A DNA stretch of 64,000 bases, from NCBI RefSeq assembly GCF_013408095.1, contig NZ_JACBZF010000005.1:1-64000 (forward strand), given 5' to 3'. The translations under genes were made by a program, and so were the position numbers. This document shows, one piece after another, positions 1 through 64,000 of the stretch; position 1 is the stretch's first letter, and every line of letters begins with the position of its first letter. The notes under the pieces were generated by a model. It had not been told where the DNA came from, did no database searches, and worked only from the letters and a program-made list of their open reading frames with translations. Origin of the DNA: Novosphingobium marinum (lineage in GTDB: Bacteria; Pseudomonadota; Alphaproteobacteria; Sphingomonadales; Sphingomonadaceae).

Positions 1-713
1 CTGTCCTGCGCGGTGAACGGCACGACCTTCGTCGTATCCTCGGCATCGCCGCGGAAGAGGACGACCCGGTGAAGGTTGTCGCCGTTGATCATCGAGGTCC
101 ATTCGTACCCGATCAGCGCGGTGAACCGGCCCGGCCGGTTGAACCGGTCCGCGCGCTCGGCAACACCCTGCCAGATGCTTCCGACTAATTCTGCCGGCAC
201 ATCATAGGTCTTGTCATCAGACTGGATGGCCTTGGCAAAGTCGAGAATCAGATCACGGCGATTATCGTCGCGCAGCATTTGCGCCCACCGCTTGCCAATA
301 TCCCACCTGGAAAGGCGCGGGTCGCCCTCCAGCAGCAGCGGGTAGACGCCGAGATATTCCGAGTGATCGGTGATCGCGATGAAGTCGAGCGGCTTGCGCA
401 GCCGGGCCGGCGAGCCGTTGTCGGCCTCGATCGTCTCGCCCATCGCGAAGCGATACGCATCCTCCGGCGAGACCGAGCGGGTGCCGTTGAGGAACGCGTC
501 GGGCGACAGGTTCGTGTGCAGGTGCAGGTCGCCGAAGTAGAGGTTGTTCTCCAGCGGCTCCTGCAGAACGGGGGAATAGGTGGCACCGACCGCCGAGCGC
601 GCATTGCCGGCCACGCTGGCCTGCGCCTGCCCGACCGGCTCGTGAACCCACAGCGCAATAACGATGCCGCAACTCGCCAGCATCGCAGCAGATGTCTGTC
701 CTAGCCGGATCAT
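1..713 (-). CDS. DUF3604 family protein, 3' end cut by window edge
   Basis: N-terminal 237 codons of a DUF3604 protein; the C-terminal part lies beyond the left edge. The ATG at 713 is preceded by GGAGGAG and followed by a hydrophobic, signal-like N-terminus (about residues 8-25), so export is likely. The motif GDLHLHTN and the later ITDHSEYLG resemble the metal-binding His clusters of PHP-type phosphoesterases, which is the usual reading of this family; the reaction is unknown. It is clearly homologous to the next gene upstream (847-2736) over its whole visible length, including DAFLNGTRSVSPEDAYRFA and DNLHRVV, so the two are a tandem duplication. The neighbouring TonB-dependent receptor suggests work on an imported small molecule, which is inference. 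Confidence 0.9.
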   Translation of the reverse strand, partial: MIRLGQTSAAMLASCGIVIALWVHEPVGQAQASVAGNARSAVGATYSPVLQEPLENNLYFGDLHLHTNLSPDAFLNGTRSVSPEDAYRFAMGETIEADNGSPARLRKPLDFIAITDHSEYLGVYPLLLEGDPRLSRWDIGKRWAQMLRDDNRRDLILDFAKAIQSDDKTYDVPAELVGSIWQGVAERADRFNRPGRFTALIGYEWTSMINGDNLHRVVLFRGDAEDTTKVVPFTAQD

Positions 714-788
714 TCCGCGATCTCCTCCTCGTTTCGGGCTGCCATCGTAGTGGAGCCGCCGCCGGGAGGGTGTGGCGACGGCTCCGCC

Positions 789-813
789 AACCTGCCGGAA
801 AATCCGGCAACAG
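789..813 (-). terminator. Hairpin between the two DUF3604 genes
   Basis: A perfect 7-bp inverted repeat TGCCGGA/TCCGGCA with a three-base loop (793-809), extended by ACC/GGT outside a small bulge. It lies just downstream of the stop of the DUF3604 gene at 847. There is no T-run, so it is a weak or Rho-assisted terminator, or an mRNA-end hairpin, rather than a textbook terminator. Confidence 0.4.
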
Positions 814-846
814 GTGATCGATTTCGCCTGCGCCCCGTCGAAACAT

Positions 847-2736
847 TCACGGGCGGTACCAGATAGGCGAGCTGTAGGCGCGGTCCTGGACCTTCATCCT
901 GACATTCCCGGGGATTGTCAGACCGAAGAACGCCGCATCGTAGGCGGTCCATCGGGGGCGCGGTATCTCGAGTACGCGAACGTAATAGAACGCAGGCTGT
1001 GCGGGGTCGAAATCCGGATCGGACCAGAACGCCGCCAGTTCCGGATCACCGATCGAGTTTTCGTAGGTCGCATTGGCGAGGTCGACGGTATCGCCGACCG
1101 GCGGCGCCTTGCCGTCCGGGCCGACGTGTCGACCGTCGGACAGCGCGACATCGTAGATTTTCTCGTGGGTCTGGCCGTTTGCGTCGAGCCAGCCCTTGAT
1201 GATCTGCACCCGGTCCAGGTTCGCAGAGTCCGGATCCCTTACCGCATGAACCAGGAAGGCTGGTGCATTACCGGATCGTCCGAGGTCGCTGCCCATGGGA
1301 ACGCCCCTGGAATAGGCGTATCGAGCATAATCGGGCCGGTCGATGTCACGCTTCTCGAAATCGTAGCCGCCAAAGAACCTCAGCCGAATTCTCGAACCGG
1401 TCGTGCCGTAAACTTCACGGCGGCGCAGGGCATCGAAGATTGCTTCCCGCGTGTTCTCGGGCGCCCATACCGCCGTGAGGCCGGAAGCGCCGAGTTCCCA
1501 GCTTTGCTGCAGGATACCGTACATCGCCTCCTTCCAGCGGTCCGGTGAAGGCTCGGATTCGACGAACTTGCCGAAGAAGTTGTCCTCGGCCGTGGTCGCC
1601 AGCCCGGTGTGGCTGTCAGTGCTGCCGATCATGCCGAACTTGAAGGGGTTGGCTCCAGTAGCGCGCTCGTGCCGCAGGCCTTCGCGCAGGGCCGAGCGTG
1701 CGTATTCGTACTTCAGCATCCACGGAGCTTTCTTCCGGGTAAGCGCGATGTTCCCGGTATCCCAGGTTTCGAAATCGGCGAACTCGTCGGTCGGCGAAAG
1801 CGCGGGATGCGCCTCGCCGTCGCCCTTTACCTGCGTGACTTCGTAGACCGGCTCCCACCGGCTGCGCATCTCGGCATAGCGCGCATTCAGCGGCTGGCCG
1901 TTGAGCCGTGTCGGAGCGAACATGCGCCCGTTCGAGACGTTGCCGTTATGCGCAATCGCAAGAGCGGATATGCCCTGCTTTCCATACCCTGCAAGCGCGT
2001 TCCACAAGTCTTCCGGATCCTGGCTGTCCTGCGCCGTGAAAGGGCGGATTGCGCTTGTCTTGTCGGCCCCGTCCCTGAAGATCACGACGCGGTGGAGGTT
2101 GTCGCCGCTGATCGTCGTGGTCCACTCGTATCCGACCAGCGCGGTGAACCTGCCAGGCTGGTTGAATCGATCCGCACGCTCTGAGACTTCCGCCCAGATC
2201 GAGCGCGCCGATTCGTCCGGCGGCCGGAGAGAGGCGTCGCCCGATGTGATCGCGCGGTCGAAGGCCTGCGCCACGCCCTGCTTGTCTCCCCGCTCGAGGA
2301 ATTCGGCCATCTGCCTGCCAAGGGGCCATGAGAGCAATGCCTGGTTTCCGGCGACCAGTTTCGGGAATACGCCGAGATATTCCGAGTGATCGGTGATCGC
2401 GATGAAGTCGAGCGGCCGGCGCAGTTTCGCGCTTCTCCCGCCATCGGCCTTCACGACCTCTCCAAGAGCGAACCTGTACGCGTCCTCGGGCGAAACGCTT
2501 CTGGTGCCATTGAGGAAGGCATCCGGAGACTGGTTGGTATGGAGGTGCAGGTCACCCCACAGCAGCATGTTCTCGCTTGGCTCGCGCAGGGGGGGCGAAT
2601 AGGAGCGAGCCATGTCCGAGGTGCCCGTTTCGCCCCTGTCATCGTCCGTCTGCGCGGGCGCCGAGGGGGCGCCGCCGACCGACACCGAAGCTAGCAGGAT
2701 CGCGCTGCCTGCTAGGAACCAATTCCTGTAATTCAT
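847..2736 (-). CDS. DUF3604 family protein, complete
   Basis: 629-residue DUF3604 protein. The start at 2736 was chosen because MNYRNWFLAG begins a clear signal peptide ending near APAQ (residue 29); the longer frame adds nine residues without a hydrophobic start. GDLHLHTN (residues 61-68) and ITDHSEYLG (114-122) carry the His/Asp clusters that resemble PHP-type metal sites. In bacteria the family is exported and often sits near catabolic genes, but no activity can be named. It lies 90 bases downstream of a TonB-dependent receptor, separated by an intrinsic terminator, and upstream of its truncated paralogue at 1-713. The two copies differ in the stretch after PKLVAG/PLLLEG, so they have diverged. 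Confidence 0.92.
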   Translation of the reverse strand: MNYRNWFLAGSAILLASVSVGGAPSAPAQTDDDRGETGTSDMARSYSPPLREPSENMLLWGDLHLHTNQSPDAFLNGTRSVSPEDAYRFALGEVVKADGGRSAKLRRPLDFIAITDHSEYLGVFPKLVAGNQALLSWPLGRQMAEFLERGDKQGVAQAFDRAITSGDASLRPPDESARSIWAEVSERADRFNQPGRFTALVGYEWTTTISGDNLHRVVIFRDGADKTSAIRPFTAQDSQDPEDLWNALAGYGKQGISALAIAHNGNVSNGRMFAPTRLNGQPLNARYAEMRSRWEPVYEVTQVKGDGEAHPALSPTDEFADFETWDTGNIALTRKKAPWMLKYEYARSALREGLRHERATGANPFKFGMIGSTDSHTGLATTAEDNFFGKFVESEPSPDRWKEAMYGILQQSWELGASGLTAVWAPENTREAIFDALRRREVYGTTGSRIRLRFFGGYDFEKRDIDRPDYARYAYSRGVPMGSDLGRSGNAPAFLVHAVRDPDSANLDRVQIIKGWLDANGQTHEKIYDVALSDGRHVGPDGKAPPVGDTVDLANATYENSIGDPELAAFWSDPDFDPAQPAFYYVRVLEIPRPRWTAYDAAFFGLTIPGNVRMKVQDRAYSSPIWYRP

Positions 2737-2778
2737 CGACAACCCCCGGAGCCTGTGTCGCATGCTGGTTCACCGTCG

Positions 2779-2816
2779 AAAAAAGTGCGCGCCTCCGCAA
2801 GGGAAGGAGGCGCGCA
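2779..2816 (-). terminator. Intrinsic terminator after the TonB-dependent receptor
   Basis: Perfect 11-bp stem TGCGCGCCTCC/GGAGGCGCGCA (2786-2796 with 2806-2816) and a nine-base loop. Read leftwards it is followed after one base by six T (A run at 2779-2784). It lies directly after the receptor stop at 2827, so the DUF3604 genes probably depend on read-through or on their own promoter. Confidence 0.9.
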
Positions 2817-2826
2817 GTCAGGAGGT

Positions 2827-5229
2827 TCAGTACTTCAGTCCGACTTCCACCCCGAAATACCTCGGTTCGCCGTACGTCTCGCGCCGGAACAGGGCGCCAA
2901 CGGTCTGGCCGCCCGTGAAGTAGAGCTCGTCGGTCAGGTTCTTGCCGATGAGCCTCACGGTGTAGCGGTCGTCGATGTCGGTGAACGCGATCGAGGCGTT
3001 AAGCAGGGTCTTGGAGTCGAGATAGAAGTCGTTGTCCGGGTTGTTGAGATCGAGATTGAAGAGCGTGCGATCCGTATAGGTGAGCGAGCCGAACAGGGTC
3101 AGGTTGCCGATATCTCCTACCGGAAGTTCGTAGCTGATGCTCGCCGAACCTTGCCATTCGGGCGTGCGGGCAAGCGGTGCTTCGGCAAGGTTTCGCGCCG
3201 TCGGGGTCGGCGAATTGAACGACTTGTACTTGCCGTCCTGATATCCCAGCGTTCCGCGCAGCGTCAGACCGCGGGTGGGAGCTATCGTCAACTCGGCTTC
3301 GATGCCTTTGACGTCGACCTTGGCGGCGTTGATGAAGCGGATTTCCGTGAAGTCCGAACCATCAGGCCGGGTAAAGGGGAAGAGCAGCTGGCGCTGCGCA
3401 TCGTCGTACGTCACCCAGAACCCGGCCAGATTCAACCGCACCATGCGATCGAACAGGTCTGACTTGAGACCGACTTCGAAAGAGTCTGCAGTCTCGGGGT
3501 CGTACGGGGTGAGCTGGTCCTGGATGAGCGGTACGCCGGACTGGCCGACTTCGTTGAAGCCGCCCGCCTTGTAGCCACGGGCATAAGTCACGTACGGGAA
3601 GATGTCGGGGGTCGCTTCGTAGCTCAGGCTGATCCGCCATGTCGGATCACTCCAGCTCTGTTCGTTACGGACCACGCCCTGCGGGAAGCGATCGAAGTCT
3701 CCGAAATCGAGCGAGCGGTCCAGCATCTCCCAGGTCAGGTCGGGATCGAGCGCCTGGGCGAATACGGCGGCGCGCGCCGCGAATTTTTTCTTGTCCCAGC
3801 TGTACCGACCGCCGAGGGTCAGGTTCAGTCGATCGGTGATGTCGAAGTTGCCTTCGGCAAAAACCGCAATCGACCGCGAATCCTGATTGTTGCAATTTGC
3901 CTGCGGCGTCTGCGAATTGGGACCGAACGGCCCCGGTCCGCTCACCAGGTCGAGGAACCCGAGCAGAGTGGGCGCGCAGTAGTCGATATCGTCCTTCTGG
4001 AAAAAGAAGCCCGCCACGAGGTCGAACCGGTCCGAAAAGGATGCCGCGTAGCGAAGTTCCTGCTGGAAGGTCCTCCGATTATCGTCGCGCGAAGCGCTGT
4101 AGAGCGCGATCGGAGAATATTCGCCGGCGAAATTGCCCGGCAGTCGCGATCGTTGCGACCTGTAGCCCGTGACCGAACTGATGGTTCCCGGGCCGGCATC
4201 GATGTCGATGTTCGCATAGACGCCGTCCACGTTGACGCGCATCCCCTTGTCGAGGTCTACAAGGCCAACGTTGCCGCCGAAAAGGCCTCCGCGTTCGAGC
4301 GGGTCACCGGATCCGCCGGGAAAACCGAGATTACTGTAGAGAAAACCGGGTGGCGTTGCGTTGACGACACCGGCCACCTCGCCGGAATCGCGGACGATCT
4401 CGTACTGGAGGAGCGCGCTGATCGACGGGGTCGGTTCCCAGAGCAGCTTTGCGCGTCCGTTGAAGACGTCGTCGCCGCCAAGCCCGCTTCCGTCGCCGCA
4501 ACCGGTCCGGCCGGCAAGCGCCTGCGCGAAGTCGGAGGTCGAGAACGGCGTGATCGGGCCGAAGCAGGCTCCGTTCTTCACGTATCCGTCGGTCTTGCGA
4601 TAGCTCCCCACCAGCCGCAGGGCGAGGTTGTCGCCGAGCGGCAGATTGGCTGCCGCCTGGAAGACCCTGGTCTTGAAGGAACCGATCTCGCCGCGCACCT
4701 GGAAGCCCAGTTCGCCGAGTTCGGGCCGCTTGCTTCGCGCGACCACGACGCCGCCGGTCGTGTTCTTGCCGAACAGGGTGCCCTGCGGACCGCGCAGTAC
4801 CTCGATCTGCTCGAGGTCGAACGTGTCGAGCAACTGGGTCTGGATCGACGGCATCACGAAATCGTCGAACACGACGCCGACCGGCGCTTCATTGAAGGGA
4901 ATGATCGTCGATACGCCGACGCCGCGCATGGCGAAGGCCGCAGCCTTGAAACTGGGTATCGTGGCGGACGAGAAGTTCGGCACGTAGGCGGCGAGGTCCC
5001 CGACATCGCGCGGCGCAATCTGGTCCATCGTCTGGCTCGAAATGGCCGAGACGGCAATCGGCGTCGTCTGGAGCCGCGTATCGCGACGCGTGGCGGTAAC
5101 GACGATGTCCTCGATACCTGTCGATCGCACTTCGGGCTGGACCGATGCTGCCTCCTGCGCATGCAGGTTGCCCACCGGTACGGCAAGCGCGTAAACGAAC
5201 GACGCCGACAGCAGATATTTCGATTTCAT
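2827..5229 (-). CDS. TonB-dependent outer-membrane receptor
   Basis: 800-residue TonB-dependent receptor. The start at 5229 is preceded by GGGAGGGG and gives a signal peptide MKSKYLLSASFVYALAVPVG ending near LHAQ. A TonB box (EDIVVTATRR) follows at about residues 39-48, then the plug with the LRGPQGTLFGKNTTGGVV signature, then a beta-barrel rich in alternating aromatic residues and ending in VEVGLKY. It is the type common in Sphingomonadales that takes up hydrophobic or complex small molecules; the cargo cannot be read from sequence. A TetR-type regulator is divergent, with a palindrome in the shared promoter. The gene ends in a strong terminator. Confidence 0.95.
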   Translation of the reverse strand: MKSKYLLSASFVYALAVPVGNLHAQEAASVQPEVRSTGIEDIVVTATRRDTRLQTTPIAVSAISSQTMDQIAPRDVGDLAAYVPNFSSATIPSFKAAAFAMRGVGVSTIIPFNEAPVGVVFDDFVMPSIQTQLLDTFDLEQIEVLRGPQGTLFGKNTTGGVVVARSKRPELGELGFQVRGEIGSFKTRVFQAAANLPLGDNLALRLVGSYRKTDGYVKNGACFGPITPFSTSDFAQALAGRTGCGDGSGLGGDDVFNGRAKLLWEPTPSISALLQYEIVRDSGEVAGVVNATPPGFLYSNLGFPGGSGDPLERGGLFGGNVGLVDLDKGMRVNVDGVYANIDIDAGPGTISSVTGYRSQRSRLPGNFAGEYSPIALYSASRDDNRRTFQQELRYAASFSDRFDLVAGFFFQKDDIDYCAPTLLGFLDLVSGPGPFGPNSQTPQANCNNQDSRSIAVFAEGNFDITDRLNLTLGGRYSWDKKKFAARAAVFAQALDPDLTWEMLDRSLDFGDFDRFPQGVVRNEQSWSDPTWRISLSYEATPDIFPYVTYARGYKAGGFNEVGQSGVPLIQDQLTPYDPETADSFEVGLKSDLFDRMVRLNLAGFWVTYDDAQRQLLFPFTRPDGSDFTEIRFINAAKVDVKGIEAELTIAPTRGLTLRGTLGYQDGKYKSFNSPTPTARNLAEAPLARTPEWQGSASISYELPVGDIGNLTLFGSLTYTDRTLFNLDLNNPDNDFYLDSKTLLNASIAFTDIDDRYTVRLIGKNLTDELYFTGGQTVGALFRRETYGEPRYFGVEVGLKY

Positions 5230-5396
5230 ATGATCAACCCCTCCCTTCCCATGCACTTCCGCCAGAAACGGCGAGAGTGCCCGTGCGACCGGCGGCGGCC
5301 TGGCTCGCACGCGATATTTTCCTGGTTTCGGAGGATGTCGGAACAGACATCCCCTCCCGGCTTCGTGACCGTTTTGCGGCCCATGTAATTGCCTCG

Positions 5397-5425
5397 AAGC
5401 TAATTGCGTTTCATATTGAAGTCAA
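5397..5425 (-). promoter_or_regulatory. Candidate sigma-70-like promoter of the TonB receptor
   Basis: On the minus strand TTGACT (5425-5420) is followed after 17 bases by TAGCTT (5402-5397). The -35 match is good and the -10 match is weak. It overlaps the palindrome at 5419-5432, which would suit repression by the divergent TetR-type protein. Confidence 0.35.
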
Positions 5426-5432
5426 TTGACTT
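5419..5432. promoter_or_regulatory. 14-bp perfect palindrome, candidate TetR operator
   Basis: AAGTCAATTGACTT is a perfect 14-bp palindrome in the 222-base gap between the divergent receptor and TetR genes, 19 bases before the regulator's ATG. TetR-family proteins commonly bind such sites in the promoter they share with a divergent target. Binding by this regulator is inferred from position. Confidence 0.55.
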
Positions 5433-5451
5433 GCATTGTTCGGAGATTCCG

Positions 5452-6270
5452 ATGATCACCCAGCAGGCTCAGATCGACACCGGCTCCCCGCCGGACGGGC
5501 TCAACAGGAACCAGCTTGCGCTGATCCTTGCCGCCGAACGGGAGTTCGCGAAGGAAGGGATCGATCAGGCCTCGCTACGCCGGATCGCGACGCTGGCGGG
5601 AAACGGCAACAATAATGCCGTCCAGTATCATTTCGAGAGCCGCGAAGGTCTTGTTCTCGCCTTGCTGCGATACCGTGTCGGCCAGATGGAAGCGCGACGG
5701 CGCGAGATGCTGCATAACGCCAGGCTCAATGGAAAACTTGGCCACATTCCGACACTTGCGAGAAGTTTCTGCCTTCCGCAACTCGACCTGCAAACCGACG
5801 ATGGCGACTTTCCCTACGCCAGGTTCCTCCTGCAGTTCTACGCGCTATACAAGGACAAGGAGTACCGGAAGGGCGTCGACATCATCACGTCGGAATTTCC
5901 GGCAATCGGGGAAACCCGCAGGCTTTTGATCGATGCCATGGGGTACGATCAGGAGTGGGCCCACAGGAGGATCACGGCGGGATTCACGATGTTCCTGGGC
6001 GTTCTCGTCCGCCACGCGGGCGCAATCCGTTCGGGTCTGCCGACGGAACCTGTGACCGAGATCGTGGAGGACGCCATGGAAATAGTTATCGCGGGCCTGT
6101 GCGCTCCTTCCCCGCTTCATGGGACGCAGGCGGTTGCACCAAGCGAAGACGACGGGGCATCGACGGTTGAGCGCATGACCCTTGCGGAGCTCGAGGAAGA
6201 AAACCAGGCACTCAAAGACCTTATCGGCGAACTCAGCGTCGAGCGCTCACGCCGGAAGGTCGCGCGATAG
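5452..6270 (+). CDS. TetR-family transcriptional regulator
   Basis: 272-residue TetR-type repressor. The ATG at 5452 has CGGAGA upstream; the longer frame would add 16 residues lying over the palindrome. The N-terminal helix-turn-helix spans about residues 20-65, ending in the typical YHFESREGLVLALL. The C-terminal domain is ligand-binding type without a named family. An unusual tail, LAELEEENQALKDLIGEL, forms a short heptad-like coiled coil that most TetR proteins lack. It is divergent from the TonB receptor and faces the P450 gene convergently, so it probably controls the receptor and perhaps the oxidation genes; the inducer is unknown. Confidence 0.88.
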   Translation: MITQQAQIDTGSPPDGLNRNQLALILAAEREFAKEGIDQASLRRIATLAGNGNNNAVQYHFESREGLVLALLRYRVGQMEARRREMLHNARLNGKLGHIPTLARSFCLPQLDLQTDDGDFPYARFLLQFYALYKDKEYRKGVDIITSEFPAIGETRRLLIDAMGYDQEWAHRRITAGFTMFLGVLVRHAGAIRSGLPTEPVTEIVEDAMEIVIAGLCAPSPLHGTQAVAPSEDDGASTVERMTLAELEEENQALKDLIGELSVERSRRKVAR

Positions 6271-6389
6271 GCCCCTGTGTCTCCGATCGCGAGGCTGACG
6301 CATATGACTTAATTCTAGGGCCGGCAGCGCTCGCAATGTCCGGGAAGCGTCGCGTGAAGTTCGTCGGGAATAGTCGCGGAACGTCCGGT

Positions 6390-7688
6390 TCAGGCCGGGT
6401 CGAACTCGATCAGGAGCCGCTTCAGCGCCCGGTGCGAAACCGAATGCATGTGGGCGAAATCGTTCCCTTCGGCCAGGCGGATGTCGCGCATGCGATCCAG
6501 CATTGCCGAGAATCCGAACTGGAGCTCTCGCCGTGCCAGCGTCGCGCCGACGCAGTGGTGCGGCCCAGATCCGAATGCGACATGCGTGGCGGCGTTGCGC
6601 CGGGCAAGATCAAGCTCGGCGGGGCACCCGAACTGTCGCTCGTCACGGTTGGCCGCGCCGTAACGCAAGTGGATCATCGCGCCTTCGGGAATGGTCACGC
6701 CGTGCAGGTCGAACGTCCTGCCGGCGACGCGAAAAAGACCCTGGACCGGGCTTTCCAGCCGCAGGACTTCCTCAACGAAGGTCCGAAGGTGCGCGTCCCG
6801 ATCCTCGCGCAGCGCAGCCTGGACCTCGGGATTGCGGCACATCAGCATGATACCGGACGACAGGGCGTTCGTCGTCGTCTCGCTTCCGCCGACGAGAAGA
6901 TCGGACAGGATGTGCGTAAGCATTTCCCCGTCCTCGATCATCCCGCCATCGGGCATCGGCGAGTTGACCAGGTCGCTCAGGATCGTGTCGTCGGGATTGC
7001 TGCGCAGCCGCCTGACGATGTCCATCATGTAGTGCTGGAATTCGATCTCGAGACCGACGGCCCGGGCATCCTGCTCGTCGTCGAGCATCAGGCCGATGCG
7101 GTTGATCCACGCCTCGGTCCATTCCTTGATCCGCCACATGTCCTTCTTCGGCGCGCCGACCTGCGTGATGATGACGATGAGCGGGAAGGGCATGGCGAAT
7201 TGCGCGACGAAGTCGGCCTGCCCGTCTGCGGCGAATTCATCGACGAGCTGGTAGGCCGTTTCGCGCACGAACGGCTCCATCTCCCTGACTTTCCCCGCCC
7301 TTAGCGCGCCGTCGAACACGGCGCGGAGCGGCTTGTGCCGCTCGGGCCCCAGTTGCAGGATGCTCGGCCCCGGAAGCCAGCCCTCTGTCCGGAAACGCTC
7401 TTCGGCCTGCCTTGCGCGTTCCGCCTGCGAATGGCTGCGCAACTTGTCGAAGTAGTTCTGGCAGGAATAGGTCTCGACATCGAGAAGGGCCGCGCGGATG
7501 TCCTCGTACCGCGTCAGCACGTAGAAACCGCCGACGGGATCGTAATAGACGGGCGCCTCGTCGCGCGCTGCCTGATAGGCCTCGTACGGACATTCGGAGA
7601 TTTCCGGGTCCATGAAGCTCACCGGCTCGCCGTCCGGCTTCGATAGAGCAGGAGAGCCGCCCGCGGTCCGTTCGTCAGATGCGGACAT
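6390..7688 (-). CDS. Cytochrome P450
   Basis: 432-residue bacterial class I P450. All key motifs are visible: I-helix LLVGGSETTTN (about 265-274) with the Glu-Thr pair used in oxygen activation, the ExxR pair in EVLR (307-310) and the haem loop AFGSGPHHCVG with the Cys ligand at 379. The ATG at 7688 shares one base with the TGA of the EthD-like gene, so the two are translationally coupled. The longer upstream frame only reads through that gene. No ferredoxin or reductase gene is nearby. Substrate unknown; context suggests oxidation of a hydrophobic compound taken up by the adjacent receptor. Confidence 0.95.
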   Translation of the reverse strand: MSASDERTAGGSPALSKPDGEPVSFMDPEISECPYEAYQAARDEAPVYYDPVGGFYVLTRYEDIRAALLDVETYSCQNYFDKLRSHSQAERARQAEERFRTEGWLPGPSILQLGPERHKPLRAVFDGALRAGKVREMEPFVRETAYQLVDEFAADGQADFVAQFAMPFPLIVIITQVGAPKKDMWRIKEWTEAWINRIGLMLDDEQDARAVGLEIEFQHYMMDIVRRLRSNPDDTILSDLVNSPMPDGGMIEDGEMLTHILSDLLVGGSETTTNALSSGIMLMCRNPEVQAALREDRDAHLRTFVEEVLRLESPVQGLFRVAGRTFDLHGVTIPEGAMIHLRYGAANRDERQFGCPAELDLARRNAATHVAFGSGPHHCVGATLARRELQFGFSAMLDRMRDIRLAEGNDFAHMHSVSHRALKRLLIEFDPA

Positions 7689-8062
7689 CACCCCGCTCCG
7701 GGCGAACCGAGGTCGCTTTCGGTTTCGTCGACCGTGAAGAAGCGGTTGGCGCTCCGGTCGAAGAGAAATTCCTCGTCTGCGATGATCTCGGCGCTGGCTT
7801 CCGGCGTGGTGATGTGCCGCAGCGTGTCGTGGTAGATTTCCTCGTTCTCGAACCACAGTTCCATGATGATGTCGAAACCGTGATCGCCTTCGACCCCATA
7901 TGTCTCGTCGACGAGCGGCGTCAGGTAGCGCCTCAGATACTTGGTTGCGCGCCCTTTCAGATACTTTTCACCGATCTTCGCATGCACGCGTTCGTAGTGG
8001 TCCCGGAATTCGGCGTGAGTCAGCTTCGGGTTCCGCTTCAGCAAGCCTACGTGCTTGATCAT
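7688..8062 (-). CDS. EthD-like (dimeric alpha-beta barrel) protein
   Basis: 124 residues. MIKHVGLLKRNPKLTHAEFRDHYERVHA is typical of the EthD/REDY-like fold, with the conserved F-x-x-H-Y/W-x-x-x-H spacing near residues 19-28. EthD proteins are small dimeric alpha-beta barrels often encoded beside cytochrome P450s, as in the ethyl tert-butyl ether system; their role is usually unproven. The GGGAGAA before the ATG supports the start. It overlaps the P450 start by one base, so the stoichiometry is probably linked. It could act as an isomerase or oxygenase on the P450 product, which is inference. Confidence 0.85.
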   Translation of the reverse strand: MIKHVGLLKRNPKLTHAEFRDHYERVHAKIGEKYLKGRATKYLRRYLTPLVDETYGVEGDHGFDIIMELWFENEEIYHDTLRHITTPEASAEIIADEEFLFDRSANRFFTVDETESDLGSPGAG

Positions 8063-8140
8063 TTCATCGTTCTCCCATGGGCGTGACTTCAGTCGGTCGC
8101 CTTTATTGCAGCCGCGACCGCGTTTGAGACTTCACCCGGC

Positions 8141-10237
8141 TCACATCCGGCTTTCGGCATACTCCCTGGCTTTCATCCGGATGTAGTGCCGTGCCGCATC
8201 TAGATCTTCCTTAGAAACGTCGGGATAGGCGGGCATGCCCCGCGATACCAGCGCACCCTGCCTGACCACCGCATCGAAGGCACCCGCGTTCGCCGGGACA
8301 GGCGAAACCCTCAGGTCGGGAGCGATCCCGGCGGCCTTCAGGTCCACGCCATGGCACACGATGCACCTTCGGCCCACCACCGTCGCGCCCCTTTCGGCAA
8401 GGTCCGGATCGAGCTCGAACGTCGGATCGCTGACCGGCGCGAGTTCCTGCCGCGCAGGTGCGGGGGGCAGCTTTGCCGCGCCGTCGAGCGAAAATGTCAG
8501 AATACGACGCGGCTGCGACCGGTACTGCCAGCCGAACCGGGCGACGATGTCGCCGAACAGCGCCCCGCTCACGCCGAAGCCGGACAGGACCGTGACGTAC
8601 TGCTTTCCGTCGACCGTGTAGGTAATCGGCGGGGCGAGGACGCCGGTCTGGGCATCGAAGCTCCACAGCTTCTTCCCGTTCCTGCTCGAAAACGCGTTGA
8701 AGGTGCCATCGGCGTTGCCCTGGAACAGGAGGTTGCCGGCAGTCGCCATCGTGCCGCCGTTCCAGAACCCGGGGTTCGGAATGGTCCATAGCTTCTTGCG
8801 GTTCACCACGTCGTAGGCGACGACTTCGCTGGTCCCGGCGCCCGGCTCGTTCGAGGTGAGGTCGATATTGACCGCCGGGTCGTTGGCTCCGGGCGTGAAT
8901 TTCCATGCTTTCGGATCGATGCCCCGGTCATTGTAGGTTCCGGGCTGCTGCAACTCGGGCACGTAAGCGATGTTCGTGCGCGGATCGAACGACATCGGCA
9001 GCCAGTTGTGCCCGCCGTTGGGGCCGGGCCACATGACGACCGTCTTGCCGTCCTCGTAGCGGATGCCCTCGCGCTCCACCGGGCGACCGGTTTCAAGGTC
9101 GATGCGTTCCGCCCAAGTCACCTTGGTCAGCGGTTCGGCCGAGATCAGCTTTCCGTTGGTCCGGTCGATCACGTAGAAGAAGCCGTTCTTCGGCGCGGTC
9201 ATCACGACCTTGCGCGGCTTGCCGTCGATCTCGAGATCGGCGAGCTGCATGTCCATCGCGCTGTTGTAGTCCCAGCTCTCGCCGGGATTGGTCTGGTAGT
9301 GCCACTTGTACTCGCCGGTATCGGCATCAAGCGCGATGATCGAGCAAAGGAAGAGGTTGTCGCCCTTTCCTTCGCTGCGCACCCGCCGGTTCCACGGCGC
9401 GCCGTTGCCCGTGCCGAGGATTATGGAGTGGGTGTCGGGGTCGTAGGTCATGGCGTTCCAGACCGTGCCGCCGCCTCCGTACTTCCACCATTCGCCCGAC
9501 CATGTCTGGGCAGCCATTTCCATGGCTTCGTTCTCGAAGCCGTCCGCCGGGTTTCCGGGGACCGTGTGGAACCGCCAGAGCTGCTTGCCTGTCTTTGCGT
9601 CGAATGTCGTGACGTACCCGCGGATCGGGCCGACGTCCGCTCCGCCGTGACCGATGATGACCTTTCCGTCGAAGACACGCGGCGGGCCGGAGATGAAACG
9701 CACATCATCCTTGCCGACGGTCATCTGGCTCCAGACCTCGCTGCCGTCCCTGGTATCGAGCGCGACGAGGCGACCGTCGTGCGTGCCGACGAAGACCATC
9801 CCGTCCCAGTAGGCCAGGCCGCGAATGCCCCAGCCCTGATGCATCTTGTTGCCGGCGAGCCCGGTCGCCCCGGTGTCGTGCTCCCAGAGCATCTTGCCTG
9901 TATCGGCCTCGAACGCCCGCACCACGCTGTAACCGGTGGCGGTGTAGAGAACCCCGTCGACCGCGAGCGGGCCGCTTACCGAATTGCCCGTGGGCAGGTC
10001 ATGGAACCAGGCGAGTTTCAGGTTGGCGACGTTGGCCTCGCCGATTTGCGAGAGGGGGCTGAAATGTCGCTCGTCATACGTGCGGCCGAAAGCGGCCCAG
10101 TCGTCCCCGTCCTCGGCATCGGTCAGGATCTGCGCGGGGTTCTGGCCCGGAACCGGATCGCCGGCATACGCTGCGGCCGCAGCAAGCGAGGCCAGAGCGG
10201 AGACCAGTCCGAGATATCGTATCGACTTGAACCGCAA
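8141..10237 (-). CDS. PQQ-dependent quinohaemoprotein dehydrogenase
   Basis: 698-residue periplasmic dehydrogenase. A signal peptide (residues 1-25, ending AAAAYA) leads into an eight-bladed PQQ propeller with W-motif repeats such as GDDWAAFGRTYDERHFSPL and HYQTNPGESWDYN. A C-terminal cytochrome c domain carries CIVCHG (Cys625, His629) and a likely Met ligand in RGMPAY (Met668). Members oxidise alcohols or aldehydes and pass electrons to the respiratory chain. Unusually, the vicinal Cys pair of classic quinohaemoprotein alcohol dehydrogenases appears absent: the matching stretch reads KMHQGWGIRG. It lies upstream of the EthD-P450 pair on the same strand and divergent from a SnoaL gene. Substrate unknown. 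Confidence 0.92.
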   Translation of the reverse strand: MRFKSIRYLGLVSALASLAAAAAYAGDPVPGQNPAQILTDAEDGDDWAAFGRTYDERHFSPLSQIGEANVANLKLAWFHDLPTGNSVSGPLAVDGVLYTATGYSVVRAFEADTGKMLWEHDTGATGLAGNKMHQGWGIRGLAYWDGMVFVGTHDGRLVALDTRDGSEVWSQMTVGKDDVRFISGPPRVFDGKVIIGHGGADVGPIRGYVTTFDAKTGKQLWRFHTVPGNPADGFENEAMEMAAQTWSGEWWKYGGGGTVWNAMTYDPDTHSIILGTGNGAPWNRRVRSEGKGDNLFLCSIIALDADTGEYKWHYQTNPGESWDYNSAMDMQLADLEIDGKPRKVVMTAPKNGFFYVIDRTNGKLISAEPLTKVTWAERIDLETGRPVEREGIRYEDGKTVVMWPGPNGGHNWLPMSFDPRTNIAYVPELQQPGTYNDRGIDPKAWKFTPGANDPAVNIDLTSNEPGAGTSEVVAYDVVNRKKLWTIPNPGFWNGGTMATAGNLLFQGNADGTFNAFSSRNGKKLWSFDAQTGVLAPPITYTVDGKQYVTVLSGFGVSGALFGDIVARFGWQYRSQPRRILTFSLDGAAKLPPAPARQELAPVSDPTFELDPDLAERGATVVGRRCIVCHGVDLKAAGIAPDLRVSPVPANAGAFDAVVRQGALVSRGMPAYPDVSKEDLDAARHYIRMKAREYAESRM

Positions 10238-10498
10238 CGGCTTTCCCTCCCGTTAGATGAGCGATCAGGCAACTTGCTCGCTGGTCGCGAGGGCCTCTGT
10301 CCGGGCCCTTCCTTTCCGACAACGTTACAAGATAGCCGAGCGGTGAAAGCTGACTTTTTGGGCAGGCCTTTCAGATTCCAATTGCCGGCCTGCGGTCCGC
10401 GTGACGCATCGTATCCGATCCTGTTGAACCCCTGCCGCCTGCCGGTATTGTCCAGGCGGCAGGCGAGTCGTCTGGCGATAGAAAAACGGGAGAGATAG

Positions 10499-10966
10499 AT
10501 GTCGAACGGCGATAGCAGGCCGACCAGGGCCGAAGACATTCAGGAGATAGTCGATCTCAGGAGCCGGTATGCCTACGGCGCGAATATTCTCGACGGGAAG
10601 TCGGGCGACCTGAAGGAATTCGCATCGCTTTTCACCGAGGATGGTACATTCGACGTGGGCATGGGGCTTGCGACCGGGCCTGCGGAGATCGAGGCGATGA
10701 TGACGCAGCTGACCACGCAGTGGGAATGCGCGATGCATTACATGCTCAATCCGCTGATCGAGGTGAACGGCGACACGGCGACAGGTACGTTCACGGGCCT
10801 GTTCGCTTTCACCACCAAGGAAAATCCCAAGCCGATCTTCCTCTCGAACATCTATTCGGACGAATACGAGAGGGTCGACGGGCGGTGGCTGTTCAAGTCT
10901 GTCAGGATAAGGACAGCCTTCGCCGATCCGGTATTCCTCGAGGGATACGCAGACCACCTGGAGTGA
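10499..10966 (+). CDS. SnoaL-like (nuclear transport factor 2 fold) protein
   Basis: 155 residues. The start region EDIQEIVDLRSRYAYGAN, then FASLFTEDGTFDV, and a C-terminal beta-sheet (YERVDGRWLFKSVRIRT) fit the SnoaL-like/NTF2 fold. Such proteins act as small cyclases, isomerases, dehydratases or hydrolases in catabolic and biosynthetic clusters. GGGAGAGATAG precedes the ATG. It is divergent from the PQQ dehydrogenase and convergent with the CYP101-like P450. Two further SnoaL-like genes lie at 15502 and 17242. Reaction unknown. Confidence 0.85.
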   Translation: MSNGDSRPTRAEDIQEIVDLRSRYAYGANILDGKSGDLKEFASLFTEDGTFDVGMGLATGPAEIEAMMTQLTTQWECAMHYMLNPLIEVNGDTATGTFTGLFAFTTKENPKPIFLSNIYSDEYERVDGRWLFKSVRIRTAFADPVFLEGYADHLE

Positions 10967-10982
10967 GGGACCTCAAGTCCGC

Positions 10983-11018
10983 AGCCGGGTGACATTCACT
11001 GTCCGGTGGAACCCGGCT
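10983..11018. terminator. Candidate bidirectional hairpin between convergent genes
   Basis: Arms AGCCGGGT and ACCCGGCT (8 bp, perfect) flank a 20-base loop between the convergent SnoaL and P450 genes. There is no T-run on either side and the right arm touches the P450 stop, so it is a weak terminator at best. Confidence 0.3.
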
Positions 11019-12235
11019 CAGTCCCACCGCAAGGGCAGCCTGTTGACGGTTGCCACGATGCCGCCTTCCATTTCCACCCGGTCGGTTTCGTCCACCCTGA
11101 AATCGGGGATGCGCGGCAGCCACTCCTCAAGAGTGATGCGAACTTCGCTTCGGGCCAGCATGGCTCCGGGGCAGCGGTGCGCGCCGTTGCCGAAGGTCGA
11201 ATGCGCGCCGATCTTGCGGCGGAAATCGACATCGAGGGAGCGCTCGTACTCCCGGTCGTCGAGGCCGTGGAGGGCGTTCGGCATGATGACGAGGTCGCCG
11301 CCGCGCATGTGCACGCCATGGAAATCGAGGTCGGCCAGCACCTCGCGCCCGTTCTGAACGATGCCGAACCGGCGGAAGAACTCCTCGACCGCCGTGTGCT
11401 TTATCGACGGGTCGTCGATCAGCTGGCGGCGGTGCCCCGGATTTCGCGCAAGGAACAGCATGATGAAGCCGAGCGAGGATATGACCGTGTCGAGGCCGCC
11501 CATCAGGACCTGCGTGCCCAGCTCGATCGCCTGATGTTCCGGCAGCGGGGCGCCGTTGACCTCGCTGGTGACGAACTGGCTTATCAGGTCGTTGCCGGGG
11601 TTGCGTGTCCGCTCGCGAATGACGGGTTTCAGGTAGTCGGAGAATTTCTGCATCGTCGCTTCGGCGGAATCGGCCGATTCGGGGCGCAGCACATCGTCGA
11701 CCCAGCCCTTCATCATCAGGGCGTCGTCGAGGGGCAGGTCGACCATCATCATGAAGATGTTGATCGGGAGGACTTCGGCGAATTCGCTGACGAACTCGCA
11801 CTTTCCCCGTGGCGCGAGCTGTTCCACGGTCCGCACGACAAGATCGCGGATGTCCGGCTCAAGTTCGCGCACCATGCGCGGCGAGAGCCCCGCGTTGAGC
11901 AGCGCGCGGTAGGGACGGTGCTCCGGAGGGTCGAGCGTCGTCGGCAGGACCTTGATGCCATCGCCGCGCTCGCGCGGCACGATGATCGTCTTCGAGGAGA
12001 AATGCTCGAAGTCGGCGAAGATCTCGTGGATCAGCTTCCCGCGCAGCGCAATCCAGTGCCCGCCGTTGCGCGGGGTCCAGATCATGTCCGGAGCTTCGTC
12101 CTGCAGCCTTTTCCATGCGCCGTGAAAGTCCTCCCCGGCGCCCGGCGGATCGTAGAGATCGAAATCGACGACGAGATGCTCCGGGACATGGTGCGGAACC
12201 GGTGCAAGCGAAGTCGACTGGGTTACGGTTGCCAT
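11018..12235 (-). CDS. Cytochrome P450, CYP101 (P450cam)-like
   Basis: 405 residues, matching P450cam almost without gaps. NGGHWIALRG, the DFEHFSS segment, GGLDTV (246-251), EEFFRRF (284-290), FHGVHM and TFGNGAHRCPG (haem Cys355) each align to the P450cam counterpart with a constant offset of two. Asp251, Thr252, Glu287, Arg290 and Cys357 of P450cam are kept. The Tyr96 position, which hydrogen-bonds camphor, is Ile94 here, so the ligand probably differs. The ATG at 12235 has GAGGAC upstream. No putidaredoxin-type partner is in the window. CYP101 relatives in sphingomonads oxidise norisoprenoids and other terpenoids; the substrate here is inferred only as hydrophobic. Confidence 0.93.
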   Translation of the reverse strand: MATVTQSTSLAPVPHHVPEHLVVDFDLYDPPGAGEDFHGAWKRLQDEAPDMIWTPRNGGHWIALRGKLIHEIFADFEHFSSKTIIVPRERGDGIKVLPTTLDPPEHRPYRALLNAGLSPRMVRELEPDIRDLVVRTVEQLAPRGKCEFVSEFAEVLPINIFMMMVDLPLDDALMMKGWVDDVLRPESADSAEATMQKFSDYLKPVIRERTRNPGNDLISQFVTSEVNGAPLPEHQAIELGTQVLMGGLDTVISSLGFIMLFLARNPGHRRQLIDDPSIKHTAVEEFFRRFGIVQNGREVLADLDFHGVHMRGGDLVIMPNALHGLDDREYERSLDVDFRRKIGAHSTFGNGAHRCPGAMLARSEVRITLEEWLPRIPDFRVDETDRVEMEGGIVATVNRLPLRWD

Positions 12236-12426
12236 CGGAACGTCCTCTCGCTCGTTATTGCGTCGATGATAACCGAGCGGGTCAGTTTGCGACAGGGTAC
12301 TTGTAGGGGTGTCGACTTCGGCTCTTCCTGCGACAGACGCATCGGCGTGGACGCGCGCCACAGTTCCCGGCAAGGTGTCGCAGCGTCCGCCAAGGCGGAG
12401 AGGCGCCTTTGGAGAGGAGCGACACG

Positions 12427-12942
12427 ATGATTGCACCGAAGAATTTCTTTCAGTCGGCCTGGGTGGTGAGGGACCTGGACGAGGCGGTGGACCGCTGGCT
12501 CAGGACCATGCGGGTCGGACCCTTCTTCATGATGCGCGATGTCGAGGTCGAAGGGTTCCGCTATCGCGGCACTCCCGGGACCATCCGCTTCAGCGCCGCG
12601 CTGGCGCAGGCCGGATCGATGCAGATCGAGCTTATCCAGCAGGACGGAAGCGATCCGTCGGCATACCGGGACAGCATCGCCGAGGGCGAGGAAGGCTTCC
12701 ACCATTTCGGCACGATCGTGCCTGACTACGAAGCCGAATTGTCGTTCTACACGTCGCAGGGAATCGCCGTTGCTGCCGACGGAATGTTCGGCGACATGCA
12801 CTACGCCTACGTCGATACGCGCGACCAGATCGGGTACATGACCGAACTCGTCGAGGCCAAGGAATCCATCCTCGAACTGTTCAGGACGGTCGCCGACGCG
12901 GCGGTAGACTGGGACGGTCGCGATCCGATCAGAACGCCGTGA
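12427..12942 (+). CDS. VOC (glyoxalase/dioxygenase-fold) protein
   Basis: 171 residues. SAWVVRDLDEAVDRWLRTM opens a vicinal-oxygen-chelate domain and EGFHHFGTIVPDYEAEL opens the second beta-alpha-beta unit, with His residues placed as possible metal ligands. The ATG at 12427 follows GGAGAGGAG; an in-frame TTG at 12409 is less likely. It is divergent from the CYP101-like P450, with a 191-base gap that holds both promoters. VOC proteins next to P450 and SnoaL genes often act as ring-cleaving dioxygenases, isomerases or hydrolases; which one applies here cannot be told. Confidence 0.85.
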   Translation: MIAPKNFFQSAWVVRDLDEAVDRWLRTMRVGPFFMMRDVEVEGFRYRGTPGTIRFSAALAQAGSMQIELIQQDGSDPSAYRDSIAEGEEGFHHFGTIVPDYEAELSFYTSQGIAVAADGMFGDMHYAYVDTRDQIGYMTELVEAKESILELFRTVADAAVDWDGRDPIRTP

Positions 12943-13001
12943 GGCGATAGCGCACGCGCGGGACGCGCAGGGTACCGGCAGGCGTCATTGCCGGCCGCGA
13001 G

Positions 13002-13385
13002 TCACCGGTCGCCCAGTATCAGGGCGTTTTCGGGAGGGGTGCGCGAACCCCGGGAAGCGGCGGGGTCGGCGGTCGTCTTCGAAATGCGGGTCGCGAGTTC
13101 CTTGCCCAATCGCGAGAACCTGTCCTGGATGCTTTCCGACGCGCCACCGTCCCAGTCGATCGATTCGAGTGAACCGACGACTATCTCGACCAGGTGGCGG
13201 GCACCGATCTTCGACTGCTTTTCGATAGCTCCGTAGAACCGGTCGGTCGGCATGACCGTCCACTGGCGGCCATCGGACAGCGGCGGTGTCGTGCCGGCAG
13301 CGAACTCGTGCTGCCCCGACCGGATGAGGCTCTCGATCTCGGCGACGAGCTCGTCCTTGTAGGTATCGTTGGCGGAATGTTTCAT
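13002..13385 (-). CDS. Uncharacterised 127-residue protein
   Basis: Not recognised. The protein is soluble, with amphipathic helices (YKDELVAEIESLIRSG; ARHLVEIVVGSLESI) and a disordered Pro/Arg/Ser-rich tail. No signal peptide, Cys pairs or catalytic motif is evident. CCGGAG lies before the ATG. It starts 12 bases after the RadC-like gene on the same strand and is the last gene of a five-gene leftward cluster. Codon use matches the neighbours. Confidence 0.7.
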   Translation of the reverse strand: MKHSANDTYKDELVAEIESLIRSGQHEFAAGTTPPLSDGRQWTVMPTDRFYGAIEKQSKIGARHLVEIVVGSLESIDWDGGASESIQDRFSRLGKELATRISKTTADPAASRGSRTPPENALILGDR

Positions 13386-13397
13386 GACTGGCTCCGG

Positions 13398-14018
13398 TTA
13401 CCGGGCGGATTCGTTGTCGAGGAGACCGGCTCGCCGCATGCTGCAGCATGACGCTCCGGCGACGATGATGTGATCCCTGATCTCGATGCCGAGAGCGGCA
13501 GCGAGCGCGGACAACTTTCGCGTTTCGGCGATGTCCTGCGCGCTCGGACGGCATGAGCCCGACGGATGGTTGTGCGCGAGAATTATCGCGGGGGATGCAA
13601 GCTCGATGGCGCGATGGAACAGCGTCCTGATCTTGCTCGCCACCCGACTGGCTTCGCCGGTTCCAAGGCATTCATCGGTGATGTAGGCCCCGTCGCGATC
13701 GAGGTAGAAGACAAACAGGCATTCGCGGTCGCACGCGACGAACCGGGCGCGGAGGTAGTCGAGGAACGAGGGATCGGAGATGTCGACCGGCGCCCCACGG
13801 ACTTGTTCGCGCATGCCAATCTCGACGAGGGCGCGCGCTCCGGTCAGCATGTCCGCAAGTTCGTTGCCGATACCCTCCACCGACGCAATCTGCCTGGCGG
13901 AGGCGGCCATCACCTGCCGGATCGAACCGAACCGCTCGATCAGCCGCTCGGCGCACTCTAGCGCACGGCGACCTGCAAATGGGGCGAGCAGCTGCGCCAA
14001 GACCGGTACGACCCCCAC
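13398..14018 (-). CDS. RadC-like JAB/JAMM domain protein
   Basis: About 206 residues. The N-terminal part (APFAGRRALECAERLIERFGS and ASVEGIGNELADML) is the helix-hairpin-helix-like region of RadC proteins. The C-terminal JAB domain keeps the JAMM zinc motif HNHPSGSCRPSAQD. Despite the name, a DNA-repair role for RadC proteins is not established. There is no in-frame ATG close to the N-terminal domain; a GTG at 14018 gives the family's usual length (a TTG at 14000 is an alternative). The start then overlaps the end of the membrane-protein gene by about 60 bases, implying coupling. Many RadC genes lie in mobile elements, but none is seen here. Confidence 0.85.
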   Translation of the reverse strand: MGVVPVLAQLLAPFAGRRALECAERLIERFGSIRQVMAASARQIASVEGIGNELADMLTGARALVEIGMREQVRGAPVDISDPSFLDYLRARFVACDRECLFVFYLDRDGAYITDECLGTGEASRVASKIRTLFHRAIELASPAIILAHNHPSGSCRPSAQDIAETRKLSALAAALGIEIRDHIIVAGASCCSMRRAGLLDNESAR

Positions 14019-14449
14019 GCCCGCTTTCGCTGCATGTGGCTGTGGATTCCCAGCGCCAGTATCAGCAGCTCGAAGTAGGAGGGCGTGATTATCATTATGG
14101 AATAGGCCTGGCCGGCCATGCCATGGCTCAGTTCCCGGGACAGGTGGGACGTCGCGCTTATCAGTTGAAAGGCTGCCAGCCATAGGGGGTACATCCGGTT
14201 CGCGTAGAGGCCGCAATAGACGAGGAGGCCGGCTGTCAGGACGTCGATCACCGCGTGACCCCAGTCCACCGACACCCACGTCGCGTCTCCGAAGAGAAGG
14301 TGGTTCGGGATATCGAGCAGGAACATCGCCGCGATGGCGCTTGCCGCGAGGCGTTCGGATCCCGCCCCGATCCACCACGCCAGTGCGCAGAGGAACAGGG
14401 CGAGACCGAACTGGACCTCGTCTTTCACGGCAAGAAAGAGTTCGAGCAT
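13958..14449 (-). CDS. Small polytopic membrane protein
   Basis: 163 residues, not assigned to a family. About four or five hydrophobic segments are visible: QFGLALFLCALAWWIGAG, AASAIAAMFLLDIPNHLL, VIDVLTAGLLVYCGLYA, YPLWLAAFQLISA and SYFELLILALGIHS. The tail is strongly basic (MQRKRAW and onward), predicted cytoplasmic. It lies 36 bases after the 112-residue protein and overlaps the RadC-like gene at its 3' end. Its place in an operon led by a membrane-anchored LuxR-type regulator suggests an envelope role, which is inference. Confidence 0.75.
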   Translation of the reverse strand: MLELFLAVKDEVQFGLALFLCALAWWIGAGSERLAASAIAAMFLLDIPNHLLFGDATWVSVDWGHAVIDVLTAGLLVYCGLYANRMYPLWLAAFQLISATSHLSRELSHGMAGQAYSIMIITPSYFELLILALGIHSHMQRKRAWGSYRSWRSCSPHLQVAVR

Positions 14450-14485
14450 CCGATACCCGTTCGAGTTTGCGATCCGGGCGCAGGG

Positions 14486-14818
14486 TCAGGCCACGCGCGC
14501 GAGGTCGCTTTCTTCCAGACCGGCCGCCGGAGTGGAACCGTCCTCGTCACCGATACCGACGACTTCGCGGACCTTGACCAGTTCGTCGTGTACGCGGAAC
14601 AGGTCGCTGGCGGAATCGATTTCGGTCTGGATCGAGCGACCGAGGCGGATCATTGCCTTCTGGCCCACGTGCGGCACGTCCACTTCGTCCGACTGGCGGG
14701 CGAGGATCAGCGATTCCATGAGCTTGATCTTGGCGAGCAGGGCCTCGTCGGCCTTGGCTTCGGCTCCGCGGATATCGCGGCGAATGCGTACGTCGGCGGC
14801 GTGAATGGAAATCGACAT
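14486..14818 (-). CDS. Uncharacterised small helical protein
   Basis: 110 residues from the ATG at 14818 (112 from the one at 14824; GGGGACG lies upstream of both). The body is one long charged helix region: KADEALLAKIKLMESLILAR, then GQKAMIRLGRSIQTEIDS and DLFRVHDELVKVREVVG. No membrane segment, Cys pair or enzyme motif. It sits about 40 bases after the LuxR-type gene on the same strand and before a membrane protein. It could be an adaptor or partner of the regulator; no function can be assigned. Confidence 0.7.
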   Translation of the reverse strand: MSISIHAADVRIRRDIRGAEAKADEALLAKIKLMESLILARQSDEVDVPHVGQKAMIRLGRSIQTEIDSASDLFRVHDELVKVREVVGIGDEDGSTPAAGLEESDLARVA

Positions 14819-14860
14819 TGTCATAGCGTCCCCGGCGGACCGGGCTCGACCGGTCGGCTC

Positions 14861-15400
14861 TCAAGTTTGGTTTCGAGGGGCCGGTCCGTCGCTTTCCAAA
14901 GCTTCCGTCACACCCTGGGCGACACCGAGACCGACCATGACCAGGGCAAGCATACCGAACGCCAGCCCAAGGATCGCCGCGATGCGCCAGACCGTTCCGT
15001 GCGGACCGTCGAGCACCCTCGGGACTACGGACCGGGAGGCAGACCGCTCCCACGGCGCGTAACGATCGAACGTTACCGCGTCGTGGAAGACAGCCATGTC
15101 GACCCGGGCGTCCCGGACCTTCTCTTCGCCTGTCCCGTCGCGTTCCGGCAGATCATTTTTTGTATATGCAGGTTTCCTGCACCCCTCCTCGGCGGCAGGG
15201 TTTTCGAGGGTTTCGGACCATTCCGCGATTTCGCGCAATGAATTCACGCCAAGGCGCAGCTTGATGCGCGCCACGTGCTGGTTGACCGCCGATTCGGAAA
15301 TATCGAGTGCCCCGGCAATCTCCTTGATCGTCAGGCGATCCTCCAGAAGGCGGGCAATCTCCCGTTGGCGGGGGGTCAGTTGTTCCAGGTCCGGGTCCAT
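14861..15400 (-). CDS. LuxR-type regulator with C-terminal membrane anchor
   Basis: 179 residues from the ATG at 15400 (a GTG at 15430 would add ten). The N-terminus is a LuxR-type helix-turn-helix: LTPRQREIARLLEDRLTIKE, then SESAVNQHVARIKLRLGV. A middle linker is charged. One transmembrane helix (WRIAAILGLAFGMLALVMVG, about residues 137-156) sits near the C-terminus. There is no receiver or autoinducer domain. A DNA-binding head tethered to the membrane by a C-terminal helix recalls ToxR/CadC-like arrangements, but with a LuxR head and almost no periplasmic part. It leads the cluster that ends at 13002 and probably controls it. Confidence 0.82.
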   Translation of the reverse strand: MDPDLEQLTPRQREIARLLEDRLTIKEIAGALDISESAVNQHVARIKLRLGVNSLREIAEWSETLENPAAEEGCRKPAYTKNDLPERDGTGEEKVRDARVDMAVFHDAVTFDRYAPWERSASRSVVPRVLDGPHGTVWRIAAILGLAFGMLALVMVGLGVAQGVTEALESDGPAPRNQT

Positions 15401-15501
15401 TGTCGTCGGCACGATTTTAGCACGATTCACCTAAGACTGTTAACGGATCAATCCGGTGGCAGGTTCCTTGGCCGGTCGGCCTCTCCTTCTCGCGCGGGGT
15501 T

Positions 15502-16074
15502 CTAGCCGGGAAAGCGCAGGTCATGGCGTCCCAAAGCCGCGTAGGAAGGATCGGCCTTCGTGCGCGTGGCGGGATAGAGCGGCGCGTCGGGCGCCGTCGG
15601 CTCGAGCAGCGGAACGCCTGCAAAGTCCGCCATCGTCCCCTGCAGGGGTTCGACGCGGTCCCAGTCGTGCACCGAGCGGCGGTGGACGAAGCCCCACTTG
15701 CCGTCGATCGCGCGGTGATGGTCGAGGTATCGGCCGCCGCCCGTGATGTCGACGATCCCGCCGTCGCGCTCGACGCGCAATAGGACGGTCCAGTAGCTTT
15801 CGCTCCACGCCTCGTCGCCGTCCACCTCGATCAGGATGTTGGTCAGGACGTGCCGGGTCAGCACCATGGGTTCGTGCAGCCTGAACACCCAGTCGACGAA
15901 GTCCGCGCCCGTGCCCGAGAACAGCGGCGTGTGCTCGTCCGTTCCGCCCGGATGCCAGCATGACAGCGCCAGGTCCCGGTCCATGCGGTCGAGTGCGCGG
16001 CAATAGTTGTTGAGGTTCTCGGTGATCGCCTGCTTGGCGGCGAGCGTCGCTGCGTCGGAGACGGGAACGGGCAT
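15502..16074 (-). CDS. SnoaL-like protein
   Basis: 190 residues. LNNYCRALDRMDRDLALSCW is the typical first helix of SnoaL-like/NTF2-fold catabolic proteins; the core continues through RHVLTNILIEVDGDEAWSES and a last strand, WGFVHRRSVHDWDRV. It has the His/Asp-lined cavity pattern of the family and a proline-rich tail. It starts 16 bases after the old yellow enzyme gene, and a second SnoaL gene precedes that enzyme. The SnoaL-OYE-SnoaL order suggests one pathway acting on an enone-type substrate, which is inference. Confidence 0.85.
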   Translation of the reverse strand: MPVPVSDAATLAAKQAITENLNNYCRALDRMDRDLALSCWHPGGTDEHTPLFSGTGADFVDWVFRLHEPMVLTRHVLTNILIEVDGDEAWSESYWTVLLRVERDGGIVDITGGGRYLDHHRAIDGKWGFVHRRSVHDWDRVEPLQGTMADFAGVPLLEPTAPDAPLYPATRTKADPSYAALGRHDLRFPG

Positions 16075-16090
16075 CGAAGCCTCCCTTGCC

Positions 16091-17236
16091 TTACCCGGTC
16101 GTCTCTACGCCGACAGGGGTAGGAGCGGCATCGACGTCCTGGCTGGGCGTGTCCTCGGTCATCTCCGCGACAGTCGGGTAGTCGGTGTACCCTTCCTTCC
16201 CCTGGGTGTAGTAGGTCGCAAGGTCGGGCCGGTTGAGCTTTGAGCCGTCGCGGTAGCGCTCGGCGAGGTCGGGATTGGCGATGAAGGCCTGTCCGAATGC
16301 GATCCCGTCGGCGCCGCCGCTCTCGATCGCTTCCGCGCCCGTCTGGCGGGTAAAGCCGGCAGTGTAGAGCACCGGCCCGTCGAACTGCGGCCTCAGGATG
16401 CCGTAGACGTCCCAGTCGACGAAGTAGTTCCCGAGCTGGAGATAGGCGATGTCGCGCTTCGAAAGCTCGCGCAGCAGGTGGCCGTAGGTCGCGGGCGCAT
16501 CGTCGTCGAACACGTCGTGGAAGGTCCAGCCCGGGGCCACCTTGACTGCGACGAACTTCGGCCCGGCGACCTCGGCCATGGCATCGACGCAGGCGAGAAC
16601 GAAGGCGCAGCGCTTCTCCAGCGTCCCGCCCCACTCGTCGGTGCGCAGGTTGGTGTTCTGCGAGAGAAACTGCATCGGCAGGTACCCGCTCGCGGCATGG
16701 AGCTCGACACCGTCGAGACCCGCGGCCAGCGCCCGTTCGGTGCAGGCCTTGAATTCGTCGATGGTGGAAAGGACCTCGGCGTGCGTCATCTCGCGCGGTT
16801 CGGGGTAGGGGCGCTTGGGGCGCGGGCACGATACGGTGTAGTGGCGCGCGGTCGGATCTGGCTGCACGGCGGAAGGAGCGATGGGTTGCGCACCGTCGAG
16901 CATGAGCGGATCGGAAAGCCTGCCGACATGCATCACCTGCATGAAGATCGCGCCGCCGCGTTCGTGCACTGCGTCCGCCACGCGCGCCCAGCCGGCCTGC
17001 TGCTCGTCGGTGTAGTTGCCCGGCGCGAAGAGATAGCCGTTGCCCATCGGCGAGGGCGAGGTGCCCTCGGTGATGATCAGGCCCGCACTGGCGCGCTGGC
17101 GATAGTGCTCGACGTTGAGGTCGGTCGGCACACCCCGCAGCGTCGAGCGCTGCCGGGTCATCGGGGCCATCGCGATGCGATTGCGCATCCGGATCCTGCC
17201 GAGGTCAAGCGGCTGAAAAAGGGAATCGATGGACAT
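16091..17236 (-). CDS. Old yellow enzyme family NADH:flavin oxidoreductase
   Basis: 381-residue FMN-dependent ene-reductase. LFQPLDLGRIRMRNRIAMAP is the family's N-terminal signature; GLIITEGT, VELHAASGYLPMQFLSQNTN, RTDEWGG and the FMN-phosphate region near GADGIAFGQAFIANPDL follow in order. Members reduce activated C=C bonds of enones, nitro-esters and similar compounds using NAD(P)H. The ATG at 17236 lies five bases after the stop of the upstream SnoaL gene, whose 3' end carries the GGAG ribosome site. The longer frame to 17644 only overlaps that gene. Confidence 0.94.
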   Translation of the reverse strand: MSIDSLFQPLDLGRIRMRNRIAMAPMTRQRSTLRGVPTDLNVEHYRQRASAGLIITEGTSPSPMGNGYLFAPGNYTDEQQAGWARVADAVHERGGAIFMQVMHVGRLSDPLMLDGAQPIAPSAVQPDPTARHYTVSCPRPKRPYPEPREMTHAEVLSTIDEFKACTERALAAGLDGVELHAASGYLPMQFLSQNTNLRTDEWGGTLEKRCAFVLACVDAMAEVAGPKFVAVKVAPGWTFHDVFDDDAPATYGHLLRELSKRDIAYLQLGNYFVDWDVYGILRPQFDGPVLYTAGFTRQTGAEAIESGGADGIAFGQAFIANPDLAERYRDGSKLNRPDLATYYTQGKEGYTDYPTVAEMTEDTPSQDVDAAPTPVGVETTG

Positions 17237-17241
17237 GGCCG

Positions 17242-17793
17242 TTATTGCTCCTGTGTCGGGCGGGAAGGAATTTCGGGAGGCAGGACCATACCCTGCTCGC
17301 CGATGGAAGCGCGCGGGCGCGGGCCGAGTGCGGCGGCCCTTTCGAAAAGGCCGACATCGCCCTGTTCCCAGGTAATCGTCAGGCAAAGCCGCCTGATCTT
17401 CCAGCCCGTGCCGGTACGGACGACGTCGTGCACGTAGTGCCCGCCGATCATGTGATGATGCTCGGCTCCGTCGAGGACGAGAACGTGGCGTGCCGACATC
17501 TGGCAGCGCAAGGTGGCTTCGTCGCCGTTCAGGTCGATATCGATGTTGGTCATTGAGTGCTGGGTGGCGTCGAACGGCGCAAGCGTGGAACACACGAGCG
17601 CGACCCATTCGTCGGCATCGAAGCTCTGGTTCACGCCCGACCATGCGAAGTCGGCGGCGATGCTGTCGGCGAAGATCGAACGGTAAAGCGACCAGTCGCG
17701 CAGGTCGATGCCGTAGGAATAGCCGTTGAGCAGAGCGGCGATCGCCTGCCGGTCTTCAAGGCTGCGCAGCTGCGCTTCGATCTCGCCGTTCAT
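17242..17793 (-). CDS. SnoaL-like protein
   Basis: 183 residues from the ATG at 17793, preceded by GGGGGA; the frame can also open at a TTG at 17820. LRSLEDRQAIAALLNGYSYG, then SIFADSIAADF and a sheet ending GTGWKIRRLCLTITWEQG, match the SnoaL-like fold. It is the first gene of the SnoaL-OYE-SnoaL unit. It resembles the gene at 15502 only in fold, so the two probably act on different intermediates. The last 25 residues are proline-rich. Confidence 0.85.
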   Translation of the reverse strand: MNGEIEAQLRSLEDRQAIAALLNGYSYGIDLRDWSLYRSIFADSIAADFAWSGVNQSFDADEWVALVCSTLAPFDATQHSMTNIDIDLNGDEATLRCQMSARHVLVLDGAEHHHMIGGHYVHDVVRTGTGWKIRRLCLTITWEQGDVGLFERAAALGPRPRASIGEQGMVLPPEIPSRPTQEQ

Positions 17794-17868
17794 CCAATCC
17801 CCCCGCTCACTGCCGTTCAATGGCCGGAACGGTGACGGTTTTCAACCGTTCGATGGGGCTCGCCCGCC

Positions 17869-18474
17869 TTATTCGAAGCCGGGCACGAATTGTTCCGGCA
17901 CGGTCCAGCGATAGACCTTGCGGCTGCCCACCTGCCGCTCTTCCTCGGGCCGCCAGTCGCTCATGCCGAAAGCATGGCTGACCACGCGCGAGCCTGTGTC
18001 CAGTTCCTCGAGCAGCTTGGGGCGCAGCCGCAGGTTGAGCGTCGGCAGCAGGTATAGCGTGACGACGCTGGCTTCGCTGAGGTCGGTCTCGAACAGGTCG
18101 GCCTGGCGGAACGTGACGAGATGGTCGACGCCCGCCTTGCGCGCGTTTCGGCGTGCCCGCTCGACGAGCTTTTCGTCGATCTCGATGCCGACTGCACGAA
18201 TGCCGTGGGCCTTCGCCGCCTCGATCGGGATGCGCCCGTCGCCCGAGCCGAGATCGTAGAGCACGTCGCCTTCGCGGATTTCCGCCATGTCGAGCATCGC
18301 GTCCACCACCGGTCGCGGTGTCGCGACATAGTGGATGTCCTGATGCCCGGGGTCCTCGGGTGAGGGCAGCAATTGCCCGCAGCCCGGAAGCGCGGCGGCG
18401 GCAAGCAGGATCGGCCAGAATCTGGAAATGGGGCACCTGTATCGAGGAGGATCTTCAGCGGGCGTCCCTATCAT
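17869..18474 (-). CDS. Class I SAM-dependent methyltransferase with lipoprotein-like N-terminus
   Basis: 201 residues. A hydrophobic segment and lipobox-like LPGCGQ (Cys near 32) open the protein, followed by HYVATPRPVVDAMLDMA, the SAM-binding VLYDLGSGDGRIPIEAA, GIEIDEKLVERAR and VVTLYLLPTLNLRLRP. The pattern resembles the FAM173/ATPSCKMT group of protein lysine methyltransferases. An exported SAM enzyme would be odd because SAM is cytoplasmic, so the N-terminus may instead be a membrane anchor or a mis-set start. It overlaps the upstream permease stop by 20 bases. A paralogue lies at 19862 on the other strand. Confidence 0.85.
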   Translation of the reverse strand: MIGTPAEDPPRYRCPISRFWPILLAAAALPGCGQLLPSPEDPGHQDIHYVATPRPVVDAMLDMAEIREGDVLYDLGSGDGRIPIEAAKAHGIRAVGIEIDEKLVERARRNARKAGVDHLVTFRQADLFETDLSEASVVTLYLLPTLNLRLRPKLLEELDTGSRVVSHAFGMSDWRPEEERQVGSRKVYRWTVPEQFVPGFE

Positions 18475-19780
18475 CGGCGCGCAGGAACGGGAACAGCAGG
18501 ACGCCCGACAGCATCAGGCCCGCGCTGAACAGCGCGCCGATGCCGGTGTAGGCGAGGCTGGAGTAGAGCAGGTACGTGCAACTCGCGCAGAAGATCGCGG
18601 GAACGAGCGGATAGAGCGGTACGGTGAACGGGCGCACCATGTGCGGCTGGCGCGCGCGGAACACGAACAGCGAAACGCCGACGGCCAGGAAGAAGAACCA
18701 GAAGGCGGGTGCGGTGTATTCGACCGCAAGCTGGAACCCGTCTCGCGCCATCGCCCCTGCGGCGACGAGGAGGAGTGCGATCCCCCCTTGCAGCAGGAGG
18801 GCGTTCGACGGCGAGTGGCGTTCGGCGTCCCACCGCGCCAGCCAGCCCATGCCCCTGACATCCTGCCCCAGGGCGTGGGCGGAACGCGCGCCCGTCAGGA
18901 TGGTGCCGTGCGCCGATGCCAGCGCCGCTGCCGCGACCATCAGGCTGATGAGAAGCGCACCGCCGGGTCCCCATGCCGCCTGCAGGACATCCGCCGCCGG
19001 CGCATCGGAAGCGGCGAGGCCGTTTGTACCGAGGGCACGGATCAGCGCGTAGTTGACCAGGAGGTAGGCGCCCGCGATCACCGCTATGCTGCTGACGAGC
19101 ACTCGCGCAATCCGCGCCGGCGGACCCTCCAGTTCGGCCGAAAGGTACGCCGCCTCGTTCCACCCTCCGTAGGTCAGCAGCACGAAGACGAGCGCGAGGC
19201 CGATCGATGAACTCTCGAGCGGTCCCGCAGCGGGAGCGGTTGCGGCAGGCTCCGCCCACAGCGCCGCCAGCACCAGCAGGCCGAGGCCGGCGATTTCGAG
19301 CGCGGTCAGCCAGCGCTGCGCCCTCGCGCCCATGCGCAGGCCGGTCCAGTGGATCGCGGTGATCGCGCTTATCGCGATCGCGGCATGAAGCGCGGCGGAG
19401 TTCGGTCCGAGCGCCAGCAGCCGCGTCGCATAGTCGCCGTATACGTAGGCAAGCAGTGCAAGCGATCCGGTCTGGATCACGAGCAGTCGCGACCACCCGT
19501 AGAGGACGGCGATGCGCTTTCCATAGGCGCGGCGCAGCAGGCTGTACTCCCCGCCTGTCGCGGGAAACGTACTCGCTAGCTCGGCATAGCATAGCGCCCC
19601 TGCGAGCGAGAGCAGCGCGCCCGCTATCCACACGCCCAGGATCGCCGGTTCGCCGGGCAGGTTCGCCGCGACGAGCGGCGGCGTGCGGAATATGCCCGCG
19701 CCCACGACGATCCCGACGACGATGGCGACGGCATCGATCCCTGCCAGCGGCTTTGCCGATGCGTTCAAGCGTATCACCAT
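18455..19780 (-). CDS. APC-superfamily amino-acid permease
   Basis: 441 residues with about twelve hydrophobic helices. GIVVGAGIFRTPPLVAANLP is the classic first-helix substrate motif of APC transporters, and LCYAELASTFPATGGEYSLL is the second conserved stretch. The short C-terminus ends in FLRADDRDAR. Substrate not predictable, probably an amino acid. Its 3' end overlaps the methyltransferase gene at 17869, so these two are coupled. It is divergent from a second, related methyltransferase after 82 bases. Confidence 0.92.
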   Translation of the reverse strand: MVIRLNASAKPLAGIDAVAIVVGIVVGAGIFRTPPLVAANLPGEPAILGVWIAGALLSLAGALCYAELASTFPATGGEYSLLRRAYGKRIAVLYGWSRLLVIQTGSLALLAYVYGDYATRLLALGPNSAALHAAIAISAITAIHWTGLRMGARAQRWLTALEIAGLGLLVLAALWAEPAATAPAAGPLESSSIGLALVFVLLTYGGWNEAAYLSAELEGPPARIARVLVSSIAVIAGAYLLVNYALIRALGTNGLAASDAPAADVLQAAWGPGGALLISLMVAAAALASAHGTILTGARSAHALGQDVRGMGWLARWDAERHSPSNALLLQGGIALLLVAAGAMARDGFQLAVEYTAPAFWFFFLAVGVSLFVFRARQPHMVRPFTVPLYPLVPAIFCASCTYLLYSSLAYTGIGALFSAGLMLSGVLLFPFLRADDRDAR

Positions 19781-19861
19781 TTTCGGAACCGGTTCGATGC
19801 GCCGTCGTGGCGGCCGGGCGGCATGCTGTCAAACCGTCGATGCATGCTATACTCGTCTGCG

Positions 19862-20422
19862 ATGCCTCAGTTCGCCCCACTGCTTCTCGGTGCGCTCGCC
19901 TTTTCGCTAGCCGCGACGCAGTCCACGCCCGTCGACAGCGGACAGTCGGCTCCACCCGACAAGCAGCCCGATGTCGTTTACGTGCCGACGCCGGAGCCGG
20001 TAGTCAGCGTGATGCTGCGCATGGCGAACCCGAAGCGCGGCGAAGTGCTCTACGATCTCGGCTCGGGCGACGGACGCATTCCGATCAAGGCTGCCAGGCG
20101 CTACGGCATTCACGCGGTGGGCATCGAGATAGATCCGGAGCTTGTCGAACAGGCGCGCGCCAATGCCGTCGAAGCGGGCGTCGACGATCGCGTGGCGTTT
20201 CGCCAGCAGGACCTGTTCGCAGTCGACCTCTCGGAAGCGGACATCGTCACGCTCTACCTGTTGCCGGAACTCAACCTCAAATTGCGCTCGAAGCTGATCG
20301 AGCAACTGAAGCCCGGGGCGCGCATCGTCAGCCATGCCTTCGACATGGGCCAGTGGGAGCCGCACGACGCCAAGCGGGTGCGCGGCAGGGTGGTCTATCT
20401 CTGGACAATTCCCGAACCCTGA
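19862..20422 (+). CDS. Class I SAM-dependent methyltransferase with signal-like N-terminus
   Basis: 186 residues from the ATG at 19862; the frame extends 13 codons upstream but MPQFAPLLLGALAFSLAATQ is a convincing hydrophobic start. VVYVPTPEPVVSVMLRMA, VLYDLGSGDGRIPIKAA, GIEIDPELVEQARANA and IVTLYLLPELNLKLRS closely parallel the gene at 17869, so they are paralogues. The C-terminal VVYLWTIPEP matches too. Its fold and motifs resemble the FAM173/ATPSCKMT methyltransferases. It is divergent from the permease and convergent, ten bases apart, with the TPR-sulfotransferase. Confidence 0.87.
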   Translation: MPQFAPLLLGALAFSLAATQSTPVDSGQSAPPDKQPDVVYVPTPEPVVSVMLRMANPKRGEVLYDLGSGDGRIPIKAARRYGIHAVGIEIDPELVEQARANAVEAGVDDRVAFRQQDLFAVDLSEADIVTLYLLPELNLKLRSKLIEQLKPGARIVSHAFDMGQWEPHDAKRVRGRVVYLWTIPEP

Positions 20423-20432
20423 GGAAAACGCG

Positions 20433-22403
20433 TCAAGCGAGGTCGCCCAGCGCCTCGCGCAAGTCGCCCAGCCACGGCTCGAAGGGCTTCCACGCATCCA
20501 TCCCGGAGCGGTTGAGCGGCTGGCGGACCTGTTCCGAACTCGCCGTGCGCACCGCGCGCTCGGTCCGGTGGAATTCGAGGCACCGCTCCTCGAAGGGCAG
20601 GTCAAGGTAGTCGAGCATCCGGCGCACCTGCCCTTCGAGGTCGTCGAGCACGTCCTCGTGCCGGACGCGCAGCACCCGGCCCGGCAGCACGCGGTCCCAA
20701 TGGCCCATCAGCTGCACGTAATCGCGATAGTACCGACCGATCTCGGTCAGGCCGTACGTGAACTCCTGCCCCTCGGCGAACAGCTGCTTGAAGCCGGAAA
20801 AGCAGCAGTCCATCGGTGCACGCCGGGCATCGATGATCCTCGCGTTGGGCAGGATCAGGTGGATGAGCCCGATGTGCCGGAAATTGTTGGGCATCTTGTC
20901 GATGAAGAACGGCGCGCCCTGCCTGTGGATGCGCGTGTTCTCGATATACTGGCGGCCCATTTCCGCCAGCTTCCCGGGCGGGAGGTCGCGCAGGATGTCC
21001 GGGTACTGCGACGCGCCCGCCTTGCGACCGCGCAGCCGGTGCGCAAGCGCGAGAATGTCGGGAAGCTCCAGCGTTCCGTCGACCTGGCTGTGCGAAGCGA
21101 GGATTTGTTCGAGCAGGGTGGAACCCGCGCGCGGCAGGCCGAGGATGAAGATCGGGTCGGGCGAGGGTTCGCCCGCGCCGGACTTCTCCTCGAACAGGTC
21201 GCGCGTGCAGACCTGGGCCTGGCGGGCCAGTTCGGCGCTCATCCGGTCGGCATCGTATCCGCTCTGCCTTCGTTTCAGGCGGTTGCCGTCCTCGTAGAAG
21301 CGAAAGCTCTGCGCGAAGTCCTTCCGGTCCTCGTAAGCCTTGGCGAGCGCGAACGAGATGTGGACCCGGTCCATGAATCCGAGGTCGCCGCGTTCGACCT
21401 GCCCGCGCATCAGTTCGAGTTCGGCATCCTCGAAGCGGTAGGTCTTGAGATTGGCGAGCGCGTACCAGGTGTCGCCGTGCGCCGGAGCGACGTCGAGCGC
21501 GGACCGGTAGGACGCTACCGCCTCGTCGCGCCGTCCCGCCGTCTTCAGCGCATGGCCGCGCGAAGTCAGCGTCGCCGGGTCGCGCGGCAGTTTTTCGAGA
21601 ACCGCGTCGAACAGCTCGAACGCGCGGTCGTAGTCGCCCGTCTGCATTGCCTCGATCGCGAGGTGCGACTGGAACAGCGGATTGCCGGGGTCGCTTTCGC
21701 AGAGCCGTTCGGCTTCCTCGAGCGCGCGGGCGAATTTTTGCCGGGCGCGAAGGACCTGGATGTAATCGAGCCGCAACTGCGCATTGTCCGGTTCGAAGGA
21801 CACCGCGCTTTCCAGCAGGAATTCGGCATCGTCGAGGACGCCGAGGCGCTTGCCGATCTCGGCGAGCAGGCGCATGGCCTCGGTATCGCGCGGATTGCGG
21901 CGCAAATAGTGGCGGCAGATCTCCTCGGCGCGCAGCGGGCGACCCTCGTGGAGGTGGTTCGTCACCGCGAGCAGTTCGCGTGGCATCGTGCGCAGGCGCT
22001 CTGCCTGCGCGGTCGCGGCGCGGGCTTCGCTATCCCGGCCCGTGCCGGAAAGCAGTTCTGCCTGCGCGCGCCAGCTTGCCTCGAGCGCGGGATTGTAGCG
22101 GCAGGCCGCGCCATAGGCTGCAAGCGCCTCGTCGCGCCGGCCTCGCGCACGGGCGAGGTGGCCGTGCTCCTGCCATGCGCGTCCGTATTCGGGAGAAGCC
22201 GACTTGAGCCGCGCGAGGAACCCCGCAGCCGCGTCGAAGTCCCTCAGGTAGCGGGCAGCGACGGCGGCGAGGTAGAGCGCCTCGGCATCATCGGGGGAGG
22301 AGCCGAGCAGGGCGACGGCCAGCGCTAGCGCATCGTCGAAGCGGCCTTCCTTCAGCGCGACCTGCGCGTCGCGAACCGCCGAATTGTCGCCTTGCGTCGC
22401 CAT
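20433..22403 (-). CDS. TPR repeat protein with C-terminal sulfotransferase domain
   Basis: 656 residues. The N-terminal 400 or so residues are tetratricopeptide repeats (for example KEGRFDDALALAVALLGSSP and GDYDRAFELFDAVLEKLPRD). The C-terminal domain has the PAPS-binding loop FILGLPRAGSTLLEQILASH (about 419-438) and the later DARRAPMDCCFSGFKQLF with the 3'-phosphate-binding Arg/Ser. Such fusions sulfate unknown acceptors, possibly peptides. The ATG at 22403 follows GAGGCGGG. It lies 82 bases after a TonB-dependent receptor with a hairpin between, a pairing also seen elsewhere in the order (recalled, not checked). Confidence 0.9.
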   Translation of the reverse strand: MATQGDNSAVRDAQVALKEGRFDDALALAVALLGSSPDDAEALYLAAVAARYLRDFDAAAGFLARLKSASPEYGRAWQEHGHLARARGRRDEALAAYGAACRYNPALEASWRAQAELLSGTGRDSEARAATAQAERLRTMPRELLAVTNHLHEGRPLRAEEICRHYLRRNPRDTEAMRLLAEIGKRLGVLDDAEFLLESAVSFEPDNAQLRLDYIQVLRARQKFARALEEAERLCESDPGNPLFQSHLAIEAMQTGDYDRAFELFDAVLEKLPRDPATLTSRGHALKTAGRRDEAVASYRSALDVAPAHGDTWYALANLKTYRFEDAELELMRGQVERGDLGFMDRVHISFALAKAYEDRKDFAQSFRFYEDGNRLKRRQSGYDADRMSAELARQAQVCTRDLFEEKSGAGEPSPDPIFILGLPRAGSTLLEQILASHSQVDGTLELPDILALAHRLRGRKAGASQYPDILRDLPPGKLAEMGRQYIENTRIHRQGAPFFIDKMPNNFRHIGLIHLILPNARIIDARRAPMDCCFSGFKQLFAEGQEFTYGLTEIGRYYRDYVQLMGHWDRVLPGRVLRVRHEDVLDDLEGQVRRMLDYLDLPFEERCLEFHRTERAVRTASSEQVRQPLNRSGMDAWKPFEPWLGDLREALGDLA

Positions 22404-22430
22404 GGCCCGCCTCATGCCCGGAAATGCGAA

Positions 22431-22462
22431 CGGCGGGCAAGGCCGATCCGCCTTGCCCGCCG
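22431..22462 (-). terminator. Long perfect hairpin between receptor and sulfotransferase genes
   Basis: A 13-bp perfect stem CGGCGGGCAAGGC/GCCTTGCCCGCCG with a six-base loop lies in the 82-base gap. It has no T-run on the minus side, so it may be an attenuator or mRNA 3'-end stabiliser that lowers expression of the downstream sulfotransferase rather than a full terminator. Confidence 0.6.
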
Positions 22463-22485
22463 CTCCCGTTCGGGTCGCGCCTCGC

Positions 22486-25119
22486 TCAGTACTCGAACGA
22501 GACCCGCACGCCGCCTGTCAGCGGACGGTTGGTCGTGATCCGGGCCCGGTCGTAATAGAAGCTGCCCGCGATCTGCGCGCGCTCGTCGGTCAGGTTCTCG
22601 CCGAAGACTTCGACCGACCACATGTCGCCGCGCAGCCCTGCGGTCAGCGAGAACGTCGTGTAGCCGTCGAGCTTCAGCTTGTTGATCTCGATGATGTCGG
22701 TGAACTTCGAGGACGAATGGGTCACCTGCGGCATGATGTGCGCCGTCATGTCGCCCACTTCCCACTCGTACCGCACGCGCAGGTTGCCCTGGAACTTGGG
22801 CGCGTAGGCAAGCGGCGCCCCCCTCACGACATCGTCGGTCGGGGTCAGGACGTCGGTGATCTTGGTGTCGAGCAGCGAGAACGCGCCCGCCACAGTGAGG
22901 CCGGGCATCGTGTAGGGCGCGAAGGTGAAATCGCTCTCCAGCCCGTAGATGCGCGCATCCGCCGCATTGTCCGAGAAGAACAGGTTGGTGATGCTGGGAT
23001 CGAAGATCGTGGTCTGCAAACGGCTGATGTCGACGTAGAACGCACTGCCGTTGAAGCGCAGCTGGCGGTCGAACAGCTCGGTTTTCCAGCCGATTTCGTA
23101 ATTCTTCACCTCGTCGGTTTCGAGTTCGAAGGGGACCGTGAAGCCGTTCGGGCCGAGCGCGCCGCCGGGACGGTTGAGCAGGCCGGGGCGGAAGCCTTCC
23201 GAGTAGGTCAGGTAGAACAGCGTGTCCTCGGTCGGAGTGACGGTAATCGTGCCCTTGAGGATCGTGCCCTTGGTGCCCGCCGAATCCGGCGCGGCGAGCG
23301 CGTTGAACACCTGCGTCGCCTGCGCTTCGGACAGGCCGGCGGCCATGATGTCCGCAACCGTGTCGCCCGCCGAGAAGGTCTGGCGAAGATCGGCGCTGCA
23401 CGATCCGATGAAGGTGTACTGTCCGTCGCCGTCGTAGAGGTCGGAGATGTTCGTGCCGAACGCATCCGCATCCTGCGCCGCGCCCGAGTTGCAGAACGAG
23501 GAGTTCGCCGTACCCTCGAAATCGACGTCGATGTCGTAGTAGCGCGCGCCTACGGTCAGGGTCAGCAGGTCGGGAACGACGTCGAAGCTGGCCTCTCCGA
23601 AGATGCCGAACTGCTCGTCCGTGCGCTTTACGTCGTTGCGGAAGATCGTGCCGGTCGGGAACGGTCCCGCATCCGACCGGTAGGCGCCGGCGAACGGGAA
23701 GTTGGGTGCGAATGCGCCGAACGGATCGGCGATCGCGCTGCCCGGATAGACGTAGTCGTTGCGCTCCTTCAGGGTCAGGTCCTGGTAGAAGACGCCCGCG
23801 GTCAGGCGGATCCGTTCGGTTTGCGGCGTGTTGACGCGGAATTCCTGCGTGAACACTTCGGTGCCGCCATCGGACGTGACGTAGAGGTTCGGCGCCTGGC
23901 AGGTGCCCGACGGTGCCGCGTCGCCCGGATAGGTCACCGACCCGTCGCAGATGTAGTACGGCAGGTACTGACCGGCGAAGAGATAGTCGGTGTAGTCGAC
24001 GCGCTGGTGCGTCTCGCGGTCGGTGTAGGCGCCGGTGTAGACGATATCGAGCATCGCCAGACGACCTTCGACCGTCCACGAAGTGTTCGAGAAGTCGTCC
24101 TCGAGCCGGTCGTCCTCGAAACGCTGGATTTCGAGATCGTCGAGCCCCAGTTCGGGGTCGGCGAAGAACACGCCGTCCGATTCCACGCTCTGGCGCATGT
24201 GCTGCACGGTGATCTTCCAGTCGGGCGAGACTTCATACAGCGCGCTGACGCGGAAGCCCGCGTACTGCGTGTCGTTGAAATTGTCCTGGACCAGGCCGGC
24301 ATTGTCGGCGGCAAGGAAGTTGACGCCCGAAAGATCGGAGGTGCCCTGGAAACCGGCGCGCTGCGGACTGACCGGCACGCCGTTCGCGCGCACCGTCCCG
24401 GCGGCGCGGAAGCGGGCGCTTCCCGCTGCCGTGCGGGTACCAGCGACATTGTCGATGTAGCCGCCCTGGTCGTCGAGGAAGGCGACGCCGCGCAGCGCGA
24501 AGCTGTCGGTCACCGGGACGTTCAGCATGACCTCGCCCTTGTAGCTGGTCTCGCCGCCCTTGGTGAACGAGGTTTCCGCCTTTGCCTTGGCCGCGAACCC
24601 GGCAAGGCTGGGCTTGTTGGTGATGAGCCGCACGACGCCCGCCTGCGAGGACGCTCCGAACAGCGTTCCCTGCGGACCGCCGAGCACTTCGATCCGCTCG
24701 AGGTCCGCAGCATAGACGTCGAGGTTGCGTCCAGGCTGCGCGAGCGGCTGGTCGTCGAGGTACATCGCGACATTGGGGGCAAGGCCCGCGACGCCTGCGG
24801 TGGTCAGGTTCGGCGTGGTCGAGGCCAGGCCGCGGATATAGATCGTCGACTGACCGGGGCCGCTGCCGCCCGCGGTCACGCTCGGAAGCTGCTCGAGATA
24901 GTCGTTGAAGGTGTTGACGCCGAGATTGTCGAGTTCCTCCTCGCCGATGGCGTTCAGCGAGACAGGCACGTCCTGCAGGTCTTCGCTGCGCTTCGTCGCG
25001 GTGACGATGATTTCCTGAAGGCCGCCGGTGCGCGCGGGAGTCGCTTCCTGCGCCGCTGCCGGTGCGGCGATCGCCATGGCCAGCGCGCCGATGGATGCGC
25101 CGCTGCTCAGCTTCGACAT
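22486..25119 (-). CDS. TonB-dependent outer-membrane receptor
   Basis: 877 residues. The ATG at 25119 has AGAGGAAAG upstream and opens a signal peptide ending AAPAAAQ (about residue 24). A TonB box (QEIIVTATKR) follows, then the plug with VLGGPQGTLFGASSQAGVVR and a long barrel ending VSFEY. The barrel contains several Cys-bearing extracellular loops (ICDGSVTYPG and SGTCQAPN; SSFCNSG), unlike the receptor at 2827. It belongs to the broad group of sphingomonad receptors of unknown cargo. The paired downstream TPR-sulfotransferase may modify the cargo or a partner, which is inference. Confidence 0.94.
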   Translation of the reverse strand: MSKLSSGASIGALAMAIAAPAAAQEATPARTGGLQEIIVTATKRSEDLQDVPVSLNAIGEEELDNLGVNTFNDYLEQLPSVTAGGSGPGQSTIYIRGLASTTPNLTTAGVAGLAPNVAMYLDDQPLAQPGRNLDVYAADLERIEVLGGPQGTLFGASSQAGVVRLITNKPSLAGFAAKAKAETSFTKGGETSYKGEVMLNVPVTDSFALRGVAFLDDQGGYIDNVAGTRTAAGSARFRAAGTVRANGVPVSPQRAGFQGTSDLSGVNFLAADNAGLVQDNFNDTQYAGFRVSALYEVSPDWKITVQHMRQSVESDGVFFADPELGLDDLEIQRFEDDRLEDDFSNTSWTVEGRLAMLDIVYTGAYTDRETHQRVDYTDYLFAGQYLPYYICDGSVTYPGDAAPSGTCQAPNLYVTSDGGTEVFTQEFRVNTPQTERIRLTAGVFYQDLTLKERNDYVYPGSAIADPFGAFAPNFPFAGAYRSDAGPFPTGTIFRNDVKRTDEQFGIFGEASFDVVPDLLTLTVGARYYDIDVDFEGTANSSFCNSGAAQDADAFGTNISDLYDGDGQYTFIGSCSADLRQTFSAGDTVADIMAAGLSEAQATQVFNALAAPDSAGTKGTILKGTITVTPTEDTLFYLTYSEGFRPGLLNRPGGALGPNGFTVPFELETDEVKNYEIGWKTELFDRQLRFNGSAFYVDISRLQTTIFDPSITNLFFSDNAADARIYGLESDFTFAPYTMPGLTVAGAFSLLDTKITDVLTPTDDVVRGAPLAYAPKFQGNLRVRYEWEVGDMTAHIMPQVTHSSSKFTDIIEINKLKLDGYTTFSLTAGLRGDMWSVEVFGENLTDERAQIAGSFYYDRARITTNRPLTGGVRVSFEY

Positions 25120-25514
25120 GATTCTCTTTCCTCTTGTTTTTTCGAACCCAGGATTTCGAGCGCGCAGGACGGATCGCCCCGCGCGAAAACGCGGCACTGC
25201 CGGATCGCGCGACGCGCGTCCGAAACGCAAAAGTATGCCCAGTGATGAACGGATTCCCGTCCCCGCGGACGGCCCGTTAGGGGAAATGGAAAATAAAATC
25301 CATAACTTCTTATGCAAAAATGCACGAAGTATCATCGGGGCGTTGCATGAACACAACACCGGGCCTATTCGGTTTTCACGCTGTGGACTGTCGCCGGATG
25401 GCCTGCACGGGACGATACCGTTCGTTTGCAGGGTCGCTTCGGGTCTCTGACATTCGTTCCAATTTCGGAAGTAATATATAATTCAGTCCGAATTTTTATT
25501 TTAAGGAGTACTTC
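25120..25514. other. Gene-free divergent promoter region, AT-rich towards the right
   Basis: 395 bases without a credible gene between the divergent receptor and BCCT genes. An imperfect inverted repeat lies near 25304-25331 (ACTTC/GAAGT outside TGCA/TGCA). The right 60 bases are clearly AT-rich and carry a -10-like TATAAT. An 84-codon upward extension of the receptor frame into this region lacks any signal-peptide logic and was not accepted. Confidence 0.6.
25464..25492 (+). promoter_or_regulatory. -10-like box flanked by an inverted repeat before the BCCT gene
   Basis: TATAAT at 25477-25482 sits 32 bases before the GTG start. It is bracketed by TTCGGA (25464-25469) and TCCGAA (25487-25492), a perfect 6-bp inverted repeat with 17 bases between. 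That geometry suits a repressor covering the promoter. The -35 match is weak. The binding protein is unknown; the Crp/Fnr protein at 28607 is one candidate. Confidence 0.4.
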
Positions 25515-27077
<1,563 letters not shown>

Positions 27078-27129
27078 GGCAAGGAACCGGGGCCGGCCCT
27101 CCGCGCTTTCCATCGAAAGGAGGCGTTCG

Positions 27130-28482
27130 ATGTTGCTCGAGAAGATCAAGACACCCGGACTTTCGCACTTGTCATATCTCATAGGTTCCGGAGGCGAGGC
27201 GGCGGTCGTCGATCCCCGGCGCGACTGCGAAATCTACGTCGAAAAGGCGCGGTCGCAGGGGCTGCGCATCACCTACGTGTTCGAAACGCACCGCAACGAG
27301 GACCTTGTGTCGGGCGCGCCGGTGCTCGCCGCGATGACCGGCGCGAAAGTGCTGCACGGGCCCAATCCGGCAGGCGCGGTCGCCTATGCCGATACCGCGC
27401 GCGACGGCGACCGGTTCGGGATCGGGCAACTGCGGATCGAGGCGATCGAGACCCCCGGTCACACGGACGACCACCTGGCCTTCGCGATTCACGACACGGC
27501 GTACCCGCAAGGGGCGGTGGGCGTCTTCACCGGCGACGCGCTGTTCGTCGGAGACGTCGGGCGCACCGATTTCTATCCCGATCGCAAGCGCGAGGTGGCC
27601 GGAATGCTGTGGGATTCGCTGCACAGGATTCTTGCGCTAGGCGATCAGGCCATTGTCTATCCGGCGCACGGGGCAGGGTCTGTCTGCGGATCGGGCATGG
27701 CCGAGCGCGAGTTCTCGACCGTGGGCCACGAACGGCGCAACAACCCGCGCCTGCAATTCGAAAGCCGCGAGGCCTTCGTCGACTTCAAGGTAGCCGAAAA
27801 CCATTACCAGCCGCCCTATTTCCGGCTGATGGAGCGCCTCAACCTCGAAGGCGGGGAAGCCGTCCCGCGCGTGATGGCGCCAGAACCGATGACGCTGGCC
27901 GCGCTGAAGGCATGCGGTGCCGATCACGTGATCGACGTGCGCGAGCCGATGGCCTACGCCTCGGGCCATCTTCCGGGCAGCATGTGCCTCCCCGTGGGCA
28001 TGATCCCGGCGTTCGCTGGCTGGTTCATCGGCGAAGGGGATTCGATCGCGCTGGTCGGGTCGGACACCGGGCAGTTGCACGGCGCGGCCGAGCACCTCTC
28101 GCGGATCGCGCTCGACAACATCGTCGGCGGATACACCGGCATGGTGCCCGCAGCGGCGGCGGGAACCGCGATGTCGGCGACGCCCATGATCGGCACCGAG
28201 GAGGTCTCGCGCCGGCTGGAAGGAAACGCCGACAACTGGACGCTGCTCGACGTGCGCTCGATCGACGAACGCAAGGAAGCCGCGATCGACGGGTCGCTGC
28301 ACATCTACGCGGGCGAACTCGCCCCGCGCTGGCGCGAACTCGATCCTGCTCGCCATTACACGCTGATGTGCGCAAGCGGCATGCGCGCGACGGTCGCCGC
28401 GGGATGGCTGCAGAGCCGCGGATTCACGAATATCGATGTCTATCTGGGATCGATGGGCGCGTGGTCGGCTTCGAAGAATTAG
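27130..28482 (+). CDS. Metallo-beta-lactamase-fold protein with two rhodanese domains
   Basis: 450 residues; ATG at 27130 after AAAGGAGG. The N-terminal domain resembles persulfide dioxygenases (ETHE1/CstB type). The first metal motif reads THRNED (residues 53-58) in place of THxHxDH, so His54 and Asp58 remain but two His are lost; PGHTDDH (His111), TGDALFVGD (Asp136) and YPAHGAG (His180) are kept. The retained His54, His111 and Asp136 match the mononuclear iron ligands of ETHE1. Two rhodanese-like domains follow: one degenerate (about 285-370) and one with the active-site-like loop MCASGMRA (Cys414). Likely role is sulfane-sulfur handling. Encoded with a BCCT transporter. Confidence 0.9.
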   Translation: MLLEKIKTPGLSHLSYLIGSGGEAAVVDPRRDCEIYVEKARSQGLRITYVFETHRNEDLVSGAPVLAAMTGAKVLHGPNPAGAVAYADTARDGDRFGIGQLRIEAIETPGHTDDHLAFAIHDTAYPQGAVGVFTGDALFVGDVGRTDFYPDRKREVAGMLWDSLHRILALGDQAIVYPAHGAGSVCGSGMAEREFSTVGHERRNNPRLQFESREAFVDFKVAENHYQPPYFRLMERLNLEGGEAVPRVMAPEPMTLAALKACGADHVIDVREPMAYASGHLPGSMCLPVGMIPAFAGWFIGEGDSIALVGSDTGQLHGAAEHLSRIALDNIVGGYTGMVPAAAAGTAMSATPMIGTEEVSRRLEGNADNWTLLDVRSIDERKEAAIDGSLHIYAGELAPRWRELDPARHYTLMCASGMRATVAAGWLQSRGFTNIDVYLGSMGAWSASKN

Positions 28483-28524
28483 GAAATTGAACCGTCGGGG
28501 CGCTGATATCTGTCCAGCGTCAAT

Positions 28525-28542
28525 TTATAACCCAGGTTATAA
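28525..28542. promoter_or_regulatory. 8+8 bp inverted repeat before the Crp/Fnr gene
   Basis: TTATAACC-CA-GGTTATAA has perfect 8-bp arms. The right arm contains most of a -10-like TATAAT (28538-28543), 64 bases before the ATG. A protein bound here would block the promoter, so autorepression by the encoded regulator is plausible. It is not the classical Crp or Fnr consensus. Confidence 0.5.
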
Positions 28543-28606
28543 TATTTGAGAAATCGGCATATTATTTTTTCATAACATTGATATTATCCATCTTTTAAGA
28601 AAATAA

Positions 28607-29446
28607 ATGGAACCGCGAGAGCGCTCGTATATTAATGTAGATGTGGAAGACTTTTTCGGAGATATTTCAATCGACATGGATCGCGGCCTTCAAAGCTCTG
28701 CTAGCCTGGTGCCGGATCGACGCCACAATTCGGGCAACGTGCTCGATGCATTTTGCACCCGTCTGGAGGAGTTGTCGCGTGAGCGGTACGACGAGGTGCT
28801 GGAAGACTGCGTCCTGGAGAAAAAGTCGACGGACTCGGACAAGCCGATCTGGGCAGAGGCAGACGCGGCGAGCAAGATATACATCCTGTGTTCCGGCGCG
28901 GCCTACAGCTTCACCATCCTGCCGAACGGTCGACGCTATATCAGCGATGTCTTCGGACCCGGCGCGATCTGCAACTGGAGCCGGCTCGGCGTGGGCGAGT
29001 TGCCTTGCGACATCCTGCTGAAAGCCGCGACCGGATACGTCGCCATCCGGCCCGACAGACTGGCCGAAGCCTTCCGGACAAATCCGCGCCTGCACAATGC
29101 GGTGCTGCGTTTCCAGCACGCGCGCGCCCTGCGCTGCTCGCAGCGGACGCGAACGCTGGTGGTCGGTCAGTCTACCGATCGCTTCATGCACTTCCTTCTG
29201 GATCTGCGGGACGAGTTCGGCCGGCGCCATCTGGAACCCGAAGGCTCTACCATGGTCGAGACCCCGCTATCGCAGCGCGAGATCGCGGACCTGCTCGGCA
29301 TAACGCCGGTCCACCTCAGCCGCACGATCCAGGCGCTGGCGTCGCAGGAGCGCCTTTCGCGAGACGGACGGTTCTTTCAGATCCGCGACACGCCAGCCGA
29401 GGTCGAGCGCCTCGAATACAAGCGCTTCTTTTCTCGCAGGGGTTGA
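28607..29446 (+). CDS. Crp/Fnr-family transcriptional regulator
   Basis: 279 residues. The middle part is the cyclic-nucleotide-binding-like beta roll (IYILCSGAAYSFTILPNGRR, then ISDVFGPGAICNW). The C-terminal winged helix reads LSQREIADLLGITPVHLSRT and then the wing DGRFFQIRD. The Cys pattern does not match the iron-sulfur site of Fnr, so the sensed signal is unknown. Its 124-base upstream region is very AT-rich with a palindrome. A weak AAGAAAA precedes the ATG at 28607; an ATG at 28676 is an alternative. Adjacent sulfur and BCCT genes are likely targets. Confidence 0.88.
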   Translation: MEPRERSYINVDVEDFFGDISIDMDRGLQSSASLVPDRRHNSGNVLDAFCTRLEELSRERYDEVLEDCVLEKKSTDSDKPIWAEADAASKIYILCSGAAYSFTILPNGRRYISDVFGPGAICNWSRLGVGELPCDILLKAATGYVAIRPDRLAEAFRTNPRLHNAVLRFQHARALRCSQRTRTLVVGQSTDRFMHFLLDLRDEFGRRHLEPEGSTMVETPLSQREIADLLGITPVHLSRTIQALASQERLSRDGRFFQIRDTPAEVERLEYKRFFSRRG

Positions 29447-29670
29447 TCCACCTTCTTTTCGGGACCGTCCACCAGCCAGTAACTGCACGATCCGCTGCCC
29501 TGGCGACGCAGTTTGCATACCGTCTCGCCGCGTGAAATCAGCGAAGCCTCGTTCACGTGGGGCTGCTGTTCCAGTATCGGAATCACGAAACCCGGATCGG
29601 GCGCCGTAACGACGCGCCGTTCGATATCGCGGCTGCCTTCTCGGCGCATCAGCAATTCAAATCTTTCCAT
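29377..29670 (-). CDS. Possible small protein of 97 residues
   Basis: Unrecognised and uncertain. In an otherwise gene-free 500-base gap this frame has normal codon choice for its first 70 or so codons and a mixed hydrophobic core (APDPGFVIPILEQQPHVNEA, then SGSCSYWLVDGPEK). GGTGGGT lies before the ATG. The last 24 codons overlap the 3' end of the Crp/Fnr gene in antisense. It could be a genuine small cytoplasmic protein or a shadow. No domain is seen. Confidence 0.4.
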   Translation of the reverse strand: MERFELLMRREGSRDIERRVVTAPDPGFVIPILEQQPHVNEASLISRGETVCKLRRQGSGSCSYWLVDGPEKKVDQPLREKKRLYSRRSTSAGVSRI

Positions 29671-29765
29671 GGCGACCCACCATTGTTGAAGGAGCCGCTC
29701 CCGTGCGACTCGGCTGAATGCTTCGGCAATACTGATACGCGCCCCGGAACTTCGGCAACATCAAA

Positions 29766-29780
29766 TGTGAACCAGTCACA
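29766..29780. promoter_or_regulatory. Crp-like inverted repeat TGTGA-N5-TCACA
   Basis: TGTGA (29766-29770) and TCACA (29776-29780) are exactly the Crp half-sites but with five rather than six bases between. It lies 169 bases before the export operon and downstream of a Crp/Fnr-family gene. The shorter spacing may change or abolish binding. Confidence 0.4.
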
Positions 29781-29786
29781 CGAATC

Positions 29787-29799
29787 GTATCGTCGATAC
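29787..29799. promoter_or_regulatory. Palindrome GTATCG-T-CGATAC before the export operon
   Basis: A perfect 6-bp inverted repeat around one base, seven bases right of the Crp-like site and 150 bases before the HlyD start. The short odd-centred palindrome suits a dimeric repressor. No regulator gene of the export operon is adjacent. Confidence 0.35.
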
Positions 29800-29948
29800 A
29801 CTCTTCCAAGTATTTCCGTTACAATGTGATCAATCCACACACTTCCGGTTCAGGTGGTGGCGGTACGAAAGCCGAAGCTCGCTGCTTGACCTGTCGAGCC
29901 CTGCGCGGGCATGGCGTGCCATCGGCAAGGGGAGTTGCGGGCGCGACG

Positions 29949-30953
29949 ATGGATCGACGCAGGCTTTTGATCGGCTTGGCCATTGTGGCCCTTATCGTGG
30001 CGGCGCTGTTCACCAACGGCTTCGGGCTCCTGGGCGGGCGTGACGGTCCGCTGAAGCTTTATGGGAATGTCGACGTCCGGCAAGTCGATCTCGCCTTCCG
30101 GGTTCCGGGCCGGATCGAGGCCATCGGGCCCGAAGAAGGTGAGAAGGTCAGGCAGGGCGAAGTCCTTGCCGAGCTCGATGCGCGGCCCTTCGCCGATGCC
30201 GTCGCCGCTTCGAGTGGGCAACTCGATGTCGCGCAGGCAGAGCTTGCAAAGGCTCGGTCGGGCAGCCGGCCACAGGAGATCGGGCAGGCCGAGGCGCGGC
30301 TTGCCGAAGCGCGCGCTGCGCTCAACCGGGCGCGGGACGATTACAACCGGCGCTCCGACCTCGTCGAGACAGGCGCGATCAGCCGCCAGCTCTTCGACGC
30401 GACGCAGGCCCAGTACAGGGCGGCGCGCGCGCAGGTCGAACAGGCCGAGGAAGCGCTGTCGTTGGCGCGCGAAGGCGCGCGGGCAGAAGACCGGCAGGCC
30501 GCCGCCGCTCAGGTCAAGTCCGCCGCGGCGCAGCGCGAAAGCGCGCTTACCAATCTCGAGGACACCCGGCTTGTCGCGCCCAATGCGGGAACGCTTCTCA
30601 CGCGCGCGCGCGAGCCGGGAGCCATCGTCCAGCCGGGCGAGACGGTGCTGACGCTCACGATCGACCGGCCGGTGCGCATCCGTGCCTACGTCGGCGCGGA
30701 CGACCTGTCGCGTATTTCGCCGGGGATGAACGTGGAGGTGACGGCGGATGGCAATACCCGTACCTACAAGGGACGGATCAGCCAGATATCGCCGACGGCC
30801 GAATTCACGCCGAAGACCGTGCAGACCGAGGACCTGCGCACCGACCTCGTCTACCGGGTGAGGGTGCTCATCGGAAATCCCGACGATGCGCTGCGGCAGG
30901 GACAGCCGGTGACCATCGCCGTGCCCGGCGCGCGCCCGCCAGCCGACGATTGA
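29949..30953 (+). CDS. HlyD-family periplasmic adaptor (membrane fusion protein)
   Basis: 334 residues; ATG at 29949 chosen because MDRRRLLIGLAIVALIVAAL is an N-terminal membrane anchor. A split biotinyl-lipoyl-like domain (LKLYGNVDVRQVDLAFRVPG, then LVAPNAGTLLTRAREPGAIV) flanks a long alpha-hairpin coiled coil (about 90-200, EARLAEARAALNRARDDY). It resembles YbhG-type adaptors. The adaptor would link the two ABC-2 permeases to the outer-membrane channel encoded four genes downstream. Its TGA overlaps the ATG of the ATPase by one base. Confidence 0.93.
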   Translation: MDRRRLLIGLAIVALIVAALFTNGFGLLGGRDGPLKLYGNVDVRQVDLAFRVPGRIEAIGPEEGEKVRQGEVLAELDARPFADAVAASSGQLDVAQAELAKARSGSRPQEIGQAEARLAEARAALNRARDDYNRRSDLVETGAISRQLFDATQAQYRAARAQVEQAEEALSLAREGARAEDRQAAAAQVKSAAAQRESALTNLEDTRLVAPNAGTLLTRAREPGAIVQPGETVLTLTIDRPVRIRAYVGADDLSRISPGMNVEVTADGNTRTYKGRISQISPTAEFTPKTVQTEDLRTDLVYRVRVLIGNPDDALRQGQPVTIAVPGARPPADD

Positions 30954-32668
30954 TGGCACGGCCCGTCGCCAGCGCGCGGGGCGTCGTCAAGCGTTTCGGC
31001 GAGGGCGCGCCGCCCGCGCTCGACGGCGTGGACCTCGTGGTCGAGACGGGGAGGATGACCGGCCTCGTCGGCCCGGACGGCGCGGGCAAGACGACATTGA
31101 TGCGGATGCTGGCCGGCCTCGTCGATCCGGATGCCGGGGAAATCCGGATCGAGGGGTGCACGCCCGACGAGATGGACCGCAGCCGCATCGGCTACATGCC
31201 CCAGCGTTTCGGCCTCTACGAGGACCTTTCGGTCTCCGAGAACCTCAATCTCTATGCAGACCTGCGCGGCCTTGCCGAGAACGAGCGCGAGGAGCGTTTC
31301 GCGATGCTGCTGCGCTTCACCGACCTCGCTCGTTTCCAGCAGCGGCTGGCCGGCAACCTGTCGGGCGGGATGAAGCAGAAGCTGGGCCTTGCCTGCGCGC
31401 TGGTTCGCGAACCGGCGCTCCTGCTGCTGGACGAGCCGAGCGTCGGCGTCGATCCCGTGTCCCGCCGCGAACTGTGGGCGATGGTGCGCGAACTCGTCGG
31501 CGAAGGAATGGGCGTGCTGTGGTCGACCGCCTACCTCGACGAGGCGGAAAAGTGCGACAGCGTCTACCTGCTCAACGAGGGCGGCCTCCTGTACGACGGC
31601 CCGCCCGGCGACCTGACCGGACCGCTCGAGGGCCGGGTCTTCCGCATCGCGCTGCCCGAGAAGTCGCGACGCTCGACCCTGCGACGCGCGCTCGACGACG
31701 AGGCAGTGGCGGACGGGACCGTCCATGGCGATGCGGTCCGCCTGCTCATGCGAAAAGGCGGCGACGTGGCGACCGTCGCCAAGCCATCCGGCGCGGACGA
31801 CGCGAAGCCGGTACCGGCCCGGCCCCGCTTCGAGGATGCCTTCGTCGACCTGCTCGGCGGCGGTCCGGGCGGATCGTCCGACCTTGCCGACGCCTATCGC
31901 GACATTCCGCCCGACGATACACCCGCGATCGCCGCCGACGGGCTGACCAAGCGTTTCGGCGATTTCACCGCCGCGCACGACATCCGCTTCACCGTCGGGC
32001 AGGGGCAGGTCTTCGGCCTTCTCGGACCCAACGGCGCGGGCAAGTCGACGACCTTCAAGATGCTGTGCGGCCTGCTGACTCCCACGGAAGGGTCGGGCGC
32101 TGTCGCCGGCTACGACCTGCGCCATGCACGGGCGGAAGTGCGCCAGTCGCTGGGCTACATGGCACAGAAGTTCTCGCTCTACGGCGATCTTTCGGTGCGC
32201 CAGAACCTCGACTTTTTCGCAGGGGCCTACGGGCTGGGAGGACGCCGCGCGCGCGAGGCGATCGGCCAGGCGATCGAGACCTTTCACCTCCAGCGCTACC
32301 TCGGCCAGAACGCCGGCGGGCTGCCGCTCGGCTTCAAGCAGCGCCTCGCGCTCGCCTGCGCGGTGCTGCACCAGCCGCCGGTGATCTTTCTCGACGAGCC
32401 GACCTCAGGCGTCGATCCCATCGTGCGGCGCGAATTCTGGACGCACATCAACGGCCTGGTCGAACGCGGCGTGAGCGTGCTCGTCACCACGCACTTCATG
32501 GAAGAGGCCGAGTACTGCGACCGGATCGCACTGATCTATCGCTCCGAACAGATCGCGACCGGAACCCCGGACGAGCTGAAGGCGATGGCCGGGGACGGGG
32601 ACGCGACGATGGAAGACGCGTTCATCGCCCTGATCGAGGCGAGCGACGCCAGGCGAGAAGCCGCGTGA
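30953..32668 (+). CDS. ABC exporter ATPase with two nucleotide-binding domains
   Basis: 571 residues, YbhF-like. The first domain has Walker A GPDGAGKTT (about 40-48), signature LSGGMKQKL and Walker B LLLLDEPSVGVDP. The second has GPNGAGKST (about 358-366), a changed signature PLGFKQRLALAC and VIFLDEPTSGVDP. The altered second signature is usual in this subfamily. A 60-residue linker separates the halves. It energises the two permeases downstream. The gene starts on the TGATG overlap with hlyD and ends in a GTGA overlap with the first permease. Confidence 0.94.
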   Translation: MARPVASARGVVKRFGEGAPPALDGVDLVVETGRMTGLVGPDGAGKTTLMRMLAGLVDPDAGEIRIEGCTPDEMDRSRIGYMPQRFGLYEDLSVSENLNLYADLRGLAENEREERFAMLLRFTDLARFQQRLAGNLSGGMKQKLGLACALVREPALLLLDEPSVGVDPVSRRELWAMVRELVGEGMGVLWSTAYLDEAEKCDSVYLLNEGGLLYDGPPGDLTGPLEGRVFRIALPEKSRRSTLRRALDDEAVADGTVHGDAVRLLMRKGGDVATVAKPSGADDAKPVPARPRFEDAFVDLLGGGPGGSSDLADAYRDIPPDDTPAIAADGLTKRFGDFTAAHDIRFTVGQGQVFGLLGPNGAGKSTTFKMLCGLLTPTEGSGAVAGYDLRHARAEVRQSLGYMAQKFSLYGDLSVRQNLDFFAGAYGLGGRRAREAIGQAIETFHLQRYLGQNAGGLPLGFKQRLALACAVLHQPPVIFLDEPTSGVDPIVRREFWTHINGLVERGVSVLVTTHFMEEAEYCDRIALIYRSEQIATGTPDELKAMAGDGDATMEDAFIALIEASDARREAA

Positions 32669-33789
32669 AGGCTGCGTCCTCCCTGCGCCGCCTGCGGGCG
32701 ATGATGGTCAAGGAAACGCGCCAGATCCTGCGCGATCCGTCAGCGTTCCTGATTGCTTTCGTGCTGCCGATGACGCTGCTGTTCCTGATGGGTTTCGGCG
32801 TCAACCTCGATGCCAGCAAGACCCGCACCGGCCTTTCGCTGCAGGACGACGGCGCGGCCGCGCAATCGCTGGCGGGCGCCTACGCCGGATCGCGATACTT
32901 CGATATTCGCGCCGTCGGCAGCGTCCGGCAGCTTCGCGAGCGGATGGTGGCGGGCGACATCCGCGCGATCATCGTGATCCCGCCCGATTTCAGCCGCGAC
33001 ACGGCACGCGGCGGCGGCACGATCCAGGTCATCACCGATGGCTCGGTCCCCAACATGGCAGCCTTCATCGCCGCCTATTCCGAAGGCGTGCGCGCTACCT
33101 GGGAGGCAAGCCGTGCCGCCGATGCGGGACGCCAGCCGACGCCGCCGATCGCGCTTTCCGCCCGCTTCTGGTTCAATCCGGAACTGGCCAGCCGCAATTT
33201 CCTCGTGCCCGGTTCGATCGCCGTCGTCATGACGATGATCGGATCGCTCCTCACCGCGCTCGTCGTCGCGCGCGAGTGGGAGCGCGGGACGATGGAGGCG
33301 ATCATGGCGACGCCGGTGCGGATGGGAGAGCTGCTGGTCAGCAAGGTGCTGCCCTACCTTGCCCTCGGCCTCGGCTCGATGGCTCTGTGCGCGGTCGTGG
33401 CGGTGACGGTCTTCGGCGTGCCCTTTCGCGGTTCGGTCGGGGCGCTGATCGTCATCTCGACCATCTACCTCTACCCGGCGCTGTGCCTCGGGCTATTCAT
33501 TTCCGCCGCGTTCAAGAACCAGTTCGTTGCCAGCCAGGTCGCGCTGCTCACCGCATTCCTGCCGACGATGCTGCTTTCGGGCTGGATCTTCGAAATTTCC
33601 TCGATGCCCGCCTGGCTCCAGGGCCTGACCTACGCGGTGCCGGCGCGCTACCTGATCCCGCAGCTCCTCACCGTGTTCCTTGCAGGCGACGACTGGCTGC
33701 TGTTCCTGCCGAACATGGCGGTCCTGTTCGGCTTCGGATCGTTGCTCCTGTTCCTGTGCATCCGCGCGACACGGCGGAGGATCGCATGA
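32665..33789 (+). CDS. ABC-2 type exporter permease (first)
   Basis: 374 residues, YbhS/R-like. The start is GTG at 32665, four bases overlapping the ATPase stop (GTGA); an ATG at 32701 would lose the conserved N-terminal basic region. One N-terminal helix (FLIAFVLPMTLLFLMGFGVN), a large periplasmic domain, and five C-terminal helices with AREWERGTMEAIMATPVR, the conserved ABC-2 loop. It pairs with the next permease as a heterodimer, as in YbhFSR systems. Cargo unknown. Confidence 0.92.
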   Translation: MKAASSLRRLRAMMVKETRQILRDPSAFLIAFVLPMTLLFLMGFGVNLDASKTRTGLSLQDDGAAAQSLAGAYAGSRYFDIRAVGSVRQLRERMVAGDIRAIIVIPPDFSRDTARGGGTIQVITDGSVPNMAAFIAAYSEGVRATWEASRAADAGRQPTPPIALSARFWFNPELASRNFLVPGSIAVVMTMIGSLLTALVVAREWERGTMEAIMATPVRMGELLVSKVLPYLALGLGSMALCAVVAVTVFGVPFRGSVGALIVISTIYLYPALCLGLFISAAFKNQFVASQVALLTAFLPTMLLSGWIFEISSMPAWLQGLTYAVPARYLIPQLLTVFLAGDDWLLFLPNMAVLFGFGSLLLFLCIRATRRRIA

Positions 33790-34892
33790 TCAACTCGCGG
33801 CTGAGGGCGATCATCGTCAAGGAGATCTGGGCGATCATCCGCGACCCGCGCGCGCGCATCCTGCTGATCGCGCCACCGGTGGTGCAGCTTTTCCTGTTCG
33901 GCTTCGCATCGACGATGGAAGTCGACAACATCCGCATCGGCGTGCTCGATCTCGACGGCGGGCGCTGGAGCCGCGAGGTGATCGAGCGGATCGGCGGCAG
34001 CCCGAACGTCGCCGAAGTGCGCCTGCTCCGCTCCGATGCCGAGATGCGCGATGCGATCGACCGGCAGGAGGTGATTGCCGCGCTGCGCTTCCCGCCGCAG
34101 TTCTCCGCCGATGTCGCGGCGGGACGCGGCGGCGTGATCGGCGGGGTGTTCGACGGCAGACGATCGAACGCGGCGCAGATCGTGTCGTCCTACGTCCAGA
34201 CCATCGCGGGCGAAGTGGGAGCGACCGCGGTCCCCATGCGCGCGCCGCCGGGCGGGCAATCGATCGTGCGCAACTTCTTCAACCCCACGCTGGAGGACCA
34301 GTGGTTCGTGCTCCCGGCGCTCGTCGCCATCCTTGCATCGGTTTCGGTGCTGCCCACCGTTTCGCAGTCGGTGGCGCGCGAGCGCGAACTGGGGACGTTC
34401 GACCAGCTCATGGTCTCGCCGCTGCGCACGTACGAGATGCTGACGGGCAAGATGATCCCGCCGATGATCATCGGCTTCGTCAACGTCACCGCGTTCATGA
34501 TCATCCTGCCGCTCGTATTCGGCGTTCCGCTGACCGGATCGCTGGTGCCGTTCTACCTCGCGCTCATCGTCTACCTCGCGGCGCTGAGCGGGCTGGGGAT
34601 GTTGGTATCGGTGCTCAGTTCCACGCAGCAGCAGGCGTTCCTGGGCATATTCGTGGTCATCAATCCGCTGATCATCCTTTCGGGATACGCCAGCCCGGTC
34701 GACAACATGCCCGGCTGGATGCAGGGAGTGGCCGCGACGAATCCCGTCATGTGGTTCCTGAAGATTTCGGAAGGCACCTTCCTGATGGCCATGCCGGCGA
34801 GCGAGGTGCTTGCGAACACCTGGCCGATCGCGATCATCGCGGCGGTGACGATCACGCTGTCGGCGGTCCTGTTCCGGCAGCGCATGGAGTGA
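33786..34892 (+). CDS. ABC-2 type exporter permease (second)
   Basis: 368 residues; ATG at 33786 overlaps the previous stop as ATGA. The layout mirrors its partner: IAPPVVQLFLFGFASTMEVD, then a periplasmic domain, then five helices with ARERELGTFDQLMVSPLRTY and LSGYASPVDNMPGWMQGV. The two permeases differ enough to form a true heterodimer. Two bases then separate it from the outer-membrane channel gene. Confidence 0.92.
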   Translation: MINSRLRAIIVKEIWAIIRDPRARILLIAPPVVQLFLFGFASTMEVDNIRIGVLDLDGGRWSREVIERIGGSPNVAEVRLLRSDAEMRDAIDRQEVIAALRFPPQFSADVAAGRGGVIGGVFDGRRSNAAQIVSSYVQTIAGEVGATAVPMRAPPGGQSIVRNFFNPTLEDQWFVLPALVAILASVSVLPTVSQSVARERELGTFDQLMVSPLRTYEMLTGKMIPPMIIGFVNVTAFMIILPLVFGVPLTGSLVPFYLALIVYLAALSGLGMLVSVLSSTQQQAFLGIFVVINPLIILSGYASPVDNMPGWMQGVAATNPVMWFLKISEGTFLMAMPASEVLANTWPIAIIAAVTITLSAVLFRQRME

Positions 34893-34894
34893 CG

Positions 34895-36328
34895 ATGAAG
34901 ACGCGGACTGCCCTTCTTGCCCTGACACTTCTTGCCGGCTGCACGGTCGGCCCGGAGTACGAGCGTCCGGAAGTCGCCGGAGCGGTGGGCGATGACTGGC
35001 TGAGCGATGCGAACGCCGGAGCCTTCGATGCCGAACCCTGGCGGCGATTGGGCGATCCGCTGCTTGCCGAACTCGTCGAGAGGGCGGTGTCACGCAATCT
35101 CGAGATCGGGCAGGCGCGGGCGCGGCTTCGCGAGGCGAGGGCGCTGCGCGATGCCGTCGCCGGCGGTCGCTTGCCGCAGGCGGCGGCGATCGCCTCGGCA
35201 ACGGGGCAGCAGCTTTCGGAGAACGGCCAGCTCCCCGTGGGTAACCTTCCGGGTTTCGACCGCGATTTCTCGCTGTTCGACGCAGGGTTCGACGCTTCGT
35301 GGGAGATCGACCTGTGGGGCGGCACGCGCCGCGCGGTCGAAGCCGCGAGCGCGCGCGTCGCCGCAGCGCAGGCGCAGGAGCGCGAAGTGCGGCTGCAGGT
35401 GATCGCCGAGGTCGTGCGTTCCTATGCCGGGATGCGCGGCGCGCAGGCCGAGGCGCAGGTGCTGCAAGAAGATGCCGAGGCGCAGGCGCGTATCGCCGAC
35501 CTGGTCCGGCAACTCCATCGGTCGGGCGAAGTCGCGCGCTCTGACGGCGAAGAGGCGGCGGCGCGGGCGCGGGCGGCAGCGGCGCAGGTCCCTTCGGCCA
35601 GGGCGCGCGCGTCGGGTTCCGCCTACGCGCTTGCAGTGCTGGCCGGAGAGCCGCCCGAAGCACTGGCCGAAAGGCTGCTCGCCCCGGCGCCGATCCCGCG
35701 CCCGCCAGGCGACGTCGCGGCCGGGATACGTTCGGACATGCTGCGACGTCGGCCCGACGTGCTGGCAGCCGAGGCGGGACTGGAGGCGGCGACAGCCGAC
35801 ATCGGAGTGCAGACCGCGCAGCTTTTCCCGCAGTTCTCGCTGATCGGCCAGATCGGGCAACAGGCGCGCTCGCTCGACGATCTCGCCTCGACCGGCTCGA
35901 CGCGCTTCACCGTGGGGCCGAGCCTGCGCTGGCCGATCTTCTCGGGCGGACGCATCCGTGCACAGATCCGCGCCGCCGACGCGCGCGCCGAGGGAGCCGC
36001 CGCGGCGTACGAACAGGCGGTGCTCCGCGCGCTTGCCGACAGCGAAGCCGCGATCGTTCGCTACGACGCTGCGGTGCGCGCGGCAGACGACCTGATCGCT
36101 GCCGAGGACCGCAGCGCCGAATCGCTCGAACTCGCGAGACAGCGCTATCGGGCGGGCGAGGATAGCCTGATCGACTACCTCGAAGTGCAGTCGCGCTACA
36201 ATGCGGTCCGGCGCGCGGCGGCGCAGGCAAAGGCGGCGCAGCTCGAAGCTCATGCCGCGCTGGTCAAGGCGCTGGGCGGCGGCTGGGCCGGAGGTGCCGC
36301 CGACGACCCGCCGGAGGAACTTCCGTGA
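34895..36328 (+). CDS. Outer-membrane efflux lipoprotein (NodT/OprM type)
   Basis: 477 residues. LLAGCTVGPEYERP carries a lipobox (Cys16) and the conserved start of NodT-family channels. Two repeats of the TolC-type fold are visible, with ASWEIDLWGGTRRAVEAASA in the first and LRWPIFSGGRIRAQIRAAD in the second, plus RRPDVLAAEAGLEAATADIG. It completes an envelope-spanning export system with the HlyD and ABC-2 proteins. The stop overlaps the DUF938 GTG start. Confidence 0.94.
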   Translation: MKTRTALLALTLLAGCTVGPEYERPEVAGAVGDDWLSDANAGAFDAEPWRRLGDPLLAELVERAVSRNLEIGQARARLREARALRDAVAGGRLPQAAAIASATGQQLSENGQLPVGNLPGFDRDFSLFDAGFDASWEIDLWGGTRRAVEAASARVAAAQAQEREVRLQVIAEVVRSYAGMRGAQAEAQVLQEDAEAQARIADLVRQLHRSGEVARSDGEEAAARARAAAAQVPSARARASGSAYALAVLAGEPPEALAERLLAPAPIPRPPGDVAAGIRSDMLRRRPDVLAAEAGLEAATADIGVQTAQLFPQFSLIGQIGQQARSLDDLASTGSTRFTVGPSLRWPIFSGGRIRAQIRAADARAEGAAAAYEQAVLRALADSEAAIVRYDAAVRAADDLIAAEDRSAESLELARQRYRAGEDSLIDYLEVQSRYNAVRRAAAQAKAAQLEAHAALVKALGGGWAGGAADDPPEELP

Positions 36329-36933
36329 CCGCCCCCGACGCACGCCGTTTCGCTCCCGCAACCCAGCGCAACCGCGACCCGATCGCGGCAATCCTGCGCG
36401 ATATCCTGCCCGATACCGGCCTCGTCCTCGAAGTAGCGAGCGGGACGGGCGAGCATTGCGTCCACTTCGCGCGCGCCTTTCCTGGCCTCGATTGGCAGCC
36501 GTCCGACCCGTCGCCCGACGCGCTTCGCTCCATCGCGGCGTGGATTGCGGTCGAGGGCACGGCGAACGTGCGCCCGCCGCTGGAACTCGATGCGGCGCGG
36601 GAGCCGTGGCCGCTCGATCATGCCGACGCGATCCTTTGCATCAACATGGTCCACATCAGCCCGTGGGAGGCCACCATCGGCCTGATGCGCGGGGCTGCGG
36701 CGCTGTTGCCACCCGGCGCGCCGCTCTTTCTCTACGGCCCCTACCGGCGCGGCGACCGCCCGTTCGAGCCGAGCAATGCCGCGTTCGATGCCGACCTGAA
36801 ACTGCGCGATCCTACCTGGGGCCTGCGCGAACTCGATGCGGTGACCGGGCTTGCCTCGGAGCACGGGCTGGAGCGAGAAAGCGTGATCGAAATGCCCGCC
36901 AACAACCTCTCGGTCGTCTTCAGGCGCGGCTGA
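36325..36933 (+). CDS. DUF938 SAM-dependent methyltransferase
   Basis: 202 residues; GTG start at 36325 in a GTGA overlap, with GGAGGAAC upstream. RRFAPATQRNRDPIAAILRD is the family's N-terminal signature; SAM motif I is VLEVASGTGEHCVHFA, and ILCINMVHISPWEATIGLM is the second conserved block. DUF938 proteins are predicted methyltransferases of unknown substrate. Tight coupling to the export operon may be just position, or it may modify the exported compound. Confidence 0.9.
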   Translation: MTAPDARRFAPATQRNRDPIAAILRDILPDTGLVLEVASGTGEHCVHFARAFPGLDWQPSDPSPDALRSIAAWIAVEGTANVRPPLELDAAREPWPLDHADAILCINMVHISPWEATIGLMRGAAALLPPGAPLFLYGPYRRGDRPFEPSNAAFDADLKLRDPTWGLRELDAVTGLASEHGLERESVIEMPANNLSVVFRRG

Positions 36934-36936
36934 GCC

Positions 36937-38262
36937 TCAACCGAATTCGCGACGGACAAGGCGCGGGAGCACGGCGAATTGCGCGGCGGCCCGGACAACG
37001 AAGAACGTCACGAACGCGATCCACAGGCCGGTATTGGTCAGCGGCGACCCGGCCCACAGGATGCCGACATAGACCGCGATGGCCGCCAGCATGGTCAGCA
37101 GCATCGCGCGCGTCCAGGCGGCGCCCACGAACACGCCGTCGAGCACGAACGAAAACGAGCCGACCAGCGGCAGCAGGACGACCCAGCCGACGTACTCGGC
37201 AGCGAGATTCGAGACGGCCTCGTCGGTGCTGAAGCTGCGCGCGATCGCCTCCCCCGCGACGAGGTAGGCGAGCGCCAGCACCACGCCCAGCCCGAAGCCC
37301 CAAGCCAGCGTCGACTTCAGGATCGCGGCGAACCGCTCCCGGCTGCGCGCGCCCTGCGCTTCTCCGACGAGGACCTGCGCGGCGTTCTCGAACCCGTCGA
37401 GCGCGAGCGTCGCGAGCATGAAGAGCTGGAACAGGATGCCGTTCGCCGCCAGTACGACCGCGCCCTGCTGCGCGCCGCTCCGCGCGAAGATCAGCATCGC
37501 ACCCGACAGCAGCAGCGTGCGGAAGAACAGGTCGCGGTTGAGCGAGAACAGTTCGCGCATGCGCGACGCCTGCCACGTTGCGCGCTCCACCGCAGCCTCG
37601 CGCAGACCGCGCGCGGCAGGAAGGCGCAGGACGAGGAGCGCGAGCACCGCGAACTTCAGCCCCTCGGACACGAGCGTCGCCGCCGCGACACCGGCGACGC
37701 CCCAGCCGAACGACAGGACGAACAGCACGTCGAGCCCGATGTGCACGACGTTGGCCGCTACTTCTACCGCGAGGACCGTGCGCACCCGCCGCTGGCCGAT
37801 CAGCCAGCCGACGAGCACCGCGTTGACCAGCCAGGCGACTCCTGCCCAGTAACGGATGCCGATGTACGTCCGCGCCTCGTCCGCCACTGCATCGCCGGCT
37901 TCGAGCAGGTCGAGACCGAAGGCGATGGCGAAGGGCTTGGCCAGCAGCAGTAGCGCGGCGATCAGGAACGAGGCGCCGAGCGCGCGGACCAGCGTCTGCG
38001 CCCGGTCCGCCTCGCTCCCCCGTCCGGCGGCCTGCGCGGTCAGCGCGATCGTGCCGGTGCGCAGGAAGTTGAACGTGTTGAGCAGCGCCAGCATGAACTT
38101 CGCGCCAAGCTCTACCGCGCCCTGCGCAGAGGCATCGCCCAGCCGCCCTATCACCCACATGTCGGCCAGTCCGAACAGCGCGGTCGCGACGTTGGTCAGC
38201 ATCGCGGGAAGGGCGATGCTCCACACGAGGCGGCTGTTGCTGGTGGCGGGCGGCGGCGGCAT
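36937..38262 (-). CDS. MATE-family efflux transporter (DinF-like)
   Basis: 441 residues, twelve helices. SRLVWSIALPAMLTNVATAL and GLADMWVIGRLGDASAQGA open the transporter, and ANGILFQLFMLATLALDGFE is the DinF-branch motif in helix 8. ATG at 38262 chosen because the preceding 63 codons are Pro/Arg-rich and lie over the divergent promoter. It exports cationic compounds in exchange for H+ or Na+. It is convergent with DUF938, three bases apart, and divergent from the kinase-like gene. Confidence 0.92.
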   Translation of the reverse strand: MPPPPATSNSRLVWSIALPAMLTNVATALFGLADMWVIGRLGDASAQGAVELGAKFMLALLNTFNFLRTGTIALTAQAAGRGSEADRAQTLVRALGASFLIAALLLLAKPFAIAFGLDLLEAGDAVADEARTYIGIRYWAGVAWLVNAVLVGWLIGQRRVRTVLAVEVAANVVHIGLDVLFVLSFGWGVAGVAAATLVSEGLKFAVLALLVLRLPAARGLREAAVERATWQASRMRELFSLNRDLFFRTLLLSGAMLIFARSGAQQGAVVLAANGILFQLFMLATLALDGFENAAQVLVGEAQGARSRERFAAILKSTLAWGFGLGVVLALAYLVAGEAIARSFSTDEAVSNLAAEYVGWVVLLPLVGSFSFVLDGVFVGAAWTRAMLLTMLAAIAVYVGILWAGSPLTNTGLWIAFVTFFVVRAAAQFAVLPRLVRREFG

Positions 38263-38365
38263 TTCGGGCGCGTTGCAGCAATTGCTGGACCGGTCAATCG
38301 CGATGGTCGATAATACGACTCTCGGTCCGCCGGCCGAGCGCGGCAAAGACGGGGGCACCGACCGG

Positions 38366-39169
38366 ATGCGCAAGATCGCCGAACGCGTCGGGCGGTTGCT
38401 CGGCACCGAGGGATGCCACGCCAGGCGCCTGGGCGGCGGCGATATTTCCACCGTTTACGAGGTCGAGGTACCCGGCGGCGATACCGCGGTCGCCAAGGCT
38501 TCGGAGCGCGCGCGGGCCGAAGCGGAGATGCTGCGCGCGCTGGCGGGCGCGGGCGTACCCGCGCCGGCAATCCTGGCTGTCGAGGACGATCTTCTGGTGA
38601 TCGAGCGCGTTCCCGGACACACCGGCCCCGGTTCGGCGTGGGATTCGCTCGCCCAGGTCCTCGCCCGGCTGCGCGATGCGGGGGAGGGCGAGTACGGCTG
38701 GAGCGAGGACTACGCCTTCGGCCCGGTAGCGCTGCCCAACGCGGCGAATGCCGACTGGGCGCGTTTCTGGGCGGAAAACCGGCTCGCGTGCCATCTGCCG
38801 TACCTGCCCGCATCGCTGGGCAAGCGGATCGAGGCAGTCTGCGACGGGATCGGCGACCTGCTTCCCGCAAGCCCGCGGACCGCGCTGCTTCACGGCGACT
38901 TGTGGGGAGGCAACGTCATGTCGCTTGACGGCGAGATCACCGGCCTCATCGATCCGGCCAGCTATCGCGGCGATACCGAGGTCGACGTCGCGATGCTGAC
39001 CATGTTCGACCGGCCGTCGACACGCTTTTTCGAGATGCTGGAAATGGAAACGGGCTGGCAGGAACGCCAGCCCGTCTACCGGCTCTTTCCCCTGATCGTC
39101 CATTTCAGGCTTTTCGGGGAGAGCTATCGAGCCCGGCTGGAGGCGGACCTCGACCGGATCGGTGTCTGA
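38366..39169 (+). CDS. Fructosamine kinase/aminoglycoside phosphotransferase-like protein
   Basis: 267 residues. ARRLGGGDISTVYEV is the nucleotide loop, LLHGDLWGGNVMSLDG the catalytic loop and GLIDPASYRGDTEVDVAML the metal-binding DxD-like loop of fructosamine-3-kinase family proteins. Family members phosphorylate sugar adducts on proteins so that they can be removed. ATG at 38366 has GGGGG upstream; 38303 is an alternative. It is convergent with the host-attachment-like gene. Confidence 0.9.
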   Translation: MRKIAERVGRLLGTEGCHARRLGGGDISTVYEVEVPGGDTAVAKASERARAEAEMLRALAGAGVPAPAILAVEDDLLVIERVPGHTGPGSAWDSLAQVLARLRDAGEGEYGWSEDYAFGPVALPNAANADWARFWAENRLACHLPYLPASLGKRIEAVCDGIGDLLPASPRTALLHGDLWGGNVMSLDGEITGLIDPASYRGDTEVDVAMLTMFDRPSTRFFEMLEMETGWQERQPVYRLFPLIVHFRLFGESYRARLEADLDRIGV

Positions 39170-39181
39170 ACCGCAACGGCC

Positions 39182-39589
39182 TCAGGCCGCCTCGATCGCC
39201 TTCAGGATGTCGTTCGCCGGCGAATTGACGAGGTCCTTGGCCATCTCCGCGACGATGACCTTTTCCGTCTCCTTGTGCCAGTGATGGCGCAGTTCGCCCA
39301 GGCTGCCCGGATCGGCGATGACCACGAGCTTCGAGATCTCGTGCTTGAGCACCTTCTGGTTGATCCATTCCGCGACCCCCGCCGCGTGGGCCAGCTCCTC
39401 GAGGTCGTCGAGCCGCGAATCGGGGGGCGAACCGTCCTGGTGACGTATCCCCGCGCTGTAGTTGGTTTCGCGAATATCCGGCTTGCCTTCCATCTGCAGC
39501 TTTGGCTCGGTCGCGGTGCCGGCGTTGCGCATCAACAGGAACTTCTCCCCGTCGAGCACGGCTACGTGGGTCTTGGCTGGCAAGATCAT
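39182..39589 (-). CDS. Host-attachment-protein family (baeRF-like) protein
   Basis: 135 residues. MILPAKTHVAVLDGEKFLLM begins the family named after an Agrobacterium protein needed for attachment; the C-terminus has KLVVIADPGSLGELRHHW, and then a helix. The fold is related to archaeal release-factor-like domains, and real function is unproven. AAGGAG sits well before the ATG. It is divergent from an EthD-like gene. The annotation name should not be taken as proof of host contact. Confidence 0.85.
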   Translation of the reverse strand: MILPAKTHVAVLDGEKFLLMRNAGTATEPKLQMEGKPDIRETNYSAGIRHQDGSPPDSRLDDLEELAHAAGVAEWINQKVLKHEISKLVVIADPGSLGELRHHWHKETEKVIVAEMAKDLVNSPANDILKAIEAA

Positions 39590-39701
39590 GCGTATCTCCT
39601 TCTCTATTGCCTGTCATAAACGAGCGAAACGCGGCATGGTGCCCGAAAAGCCGGGACACGCGGGCGAACCGCGGCGCGGCCATGGAGAGGAGACGGAACG
39701 C

Positions 39702-40427
39702 TTGCTCAAGCTCATCTATTGCATCCGGCGCCAGCCACACCTCAGCCTCGAGGAGTTCCAGGCGCACTGGCTGGAAACGCATGCCCGCTACGGCCGCGAC
39801 AACCCCGTTATCCGGCGCTATATCCAGTATCACCGGCTGATCGACGATCCGGTCATGCAGGCGATGGAGCAGGCAGAGGGAACCGTCGTCGAGCCCTTCG
39901 ACGGCGTGGCCGTATCCTGGTGGGACGACGCGGAATCGCTGAAGGCGGAAATGGCGGGGCCGCGCGTGGCCGAGGCGCTGGAGGACGAGAAGCACTTCAT
40001 CGACCATTCGCGCTCGACCGCCTGCCTGGCCGAGGAACGGGTTATCTTCGAGCCGCAGGGCAACACCCCGCTCGTCCTGTTCGAATGCCTCAAGCGCCGG
40101 ACGGACATCGACCATGCCGAATTCTCGAAACGCTGGCACGAGCACGGCAAGATCGGACGGCGCGCGCGCGACGCGGGCTTCTTGAAAGGCTACATCCAGA
40201 ACGTGACGCTGGAAGGCAGGCAGGAGGGGCTTGAGGCGATCTCCGGCGACGACACGTTCGACGGAGTGACCACCGGCTATTTCGAGAGCGTCGCCAAGCT
40301 AAGGAAGCTGCTCGGATCGCCGCTCGTCACCAAGGACGCGTACGAGGACGAGTGCCTGTTCATGGACCACAAGCGTTGCGGGTACCTCGTCACGCGCCGT
40401 CACGTGATCCGCGACCTCATCCGCTGA
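39702..40427 (+). CDS. Two-domain EthD-like protein
   Basis: 241 residues from a TTG at 39702, which has GAGGAG upstream; no ATG is close to the first domain (an in-frame one is at 39636). Two EthD-like repeats are seen: LLKLIYCIRRQPHLSLEEFQ with WLETHARYG, and LVLFECLKRRTDIDHAEFSK with WHEHGKIG. The HYDxxH-like residues differ in detail between copies. Such proteins often stand near P450s; here the neighbours are unrelated. Reaction unknown. Confidence 0.82.
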   Translation: MLKLIYCIRRQPHLSLEEFQAHWLETHARYGRDNPVIRRYIQYHRLIDDPVMQAMEQAEGTVVEPFDGVAVSWWDDAESLKAEMAGPRVAEALEDEKHFIDHSRSTACLAEERVIFEPQGNTPLVLFECLKRRTDIDHAEFSKRWHEHGKIGRRARDAGFLKGYIQNVTLEGRQEGLEAISGDDTFDGVTTGYFESVAKLRKLLGSPLVTKDAYEDECLFMDHKRCGYLVTRRHVIRDLIR

Positions 40428-40434
40428 CCCGCAC

Positions 40435-41364
40435 TCAGTCCCCGGCGATCTGCCGGTAGAGCCGCTCCATGTCGGCGGGCCGCGCGAGGTCGGTGCCGGG
40501 GGTAAGCACCGCCGCGGTACCGCCCGCCATGCCGAAGCGAAACGCTTCTTCGGCGTTCGACCCCGACGCGAGGCGATGGACCATCGCGGCCAGGAAACTG
40601 TCGCCTGCGCCGACTGCGCTTTTCGCCTCCACCGGGATCGCGGGCAGGTAGAGCGTGCCGTCGGGACCGGCCAGCACCGCGCCTTCGTGCCCCATCGTCA
40701 CCGCGACAAGGCGCGCGCCGCCCGCGTCGACGATCGCCATTGCGGCAGCGCCCACGTCCGCGACCGTGGCGAGGGGCCTGCCGACCAGCTTTTCGAGTTC
40801 GCCCTGGCTCGGTTTGACGAGCGCGAACCCGCCGCCCGCGAGCGCCGCGCCAAGCGCCGGCCCGGAGGTGTCGAGCACGACCTCTATTCCGCGCGGGCGA
40901 AGGCGGCTTGCCAGTTGCGCGTAGAAACCGGCGGGCACGCCCGGCGGAAGCGAGCCGCTGGCGACGAGGTAATCGCATTGCACCGTCTCGAGCAGGTCGA
41001 GGCATTGCGCGCATTCGGCCTCGGTCACGACGGGGCCGGGGGGCACGAAGCGGTATTCCTTGCCGCTCGCGCGCTCGAAGACATTGGTCGCGATGCGCGT
41101 TTCGCCGGTGATCGCGATGCGGTTGCGTACCAGCTGGTGCAGGTCGAGCAGGCCGTCTAGCGCGACGCCGGTCGCGCCGCCCGAAAGGTAGAAGCAGCGC
41201 GCATGGCCCCCGAGCCGCACGAAGACGCGCGCGACGTTGATGCCGCCACCGCCCGGCGCGTGCCGCTCGGCATGGCCGCGCATCTTGTGCGTGTGGCGGA
41301 CCTCGTCGACCTCGTACGACAGGTCGATCGTCGGGTTCATGGTGAGCGTCGCGATGGTCTTCAT
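40435..41364 (-). CDS. PfkB-family sugar kinase, 1-phosphofructokinase-like
   Basis: 309 residues. MKTIATLTMNPTIDLSYEVD, PGGGGINVARVFVRLGG (about 38-53) and AVGAGDSFLAAMVHRL with catalytic Asp255 are typical of the PfkB branch that phosphorylates fructose-1-phosphate, fructose-6-phosphate or tagatose-6-phosphate. Exact substrate is uncertain because no PTS or fructose genes are nearby. It is convergent with the EthD gene and followed by a gap containing a terminator. Confidence 0.92.
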   Translation of the reverse strand: MKTIATLTMNPTIDLSYEVDEVRHTHKMRGHAERHAPGGGGINVARVFVRLGGHARCFYLSGGATGVALDGLLDLHQLVRNRIAITGETRIATNVFERASGKEYRFVPPGPVVTEAECAQCLDLLETVQCDYLVASGSLPPGVPAGFYAQLASRLRPRGIEVVLDTSGPALGAALAGGGFALVKPSQGELEKLVGRPLATVADVGAAAMAIVDAGGARLVAVTMGHEGAVLAGPDGTLYLPAIPVEAKSAVGAGDSFLAAMVHRLASGSNAEEAFRFGMAGGTAAVLTPGTDLARPADMERLYRQIAGD

Positions 41365-41480
41365 GCGCCCGGTCTAGCGAGTGACGGTGCGAAACGAAAT
41401 CCGGGTGGGGGAGCGGGTCGGTGCCGCAAAATCAATCGAGAACGCGAGCAGCCCCGAACCGCATGTCGGCCAGGACGCAC

Positions 41481-41515
41481 AAAGGCCCGCCGCGCTTCAG
41501 GGAACGCGGCGGGCC
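41481..41515 (-). terminator. Terminator after the isocitrate lyase unit
   Basis: Perfect 11-bp stem GGCCCGCCGCG/CGCGGCGGGCC (41484-41494 with 41505-41515) and a ten-base loop, followed on the minus strand by TTT. It lies 34 bases after the stop of the 58-residue gene and so ends the aceA unit. Confidence 0.8.
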
Positions 41516-41548
41516 CCAGGCTTTCCTCCCCAGGAAAACTGTTGCCGG

Positions 41549-41725
41549 TCAGCGCCGGACGGCGCTTCCCAGGCGGTGATAGAGGTTCGAGTACTTCGAC
41601 GAGATCGGATCGTCCTCGTGGGCCTTCAGGTAGAACAGCACGGCTTCCTGAAGGAGTTTGAAATCCTCGTTGGAAAGGACCGCGCGGGACCGCTGCGGCT
41701 CGCGGGGCGGTGTCGTTTCGTCCAT
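41549..41725 (-). CDS. Small 58-residue protein downstream of isocitrate lyase
   Basis: MDETTPPREPQRS, then VLSNEDFKLLQEAVLFYLKA and a short end in RLGSAVRR. A perfect AAGGAGACC lies seven bases before the ATG. The frame starts 34 bases after the isocitrate lyase stop, is followed by a terminator, and has good codon use, so it is a real gene. It is a single helical protein with no known domain. Co-transcription with aceA suggests a regulatory or stabilising role in the glyoxylate shunt, which is inference. Confidence 0.85.
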   Translation of the reverse strand: MDETTPPREPQRSRAVLSNEDFKLLQEAVLFYLKAHEDDPISSKYSNLYHRLGSAVRR

Positions 41726-41758
41726 CTAGGGTCTCCTTGGTTCCCCCGGTACCGCCGC

Positions 41759-43354
41759 TCAGGCGGCGGCGAACTGGTTCATCGTATTGGCGGTGCCACC
41801 GGCCTTCAGGGCTGCCTCGCCCGCGAAGTATTCCTTGTGGTCATCGCCCATGTCGGACCCTGCCATGTTCTGGTGCTTCACGCACGCGATGCTTTCGCGA
41901 ATTTCCTTGCGCTGCACGTTCGCGACATAGCCGAGCATGCCCTGGTCGCCAAAGTACTCGCGGGCCAGGTTGTCGGTGGAAAGCGCCGCGGTGTGATAGG
42001 TCGGCAGTGTGATGAGGTGGTGGAAGATGCCCGCCCGCGCCGCGCCGTCGCGCTGGAAGGTGCGGATCTTCTCGTCGGCCTCGGCGGCGAGGTCGGTGCC
42101 GTCGTAGTCGACGCTCATCAGCTTCGCGCGGTCATAGGCCGAAACGTCGCGGCCGGCTTCCTGCCATGCGTCAAAGACTTGCTGTCGGAAGTTCAGCGTC
42201 CAGTTGAAGCTGGGCGAGTTGTTGTAGACCAGCTTGGCGTTGGGCACGACTTCGCGGATGCGGTCGACCATGCCGGCGATCTGCTCGACGTGCGGCTTCT
42301 CGGTCTCGATCCACAGCAGGTCCGCGCCGTTCTGGAGCGAGGTGATGCAGTCGAGCACGACGCGGTCGGCACCCGTACCGGGGCGGAACTGGTAGAGGTT
42401 GGAGGGCAGGCGCCGGGGACGCATCAGCTTGCCTTCGCGGTTGATCAGGACGTCGCCGGGGTTGCCCGCGCCCTCGATCTCCTCGCAGTCGAGGAAGGCG
42501 TTGTACTGGTCGCCAAGGTCGCCGGCCTCGCGGACATAGGCGATCTGCTTGGTGAGGCCCGCGCCCAGCGAATCGGTTCGGGCGACGATGATGCCGTCCT
42601 CGACACCGAGTTCCATGAACGCGTAACGGATGGCGCGGATCTTGGCGAGGAAGTCCTCGTGCGGGACGGTGACCTTGCCGTCCTGGTGGCCGCACTGCTT
42701 TTCGTCGGAGACCTGGTTCTCGATCTGCAGCGCGCAGGCGCCGGCCTCGATCATCTTTTTGGCAAGGAGGTAGGTCGCCTCGGCGTTGCCGAAGCCCGCG
42801 TCGATGTCGGCGATGATCGGGACGACGTGCGTCTCGTAGTTGTCGATGGCGTTCTCGAGGCGCCTTGCCTCGACTTCGTCACCGGCTTCGCGGGCCTTGT
42901 CGAGATCGCGGAACATCATCCCAAGCTCGCGCGCGTCGGCCTGCTTGAGGAAGGTGTAGAGCTCCTCGATCAGCGCCGGAACGCTGGTCTTCTCGTGCAT
43001 CGACTGGTCGGGAAGCGGGCCGAACTCGGAACGCAGCGCGGCGACCATCCAGCCCGAAAGGTAAAGGTAGCGGCGCTTGGTCGAGCCGAAGTGTTTCTTG
43101 ATCGAAATCATCTTCTGCTGGCCGATGAAACCGTGCCAGCAGCCCAGCGACTGGGTGTAGTTGGCCGGATCGGCATCGTAGGCGGCCATGTCCTCGCGCA
43201 TGGTCTTGGCGGTGTACTTCGCGATGTCGAGGCCGGTGCGGAAGCGGTTCTGGAGGCGCATGCGCGCGACCGATTCGGGTTCGATGGCGGACCACGTTTG
43301 CTGGTTTTCGCCGATCGTGCGACCGGCATCGATGATCGTCTGCTGGTAAGTCAT
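41759..43354 (-). CDS. aceA: Isocitrate lyase
   Basis: 531 residues, the long form of isocitrate lyase. It cleaves isocitrate to glyoxylate and succinate in the glyoxylate shunt. SLGCWHGFIGQQK, PIIADIDAGFGNAEATYLLA, the catalytic-loop EKQCGHQDG (Cys221) and NNSPSFNWTLNF are all present. The ATG at 43354 has AAGGA upstream; the GTG three bases before is less likely. It is divergent from an ScfR-type regulator, the usual partner of acetate and short-chain fatty acid genes. No malate synthase gene is in the window. Confidence 0.97.
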   Translation of the reverse strand: MTYQQTIIDAGRTIGENQQTWSAIEPESVARMRLQNRFRTGLDIAKYTAKTMREDMAAYDADPANYTQSLGCWHGFIGQQKMISIKKHFGSTKRRYLYLSGWMVAALRSEFGPLPDQSMHEKTSVPALIEELYTFLKQADARELGMMFRDLDKAREAGDEVEARRLENAIDNYETHVVPIIADIDAGFGNAEATYLLAKKMIEAGACALQIENQVSDEKQCGHQDGKVTVPHEDFLAKIRAIRYAFMELGVEDGIIVARTDSLGAGLTKQIAYVREAGDLGDQYNAFLDCEEIEGAGNPGDVLINREGKLMRPRRLPSNLYQFRPGTGADRVVLDCITSLQNGADLLWIETEKPHVEQIAGMVDRIREVVPNAKLVYNNSPSFNWTLNFRQQVFDAWQEAGRDVSAYDRAKLMSVDYDGTDLAAEADEKIRTFQRDGAARAGIFHHLITLPTYHTAALSTDNLAREYFGDQGMLGYVANVQRKEIRESIACVKHQNMAGSDMGDDHKEYFAGEAALKAGGTANTMNQFAAA

Positions 43355-43465
43355 CACGTATTCCTTCGACTCGGGTAATTTCGTTTCACCCGGCCCACGT
43401 AGGGATCGAGTTTGTTGCGCGAAACTGCCAGCAATGTGCAGCTGTCAAAGATTACAAAAAGGCTT

Positions 43466-43488
43466 TGTCATGATGTAAGAATATGACA
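43466..43488. promoter_or_regulatory. Inverted repeat TGTCAT-N11-ATGACA between aceA and its regulator
   Basis: Perfect 6-bp arms (43466-43471 and 43483-43488) just before the ATG of the ScfR-type gene. Regulators of this family bind near acetate-metabolism genes and often their own promoter. A second, weaker repeat AGTTT-N8-AAACT lies nearer the aceA side, at about 43409-43426. Binding is inferred from position. Confidence 0.4.
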
Positions 43489-43500
43489 TACATTGTTTGT

Positions 43501-44895
43501 ATGGCTCAGCCGCGCGCTCTCTACGTCGGACCCCGGATCAAGCGGCTGCGCCGCGAACTCGGCCTCACGCAGGCGAGCATGGCCGACGACCTCGACATCT
43601 CCGCGTCCTACATCGCGCTGATAGAGCGTAACCAGCGCCCGCTGACCGCCGACCTGCTCGTCCGGCTGGCGCGCACCTACGACCTCGACATCGCCGATCT
43701 GGCCGACGACGACAGCGAGGAATACCGCCGCCGCATCGCCGAAGTGCTGCGCGACCCGATCTTCGGCGACATCGAGATGCCCGCGATGGAAGTCGCCGAC
43801 CTCGCCGCCAGCTTTCCCGGAATTTCCGAAGCCCTGCTGCGCCTCCACGGCGCCTACGTGCGCGAACAGCACGCGCTTGCCGGGCAGGGCGAGCGCGGCG
43901 GCGACGACGGCGAGGTCGACCCCATCGCCGAGGCGCGCCGTTTCATCGCCGGTCGCAAGAACCATTTCCCCGTTCTCGATACCGATGCCGAGGAACTCGC
44001 AGCGGAGATCGCGAAGGCCGGCAGCGCGGCGGAGTGGCTGCGGCTGAAGGGCGTTCGCGTGCGTTTCCTGCCGGACGAAGTGCTGGCCGGATCGCTGCGG
44101 CGCTTCGACAGGCACAACCAGCAACTTCTCATCGCCGACAGCCTCGACGGGGCGAGCCGGTCTTTCCAGACCGCGCTCCACGTCGCCTATACCGCGATGC
44201 GCGGCCAGATCGCGGCGATCCTGAAGGAGGGCGAGTTTTCCGGCCCGACCGCCGAAAACCTCGTTCGGCGGGCGCTCGGCGGCTATGCCGCAGCCGCGAT
44301 CCTGATGCCCTATGCGAAGTTCGCCGCGGCAGTGGAGCAGCGCCGCTACGACGTCGAGGCACTGGGCCGCCAGTTCGGCACGAGTTTCGAGCAGATCGGG
44401 CACCGGCTAACGACCCTGCAGCGGCCCGGCAGCGCGCGGGTGCCGTTTTTCTTCATCCGCGTGGACGAGGCGGGCAACGTCTCGAAACGGCTCGACGGCG
44501 CCGGCTTTCCGTTCGCGGCCTTTGGCGGAAGCTGCCCGCTATGGAACGTGCATGCCACTTTCCGGCGTCCCGGCGAAGTCGTGACCCAGTGGCTGGAACT
44601 GCCCGGCGGCGAGCGATTCTTCTCGATCGCGCGCACCGTTGTCGCGGGCGGCGGTCGCCACGGCAATCCCCGGCTCTATCGCTCGGTGGCGCTCGCCTGT
44701 TCGGCAGAGCACGCGCCGAGGCTGGTCTATGCGCAGGGTATCGATCCGGCGCAGGCGGATGCCACGCCCATCGGCATCGCCTGCCGCATATGCCATCGCT
44801 CGGCCTGCACCGCCCGCGCGGTGCCGCCGATCGGGCGCGAAGTCCTGCCCGAGGACTATCGCCGGGCGGCAGAGCCGTTCGCGTTCGATGAATGA
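43501..44895 (+). CDS. ScfR/RamB-type transcriptional regulator of acetate metabolism
   Basis: 464 residues. An XRE helix-turn-helix (GPRIKRLRRELGLTQASMAD, then SASYIALIERNQRPLTADLL) leads, followed by an IrrE-like middle domain (FQTALHVAYTAMRGQI) and the C-terminal domain with a Cys-rich segment CRICHRSACTARA. This is the short-chain fatty acyl regulator family (RamB, MccR, PrpC regulators). ATG at 43501 fits family starts; 43483 is an alternative. There is almost no leader, so it may be near-leaderless. It is divergent from aceA, its probable target. Confidence 0.9.
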   Translation: MAQPRALYVGPRIKRLRRELGLTQASMADDLDISASYIALIERNQRPLTADLLVRLARTYDLDIADLADDDSEEYRRRIAEVLRDPIFGDIEMPAMEVADLAASFPGISEALLRLHGAYVREQHALAGQGERGGDDGEVDPIAEARRFIAGRKNHFPVLDTDAEELAAEIAKAGSAAEWLRLKGVRVRFLPDEVLAGSLRRFDRHNQQLLIADSLDGASRSFQTALHVAYTAMRGQIAAILKEGEFSGPTAENLVRRALGGYAAAAILMPYAKFAAAVEQRRYDVEALGRQFGTSFEQIGHRLTTLQRPGSARVPFFFIRVDEAGNVSKRLDGAGFPFAAFGGSCPLWNVHATFRRPGEVVTQWLELPGGERFFSIARTVVAGGGRHGNPRLYRSVALACSAEHAPRLVYAQGIDPAQADATPIGIACRICHRSACTARAVPPIGREVLPEDYRRAAEPFAFDE

Positions 44896-44946
44896 TCGCC
44901 CGCACGATTGCCGGGGCCTGTGCCCGTGTGCATTATCGCACGCGCA

Positions 44947-45702
44947 ATGAGCAGGGCCGACTTCACTCCGCTGCGACGCACGAAGATTGGCGTCTTCGCG
45001 CTCGTCGTTCTCGTGCATGTCGCGATCTTCGTCGGCCTCGTCCGGGCGCTTGCCCCGGACTTCTCCAACCAGGTCGTGCGCAACGTGACCGAGGCGTTCA
45101 CGGTAACGGTCACCACGCGCGAGGAACCCACGCCGACGCCCGAGCCGACACCCGAACAGGCGGTTGCGCCCGATCCCGAGCCCGAGGGAGCCGCCGCGCC
45201 GCCGGGCAAGAAGGCGGTGCCCAGGGAAGTCGTCGCGCCCGAACCGAAGATCACCCTGACCGAAAAGGCTGCGCCCAAGGTCGCCTCGACCGGGAACGCC
45301 GACAGCTCGGGCGCGCGCGACGAGGGCGACGGGACGGGAGCCGGCGGCGAGGGTGTGGGCACCGGCTCGGGCCGTTCGGGCAGCGGGCAGGGCGGCGGGG
45401 GCGGCGTGGCGCAAAAGGCGGTGAAGATGGCAGGCGACATCAATTCAGCGCGCGACTATCCCCGGGCGACGCGCGACTTGCGGGTCGGCAACTCGGTGGT
45501 CATCGCGCTGACCGTGGGGACCGACGGGCGCGTCAAGAACTGCCGTATCGTGCGGGGCAGCCCCGATCCGGAAGCCGACCGCATCACCTGCCGGCTCGCG
45601 ACGCAGAGGTTCCGCTTCCGCCCGGCCGAGGATCGCGCTGGCAACCCGGTTGAATCGGTCTATGGCTGGCAGCAGCGCTGGTTCTATGGCGGCGAAAGAT
45701 AG
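44947..45702 (+). CDS. TonB-like energy-transducer protein
   Basis: 251 residues. A basic start and one helix (KIGVFALVVLVHVAIFVGLV, about 13-32) anchor it in the inner membrane. The periplasmic part has a Pro/Glu/Thr stretch (PTPTPEPTPEQ) and a Gly/Ser-rich linker typical of TonB proteins. The C-terminal domain (VVIALTVGTDGRVKNCRIVR, then ITCRLATQRFRFRPAEDRAG) is a TonB C-terminal fold. No exbB or exbD is nearby. It could power the TonB receptors of this region. Confidence 0.88.
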   Translation: MSRADFTPLRRTKIGVFALVVLVHVAIFVGLVRALAPDFSNQVVRNVTEAFTVTVTTREEPTPTPEPTPEQAVAPDPEPEGAAAPPGKKAVPREVVAPEPKITLTEKAAPKVASTGNADSSGARDEGDGTGAGGEGVGTGSGRSGSGQGGGGGVAQKAVKMAGDINSARDYPRATRDLRVGNSVVIALTVGTDGRVKNCRIVRGSPDPEADRITCRLATQRFRFRPAEDRAGNPVESVYGWQQRWFYGGER

Positions 45703-45732
45703 CTGAAACGAATAGGGACTAAGGCGGGCATC

Positions 45733-46818
45733 ATGACAGGGACGACGGATACGGGCTGGATCAGCTTCGAGAGCGAGATGCCGACAACGGTGCCCGTGAT
45801 CCTGTGCGGCGGCAGCGGGACGCGCCTCTGGCCGCGCAGCCGGGTGGACAAGCCCAAGCCCTTCCTGCCGCTGCTGGGCGAACGCACGCTGTTCCAGGAA
45901 ACGCTGCTGCGCTGCCCGGAGGACCAGGGGTTCGGCGCTCCGCTGATCGTGACGGGCAACCAGCATCTCGAGCATGTCGAGGCGCAGATGGACGTCGCGC
46001 CCGGTGCTAAGGTGATCGTCGAGCCCGAAGGCAAGAACACCGCCGCCGCGATCGCGCTTGCCGCGCTGCGGCTTCCCGCCGATGCGGTCATGCTCGTTTG
46101 CCCGAGCGACCACCACATCGGAGACCCCGAAGCATTCGTCGAGGCCGCGCGCACCGCTTCGGAAATCGCCAGTTCGGGCTGGCTCGTCGCGTTCGGGATC
46201 GAGGCGCGCTCGCCCGAAACCGGCTTCGGCTACCTGAAACCCGCCGCGCCGATAGCCTTCGGCAAGGGTTTCCGCGTCTACGACTTCATCGAGAAGCCGA
46301 ACCTCGAGAAGGCGAAGTCCTTCATCGAGGCAGGCGACTATTTCTGGAACGGGGGCATCTTCGCGTTCACGGCGGGCCTGTTCCTCGAAGAACTGGGCGA
46401 ATATCGCCCCGACATGCTCGCCGCCGCGCGCAAGGCGGTCGAAGGCGGGCACGAGGACGGCCATCGCTTCCATCCCGACGCCGCCGAGTTCGCCAGGATC
46501 AGGGGAGAGTCGGTCGACTACGCGGTGATGGAAAATTCGCGCCGCGCGGCGATGGTCAAGGCGTTCATGGCATGGTCGGACATCGGCAACTGGAACGCAC
46601 TCAAGGAAGCGCGGCAGGCCGAGGACAGGGCCAACGTGGTCAAGGGAGAGGCCGACCTGATCGATTGTTCGAACGTCTTCGTCGAAACCGACGGTCCGCG
46701 AGTCTCCGTGGTCGGGCTGTCCGACGTGATCGTGGTTGTCGACGGGGACGAGGTGCTCGTGACCTCTGCCGAAGGCGCGCAGAAGGTCGGCAAGCTCAAG
46801 GGCGCGGCAAACCAGTGA
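45733..46818 (+). CDS. manC: Mannose-1-phosphate guanylyltransferase
   Basis: 361 residues; forms GDP-mannose from mannose-1-phosphate and GTP. VPVILCGGSGTRLWPRSRVD is the nucleotide-binding signature, VEPEGKNTAAAIALAAL, CPSDHHIGD and FIEKPNLEKA follow in the canonical order. The C-terminal isomerase part of bifunctional proteins is missing; a separate isomerase gene follows. The start at 45733 has AAGGCGGG upstream (45778 is an alternative). With manA downstream it supplies sugars for exopolysaccharide or LPS. Confidence 0.94.
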   Translation: MTGTTDTGWISFESEMPTTVPVILCGGSGTRLWPRSRVDKPKPFLPLLGERTLFQETLLRCPEDQGFGAPLIVTGNQHLEHVEAQMDVAPGAKVIVEPEGKNTAAAIALAALRLPADAVMLVCPSDHHIGDPEAFVEAARTASEIASSGWLVAFGIEARSPETGFGYLKPAAPIAFGKGFRVYDFIEKPNLEKAKSFIEAGDYFWNGGIFAFTAGLFLEELGEYRPDMLAAARKAVEGGHEDGHRFHPDAAEFARIRGESVDYAVMENSRRAAMVKAFMAWSDIGNWNALKEARQAEDRANVVKGEADLIDCSNVFVETDGPRVSVVGLSDVIVVVDGDEVLVTSAEGAQKVGKLKGAANQ

Positions 46819-46828
46819 GCGTGCTGCG

Positions 46829-47641
46829 ATGAGCTTCGGACTGCGCACCCGGCAGGTGGAGAAGCCCTGGGGCCGGGACGTGCTGCCCACGCCCTTCATG
46901 GCGCCCGTCGGCACCCGCATCGGCGAGATCTGGTTCGAGCCGCCGCCCGAATTGCCCGGGCTTCTCGTCAAGTACATCTTCACCAGCGACAAGCTGTCGG
47001 TGCAGGTCCACCCCTCCGACGCCGAGACGCTCGCGGCCGGAATGGGGCGGCAGGGCAAGGAGGAGTGCTGGCTGATCCTCGCCGCCGAGCAGGGCGCGGA
47101 GATCGGCATCGGCTTTCGCGAGGAACTGGACCCTGACGCCATGCGCCGCGCCGCGATCGACGGCAGCATCGAGAGCCTGATGGCCTGGCACAGCGTGACG
47201 CCGGGCGACTTCTTCTACATCCCGGCGGGCACCGTCCACGCGATCGGCGCGGGAGTGAGCCTGATCGAGGTCCAGCAGAACAGCGACATCACCTACCGGC
47301 TCTACGATTACGGCAGGCCGCGCGAACTGCATCTCGACCAGGCGGTCGCGGTGGCGAAGGGCGAGCCATACGAGTGCGGACTGCACAAGCGCGTGCCGCT
47401 GCGCGAGGAGACGACGCTGGTCGATGGGCCGCTGTTCCGGCTCGAGCAGGTGGTACGCACGCCCGGTGGGGACGTCGCCGCGCGTTTCGGCGAACGCCCG
47501 CTGCTTGCGATACCGCGCGAAGGGCCGGTGCACGTCGCGGGGCAGGAGATCGGGCCGGGCGGCTGCGCGCTTGCGGACGCCTTCTCCGACATCGAATTTT
47601 CCTCCGGCGTCTGCCTGCTCGCCCAGCCTTGCGCCGCATGA
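46829..47641 (+). CDS. manA: Class I mannose-6-phosphate isomerase
   Basis: 270 residues, shorter than E. coli ManA. It interconverts mannose-6-phosphate and fructose-6-phosphate. Zinc ligands appear in SVQVHPSDAE and in the cupin core FFYIPAGTVHAIGAGVSLIE, followed by the conserved SDITYRLYDYGRPRELH. It starts ten bases after manC and its stop overlaps the DUF2721 start as ATGA, so all three are one unit. Confidence 0.93.
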   Translation: MSFGLRTRQVEKPWGRDVLPTPFMAPVGTRIGEIWFEPPPELPGLLVKYIFTSDKLSVQVHPSDAETLAAGMGRQGKEECWLILAAEQGAEIGIGFREELDPDAMRRAAIDGSIESLMAWHSVTPGDFFYIPAGTVHAIGAGVSLIEVQQNSDITYRLYDYGRPRELHLDQAVAVAKGEPYECGLHKRVPLREETTLVDGPLFRLEQVVRTPGGDVAARFGERPLLAIPREGPVHVAGQEIGPGGCALADAFSDIEFSSGVCLLAQPCAA

Positions 47642-48078
47642 TCGCGCATACGATCCAGCTTGCGCTTGCGCCGGTGTTCCTGCTCGTCGCCATCGGCAAC
47701 ATCCTGAACATCCTGTCGACCCGGCTGGGCCGCGTCGTCGACCGGGCAAGGACGCTGCAGGAGCTTCACAAGACGACCGAAGGCGCCGAGCACGACGTCG
47801 TCGTCGCGCAGATCAGGGCGGTGGACAGGCGCATCAAGCTTGTCACATCGGCGATCCGCCTGCTGGTGATCAGCGGCATCGCCATCGGCCTGACCGTCGC
47901 GATCCTGTTCTTCGAGCAGATGACCGAGACATCGCTCGAGGGGGTGGCGGCGGCGATCTTCCTGATCGCCATCGCGCTGCTGATGTGGGCGCTGACGCTG
48001 TTCCTGAGAGAGACCCGGATCGCCGCCGAAACGCTGCGCATCCCGCGCGCGCTGCTGGAACTCGACCGCAAGCTTTGA
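47638..48078 (+). CDS. DUF2721 membrane protein
   Basis: 146 residues, three hydrophobic helices: IQLALAPVFLLVAIGNILNI, IRLLVISGIAIGLTVAILFF and AAIFLIAIALLMWALTLFLR. VDRARTLQELHKTT and DRRIKLVTSAIRLLVIS are the conserved cytoplasmic segment of DUF2721. Function unknown. ATG overlaps the manA stop. It is convergent with the fatty-acyl-AMP ligase. Confidence 0.88.
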   Translation: MIAHTIQLALAPVFLLVAIGNILNILSTRLGRVVDRARTLQELHKTTEGAEHDVVVAQIRAVDRRIKLVTSAIRLLVISGIAIGLTVAILFFEQMTETSLEGVAAAIFLIAIALLMWALTLFLRETRIAAETLRIPRALLELDRKL

Positions 48079-48096
48079 GTAGCAGGGATCCCCGCG

Positions 48097-49860
48097 TCAG
48101 GCTGCGAGTTTCAGCGGCGCGATTTCGCCTTCGAGGTAGAGCTTCTTCGCCTTCGCGCGGCTGAGCTTGCCCGAGCTGGTGCGCGGCAGCGTGCGCGGCG
48201 GGACCAGTTCGACGACGCAGTTCATGCCGGTGATCGAACGGACCTTCTCGCGGATTTCCTCGTGCAGCTTGCGGCGTTCCTCGGGATCGGAGACGCGGCA
48301 GTGGACGAGCACCGCGGGCACCTCCTCGCCGTTGTCGGTCTCAACGGCGAACGCGGCGATATCGCCCTGGTGGAAGCCGGGAAGCTGCTCCACCGCCCAT
48401 TCGATGTCCTGCGGCCAGTGGTTCTTGCCGTTGATGATGATCATGTCCTTCGCGCGGCCCACGATGAACAGGTAGCCGTCGGCCATATAGCCCATGTCGC
48501 CGGTGTCGAGCCAGCCGGCGACAAGGCAGTCCGCCGTCGCTTCGGGGTCGCGGTAGTAGGAGTGCATGATGCTGTCGCCCTTGCACCAGACCTTGCCGAT
48601 GCGATGGTCGCCCAGCGCGTGGCCGTCCTCGCCCCGGATTTCCACGGCCATGCCGCGAACCGGCCTGCCGCAATTGACGATGGCGCGATAGCGGGCGGGC
48701 CGCGAAAGATCGCGTGGAGTACCCGACAGGCGCTCTTCCTCGACAAGTTCGACCCGTATGCCTTCGCCCGGCGGCATGATCGTGACCGCCAGCGTCGCTT
48801 CGGCAAGGCCGTAGCTGGGCAGGAAGGCGGACGCCTTGAAACCGGCGTCGGCAAAGGCGTCGACGAAGTTCTGCATCACGTCGGGCCGGATCATGTCCGC
48901 GCCGTTGCCCGCCACCCGCCAGCGCGACAGGTCGAAGCGTTCGGAAACGCTCGACTGGCTGGAAATGCGGCGCGAGCAGATGTCGTAGCCGAAGGTCGGC
49001 GAGTAGGAGAGCGTCGTGCCGGTATTGCGGCTGATCAGGTCGAGCCAGGCGAGCGGACGGCGCGCGAAATGCTCGGTCTTCAGGTAGTCTGCCGAGACCT
49101 GGTTGGCGATCGGCGAGAGCAGGCAGCCGACAAGGCCCATGTCGTGGTACCACGGCAGCCAGGAAATGCAGCGGTCGGTCTCGACGACGCGCATGCCGTG
49201 CGAATGGCCGGCAAGGTTGTCGAGAAGAGCGCGGTGCGTCACCGCGACGCCATGCGGGAATCGGGTCGATCCGCTCGAGTACTGGAGGAAGCAGATCGCC
49301 TCGGGGTCGAGCGCGGGCAGGTCCGCCTCGGGCGCGTCGGCAGCGGCGAAATCCTGCCAGGCGAGCCCCTCGCAGCCGGGCTGGCGCTCGGCGGCGGCGA
49401 TCGCCATGCCGGCGATTTCCTCGGGATAGAACAGCAGCTTCGGTTCGGCGCTCGCCATCTGGACGGCGATCTGGTCGATATAGCTTTCCTTGCCGCCGAA
49501 GCTGGTCGGCAGCGGCAGCGGCACCGGCCAGGCGCCCGCGTAGATCGCGCCGCAGAACAGCGCGGCGAATTCGGGTCCGGTCTCGGCGATCATCGCCACC
49601 CGGTCGCCCGGCGCAATTCCGCGCGCGATCAGGCGGCGGGCGCTGGCCAGCGCATCCTCGCGCAGCTCGGCGTATGTGTAGGCGCGCACGAGGTTGCCGC
49701 GGGCGTCGTGGAAATTGAGGCCGCGCCTGCCGGTGGCGGCATAGTCCAGCGCATCGGCAAATGTGGCAAAGTCAGCCAGTCGCCGGGGCAAATCGTCCGC
49801 ATTGGGCGTGGGAGCGATCTGTGTACTGGCCGTCGGCACCAGCTCGGTGGTGTCGTTCAT
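48097..49860 (-). CDS. Fatty-acyl-AMP ligase (FAAL)
   Basis: 587 residues from the ATG at 49860; an upstream ATG at 49935 has a stronger GGGGGAGGG site and would give 612, so the start is open. The adenylation core shows ICFLQYSSGSTRFPHGVAVT (P-loop-like), WLPWYHDMGLVGCLLSP, YGLAEATLAVT, DTGDMGYMADGYLFIVGRAK and the C-terminal GKLSRAK. The HDMGLVG motif and overall form match FAALs, which activate fatty acids as acyl-AMP for an acyl carrier or PKS/NRPS. No PKS, NRPS or carrier gene is adjacent. Confidence 0.92.
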   Translation of the reverse strand: MNDTTELVPTASTQIAPTPNADDLPRRLADFATFADALDYAATGRRGLNFHDARGNLVRAYTYAELREDALASARRLIARGIAPGDRVAMIAETGPEFAALFCGAIYAGAWPVPLPLPTSFGGKESYIDQIAVQMASAEPKLLFYPEEIAGMAIAAAERQPGCEGLAWQDFAAADAPEADLPALDPEAICFLQYSSGSTRFPHGVAVTHRALLDNLAGHSHGMRVVETDRCISWLPWYHDMGLVGCLLSPIANQVSADYLKTEHFARRPLAWLDLISRNTGTTLSYSPTFGYDICSRRISSQSSVSERFDLSRWRVAGNGADMIRPDVMQNFVDAFADAGFKASAFLPSYGLAEATLAVTIMPPGEGIRVELVEEERLSGTPRDLSRPARYRAIVNCGRPVRGMAVEIRGEDGHALGDHRIGKVWCKGDSIMHSYYRDPEATADCLVAGWLDTGDMGYMADGYLFIVGRAKDMIIINGKNHWPQDIEWAVEQLPGFHQGDIAAFAVETDNGEEVPAVLVHCRVSDPEERRKLHEEIREKVRSITGMNCVVELVPPRTLPRTSSGKLSRAKAKKLYLEGEIAPLKLAA

Positions 49861-49999
49861 CTGTACTAACCCGTTGTTGTTAAAGTGTTTATCAGCGCGC
49901 CGAGGGGCGGTACCGGAATTGTTCGTCAGGTACATCCAACCCTCCCCCGGATTGCGCGGCCTTTCCCAATCGGGGGCGAGTGTGGCACGAATAGGGCAG

Positions 50000-50545
50000 A
50001 TGTCCCGCCGCCGCACCCCTTCTCCACCGCTCGATGCCGCAAAGCTGGAGGAACTGGCGCTCGCCTATGTCGCGCGGTTTTCCACCACCCGCGCCAGGCT
50101 GGAGGGGTACCTCGCGCGCAAATTGCGCGAGCGCGGGTGGGCGGAGGAGGGGGCTGCCCCGGTTGCCGCGATTGCCGAACGCTTCGTCGAACTCGGCTAC
50201 CTCGACGACGCTGCCTATGCCCGCGCCAGGGCGGGCAGCCTGCTGCGGCGCGGGTACGGCGCACGGCGCGTCGGGCAGGCGCTCGCGGTCGCCGGCGTGG
50301 CAGAGCAGGTGCGCGCCGAAATGGTCCCGGAAGAGGATGCCGCGCGCCAGGCGGCGCTGGTCATGGCGCGCAAGCGGCGCTTCGGACCGTTCGGGACCGA
50401 GCCGCCCGACCGCGCACGTCGCGAAAAGCAGATCGCGGCGATGCTGCGCGCCGGCCACCCCCTCGACATCGTGCGCGAATTGGTCGATGCGCCCAGCGCC
50501 GGCGCGGCGGAGGAATGGGCCGCGCAATCGTTCGGAGACCGTTGA
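50000..50545 (+). CDS. recX: Regulatory protein RecX
   Basis: 181 residues; binds RecA filaments and limits recombination. Three-helix repeats are visible: ALAYVARFSTTRARLEGYLA, FVELGYLDDAAYARARAGSL, and LRRGYGARRVGQALAVAGVA with its C-terminal KRRFGPFG. ATG at 50000. No recA is in the window. It is divergent from the fatty-acyl-AMP ligase and ends in a TGATG overlap with the DUF192 gene. Confidence 0.9.
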   Translation: MSRRRTPSPPLDAAKLEELALAYVARFSTTRARLEGYLARKLRERGWAEEGAAPVAAIAERFVELGYLDDAAYARARAGSLLRRGYGARRVGQALAVAGVAEQVRAEMVPEEDAARQAALVMARKRRFGPFGTEPPDRARREKQIAAMLRAGHPLDIVRELVDAPSAGAAEEWAAQSFGDR

Positions 50546-51045
50546 TGCGCATGGAGATACTGCCGCTTTTTGCCGCTGCCGCGCTCGCCGCCTGCTCACA
50601 GGGGACGGCCAGCGAAGGCGCTGTCGCACCATCGGCAGGCGTCGCGGAAGCGGGGCGCACGCATCCGGTGTCGGGGCTCGAGGTCATTCCACTCACCGTC
50701 CGGACCGCCGGCGGCAAGCTGCATCGATTCGACGTCGAGGTCGCCCGATCGGACTTCGAACAGGCGAAGGGCCTGATGTTCCGGACCGAGCTGGCACCCG
50801 GCGAAGGCATGCTCTTTCCCTACGATCCTCCCGAAGTCGCGAGCTTCTGGATGAAGAACACGGTCATCCCGCTCGACATCATCTTCATCGATCCGAAGGG
50901 GCGGATCATAAACATCGCGGCACAGACGGTACCCTACAGCACCGATTCCGTGGTCGCCGAAGGCAAAGCCGGCGCGGTGCTTGAGCTTGCGGGCGGGCGC
51001 GCGGCGGAACTTGGCATTGCCCCCGGCGACAAGGTTTCCTGGTAG
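50545..51045 (+). CDS. DUF192 lipoprotein
   Basis: 166 residues. A signal peptide ends in a lipobox (LAACSQG, Cys19). The DUF192 core follows: RSDFEQAKGLMFRTELAPGE, FWMKNTVIPLDIIFIDPKGR and VLELAGGRAAELGIAPGDKV. Family function is not known. The coupled start after recX and the following NDUFA12-like and DUF2155 genes form a rightward unit. Confidence 0.9.
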   Translation: MRMEILPLFAAAALAACSQGTASEGAVAPSAGVAEAGRTHPVSGLEVIPLTVRTAGGKLHRFDVEVARSDFEQAKGLMFRTELAPGEGMLFPYDPPEVASFWMKNTVIPLDIIFIDPKGRIINIAAQTVPYSTDSVVAEGKAGAVLELAGGRAAELGIAPGDKVSW

Positions 51046-51119
51046 GACGCCGCCTCCGCGCTTCCCGGGCGCCTTTCTACCCGCTTGCGCTGCGCCGTCG
51101 TCTGGGGCAAACGCGCCGC

Positions 51120-51518
51120 ATGGGAATCTTCGGCAAGATATTCACCTGGTGGGATGGCGCGACCATCGGCACGATGCTGTGGAGCTCGCGCAATGGCGAG
51201 CACGTCGGCACCGATGCGCAGGGCAACAAGTATTATCGCTCGAAGAAGAAGACCGGCGACGGTCGCGAGCGGCGCTGGGTGATCTACGAAGGGTCGAACG
51301 ATGCCAGCCGTGTCCCGTCCGAATGGCACGGGTGGCTGCACAATTCCTATGACGAGGTTCCGGAAAGCCATCTGGCGCCGCCGCGCATCTGGGAAACCGA
51401 CTACACTCCTAACGCGACCGGGACGGCGATGGCCTATCGTCCGCAGGGTGCGCTCGAACGGGGCGGCCAGCGCGCCCGTGCGACGGGCGACTACGAAGCC
51501 TGGTCCCCGGACGCCTGA
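51120..51518 (+). CDS. NDUFA12-family complex I accessory protein
   Basis: 132 residues. GIFGKIFTWWDGATIGTMLW, HVGTDAQGNKYY and RRWVIYEGSNDASRVPSEWH, then HNSYDEVP, are diagnostic for the NDUFA12/B17.2 family. In alphaproteobacteria and mitochondria this subunit sits on the peripheral arm of NADH:quinone oxidoreductase. No nuo genes are in the window. It lies 74 bases after DUF192 and 11 before DUF2155. Confidence 0.93.
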   Translation: MGIFGKIFTWWDGATIGTMLWSSRNGEHVGTDAQGNKYYRSKKKTGDGRERRWVIYEGSNDASRVPSEWHGWLHNSYDEVPESHLAPPRIWETDYTPNATGTAMAYRPQGALERGGQRARATGDYEAWSPDA

Positions 51519-51529
51519 GGGCCGGTCCG

Positions 51530-52081
51530 ATGAAACGGGCCGTAGCCTTCGTCCTTCCTTTCGCGCTTGCCGCCTGCGGTGGCGGTCCGCCCGAAACGCC
51601 CGACGATCAGGCGACCGAAGTCCCCGAGACGGTCGTCGCGCAGAAGGCACCGACGCCTGCGGTCGAGAGTGAATACGGCACCCCCGTCGAGGAGCGCGTG
51701 GCCACGCTCGGCCTGCTCAACAAGCGCAACAACCTGACCCAGGACATCGAGATCAAGGTCGGCGAAACGCGCCGTCTCGGTAACGTCGTGGTCAAGCTCG
51801 CCAATTGCGAACGCACGCTTCCGTGGGAGCGGCCCGAGGAAGAGGGCGCCTTCGTCCAGGTCTTCGTCCAGGAACTGACCGGCAACGGACGCGAACAGGC
51901 CTGGCGAAAGGTCTTTTCGGGCTGGCTGTTCAAGAACTCGCCGTCGCTCAATGTCGTCGAGCACCCGATCTACGATGTCTGGGTCAAGAATTGCGCGATG
52001 AACTTCCCCGGCGAGGAGGACGGATCGGCCAGTGCCCCGTCGACGAGCGAGGCGAACCCGACCGGCAGCGACGAGGGATAG
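51530..52081 (+). CDS. DUF2155 family lipoprotein
   Basis: 183 residues. A lipobox (ALAACGGG) ends the signal peptide. The DUF2155 core reads LLNKRNNLTQDIEIKVGETR, then LANCERTLPWERPEEEGAFV and FSGWLFKNSPSLNVVEHPIY, with conserved Cys residues that may form a disulfide. Function unknown. The last 112 bases overlap the 3' end of aat on the opposite strand, so its Ser/Thr-rich C-terminal tail shares DNA with the end of Aat. Confidence 0.88.
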   Translation: MKRAVAFVLPFALAACGGGPPETPDDQATEVPETVVAQKAPTPAVESEYGTPVEERVATLGLLNKRNNLTQDIEIKVGETRRLGNVVVKLANCERTLPWERPEEEGAFVQVFVQELTGNGREQAWRKVFSGWLFKNSPSLNVVEHPIYDVWVKNCAMNFPGEEDGSASAPSTSEANPTGSDEG

Positions 52082-52716
52082 TCCTCCTCCGCCAGCATCG
52101 ATAGCGGCATCTGCGCGTCCTTGAGCAGATCGAGGTAGCGCTTCTGCGCGATCTCGACCGCGCCCAGCGACATCAGGTGCGGGGTGATGAACTGGCAATC
52201 GAGGAGCGTGACGTTCGCTTCGCGCAGCGCCGCCACCAGCCAGGCAAGGGCGACTTTCGACGAATCGCGCGCGCGCGAAAACATGCTCTCGCCGCAGAAC
52301 ACCCGGTCGAACCCGACGCCGTAGAGGCCGCCCGCCAGAACACGCTCGCCGTCGTCGTCGACGAGCCAGCATTCGATCGAGTGCGCGTGGCCCAGCCGGT
52401 GCAGGTTCTCGTAACTCGCCGCGATGCGGTGGCTGATCCAGCTTTCGCCGTCCTCGCTGGCGCGCGGGGCGGCGCAGGCTTCCATCACGTCGGAGAACGC
52501 CTCGTTGCAGGTGACGAGGAAACGGTCCTGCCGCACGACCTTGCGCAAGGAGCGCGACAAGTGAAATTCGGCAGGCGGCAGGATTGCCCTGAGGCGCGGC
52601 TCCACCCAGAAAATCTCCGGATCGTCGCGATGATCGGCCATCGGAAAGATGCCGCTGCGGTAGGCCAGAAGCAGCAGCTCTGGGTCGACGATCGGGGGCG
52701 GGGTGGAACCGTGCAC
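51970..52716 (-). CDS. aat: Leucyl/phenylalanyl-tRNA-protein transferase
   Basis: 248 residues from a GTG at 52716 (a GTG at 52818 would give 282). It adds Leu or Phe from aminoacyl-tRNA to N-terminal Arg/Lys proteins, marking them for ClpAP in the N-degron pathway. SGIFPMADHRDDPEIFWVEP, WISHRIAASYENLHRLGHAH, CGESMFSRARDSSKVALAWL and CQFITPHLMSLGA match the family in order. It is convergent with and overlaps DUF2155. tRNA-Trp lies just upstream on the other strand. Confidence 0.93.
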   Translation of the reverse strand: MHGSTPPPIVDPELLLLAYRSGIFPMADHRDDPEIFWVEPRLRAILPPAEFHLSRSLRKVVRQDRFLVTCNEAFSDVMEACAAPRASEDGESWISHRIAASYENLHRLGHAHSIECWLVDDDGERVLAGGLYGVGFDRVFCGESMFSRARDSSKVALAWLVAALREANVTLLDCQFITPHLMSLGAVEIAQKRYLDLLKDAQMPLSMLAEEDYPSSLPVGFASLVDGALADPSSSPGKFIAQFLTQTS

Positions 52717-52841
52717 GACAGGCAGCTTACCAAAACCGTCGCAAAGCGCACGCGCAAGCTGCACCGGACGTGCCGGCGGGGGCACTTTGCGCTCGCGCCT
52801 TGCCAAGCGAAGCGCCACGGTCTAGAGGCTCCGGCGCCTGC

Positions 52842-52917
52842 AGGAGTGTAGCTCAGTTGGTAGAGCATCGGTCTCCAAAACCGAGGGCCGCGGGTTCGAA
52901 TCCTGCCACTCCTGCCA
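52842..52917 (+). tRNA. tRNA-Trp (CCA anticodon)
   Basis: 76 bases with a full cloverleaf: acceptor AGGAGTG/CACTCCT, D arm with AGCTCAGTTGGTAGAGC, anticodon stem TCGGT/ACCGA around loop CTCCAAA (anticodon CCA), T arm GGGTTCGAATCC and an encoded CCA end. It is the standard bacterial tRNA-Trp position before secE and nusG, though a membrane-protein gene now lies between. Confidence 0.97.
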
Positions 52918-52942
52918 GCATTTTCCCGAAAGGCGCGATGCG

Positions 52943-54406
52943 ATGAACCCTCCCCGCCAGTCACGCAGCGGCGGCGGGATCGAACGGCCCGTGCTGGCCT
53001 GGGCGCTGCTGCTCGCCGCGCTGTCGTGCCTGCCGTTCCTGGTGACGGCCTATCCGCAGCTTACCGACTATCCCTCGCACCTGGCGCGCTACCACGTGAT
53101 GCTGAACCGCGCCGAGAACCCGTTTCTCGAGCGGTATTACGACTTCGAATGGATCGTCACCGGCAACCTTGGCGCCGATATCCTGATGGTGCCGCTCGGC
53201 ACGGTGTTCGGCGTAGAGGTCGCGGGCTGGCTGATCGGCGCGCTGATCGCACCGCTGACCGCGCTCGGTATCATCTCTGTCGAATGGGTGCTGCGCAAGC
53301 GGATCGGCGTCGGCTCGCTGCTTGCATTCGTCACTATCTGGTCGCCGGCGATGGCGATGGGCTTCTACAACTTCTGCCTCTCGGTCGCGCTGGCGCTGCT
53401 CGCCTTCGCGCTGTGGGTCAGGCTCGAGGGCGTGAGCTGGCGCTGGGCGGTGTTCCTGCCCATCGGGCTCGCGGTATGGCTGTGCCACGCCTCCGGCTGG
53501 GGCGTGCTGGGCATCCTGGTGTTCGGGTACGAGTGGCACCGGCGCAAGGGCCTCGCGGCATTCATCGCGCCCTGGCCGCTGTTCCTGCCGTTCGTGCCGC
53601 TGCTGCTCACCGGCGGGGCGGAGCATGCGCTCAATTACGGACGCAGCGCGGTCGCCTACAAGATCGCGATCTGGTTCAAGGGCCTGCGCGGCGAATCGCA
53701 GGATCTCGACATCGCCACGGTGACGGTGCTGCTGCTCGCGATCCTCGCCGCGCTCTTTTCGAGGCGCATCGACGGGCGGCTCGGCTGGGCGGCGTTGGTG
53801 CTGTTCGTGCTGACCCTCGCGATGCCGCGGCACCTGGGCGGAGGCGACTACGCCGACTGGCGGCTGATCTCGGTGGCGCTGATGATCGGGTGCCTGGCGA
53901 TAGACTGGCAGGTTCCGCGCTGGCTTCTGTTCGTCGTCCCCGCGCTGTTCCTCGTGCGGCTCGGCCTCACCGCGGCGGCGTGGGTCGAACAGTCGCGCCA
54001 GCTCGAGGCGGACCTTGCGGCGATCGGGTACATTCCCGAAGGCGCGCGCGTGGCGGGCGCGGTGCTGACCGACTCGCAGCGGTGGAGCACCAATCCCTTC
54101 GAGCACGCGCCGAGCTATGCCACGGTCTACCGCGACGCGCTGGTAAACTCGCACTTCGCGATCACCGGCATCCACATGCTCAGCCTGGACGAGCCCGATC
54201 CGGATTTCGTCGATCCCTCGCAAAGGCTTATCCGCGCACCTTCGCAGAAGATCGAGCTTGCGGCATTCGAGCCTGCCGCTTCGGCGGATTACCTCTGGTA
54301 CTTCGGCGATCGCGAGCCGGACAGCCTGCCAGCGGGCGCGGAGGTGATTTTCCGCTCCGACCACTCGCTGCTGGCACGTCTTGCAAATTCCGGAACGGCT
54401 CGCTAA
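52943..54406 (+). CDS. Polytopic membrane protein, possibly GT-C-like
   Basis: 487 residues, about eleven hydrophobic helices, then a soluble C-terminal domain of about 120 residues. After helix 1 the loop reads AYPQLTDYPSHLARYHVMLN, where an Asp in the first periplasmic loop recalls GT-C glycosyltransferases, but no firm family match is made. It lies 25 bases after tRNA-Trp and 117 before secE. Codon use is normal, so recent transfer is not indicated. Confidence 0.8.
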   Translation: MNPPRQSRSGGGIERPVLAWALLLAALSCLPFLVTAYPQLTDYPSHLARYHVMLNRAENPFLERYYDFEWIVTGNLGADILMVPLGTVFGVEVAGWLIGALIAPLTALGIISVEWVLRKRIGVGSLLAFVTIWSPAMAMGFYNFCLSVALALLAFALWVRLEGVSWRWAVFLPIGLAVWLCHASGWGVLGILVFGYEWHRRKGLAAFIAPWPLFLPFVPLLLTGGAEHALNYGRSAVAYKIAIWFKGLRGESQDLDIATVTVLLLAILAALFSRRIDGRLGWAALVLFVLTLAMPRHLGGGDYADWRLISVALMIGCLAIDWQVPRWLLFVVPALFLVRLGLTAAAWVEQSRQLEADLAAIGYIPEGARVAGAVLTDSQRWSTNPFEHAPSYATVYRDALVNSHFAITGIHMLSLDEPDPDFVDPSQRLIRAPSQKIELAAFEPAASADYLWYFGDREPDSLPAGAEVIFRSDHSLLARLANSGTAR

Positions 54407-54523
54407 GTCCCGGCCACCTTCCGCTATAGGTAGAAGACTTCGCCCCTCCCGGACCCGTCCGGGGCGGCGATGGCCCCTACCCGGAAGTCCGAAAGAATAC
54501 TGTCAGGGCGAAAGAGACTGCGC

Positions 54524-54718
54524 ATGGCCAAGACCAATCCCGGCGAATTCCTCCGCCAGGTGCGTGCCGAAGGATCGAAGATTCACTGGCCGTCGCGTCA
54601 GGAGACGATCACGACCGCCATCTTCGTGGCGATCATGATGTTCATCCTCGCCATGTTCTTCCTCGGGGTGGACACCGTTTTCGGCGCGGTCGTGCGCTGG
54701 GCGCTGTCGCTCCTGTAA
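54524..54718 (+). CDS. secE: Preprotein translocase subunit SecE
   Basis: 64 residues. GEFLRQVRAEGSKIHWPSRQ is the conserved amphipathic helix and the single membrane helix FVAIMMFILAMFFLGVDTVF follows. SecE clamps SecY in the translocon. The ATG at 54524 has AAAGAG upstream. It stands before nusG, as in most bacteria. Confidence 0.96.
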   Translation: MAKTNPGEFLRQVRAEGSKIHWPSRQETITTAIFVAIMMFILAMFFLGVDTVFGAVVRWALSLL

Positions 54719-54749
54719 TCCCCGACCGACTGGACTGAAAGAGACGCAA

Positions 54750-55286
54750 ATGGCCCGCTGGTACATCATCCACGCCTATTCCGGCTTCGAGAACAAGGTA
54801 CGCGACGCGATCCTGGCTGAAGCCGAGCGCGTCGGCCTGTCGCAGCTCGTCGAAGAGGTCGAGGTGCCGTCCGAGACCGTCACCGAGATCAAGCGCGGCA
54901 AGAAGGTCCAGACCGAGCGCAAGACCATGCCCGGCTACGTGCTGGCCAAGCTTTCTATGAACGACGATGTCTACCACCTCGTAAAGAACACGCCGAAGGT
55001 CACCGGCTTCCTGGGCAACAACAACAAGCCGCAGCCGATCAGCGAGGCGGAGGCCGCGCGCTACTTCGGCGCCGCCGAGGAAGCCGCATCGCAGCCGCGC
55101 CGCGAGATCAACATCGATTACGAGATCGGCGATTCGGTCAAGGTACTGGACGGTCCGTTCGCAAGCTTCAACGGGATCGTCGAGGAACTCGATTTCGACA
55201 AGAACCGGGTCAAGGTCTCGGTCTCGATCTTCGGCCGCGCGACGCCGGTCGAACTCGATTTCGAGCAGGTCGAACTCAGCAAATAA
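54750..55286 (+). CDS. nusG: Transcription termination/antitermination protein NusG
   Basis: 178 residues. ARWYIIHAYSGFENKVRDAI opens the NGN domain, VLAKLSMNDDVYHLVKNTPK follows, and the C-terminal KOW domain reads GDSVKVLDGPFASFNGIVEE. NusG binds RNA polymerase and couples it to Rho or ribosomes. AAAGAGACG precedes the ATG. The expected next genes rplK and rplA are delayed by an antiporter on the other strand. Confidence 0.97.
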   Translation: MARWYIIHAYSGFENKVRDAILAEAERVGLSQLVEEVEVPSETVTEIKRGKKVQTERKTMPGYVLAKLSMNDDVYHLVKNTPKVTGFLGNNNKPQPISEAEAARYFGAAEEAASQPRREINIDYEIGDSVKVLDGPFASFNGIVEELDFDKNRVKVSVSIFGRATPVELDFEQVELSK

Positions 55287-55305
55287 CCGGGTTGCCGCGG
55301 GCGGC

Positions 55306-56544
55306 TCATTCCGCCTTCGCTTCCGTTACCCGCTCCACCGCAATGCCGGCGGTCAGGCCGTGGACCGTCGCCGACACCACGATTGTGAAGGCGACCGTGG
55401 CCCACAGCGCGCCTTCGTCGATCAGTTCGACGTGATGCCCGGCGTAGGCGAGGTAGTAGATCGAGCCGATTCCCCGAATACCGTAGAAGGAGATCACTGC
55501 GCGCTCGCGGCGTCCGAGCCCGGCGCGGGCGAGCGAGAACCAGGCGATCACCGGCCTGATCGCGAAGACGAGGGCAAGCCCGATGATCGCGTGCGACCAG
55601 TCGAGGTAGGGCAGCAGGTTCGGGATCGCGGCTCCCAGCGCGACGAGCAGGATTGCCGTCAGGGTGTGCTCCAGCGCCTCGGAAAAGCTGTGCAGCCGCT
55701 CGTGGAAGCGGTCCTGCGATTCCTCGCGGCGCAGCACCAGCCCGGCGACGAATGCCGCGATGAAGCCGTACCCCTCCAGCAGCTCGGTCGCGCCGTAGGC
55801 GAAGATGACGCCTGCAAAGGCGATGACGCCCGATTGGGTCTTGGATAGCGCATTGTGGCGCGGCCAGTCGAACAGGATCTGCCCGAGCAACCAGCCCGAC
55901 ACCGCACCCGCGATGCCGCCCATGACGATCCGGTAGAGCACGTCGCGAAGCGCCCATTCGACGAAGAGGTCGGTGGTCAGCACGCTCGCCGCGGCAACGA
56001 GCACGCCGAGGTGCACGAACGGGAAGGCGAGGCCGTCGTTGAGGCCCGCTTCGGTGGTCAGCGCATAGCGCACGGGGTGCTCGCCGCCTTCGAGCGGCGG
56101 CCCGACCTGCACGTCGCCCGCCAGCACCGGATCGGTAGGCGAAAGGATCGCGCCGAGCAGCAGGCTGCCCGCCAGCGTCATTCCCGCCGCCAGCCAGCCG
56201 AACAGCGCCAGCGCTACGATGGTGAGCGGCATGCCGATGAGCAGCAGCCGCAGTGTCGGCTTCCACAGCCCGTGCCCGAACAGCTTGTCGATCCTGAGCC
56301 CTGTCCCGAACAGGCCGATGATCACCGCCAGTTCCGCCGTGACTTCCCAGATCCTTGGCGAGGATACCGGGTCGATGGCTTCGGGCATGCCCGGTATCCA
56401 GGCAAACGCGACGAAGCCCGTCAGGATCAGGAGCGGCGCCGCCGCGGGTTCGCGGCCCGAAAAGAACCGCGGCCACCAGTAGGACGCGATGATGACCGCT
56501 CCCAGCGCGGCCAGCACGACGTGATACGGGTCGAATTCGAACAA
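55306..56544 (-). CDS. CPA1-type cation:proton antiporter
   Basis: 412 residues, about twelve helices. The start is TTG at 56544 with GGGAG six bases upstream; longer frames lack any homology-like sequence. ILSPTDPVLAGDVQVGPPLE and TTEAGLNDGLAFPFVHLGVL carry the ND motif of electroneutral Na+/H+ antiporters. It lies between nusG and rplK, opposite in direction and 19 bases from the nusG stop, so it splits the usual secE-nusG-rplKA order. Confidence 0.93.
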   Translation of the reverse strand: MFEFDPYHVVLAALGAVIIASYWWPRFFSGREPAAAPLLILTGFVAFAWIPGMPEAIDPVSSPRIWEVTAELAVIIGLFGTGLRIDKLFGHGLWKPTLRLLLIGMPLTIVALALFGWLAAGMTLAGSLLLGAILSPTDPVLAGDVQVGPPLEGGEHPVRYALTTEAGLNDGLAFPFVHLGVLVAAASVLTTDLFVEWALRDVLYRIVMGGIAGAVSGWLLGQILFDWPRHNALSKTQSGVIAFAGVIFAYGATELLEGYGFIAAFVAGLVLRREESQDRFHERLHSFSEALEHTLTAILLVALGAAIPNLLPYLDWSHAIIGLALVFAIRPVIAWFSLARAGLGRRERAVISFYGIRGIGSIYYLAYAGHHVELIDEGALWATVAFTIVVSATVHGLTAGIAVERVTEAKAE

Positions 56545-57026
56545 GAAGGGCTCCCGCTGTGAATGGCGTAAACGCGCGGGCGGGGCGGTTGTGCCATCTC
56601 GCGCTTGGTCTGCGGGTCGTCCCGATGTTCCTGTTCTACGTTTGCCGGAGCGGCCGCGTTCTCGCCAGCTGACGAACCTCTTCGCGATGCCGGCTTTCCT
56701 ACCCGATCCGGGCGTGGGATAAGCAGGGGCTTGCGACGCGACTTTTTCTTCACGACGATGTGTCAACTTTACAATTCTCGGTCAAGTATCTGATTTATAA
56801 TGATAAAAGGCGACTCATCCCGGTTGACACGGTGTCGCCTTCGTCAACTTCTGTCCGGCCGCCCGAACGCTTGATTTGCGCCCCGTTTGCGGGTATGCGC
56901 GCGCCTTCCCCTGCGACAGCACCGGGAATTCCGCGCGGGAGGCACGCCTCGGCATGCCGCTTGTACCGCTAGACATGAGCCCGCGCTGCCTCGGCATGCG
57001 GGCGACAGTGAGAAAGGAGGCCATTC
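56545..57026. other. Gene-free region before rplK with an AT-rich block
   Basis: 482 bases with no credible gene. An AT-rich block lies at about 56750-56820 with a -10-like TATAAT at 56796-56801, and TTGACA at 56824-56829 without a good -10. These may form promoters for the antiporter or rplK. Short frames here have poor codon use and no start sites. Confidence 0.5.
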
Positions 57027-57458
57027 ATGGCCAAGAAGATCGAGGGCTATATCAAGCTCCAGGTGCCTGCCGGCGCCGCCAATCCCTCGCCGCCGATCGG
57101 TCCCGCCCTGGGCCAGCGCGGCGTGAACATCATGGAATTCTGCAAGGCGTTCAACGCCGCCACGCAGGAGATGGAAAAGGGCATGCCGATCCCGACGATC
57201 ATCACGGTCTTCGCCGATCGCAGCTTCACCTTCGTCACCAAGACCCCGCCCGCCAGCTTCCTCATCAAGAAGGCGGCGAAGCTCAAGTCCGGCTCGAAGG
57301 AGCCCGGCAAGGTTTCTGCCGGAACCATCAAGCGCTCGGCCCTTTCCGAGATCGCCGAGATGAAGATGAAGGACCTCAACGCGAACGACGTGGAGGCCGC
57401 GACCAAGATTATCGAGGGCTCCGCGCGCTCGATGGGCCTCGACGTGGTGGAGGGCTGA
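57027..57458 (+). CDS. rplK: 50S ribosomal protein L11
   Basis: 143 residues. [20 protein letters not shown] and [20 protein letters not shown] open the protein, and the C-terminal RNA-binding domain ends in [20 protein letters not shown] precedes the ATG. It binds 23S rRNA at the GTPase centre. It is four bases from rplA. Confidence 0.98.
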
Positions 57459-57462
57459 TCCG

Positions 57463-58164
57463 ATGACCAAGCAGACCAAGAAGCAGAAGCTCCTCGCCGA
57501 GAAGCTGGGCGACAACCAGCAGCACTACGGCTTCGACGAAGCGCTCGCCATGCTGCGCGAACTGGGCTCTAAGAAGTTCGACGAGACGGTCGAGGTCGCG
57601 ATGAACCTCGGCGTCGATCCGCGCCACGCCGACCAGATGGTCCGCGGCATGATCACCCTGCCTTCGGGCACGGGCAAGGACGTCAAGGTCGCGGTCTTCG
57701 CGCGCGGCGACAAGGCCGAGGAAGCCAAGGCCGCCGGTGCCGACGTGGTCGGTGCCGAAGACCTGATGGAAGACATGCAGAACGGCAACCTCGACTATGG
57801 CCGCGTGATCGCGACGCCCGACATGATGGGCGTGGTCGGCCGGCTCGGCAAGGTGCTCGGTCCCAAGGGCCTGATGCCGAACCCGAAGCTGGGCACCGTG
57901 ACGCCGAACGTGACCGAAGCGGTCAAGGCGGCCAAGGGCGGCCAGGTCGAATTCCGCGTCGAGAAGGCCGGTATCGTCCATTCGGGTATCGGCAAGCTCT
58001 CGTTCTCGGACGAGGCGCTGAAGGAAAACTTCAAGGCCTTCACCGACGCCATCGTCAAGGCCAAGCCGTCGGGCGCGAAGGGCAAGTACGTCCGCAAGAT
58101 CGCGCTCACCTCGACCATGGGGCCGGGGCTCAAGATCGATACCGCGGACGTCGAAGGCGCCTGA
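57463..58164 (+). CDS. rplA: 50S ribosomal protein L1
   Basis: 233 residues. [40 protein letters not shown] and [20 protein letters not shown] are the hallmark segments. L1 forms the ribosomal stalk and represses its own mRNA in many bacteria. It is followed by a terminator; rplJ and rplL do not follow, so the usual rplKAJL-rpoBC string is broken here. Confidence 0.98.
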
Positions 58165-58205
58165 TCGCCGCGAAAAGACTGTCCTACATGGCGCAAGCCG
58201 TGCAA

Positions 58206-58236
58206 GGGGCCGGGGGAGAAATCCTCCGGCCCTTTT
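58206..58236 (+). terminator. Intrinsic terminator after rplA
   Basis: GGGGCCGGGGGA pairs with TCCTCCGGCCC around a short AT-rich loop, then four T. It lies 42 bases after the rplA stop. Confidence 0.88.
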
Positions 58237-58469
58237 CGTGTGTGGTGCAGGGTGCCCGGTGACGACGACACTAATCGCCGTCAGGCGAAAACAACAGATC
58301 GAGGCAAAAGCCAGTCATTCTGCCGCTGCGGATCGAAATCGTGGCGGAGGCATTTCCGGGAAGATGGTTACTTTTAACTTATGCACTTTTTCTTAGGTAA
58401 TTAACCCTAGTGAACGCTGCGGCTCGTCCAATCGCGAGGAGCCGGGGTGTATTCAACGGGGGACGCAAC
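58237..58469. other. Gene-free region with AT-rich promoter block
   Basis: No gene is seen. An AT-rich block at about 58365-58412 (rich in TTA and TAA) stands out from the GC-rich surroundings and is the probable promoter region of the small membrane protein that follows. Together with the rplA terminator the gene-free stretch is about 305 bases. Confidence 0.45.
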
Positions 58470-58649
58470 ATGTCGAAGACGACGCAGGGAATTTTTCTGG
58501 TCGCGGTACTTTTGCTGGTACTGGCGGCCATGTTCGAAACGCCGCTGGCTGCCGGTGGCGGCGCGGTGCTGATGATGGTCGGGCTGATCTACGCCTATGT
58601 CGTGGCGAAGCGCGAAGCCGAGCGTGCGGGCGAGGATTCCGCCGCCTGA
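58470..58649 (+). CDS. Small single-helix membrane protein
   Basis: 59 residues from the ATG at 58470, preceded by GGGGGACG. One or two hydrophobic segments (QGIFLVAVLLLVLAAMF and GGAVLMMVGLIYAYVVAK) end in an acidic tail. No known family. It has its own AT-rich promoter region. The longer frame (79 residues) starts inside that region and is rejected. Confidence 0.7.
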   Translation: MSKTTQGIFLVAVLLLVLAAMFETPLAAGGGAVLMMVGLIYAYVVAKREAERAGEDSAA

Positions 58650-58659
58650 CCGGACGCAC

Positions 58660-59421
58660 TCAGATCCCGCCGGGGTAGGCGGGATTGCCTTGCGCTTCGA
58701 GCGACTTGGACAGTTGCCGGGTGCAGGCGGCCAGTGCGTCGGCCTCGGTCGAGCGGACGACGAAGTTCGCTCCGACCTTGCCCTCGCGGAAAAACGGGTA
58801 GCTGCCGATCTGGCAGTCGGGGTGCGCCTTCTCCGCCTCGCGCAGGAGGTCGGCGACTTCGCTCTCGGCGACCCAACTGCCCACCGTCTCGGACAGGAGG
58901 CGCGCGCCGCCTTCCAGTTCGCCGGTCAGCGCATCGAGCATGCCTGCGGTGATCGCGGGTACGCCCGCCATGATGAAGACGTTGGCGATCCGCATGCCCG
59001 GCGCGCCGGAATAACGGTTGGGGATGAGCTCGGCACCCTCGGGCGTGCGCGCCATGCGGAGCCGCGCCTCCGAAACGCCGCCCTTTTCCTCGTAGTACCG
59101 CTCGAGGATGGCGCGGGCGTCGGGATGGACGATAACCTCGAGGCCCAGTGCACGGGAAATCGCGTCGACGGTGATGTCGTCGTGAGTCGGGCCGATCCCG
59201 CCGGTGGTGAACAGGTAGTCGTGCTTCTCGCGAAGCGCGTTCACCGCATCGGCGATCGCATCCATGTCGTCGCCGATGACGCGCACTTCCTGCAGGCGGA
59301 TGCCCTGCACCTGCAGCCAGGCGGCAATCTGGGCGATATTCTTGTCGTGTGTTCGGCCCGAGAGGATTTCGTCGCCGATGACGACGAGGGCCGCAGTGAA
59401 TATCCGGGACGATTCGACCAT
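58660..59421 (-). CDS. CinA/MoaB-like molybdopterin-binding domain protein
   Basis: 253 residues. TAALVVIGDEILSGRTHDKN and FTTGGIGPTHDDITVDAISR are the MoCF/CinA N-terminal signatures; GAPGMRIANVFIMAGVP is the second conserved block. The C-terminal nicotinamide-nucleotide amidase domain of full CinA is absent, so it is a stand-alone domain, possibly a nucleotide pyrophosphatase. It lies after rimO, with a terminator between. Confidence 0.9.
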   Translation of the reverse strand: MVESSRIFTAALVVIGDEILSGRTHDKNIAQIAAWLQVQGIRLQEVRVIGDDMDAIADAVNALREKHDYLFTTGGIGPTHDDITVDAISRALGLEVIVHPDARAILERYYEEKGGVSEARLRMARTPEGAELIPNRYSGAPGMRIANVFIMAGVPAITAGMLDALTGELEGGARLLSETVGSWVAESEVADLLREAEKAHPDCQIGSYPFFREGKVGANFVVRSTEADALAACTRQLSKSLEAQGNPAYPGGI

Positions 59422-59482
59422 GCGCAGCGCTTAGGACAAATGGTGCCGTTCCGCCACCGCAACGCACCGGCGGACCGCGGAC

Positions 59483-59512
59483 AAAAAAAAGGGCCGATCC
59501 GAAGACCGGCCC
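59483..59512 (-). terminator. Terminator with TTCG tetraloop after rimO
   Basis: Nine-pair stem GGGCCGGTC/GATCGGCCC (one G-T pair) closed by a stable TTCG tetraloop, then eight T on the minus strand (A run at 59483-59490). It ends rimO transcription before the CinA-like gene. Confidence 0.93.
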
Positions 59513-59637
59513 GTTTGAAGTTTGGGAGAGGATGCCTGTAAGGCCTGATTGTTATGCGTCCGACCGGATCGTGCTGCAAGTGCGAAAAAGATTATCGCGG
59601 ATGCAAAAAATGCAACGTACGTGCGCAAGTCGCAGAA

Positions 59638-61008
59638 TTACAGGGGTTTTACGTATCCGAAGAGGTCGTGCGCGTCGCTGTCCTCGATGACGGCCTCGAC
59701 GATATCGCCGACTTTGATCGATCCCGGAATGTTGCGGAGCAGCACGACGCCGTCGATTTCCGGGGCATCGGCGTGCGAGCGGGCGGTCGCGCCGACGTCG
59801 CCATCCTCGTCGGGTTCGCCGATTTCGTCGACAATGACGGGGAGTGTGCGCCCGACCCTGGCGCGCAGCTTTCGCTCGCTGATGGCGCCGGTCCTTTCCA
59901 TGAGCCGCGCGTAGCGGTCCTCGACCACTTCGTCCGGAACCGCGCCGGGCAGGTCGTTGGCCGCAGCGCCCGCGACCGGCTCGAAACGGAAGCCACCGAC
60001 GCGGTCGAGCTGCGCCTCCTCGAGCCAGTCGAGCAGGTAGCGGAAATCGTCTTCGGTCTCTCCGGGGAAACCGACCACGAAGCTGGACCGGATCGCGATG
60101 TCGGGACAGATCGCCCGCCATTCGCGCAGCCGCTCGAGCACCCTGGCTTCGTTCGCAGGGCGCTTCATCGCCTTCAGGACGCCCGGACTGGCGTGCTGGA
60201 ACGGAATGTCGAGGTAGGGCGTGACCAGACCCTCGGCCATCAGGGGAATGACCTGATCGACGTGTGGATAGGGATAGACATAATGCAGCCGAACCCAAGG
60301 CGACGTGCCGTCCGCCGTGCGAAGTCCGCCGAGTTCGCGCGCGAGGTCGGTCATGTGCGCGCGCACTTCGCGGCCACGCCACTGGCGCGCTTCGTGCCGG
60401 ATATCGACCCCGTAGGCCGAGGTGTCCTGGCTGATGACGAGCAATTCCTTCGTGCCGGCCGCGACAAGCTTCTCCGCCTCGCGCAGCACAGCGTCGATGC
60501 GGCGGCTGGCCAGTTTTCCGCGCAGTTGCGGAATGATGCAGAAGGCGCACGAATGATTGCAGCCCTCGGAAATCTTGAGATAGCCGTAGTGGCGGGGGGT
60601 CAGCTTGATGTCGGGCTGGGGCACGAGATCGACGTACGGTCCCTGCGACGGGGGAGCGGCCTCGTGCACCGCTTCGACGACATCCTCGTACTGGTGCGCT
60701 CCGGTGATGGCGAGGACGTCGGGAAACTTCGCGCGGATGGCGTCCGCCTCGTTGCCCATGCAGCCGGTGACGATGACGCGCCCGTTCTCGGCGATCGCTT
60801 CGCCGATGGCGGAAAGGCTTTCCTCTTTGGCCGAATCGAGGAATCCGCATGTATTGACGAGCACGACGTCGGCCCCCGCGTAGTCCGGGCTCATCGCGTA
60901 GCCGTCGGCGCGCAGGCGGGTGAGGATGCGCTCGGAATCGACGAGCGCCTTCGGACAGCCGAGGCTGACCATGCCCACGCGGCGCTGGTCGGGAATAATC
61001 GTAGCCAT
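59638..61008 (-). CDS. rimO: Ribosomal protein S12 methylthiotransferase RimO
   Basis: 456 residues. It adds a methylthio group to Asp88/89 of S12. Three N-terminal iron-sulfur Cys (18, 54, 83) are seen in [22 protein letters not shown] and VTGCMGNEA; the radical-SAM cluster is [13 protein letters not shown] (150, 154, 157). The C-terminal TRAM domain follows ([15 protein letters not shown]). The alternative MiaB is less likely, given the GCPK motif. ATG at 61008. Confidence 0.96.
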
Positions 61009-61074
61009 GGCGCGCGCCCCTAACTACGCTTTGCGGCGAAGTCACGCGCAAAGGCGCGGGGGCAGGTGAGGGCT

Positions 61075-61479
61075 ATGGCCATGGGCGACATCGATCTTCT
61101 TGCGGTTTTCCTGGGCGCGGTCGCGTTCTTCGTCATCGGCGCGATCTGGTACGGCCCGCTCTTCGGCAAGGCCTGGCAGCGCGAAGTGGGGCTGAGCGAT
61201 GCGCAAATCAAGGAGGGCAACGTTGCCGTGGTGTTCGGCCTCGCCTTCCTGTTCGAGCTGCTGATCGCGGTCATGCTCGGACACAACATCGCGCGGACCA
61301 GCCCCGCGCCGCACGTGATCATGATGATGGCGGTCGGTTTCGGCCTCGTCATCATGACGCCCGCAATAGGCATCCATTACCTGTTCCAGCGCAGGTCGGG
61401 AAAGCTGTTTGCCATAGATGCCGGCTATTTCGTAGTCGGCATGGCCGCCATGGGCGGGGTGTTCGTCGCCTTTGCCTGA
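61075..61479 (+). CDS. DUF1761 membrane protein
   Basis: 134 residues, four hydrophobic segments (LLAVFLGAVAFFVIGAIWYG, AVVFGLAFLFELLIAVMLGH, VIMMMAVGFGLVIMTPAIGI and DAGYFVVGMAAMGGVFVAFA). IWYGPLFGKAWQREVG is the DUF1761 signature. GGTGAGGGCT precedes the ATG at 61075. Function unknown. It is divergent from rimO and convergent with the channel gene. Confidence 0.87.
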   Translation: MAMGDIDLLAVFLGAVAFFVIGAIWYGPLFGKAWQREVGLSDAQIKEGNVAVVFGLAFLFELLIAVMLGHNIARTSPAPHVIMMMAVGFGLVIMTPAIGIHYLFQRRSGKLFAIDAGYFVVGMAAMGGVFVAFA

Positions 61480-61498
61480 GAGGCTGTGTGCAGGGCCG

Positions 61499-62572
61499 TC
61501 AGGCCCGGATGGTGCCGGCCTCGTCGGGAAGGTCCGAACAGGTCGGCAGGATTTCGACGATAACGTCGTTCTCCTCGAGTGACTGGGCGCGGTCTTCCCA
61601 GAAGCCCACCGCCTTGCCCTGGCGATAGATGCGCAGGCCCTTGCCGCCCGATGCCAGGTCGTCGATCGAACGACCGATTTCCTCGGGCTGGATCCTGCGC
61701 TCGACAAGCTGGACGCGGCCCGAGATCGAGGCGAGGTCGGCAAGGTAGTCCGAGATGTGCTTGCCCTCGGCGGAACCCGCCAGCAGCAGGCCGGTGAAGC
61801 GTACGGGGTTGATGACATTGTCCGCGCCTGCCTGACGGGCCAGCAATTCGTTGTCCTCGGCGCGGACGACTGCGCTGATCGGCACGGTCGGCGCAAGGTG
61901 CCGTACGGTCAGCACGATGAGGATCGAGGTATCGTCGCGCCCGGCCGACACGAGCACCGAGCGTGCGCGAGAGATGCGCACCGCGATCAGCGTCTCGTCC
62001 CGGGTCGCGTCGCCCTGGATGATGTTGCAGCCCAGCGCCTCGGCCTCGGCCAGCCTGTTCTCGTCGGGATCGAGCACGACGATGCAGTGCGGGTCGGTGC
62101 CGCGTTCGATGAGTTCGAGGACCGAGTTCGAGCCGCTGACGCCGAAGCCCAGGACCACGATATGGTCGGTCAGCCTCTCCTGGATGCGGGCCATGCGCCA
62201 TTTCTCCCAGCTGCGTTTGATGATGAAGTTATAGGCGGTGCCGACGAATATGAAGAGCACCAGGATGCGGATCGGCGTCACGATGATCGCCTCGACGAGG
62301 CGGGCGCGGTCGCTCACGGGCGCGATGTCGCCGAAGCCCGTGGTCGTGATCGAGATCATCGTGAAGTATACGACGTCGAGGAAGGTGACTTCGCCGTCGT
62401 GCGCATCGATCAGTCCGCCGCGGTCCCACCAGTGGACCATGACCACCAGGAAGACGAGGCCGATCGCTGCCGACAGGCGGATCACCACGTCGGCCCAGAC
62501 GGGCAGGCTCACGCGGCGGCGAAGCGGCTGGAAGCGGGGCGACTTGCGCTTGCGCGGCGGAACGCTCTTCAC
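61499..62572 (-). CDS. Two-helix potassium channel with TrkA-type RCK domains
   Basis: 357 residues; GTG start at 62572 overlaps the upstream stop as GTGA. A first helix (ADVVIRLSAAIGLVFLVVMV), a pore helix and filter TTTGFGD (76-82), and a second helix (IIVTPIRILVLFIFVGTAYN) form the pore. The cytoplasmic RCK_N domain begins VVLGFGVSGSNSVLELIERG and an RCK_C-like domain follows. The filter has Phe where GYGD is usual. It probably gates K+ in response to a ligand. Confidence 0.92.
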   Translation of the reverse strand: MKSVPPRKRKSPRFQPLRRRVSLPVWADVVIRLSAAIGLVFLVVMVHWWDRGGLIDAHDGEVTFLDVVYFTMISITTTGFGDIAPVSDRARLVEAIIVTPIRILVLFIFVGTAYNFIIKRSWEKWRMARIQERLTDHIVVLGFGVSGSNSVLELIERGTDPHCIVVLDPDENRLAEAEALGCNIIQGDATRDETLIAVRISRARSVLVSAGRDDTSILIVLTVRHLAPTVPISAVVRAEDNELLARQAGADNVINPVRFTGLLLAGSAEGKHISDYLADLASISGRVQLVERRIQPEEIGRSIDDLASGGKGLRIYRQGKAVGFWEDRAQSLEENDVIVEILPTCSDLPDEAGTIRA

Positions 62573-63369
62573 GGGCGGCCGGCCAGTTCGTCCATCGGAT
62601 CGACCGCCGCCGCGTCCTTGCGCACTTCGAAGTGCAGTTCGTCGCCGCGGGCCTTGCCGGTGTTGCCGACCAGGCCGATCCGCTCGCCCTTTTCGACGCG
62701 TTCGCCCTTCCGCACCGTGATGCGCAGGAGAAAGCCGTATGCGGTGTGCCAGTCACCGCCATGATCGATGACGACGAGGTTGCCGAACTGGTGCTTTTCC
62801 TTGCCCGCGAAGATGACCGTGCCCGCCTCGCTCGCCCGGACCGCGGTGCCGCGGCGCGCGCGGATGTCGATTCCGTCATGATAGTTGCGCTGGCCGCGCG
62901 GGCGAAACGACCGGCGGATCGAGCCTTCGATCGGCCAGGCGAACCGCGGCTCCGGAGGCAGCACGGCCCGTGCATCCTGCGCCGGCCTGGGCGGTTCGAT
63001 CAGGGTCGGGATCAGCAGGACCTGCCCGACCAGGATCGGAGCCTCCGGATCGAGGTCGTTGGCAACGACGATATCCTTCCACGGAACGCCGTAGCGGCTG
63101 GCGATGCCGAGTCCGGTCTCGCCCCGCTCCACCGTGTGGTGTTGCGTTCGCGGAATCTTCAGCGTCTCTCCGACGCGGATGACATAAGGAGGCTCGAGGC
63201 CGTTCGCTTCGGCGATGAGAACGCGCGGGACCTTCGCGCGATTGGCTATGCCGCCGAGGGTTTCGCCCGCGACGACGACGTGTTCGGTTTCCTCTTCCGG
63301 CGAAAGCGGCTCGTTCGCCGCGATCAGCAGCGGCGCCAGTGCCGGAAGCAGGATGACCGGCGGTTTCAC
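62569..63369 (-). CDS. LysM-M23 protein, NlpD/DipM-like, active site degenerate
   Basis: 266 residues; GTG start at 63369 overlaps the surE stop as GTGA. A signal-like start, two LysM domains (about 30-73 and 78-121) and a C-terminal M23/LytM domain. Zinc ligands His164 and Asp168 (YHDGID) and His246 (ELHFEV) remain, but the two catalytic His positions appear changed, to Phe213 (in YGF) and Glu244 (in DELH). It is therefore more likely an amidase activator, like NlpD, EnvC or DipM, than an active peptidase. The surE-nlpD pairing supports this. Confidence 0.92.
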   Translation of the reverse strand: MKPPVILLPALAPLLIAANEPLSPEEETEHVVVAGETLGGIANRAKVPRVLIAEANGLEPPYVIRVGETLKIPRTQHHTVERGETGLGIASRYGVPWKDIVVANDLDPEAPILVGQVLLIPTLIEPPRPAQDARAVLPPEPRFAWPIEGSIRRSFRPRGQRNYHDGIDIRARRGTAVRASEAGTVIFAGKEKHQFGNLVVIDHGGDWHTAYGFLLRITVRKGERVEKGERIGLVGNTGKARGDELHFEVRKDAAAVDPMDELAGRP

Positions 63370-64000
63370 TGCCGATAGCAATCCGTCAGGCCGGGAAGCG
63401 ATTCCCGGTGCGTGAAGTCCAGCGTCAGCGGCGTCACCGACACGAAGCCGTCGGCGATTGCCTCGAGGTCGGTTTCGTGACCGGGGGTCTGCTCGATGCC
63501 GTGAAGGCCGAACCAGTAATAGTCGAAGCCGCGCGGGTCGGTGCCCTCGACGATCGAGCCGCGCGCGTAGTCGTGAAAGCCCTGCCGTACCACGCGGATG
63601 CCCTGCACCTTGTCCGGCGCGACCGGCGGGAAATTGACGTTGACGAGCGTGCGTTCGGCAAAAGGCCTCTCGATGAGCGGACGCAGCACCTTTTCGCCCC
63701 ACGCTTCGGCAGCGGCGAAGGAAACCTCGTTGCCGATGCCCTCCTTCGAGTAGACCTGGCTGAGCGCGATCGACCGGATACCCGCCAGCGCACCCTCGAA
63801 CGCGGCGGAAACCGTGCCCGAATAAGTGATGTCGTCGCCAAGATTCGCGCCCCGGTTCACGCCCGACAGGATCAGGTCGGGCCGCTCGGGCATGACCTTC
63901 TTGAGCGCCATCGTGACGGCGTCTGTCGGCGTGCCGGTGACCGAGAAGCGTCGCTCGGCATGGCGGCGAAGGCGAACCGGGCGGGTCAGCGTGAGCGAAT
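63366..64000 (-). CDS. surE: 5'-nucleotidase SurE, start beyond the window edge
   Basis: About 211 C-terminal residues of SurE; the start is beyond 64000. LTRPVRLRRHAERRFSVTGT, then PTDAVTMALKKV and LILSGVNRGANLGDDITYSG, are diagnostic. The N-terminal metal site (DDGxxA region) is not visible. SurE is a phosphatase of nucleoside 5'- and 3'-monophosphates. It leads the GTGA-coupled surE / LysM-M23 / channel unit. Confidence 0.96.
   Translation of the reverse strand, partial: SLTLTRPVRLRRHAERRFSVTGTPTDAVTMALKKVMPERPDLILSGVNRGANLGDDITYSGTVSAAFEGALAGIRSIALSQVYSKEGIGNEVSFAAAEAWGEKVLRPLIERPFAERTLVNVNFPPVAPDKVQGIRVVRQGFHDYARGSIVEGTDPRGFDYYWFGLHGIEQTPGHETDLEAIADGFVSVTPLTLDFTHRESLPGLTDCYRQ

Follow-up and report, generated by a model that had tools for sequence, protein, structure and literature searches.

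Do the genes crowded into the first 18 kb of a 64,000-nucleotide stretch of Novosphingobium marinum DNA (hereafter the window) act together on one hydrophobic compound? An initial annotation had listed them as a possible uptake and oxidation locus. Gene calls together with Pfam/NCBIfam profile scans of positions 1-17793 gave the following content, in agreement with the genes and coordinates listed there.

3-683, minus strand: N-terminal piece of DUF3604 protein a, truncated at the contig end (PF12228, E 7.4e-56)
847-2736, minus strand: DUF3604 protein b, 629 aa, complete (PF12228, 799 bits)
2827-5229, minus strand: TBDR1, TonB-dependent outer-membrane receptor (PF00593 and PF07715)
5419-5432, no strand: perfect palindrome AAGTCAATTGACTT, candidate TetR operator
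5452-6270, plus strand: TetR-family regulator, divergent from TBDR1 (PF00440, E 4.1e-6)
6390-7622, minus strand: P450A, cytochrome P450 (PF00067; haem motif FGSGPHHCVG)
7688-8062, minus strand: EthD-domain protein (PF07110, E 1.9e-11)
8141-10237, minus strand: type II quinohaemoprotein alcohol dehydrogenase, PQQ and haem c (TIGR03075, 1kv9 match)
10499-10966, plus strand: SnoaL1 (SnoaL_4, NTF2-like; PF13577)
11018-12235, minus strand: CYP101-family P450, the second P450 (P450cam, E 2.1e-116)
12427-12942, plus strand: VOC protein (Glyoxalase_4; PF13669)
13002-15400, minus strand: five-gene block with RadC
15502-16074, minus strand: SnoaL2 (SnoaL_4)
16091-17236, minus strand: old yellow enzyme (OYE)
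17242-17793, minus strand: SnoaL3 (SnoaL_4)

The best single explanation is that positions 1-12942 form one locus for the breakdown of a small hydrophobic compound, most probably a (nor)terpenoid, a tentative reading that we hold at a little short of even confidence. The window starts at the first base of contig C5, which is why DUF3604 protein a is incomplete; the locus may therefore extend onto another contig. The strand switches six times between 2827 and 13002, so the locus is not one operon. At the other end, base composition changes. Mean G+C was 0.625 for the 15 genes at 3-15400 against 0.666 for the 41 genes at 18455-64000 (Mann-Whitney p=4.9e-6), and it averaged 0.660 for the four genes at 15502-18309. 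Of the single unit to 17793 drawn earlier, the stretch 3-15400 is low in mean G+C, but past the RadC block the SnoaL-OYE-SnoaL operon differs in composition. G+C is not low there, and this operon (15502-17793) probably lies outside the locus; it and the RadC block are probably neighbours, not parts. A wider unit, in which SnoaL2-OYE-SnoaL3 belongs to the same pathway and the OYE reduces an enone from the oxidising steps, appears highly improbable to us. What ties the three genes to the locus is adjacency, and enone reduction would be chemically sensible following alcohol oxidation and dehydration, but the RadC block intervenes and their G+C matches the rest of the window. Moreover, an OYE match at E<=1e-95, a strict cut-off that leaves weaker relatives outside the listing, was found in 0 of 157 other relatives.

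Linkage of seven families was counted in 157 relatives (own genome excluded), using all matches listed per query and pairs at most 10 kb apart. The pairs expected were calculated for uniform placement in 3.5 Mb, which ignores kinship and contig breaks. Search E limits were 1e-60 for both P450s, 1e-180 for the PQQ dehydrogenase, 1e-130 for TBDR1, 1e-100 for DUF3604, 1e-35 for VOC and 1e-20 for EthD, and up to 6 TBDR1, 7 PQQ and 11 P450 candidates were scored per genome; homologues and links may escape such a search. Among the matches listed, P450A and TBDR1 were linked in 6 of 13 genomes (0.14 pairs expected), PQQ and TBDR1 in 4 of 8 (0.10 expected), CYP101 and VOC in 6 of the 21 genomes with both (0.47 expected), and TBDR1 and VOC in 2 of 14 (0.11 expected). 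CYP101 and PQQ were linked in 3 of 35 (G137, G055 and G067; 0.89 expected among the matches listed), two of these pairs involving P450s of merely 34-35% identity. When the strongest matches alone were used, the counts were 6/17 for CYP101-VOC, 6/10 for P450A-TBDR1, 4/5 for PQQ-TBDR1 and 0/10 for CYP101-PQQ; the three CYP101-PQQ pairs appear once weak matches are counted in. Among the matches listed, CYP101 was linked to TBDR1 in 0/10 and to P450A in 0/15, P450A to PQQ in 0/13, and DUF3604 to none of the tested families bar CYP101 (1/13). The linked loci are not independent and some are inherited copies, L057-L061 having a common order and flanks.

Relatives of TBDR1 at 43-53% identity adjoin PQQ dehydrogenases or P450s. 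In 16 neighbourhoods with a TBDR1 relative of at least 43%, a PQQ gene was adjoining or one gene off in 8, four of which also had a VOC gene nearby; these neighbourhoods were chosen via search matches there, and the proportions are not rates. The gene-order comparison proposed at the outset gave a divided answer: pairs were linked above chance, but among the matches listed the full set was together in 0/157 relatives, and none had as many as three of the seven families inside 20 kb. It is possible, though doubtful, that at least two unrelated catabolic modules with separate substrates (TBDR1-DUF3604-TetR; P450A-EthD-PQQ; SnoaL1/CYP101/VOC) have been juxtaposed in a variable low-G+C region. Among the matches listed, the full set occurs in this genome alone, and CYP101-VOC links never meet TBDR1-P450A or TBDR1-PQQ links elsewhere; the six strand switches and the low G+C across 3-15400, RadC block included, point the same way. 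Against such a juxtaposition, the families recur in like sphingomonad clusters (TBDR-PQQ-VOC and TBDR-CYP101-VOC), and in N. malaysiense relatives of SnoaL1 (61%), VOC (46%) and PQQ (62%) lie together within 8 kb.

The oxidising enzymes bear on what a single locus would act upon. The CYP101 protein is 43.6% identical to P450cam (176 identical of 403 aligned residue pairs). By the usual rule, P450s with more than 40% identity over the whole protein belong to the same family, and identity to CYP101A1 exceeds this value. The closest known enzymes are P450cam (CYP101A1), CYP101B1, C1, D1, D2, D5 and J2, all of that family. The haem cysteine Cys357, the acid-alcohol pair Asp251-Thr252, Arg112, Arg299 and His355 are kept. 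In contrast, Tyr96, present in the camphor hydroxylases (CYP101A1, D1 and D2), is Ile in the window protein, which differs from P450cam also in Phe87 to Ile, Phe98 to Val, Thr185 to Leu, Leu244 to Gln, Val247 to Met and Asp297 to Asn. The ionone-preferring CYP101B1 and C1 are likewise without that tyrosine, according to PMC9655578. P450A had its closest relative, among the matches listed, at 57% (genome G043); a sequence scan of the CYP101 protein against genome contigs confirmed no relative.

The PQQ dehydrogenase scored 524.3 bits against TIGR03075 (cut-off 480.05) and matched structure 1kv9 at E 2.4e-191. It has a PQQ propeller and a C-terminal CxxCH cytochrome domain with haem motif CIVCH. 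In type II quinohaemoprotein alcohol dehydrogenases, a vicinal Cys pair near PQQ has a role. The pair is present in 1kv9 but missing from the window enzyme and from 7/7 relatives alignable there, an eighth row being gapped. The nearest solved structures to SnoaL1 were dehydrochlorinase 5kvb (E 2.7e-6) and BaiE (E 9.5e-6), suggesting a protein that is remotely dehydratase/dehydrohalogenase-like; against genome contigs it matched N. malaysiense and nine remote loci at 25-33%. Relatives of the VOC protein at 47% occur in CYP101 clusters L043, L046 and L107, and its metal ligands give it what we take to be a glyoxalase-like look, not an extradiol one.

The VOC ligands argue against a further reading, which we consider very unlikely, that the window holds the front end of an edc-type steroid (estrogen-like) cluster with TBDR uptake, P450 ring hydroxylation and ring opening. 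The resemblance of SnoaL1 to the bile acid dehydratase BaiE, though remote, is in keeping with it, as is the make-up of the edc estrogen cluster of N. tardaugens NBRC 16725: a TetR, P450 EdcA, glyoxalase-like EdcB, a VOC-domain protein and TBDR EdcT, which was tested for estrogen uptake and has a growth phenotype (PMC7793797). By families as described there, TetR, P450, VOC-domain protein and TBDR are common to edc and the window. Unlike the window, edc has full degradation operons of the CoA type, with EdcB and EdcC, and the text of PMC7793797 contains neither 'SnoaL' nor 'NTF2'. Membership of the edc type was judged by an EdcC-type oxidoreductase and CoA-pathway genes, and none was found among the genes of 1-18309, nor were indolepyruvate ferredoxin oxidoreductase, acyl-CoA dehydrogenase, thiolase or MaoC families. 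Neither profile scans nor a motif scan picked up a ferredoxin, a ferredoxin reductase or any CoA-pathway family in the genes of the 18 kb, a result that weighs against the single (nor)terpenoid locus as well.

DUF3604 is scarcely named in the literature searched; in the window it neighbours a receptor. Residues H64, H66, D116, H117, H263, D374 and H376 (HxH, DH, H, DxH) are invariant in 17 homologues. By these motifs, DUF3604b is possibly an exported PHP-type metallo-hydrolase. The PHP profile matched none of 17 DUF3604 members, no PDB relative was found for DUF3604, and AlphaFold models had mean pLDDT of 36.8 (single-sequence) and 39.4 (four-sequence), below the quality for a fold search. As a general TBDR partner DUF3604 was rejected: a TBDR lay within 5 kb in just 3 of 20 loci around relatives, some of which are short contigs, whereas a parvulin-like gene was found in 15/20 and a HupE/UreJ-like gene in 14/20. 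In the own genome, DUF3604 genes on C5, C7 and C2 adjoin TBDR genes, and a DUF3604 piece on C1 is followed by parvulin-like and HupE-like genes.

The TBDR1/TetR promoter carries AAGTCAATTGACTT at 5419-5432, perhaps the TetR operator by its palindromic sequence. With up to 1 mismatch allowed, it occurs nowhere else in the 3.59 Mb genome and so gives no sign of co-regulation of the other locus genes; at up to 3 mismatches, at least one match arose in 43 of 100 window shuffles. The dyad GGATGTC-N6-GACATCC at 5333 had one 2-mismatch match, within P450A (6479), and 7 window matches at up to 3 mismatches, where 3.8 were expected. A promoter motif common to the locus was rejected: a 16-mer search of seven intergenic stretches gave six matches, each of which needed the full 3 mismatches allowed.

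Uptake and oxidation of a hydrophobic compound remains natural from the family content, has a precedent in edc (PMC7793797) and agrees with the pairs linked above chance, but among the matches listed the full set is together in no relative. For the single (nor)terpenoid locus, the observations are the gene content, the family assignments, the catalytic motifs and the pairwise linkage; from these we infer the substrate class, a joint function and the following order of steps, with compartments assigned from signal peptides judged by eye. TBDR1 would carry the compound or a derivative over the outer membrane, and TetR would keep the TBDR1-DUF3604 and tetR promoters off until the ligand comes, perhaps via the palindrome. 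In the periplasm, the DUF3604 proteins, with their PHP-like motif, may strip a conjugating group, and an alcohol would be oxidised to an aldehyde or ketone by the PQQ-cytochrome c dehydrogenase. Hydroxylation of the skeleton would fall to P450A and the CYP101 enzyme in the cytoplasm, where the SnoaL1, VOC and EthD proteins may do elimination, isomerisation or other later steps. A bolder version, which we think unlikely, is an undescribed (nor)terpenoid route: a TBDR-imported conjugate would be opened in the periplasm by a PHP-like DUF3604 hydrolase, oxidised by a quinohaemoprotein dehydrogenase clade without the vicinal disulphide and then hydroxylated by two P450s standing in for the Rieske oxygenases that related cassettes carry. 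If true, it would assign DUF3604 a function.

Within the literature covered, the search returned no pathway with this gene combination, which may be described elsewhere. Two cassettes recur in named sphingomonad relatives, TBDR-PQQ-VOC-Rieske and TBDR-CYP101-SnoaL-VOC-Rieske, and the records read for TBDR-oxygenase cassettes of this kind name no substrates. The TBDR-PQQ dehydrogenase-VOC-Rieske cassette of Sphingobium sp. RAC03 pBSY17_1 and Croceicoccus marinus pCME4A9I, recorded by family names only, resembles the window in its TBDR (47-48%), PQQ dehydrogenase (57-58%), VOC (34-40%) and a TetR nearby. It differs in having Rieske oxygenases, antibiotic-biosynthesis-monooxygenase pairs, a thiolase, a CoA transferase and SDRs, and the stretches read have no P450, EthD or DUF3604. 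The 17-kb cluster on pNL2 of N. aromaticivorans DSM 12444 (SARO_RS18510-RS18575) shares with the window a TetR, a TBDR (just 30% like TBDR1), a VOC (47%), a CYP101-like P450 (44%) and NTF2-like/SnoaL proteins, of which it has four. Unlike the window, it has three Rieske alpha subunits, two SDRs and an FAD oxidoreductase, and the 17 kb read lacks PQQ dehydrogenase, EthD, DUF3604 and a second P450. Built on P450s, the window resembles a mosaic of the two cassettes, whose hallmark genes (TBDR-PQQ-VOC and CYP101-SnoaL-VOC) stand side by side in it with P450s and without a Rieske gene. With P450s in place of Rieske oxygenases, substrates are easier to test, because binding to a P450 can be read directly from its spectrum.

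Genes were called by codon usage, and those of 1-18309 were then scanned against Pfam and NCBIfam. The gene set described in the initial annotation holds, with all claimed families present at these places:

3-683, minus strand, DUF3604 protein (DUF3604a)
847-2736, minus strand, DUF3604 protein (DUF3604b)
2827-5229, minus strand, TonB receptor (TBDR1)
5452-6270, plus strand, TetR regulator
6390-7622, minus strand, P450 (P450A)
7688-8062, minus strand, EthD protein
8141-10237, minus strand, PQQ dehydrogenase
10499-10966, plus strand, SnoaL-like protein (SnoaL1)
11018-12235, minus strand, P450 (CYP101)
12427-12942, plus strand, VOC protein
13002-15400, minus strand, RadC block
15502-17793, minus strand, operon of SnoaL2, old yellow enzyme (OYE) and SnoaL3

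The window opens contig C5 in a genome of 3.59 Mb, and DUF3604a is incomplete because base 1 is the contig end. Contigs C1, C2 and C7 also have pieces of DUF3604 genes at an end, and the pieces at the four ends are very similar. C5 and C7 have 95 identical bases in common, and C1 and C2 share 136 bases (99.3% alike). These copies therefore probably broke the assembly.

Mean G+C was 0.625 for genes 3-15400, including the RadC block (n=15), and 0.666 further right (n=41; p=4.9e-6). The difference is in keeping with a stretch that is acquired or variable and ends with the RadC block. The SnoaL-OYE-SnoaL operon, previously counted in the unit, was left out, its G+C being unlike that of genes 3-15400 (0.660 on average for the four genes 15502-18309). 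No panel relative of OYE (16091-17236) was found at E<=1e-95, a strict cut-off. It has Ser at the Asn place of the His-Asn substrate pair; 3gka and 7tnb have Asn. The low-G+C block 13002-15400 comprises five genes, encoding a RadC-like JAB protein (no plasmid matches at >=60% identity), a LuxR-type HTH protein and three products that match no Pfam family. Mutually similar small methyltransferase-like genes (17869-18309 and 20012-20422), with YDLGSGDGRIPI in common, flank an amino acid permease gene.

The closest solved relative of the P450 at 11018-12235 is P450cam (E 2.1e-116; 176 of 403 aligned pairs identical), and its sequence places it in CYP101. Aligned to P450cam, it retains Asp251, Thr252, Arg112, Arg299, His355 and Cys357, and has Asn for Asp at position 297. 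Residues of the substrate site are changed (Tyr96 to Ile, Phe87 to Ile, Phe98 to Val, Thr185 to Leu, Leu244 to Gln, Val247 to Met). The CYP101D5 paper reports that the tyrosine is absent from ionone-preferring CYP101B1 and C1, and that CYP101D5 hydroxylates flavonoids (PMC9655578). An ionone-like or other terpenoid substrate would thus fit better than camphor. Three further CYP101-like matches, at 39-45%, are on C1, which makes four in this genome. P450A carries the canonical motifs, and its best solved relative is 'CYP125MRCA' (E 3e-48).

The PQQ dehydrogenase is nearest to the type II quinohaemoprotein alcohol dehydrogenase 1kv9. In contrast to 1kv9, it lacks the vicinal Cys-Cys pair, as do seven aligned relatives from sphingomonad loci; an eighth aligned sequence, a distant quinoprotein, has a gap there. 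SnoaL1 shows remote likeness both to dehydrochlorinases and to BaiE, a bile acid dehydratase. The HxH, DH, H and DxH residues, kept in 17 DUF3604 homologues, presumably resemble those of PHP metallo-enzymes, a likeness for which profile, PDB and structure tests gave no confirmation. Among 20 DUF3604 loci of relatives, a parvulin-like gene was a neighbour at 15 and a HupE/UreJ-like gene at 14 (names from our own sequence reading, not from a profile match), and a TonB receptor was near at only 3. The trio of DUF3604, parvulin-like and HupE/UreJ-like genes recurs among loci L068, L069, L073, L074, L076-L086 and L036:1-2134.

A perfect 14-base palindrome in the TBDR1/TetR intergenic region (5419-5432) may be a local TetR site. 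It does not tie the P450s and the PQQ gene to TetR, because it is the only site in the genome at <=1 mismatch. At <=3 mismatches, at least one match arose in 43 of 100 shuffles of the window; a single such match is no surprise by chance at this size.

Conservation was examined in a panel of 157 relatives plus the genome of the window, 158 in all, with CYP101, P450A, PQQ, TBDR1, DUF3604b, VOC, SnoaL1, EthD and OYE as queries. Of 195 genomes from the genus, two have a SnoaL1 match at E<=1e-20: that of the window itself and that of N. malaysiense. Linkage within 10 kb was scored for seven queries.

Linkage in relatives, all matches listed: genomes linked/genomes with both, among the matches listed (own genome excluded; expected pairs assume uniform placement in 3.5 Mb)
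CYP101-VOC: 6/21; 0.47 expected
P450A-TBDR1: 6/13; 0.14 expected
PQQ-TBDR1: 4/8; 0.10 expected
TBDR1-VOC: 2/14; 0.11 expected
CYP101-PQQ: 3/35; 0.89 expected
PQQ-VOC: 1/16
VOC-EthD: 1/9
P450A-EthD: 1/8
CYP101-DUF3604: 1/13
Remaining 12 pairs: 0 genomes linked

The P450A-TBDR1 loci of genomes G063, G064, G084, G049 and G072 count as about one event, because they have gene order and flanks in common; G032 is a second. The loci of G028, G031 and G069 are also alike one another. The CYP101-VOC, P450A-TBDR1, PQQ-TBDR1 and TBDR1-VOC links remain above chance, with few independent events behind them. The gene-order comparison supports four pairs but not the whole set: at least three of the seven query families within 20 kb were found in 0/157 relatives, among the matches listed. 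The main rival explanation is a mosaic of unrelated modules. The leading single explanation, with odds near even, is that these genes jointly import and oxidise a (nor)terpenoid; those odds are slightly lowered because the pair links, with all matches listed, rest on few independent events.

Two cassette kinds are visible in the neighbourhoods read (Rieske, SDR and antibiotic-biosynthesis-monooxygenase labels on unannotated proteins are our own reading by likeness to annotated records). In the first, a PQQ dehydrogenase adjoins TBDR1, with two small antibiotic-biosynthesis-monooxygenase-like proteins and, in some, VOC, Rieske oxygenases and SDR. It accounts for 8 of the 16 TBDR1 neighbourhoods read, which were picked via search hits and give no rate: C1 of the window's genome, G028, G069, G031, N. 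malaysiense, PP1Y, Croceicoccus marinus and Sphingobium RAC03. The second consists of a TonB receptor, SnoaL, CYP101, Rieske, SnoaL and VOC (G092, G009 and pNL2 of N. aromaticivorans). At loci L057-L061, TBDR1 occurs together with P450A, a distant quinoprotein (23-25%) and another P450, which is partial in L058. The window carries hallmark genes of both kinds and has P450s but no Rieske gene; the locus is a new arrangement of known cassette kinds.
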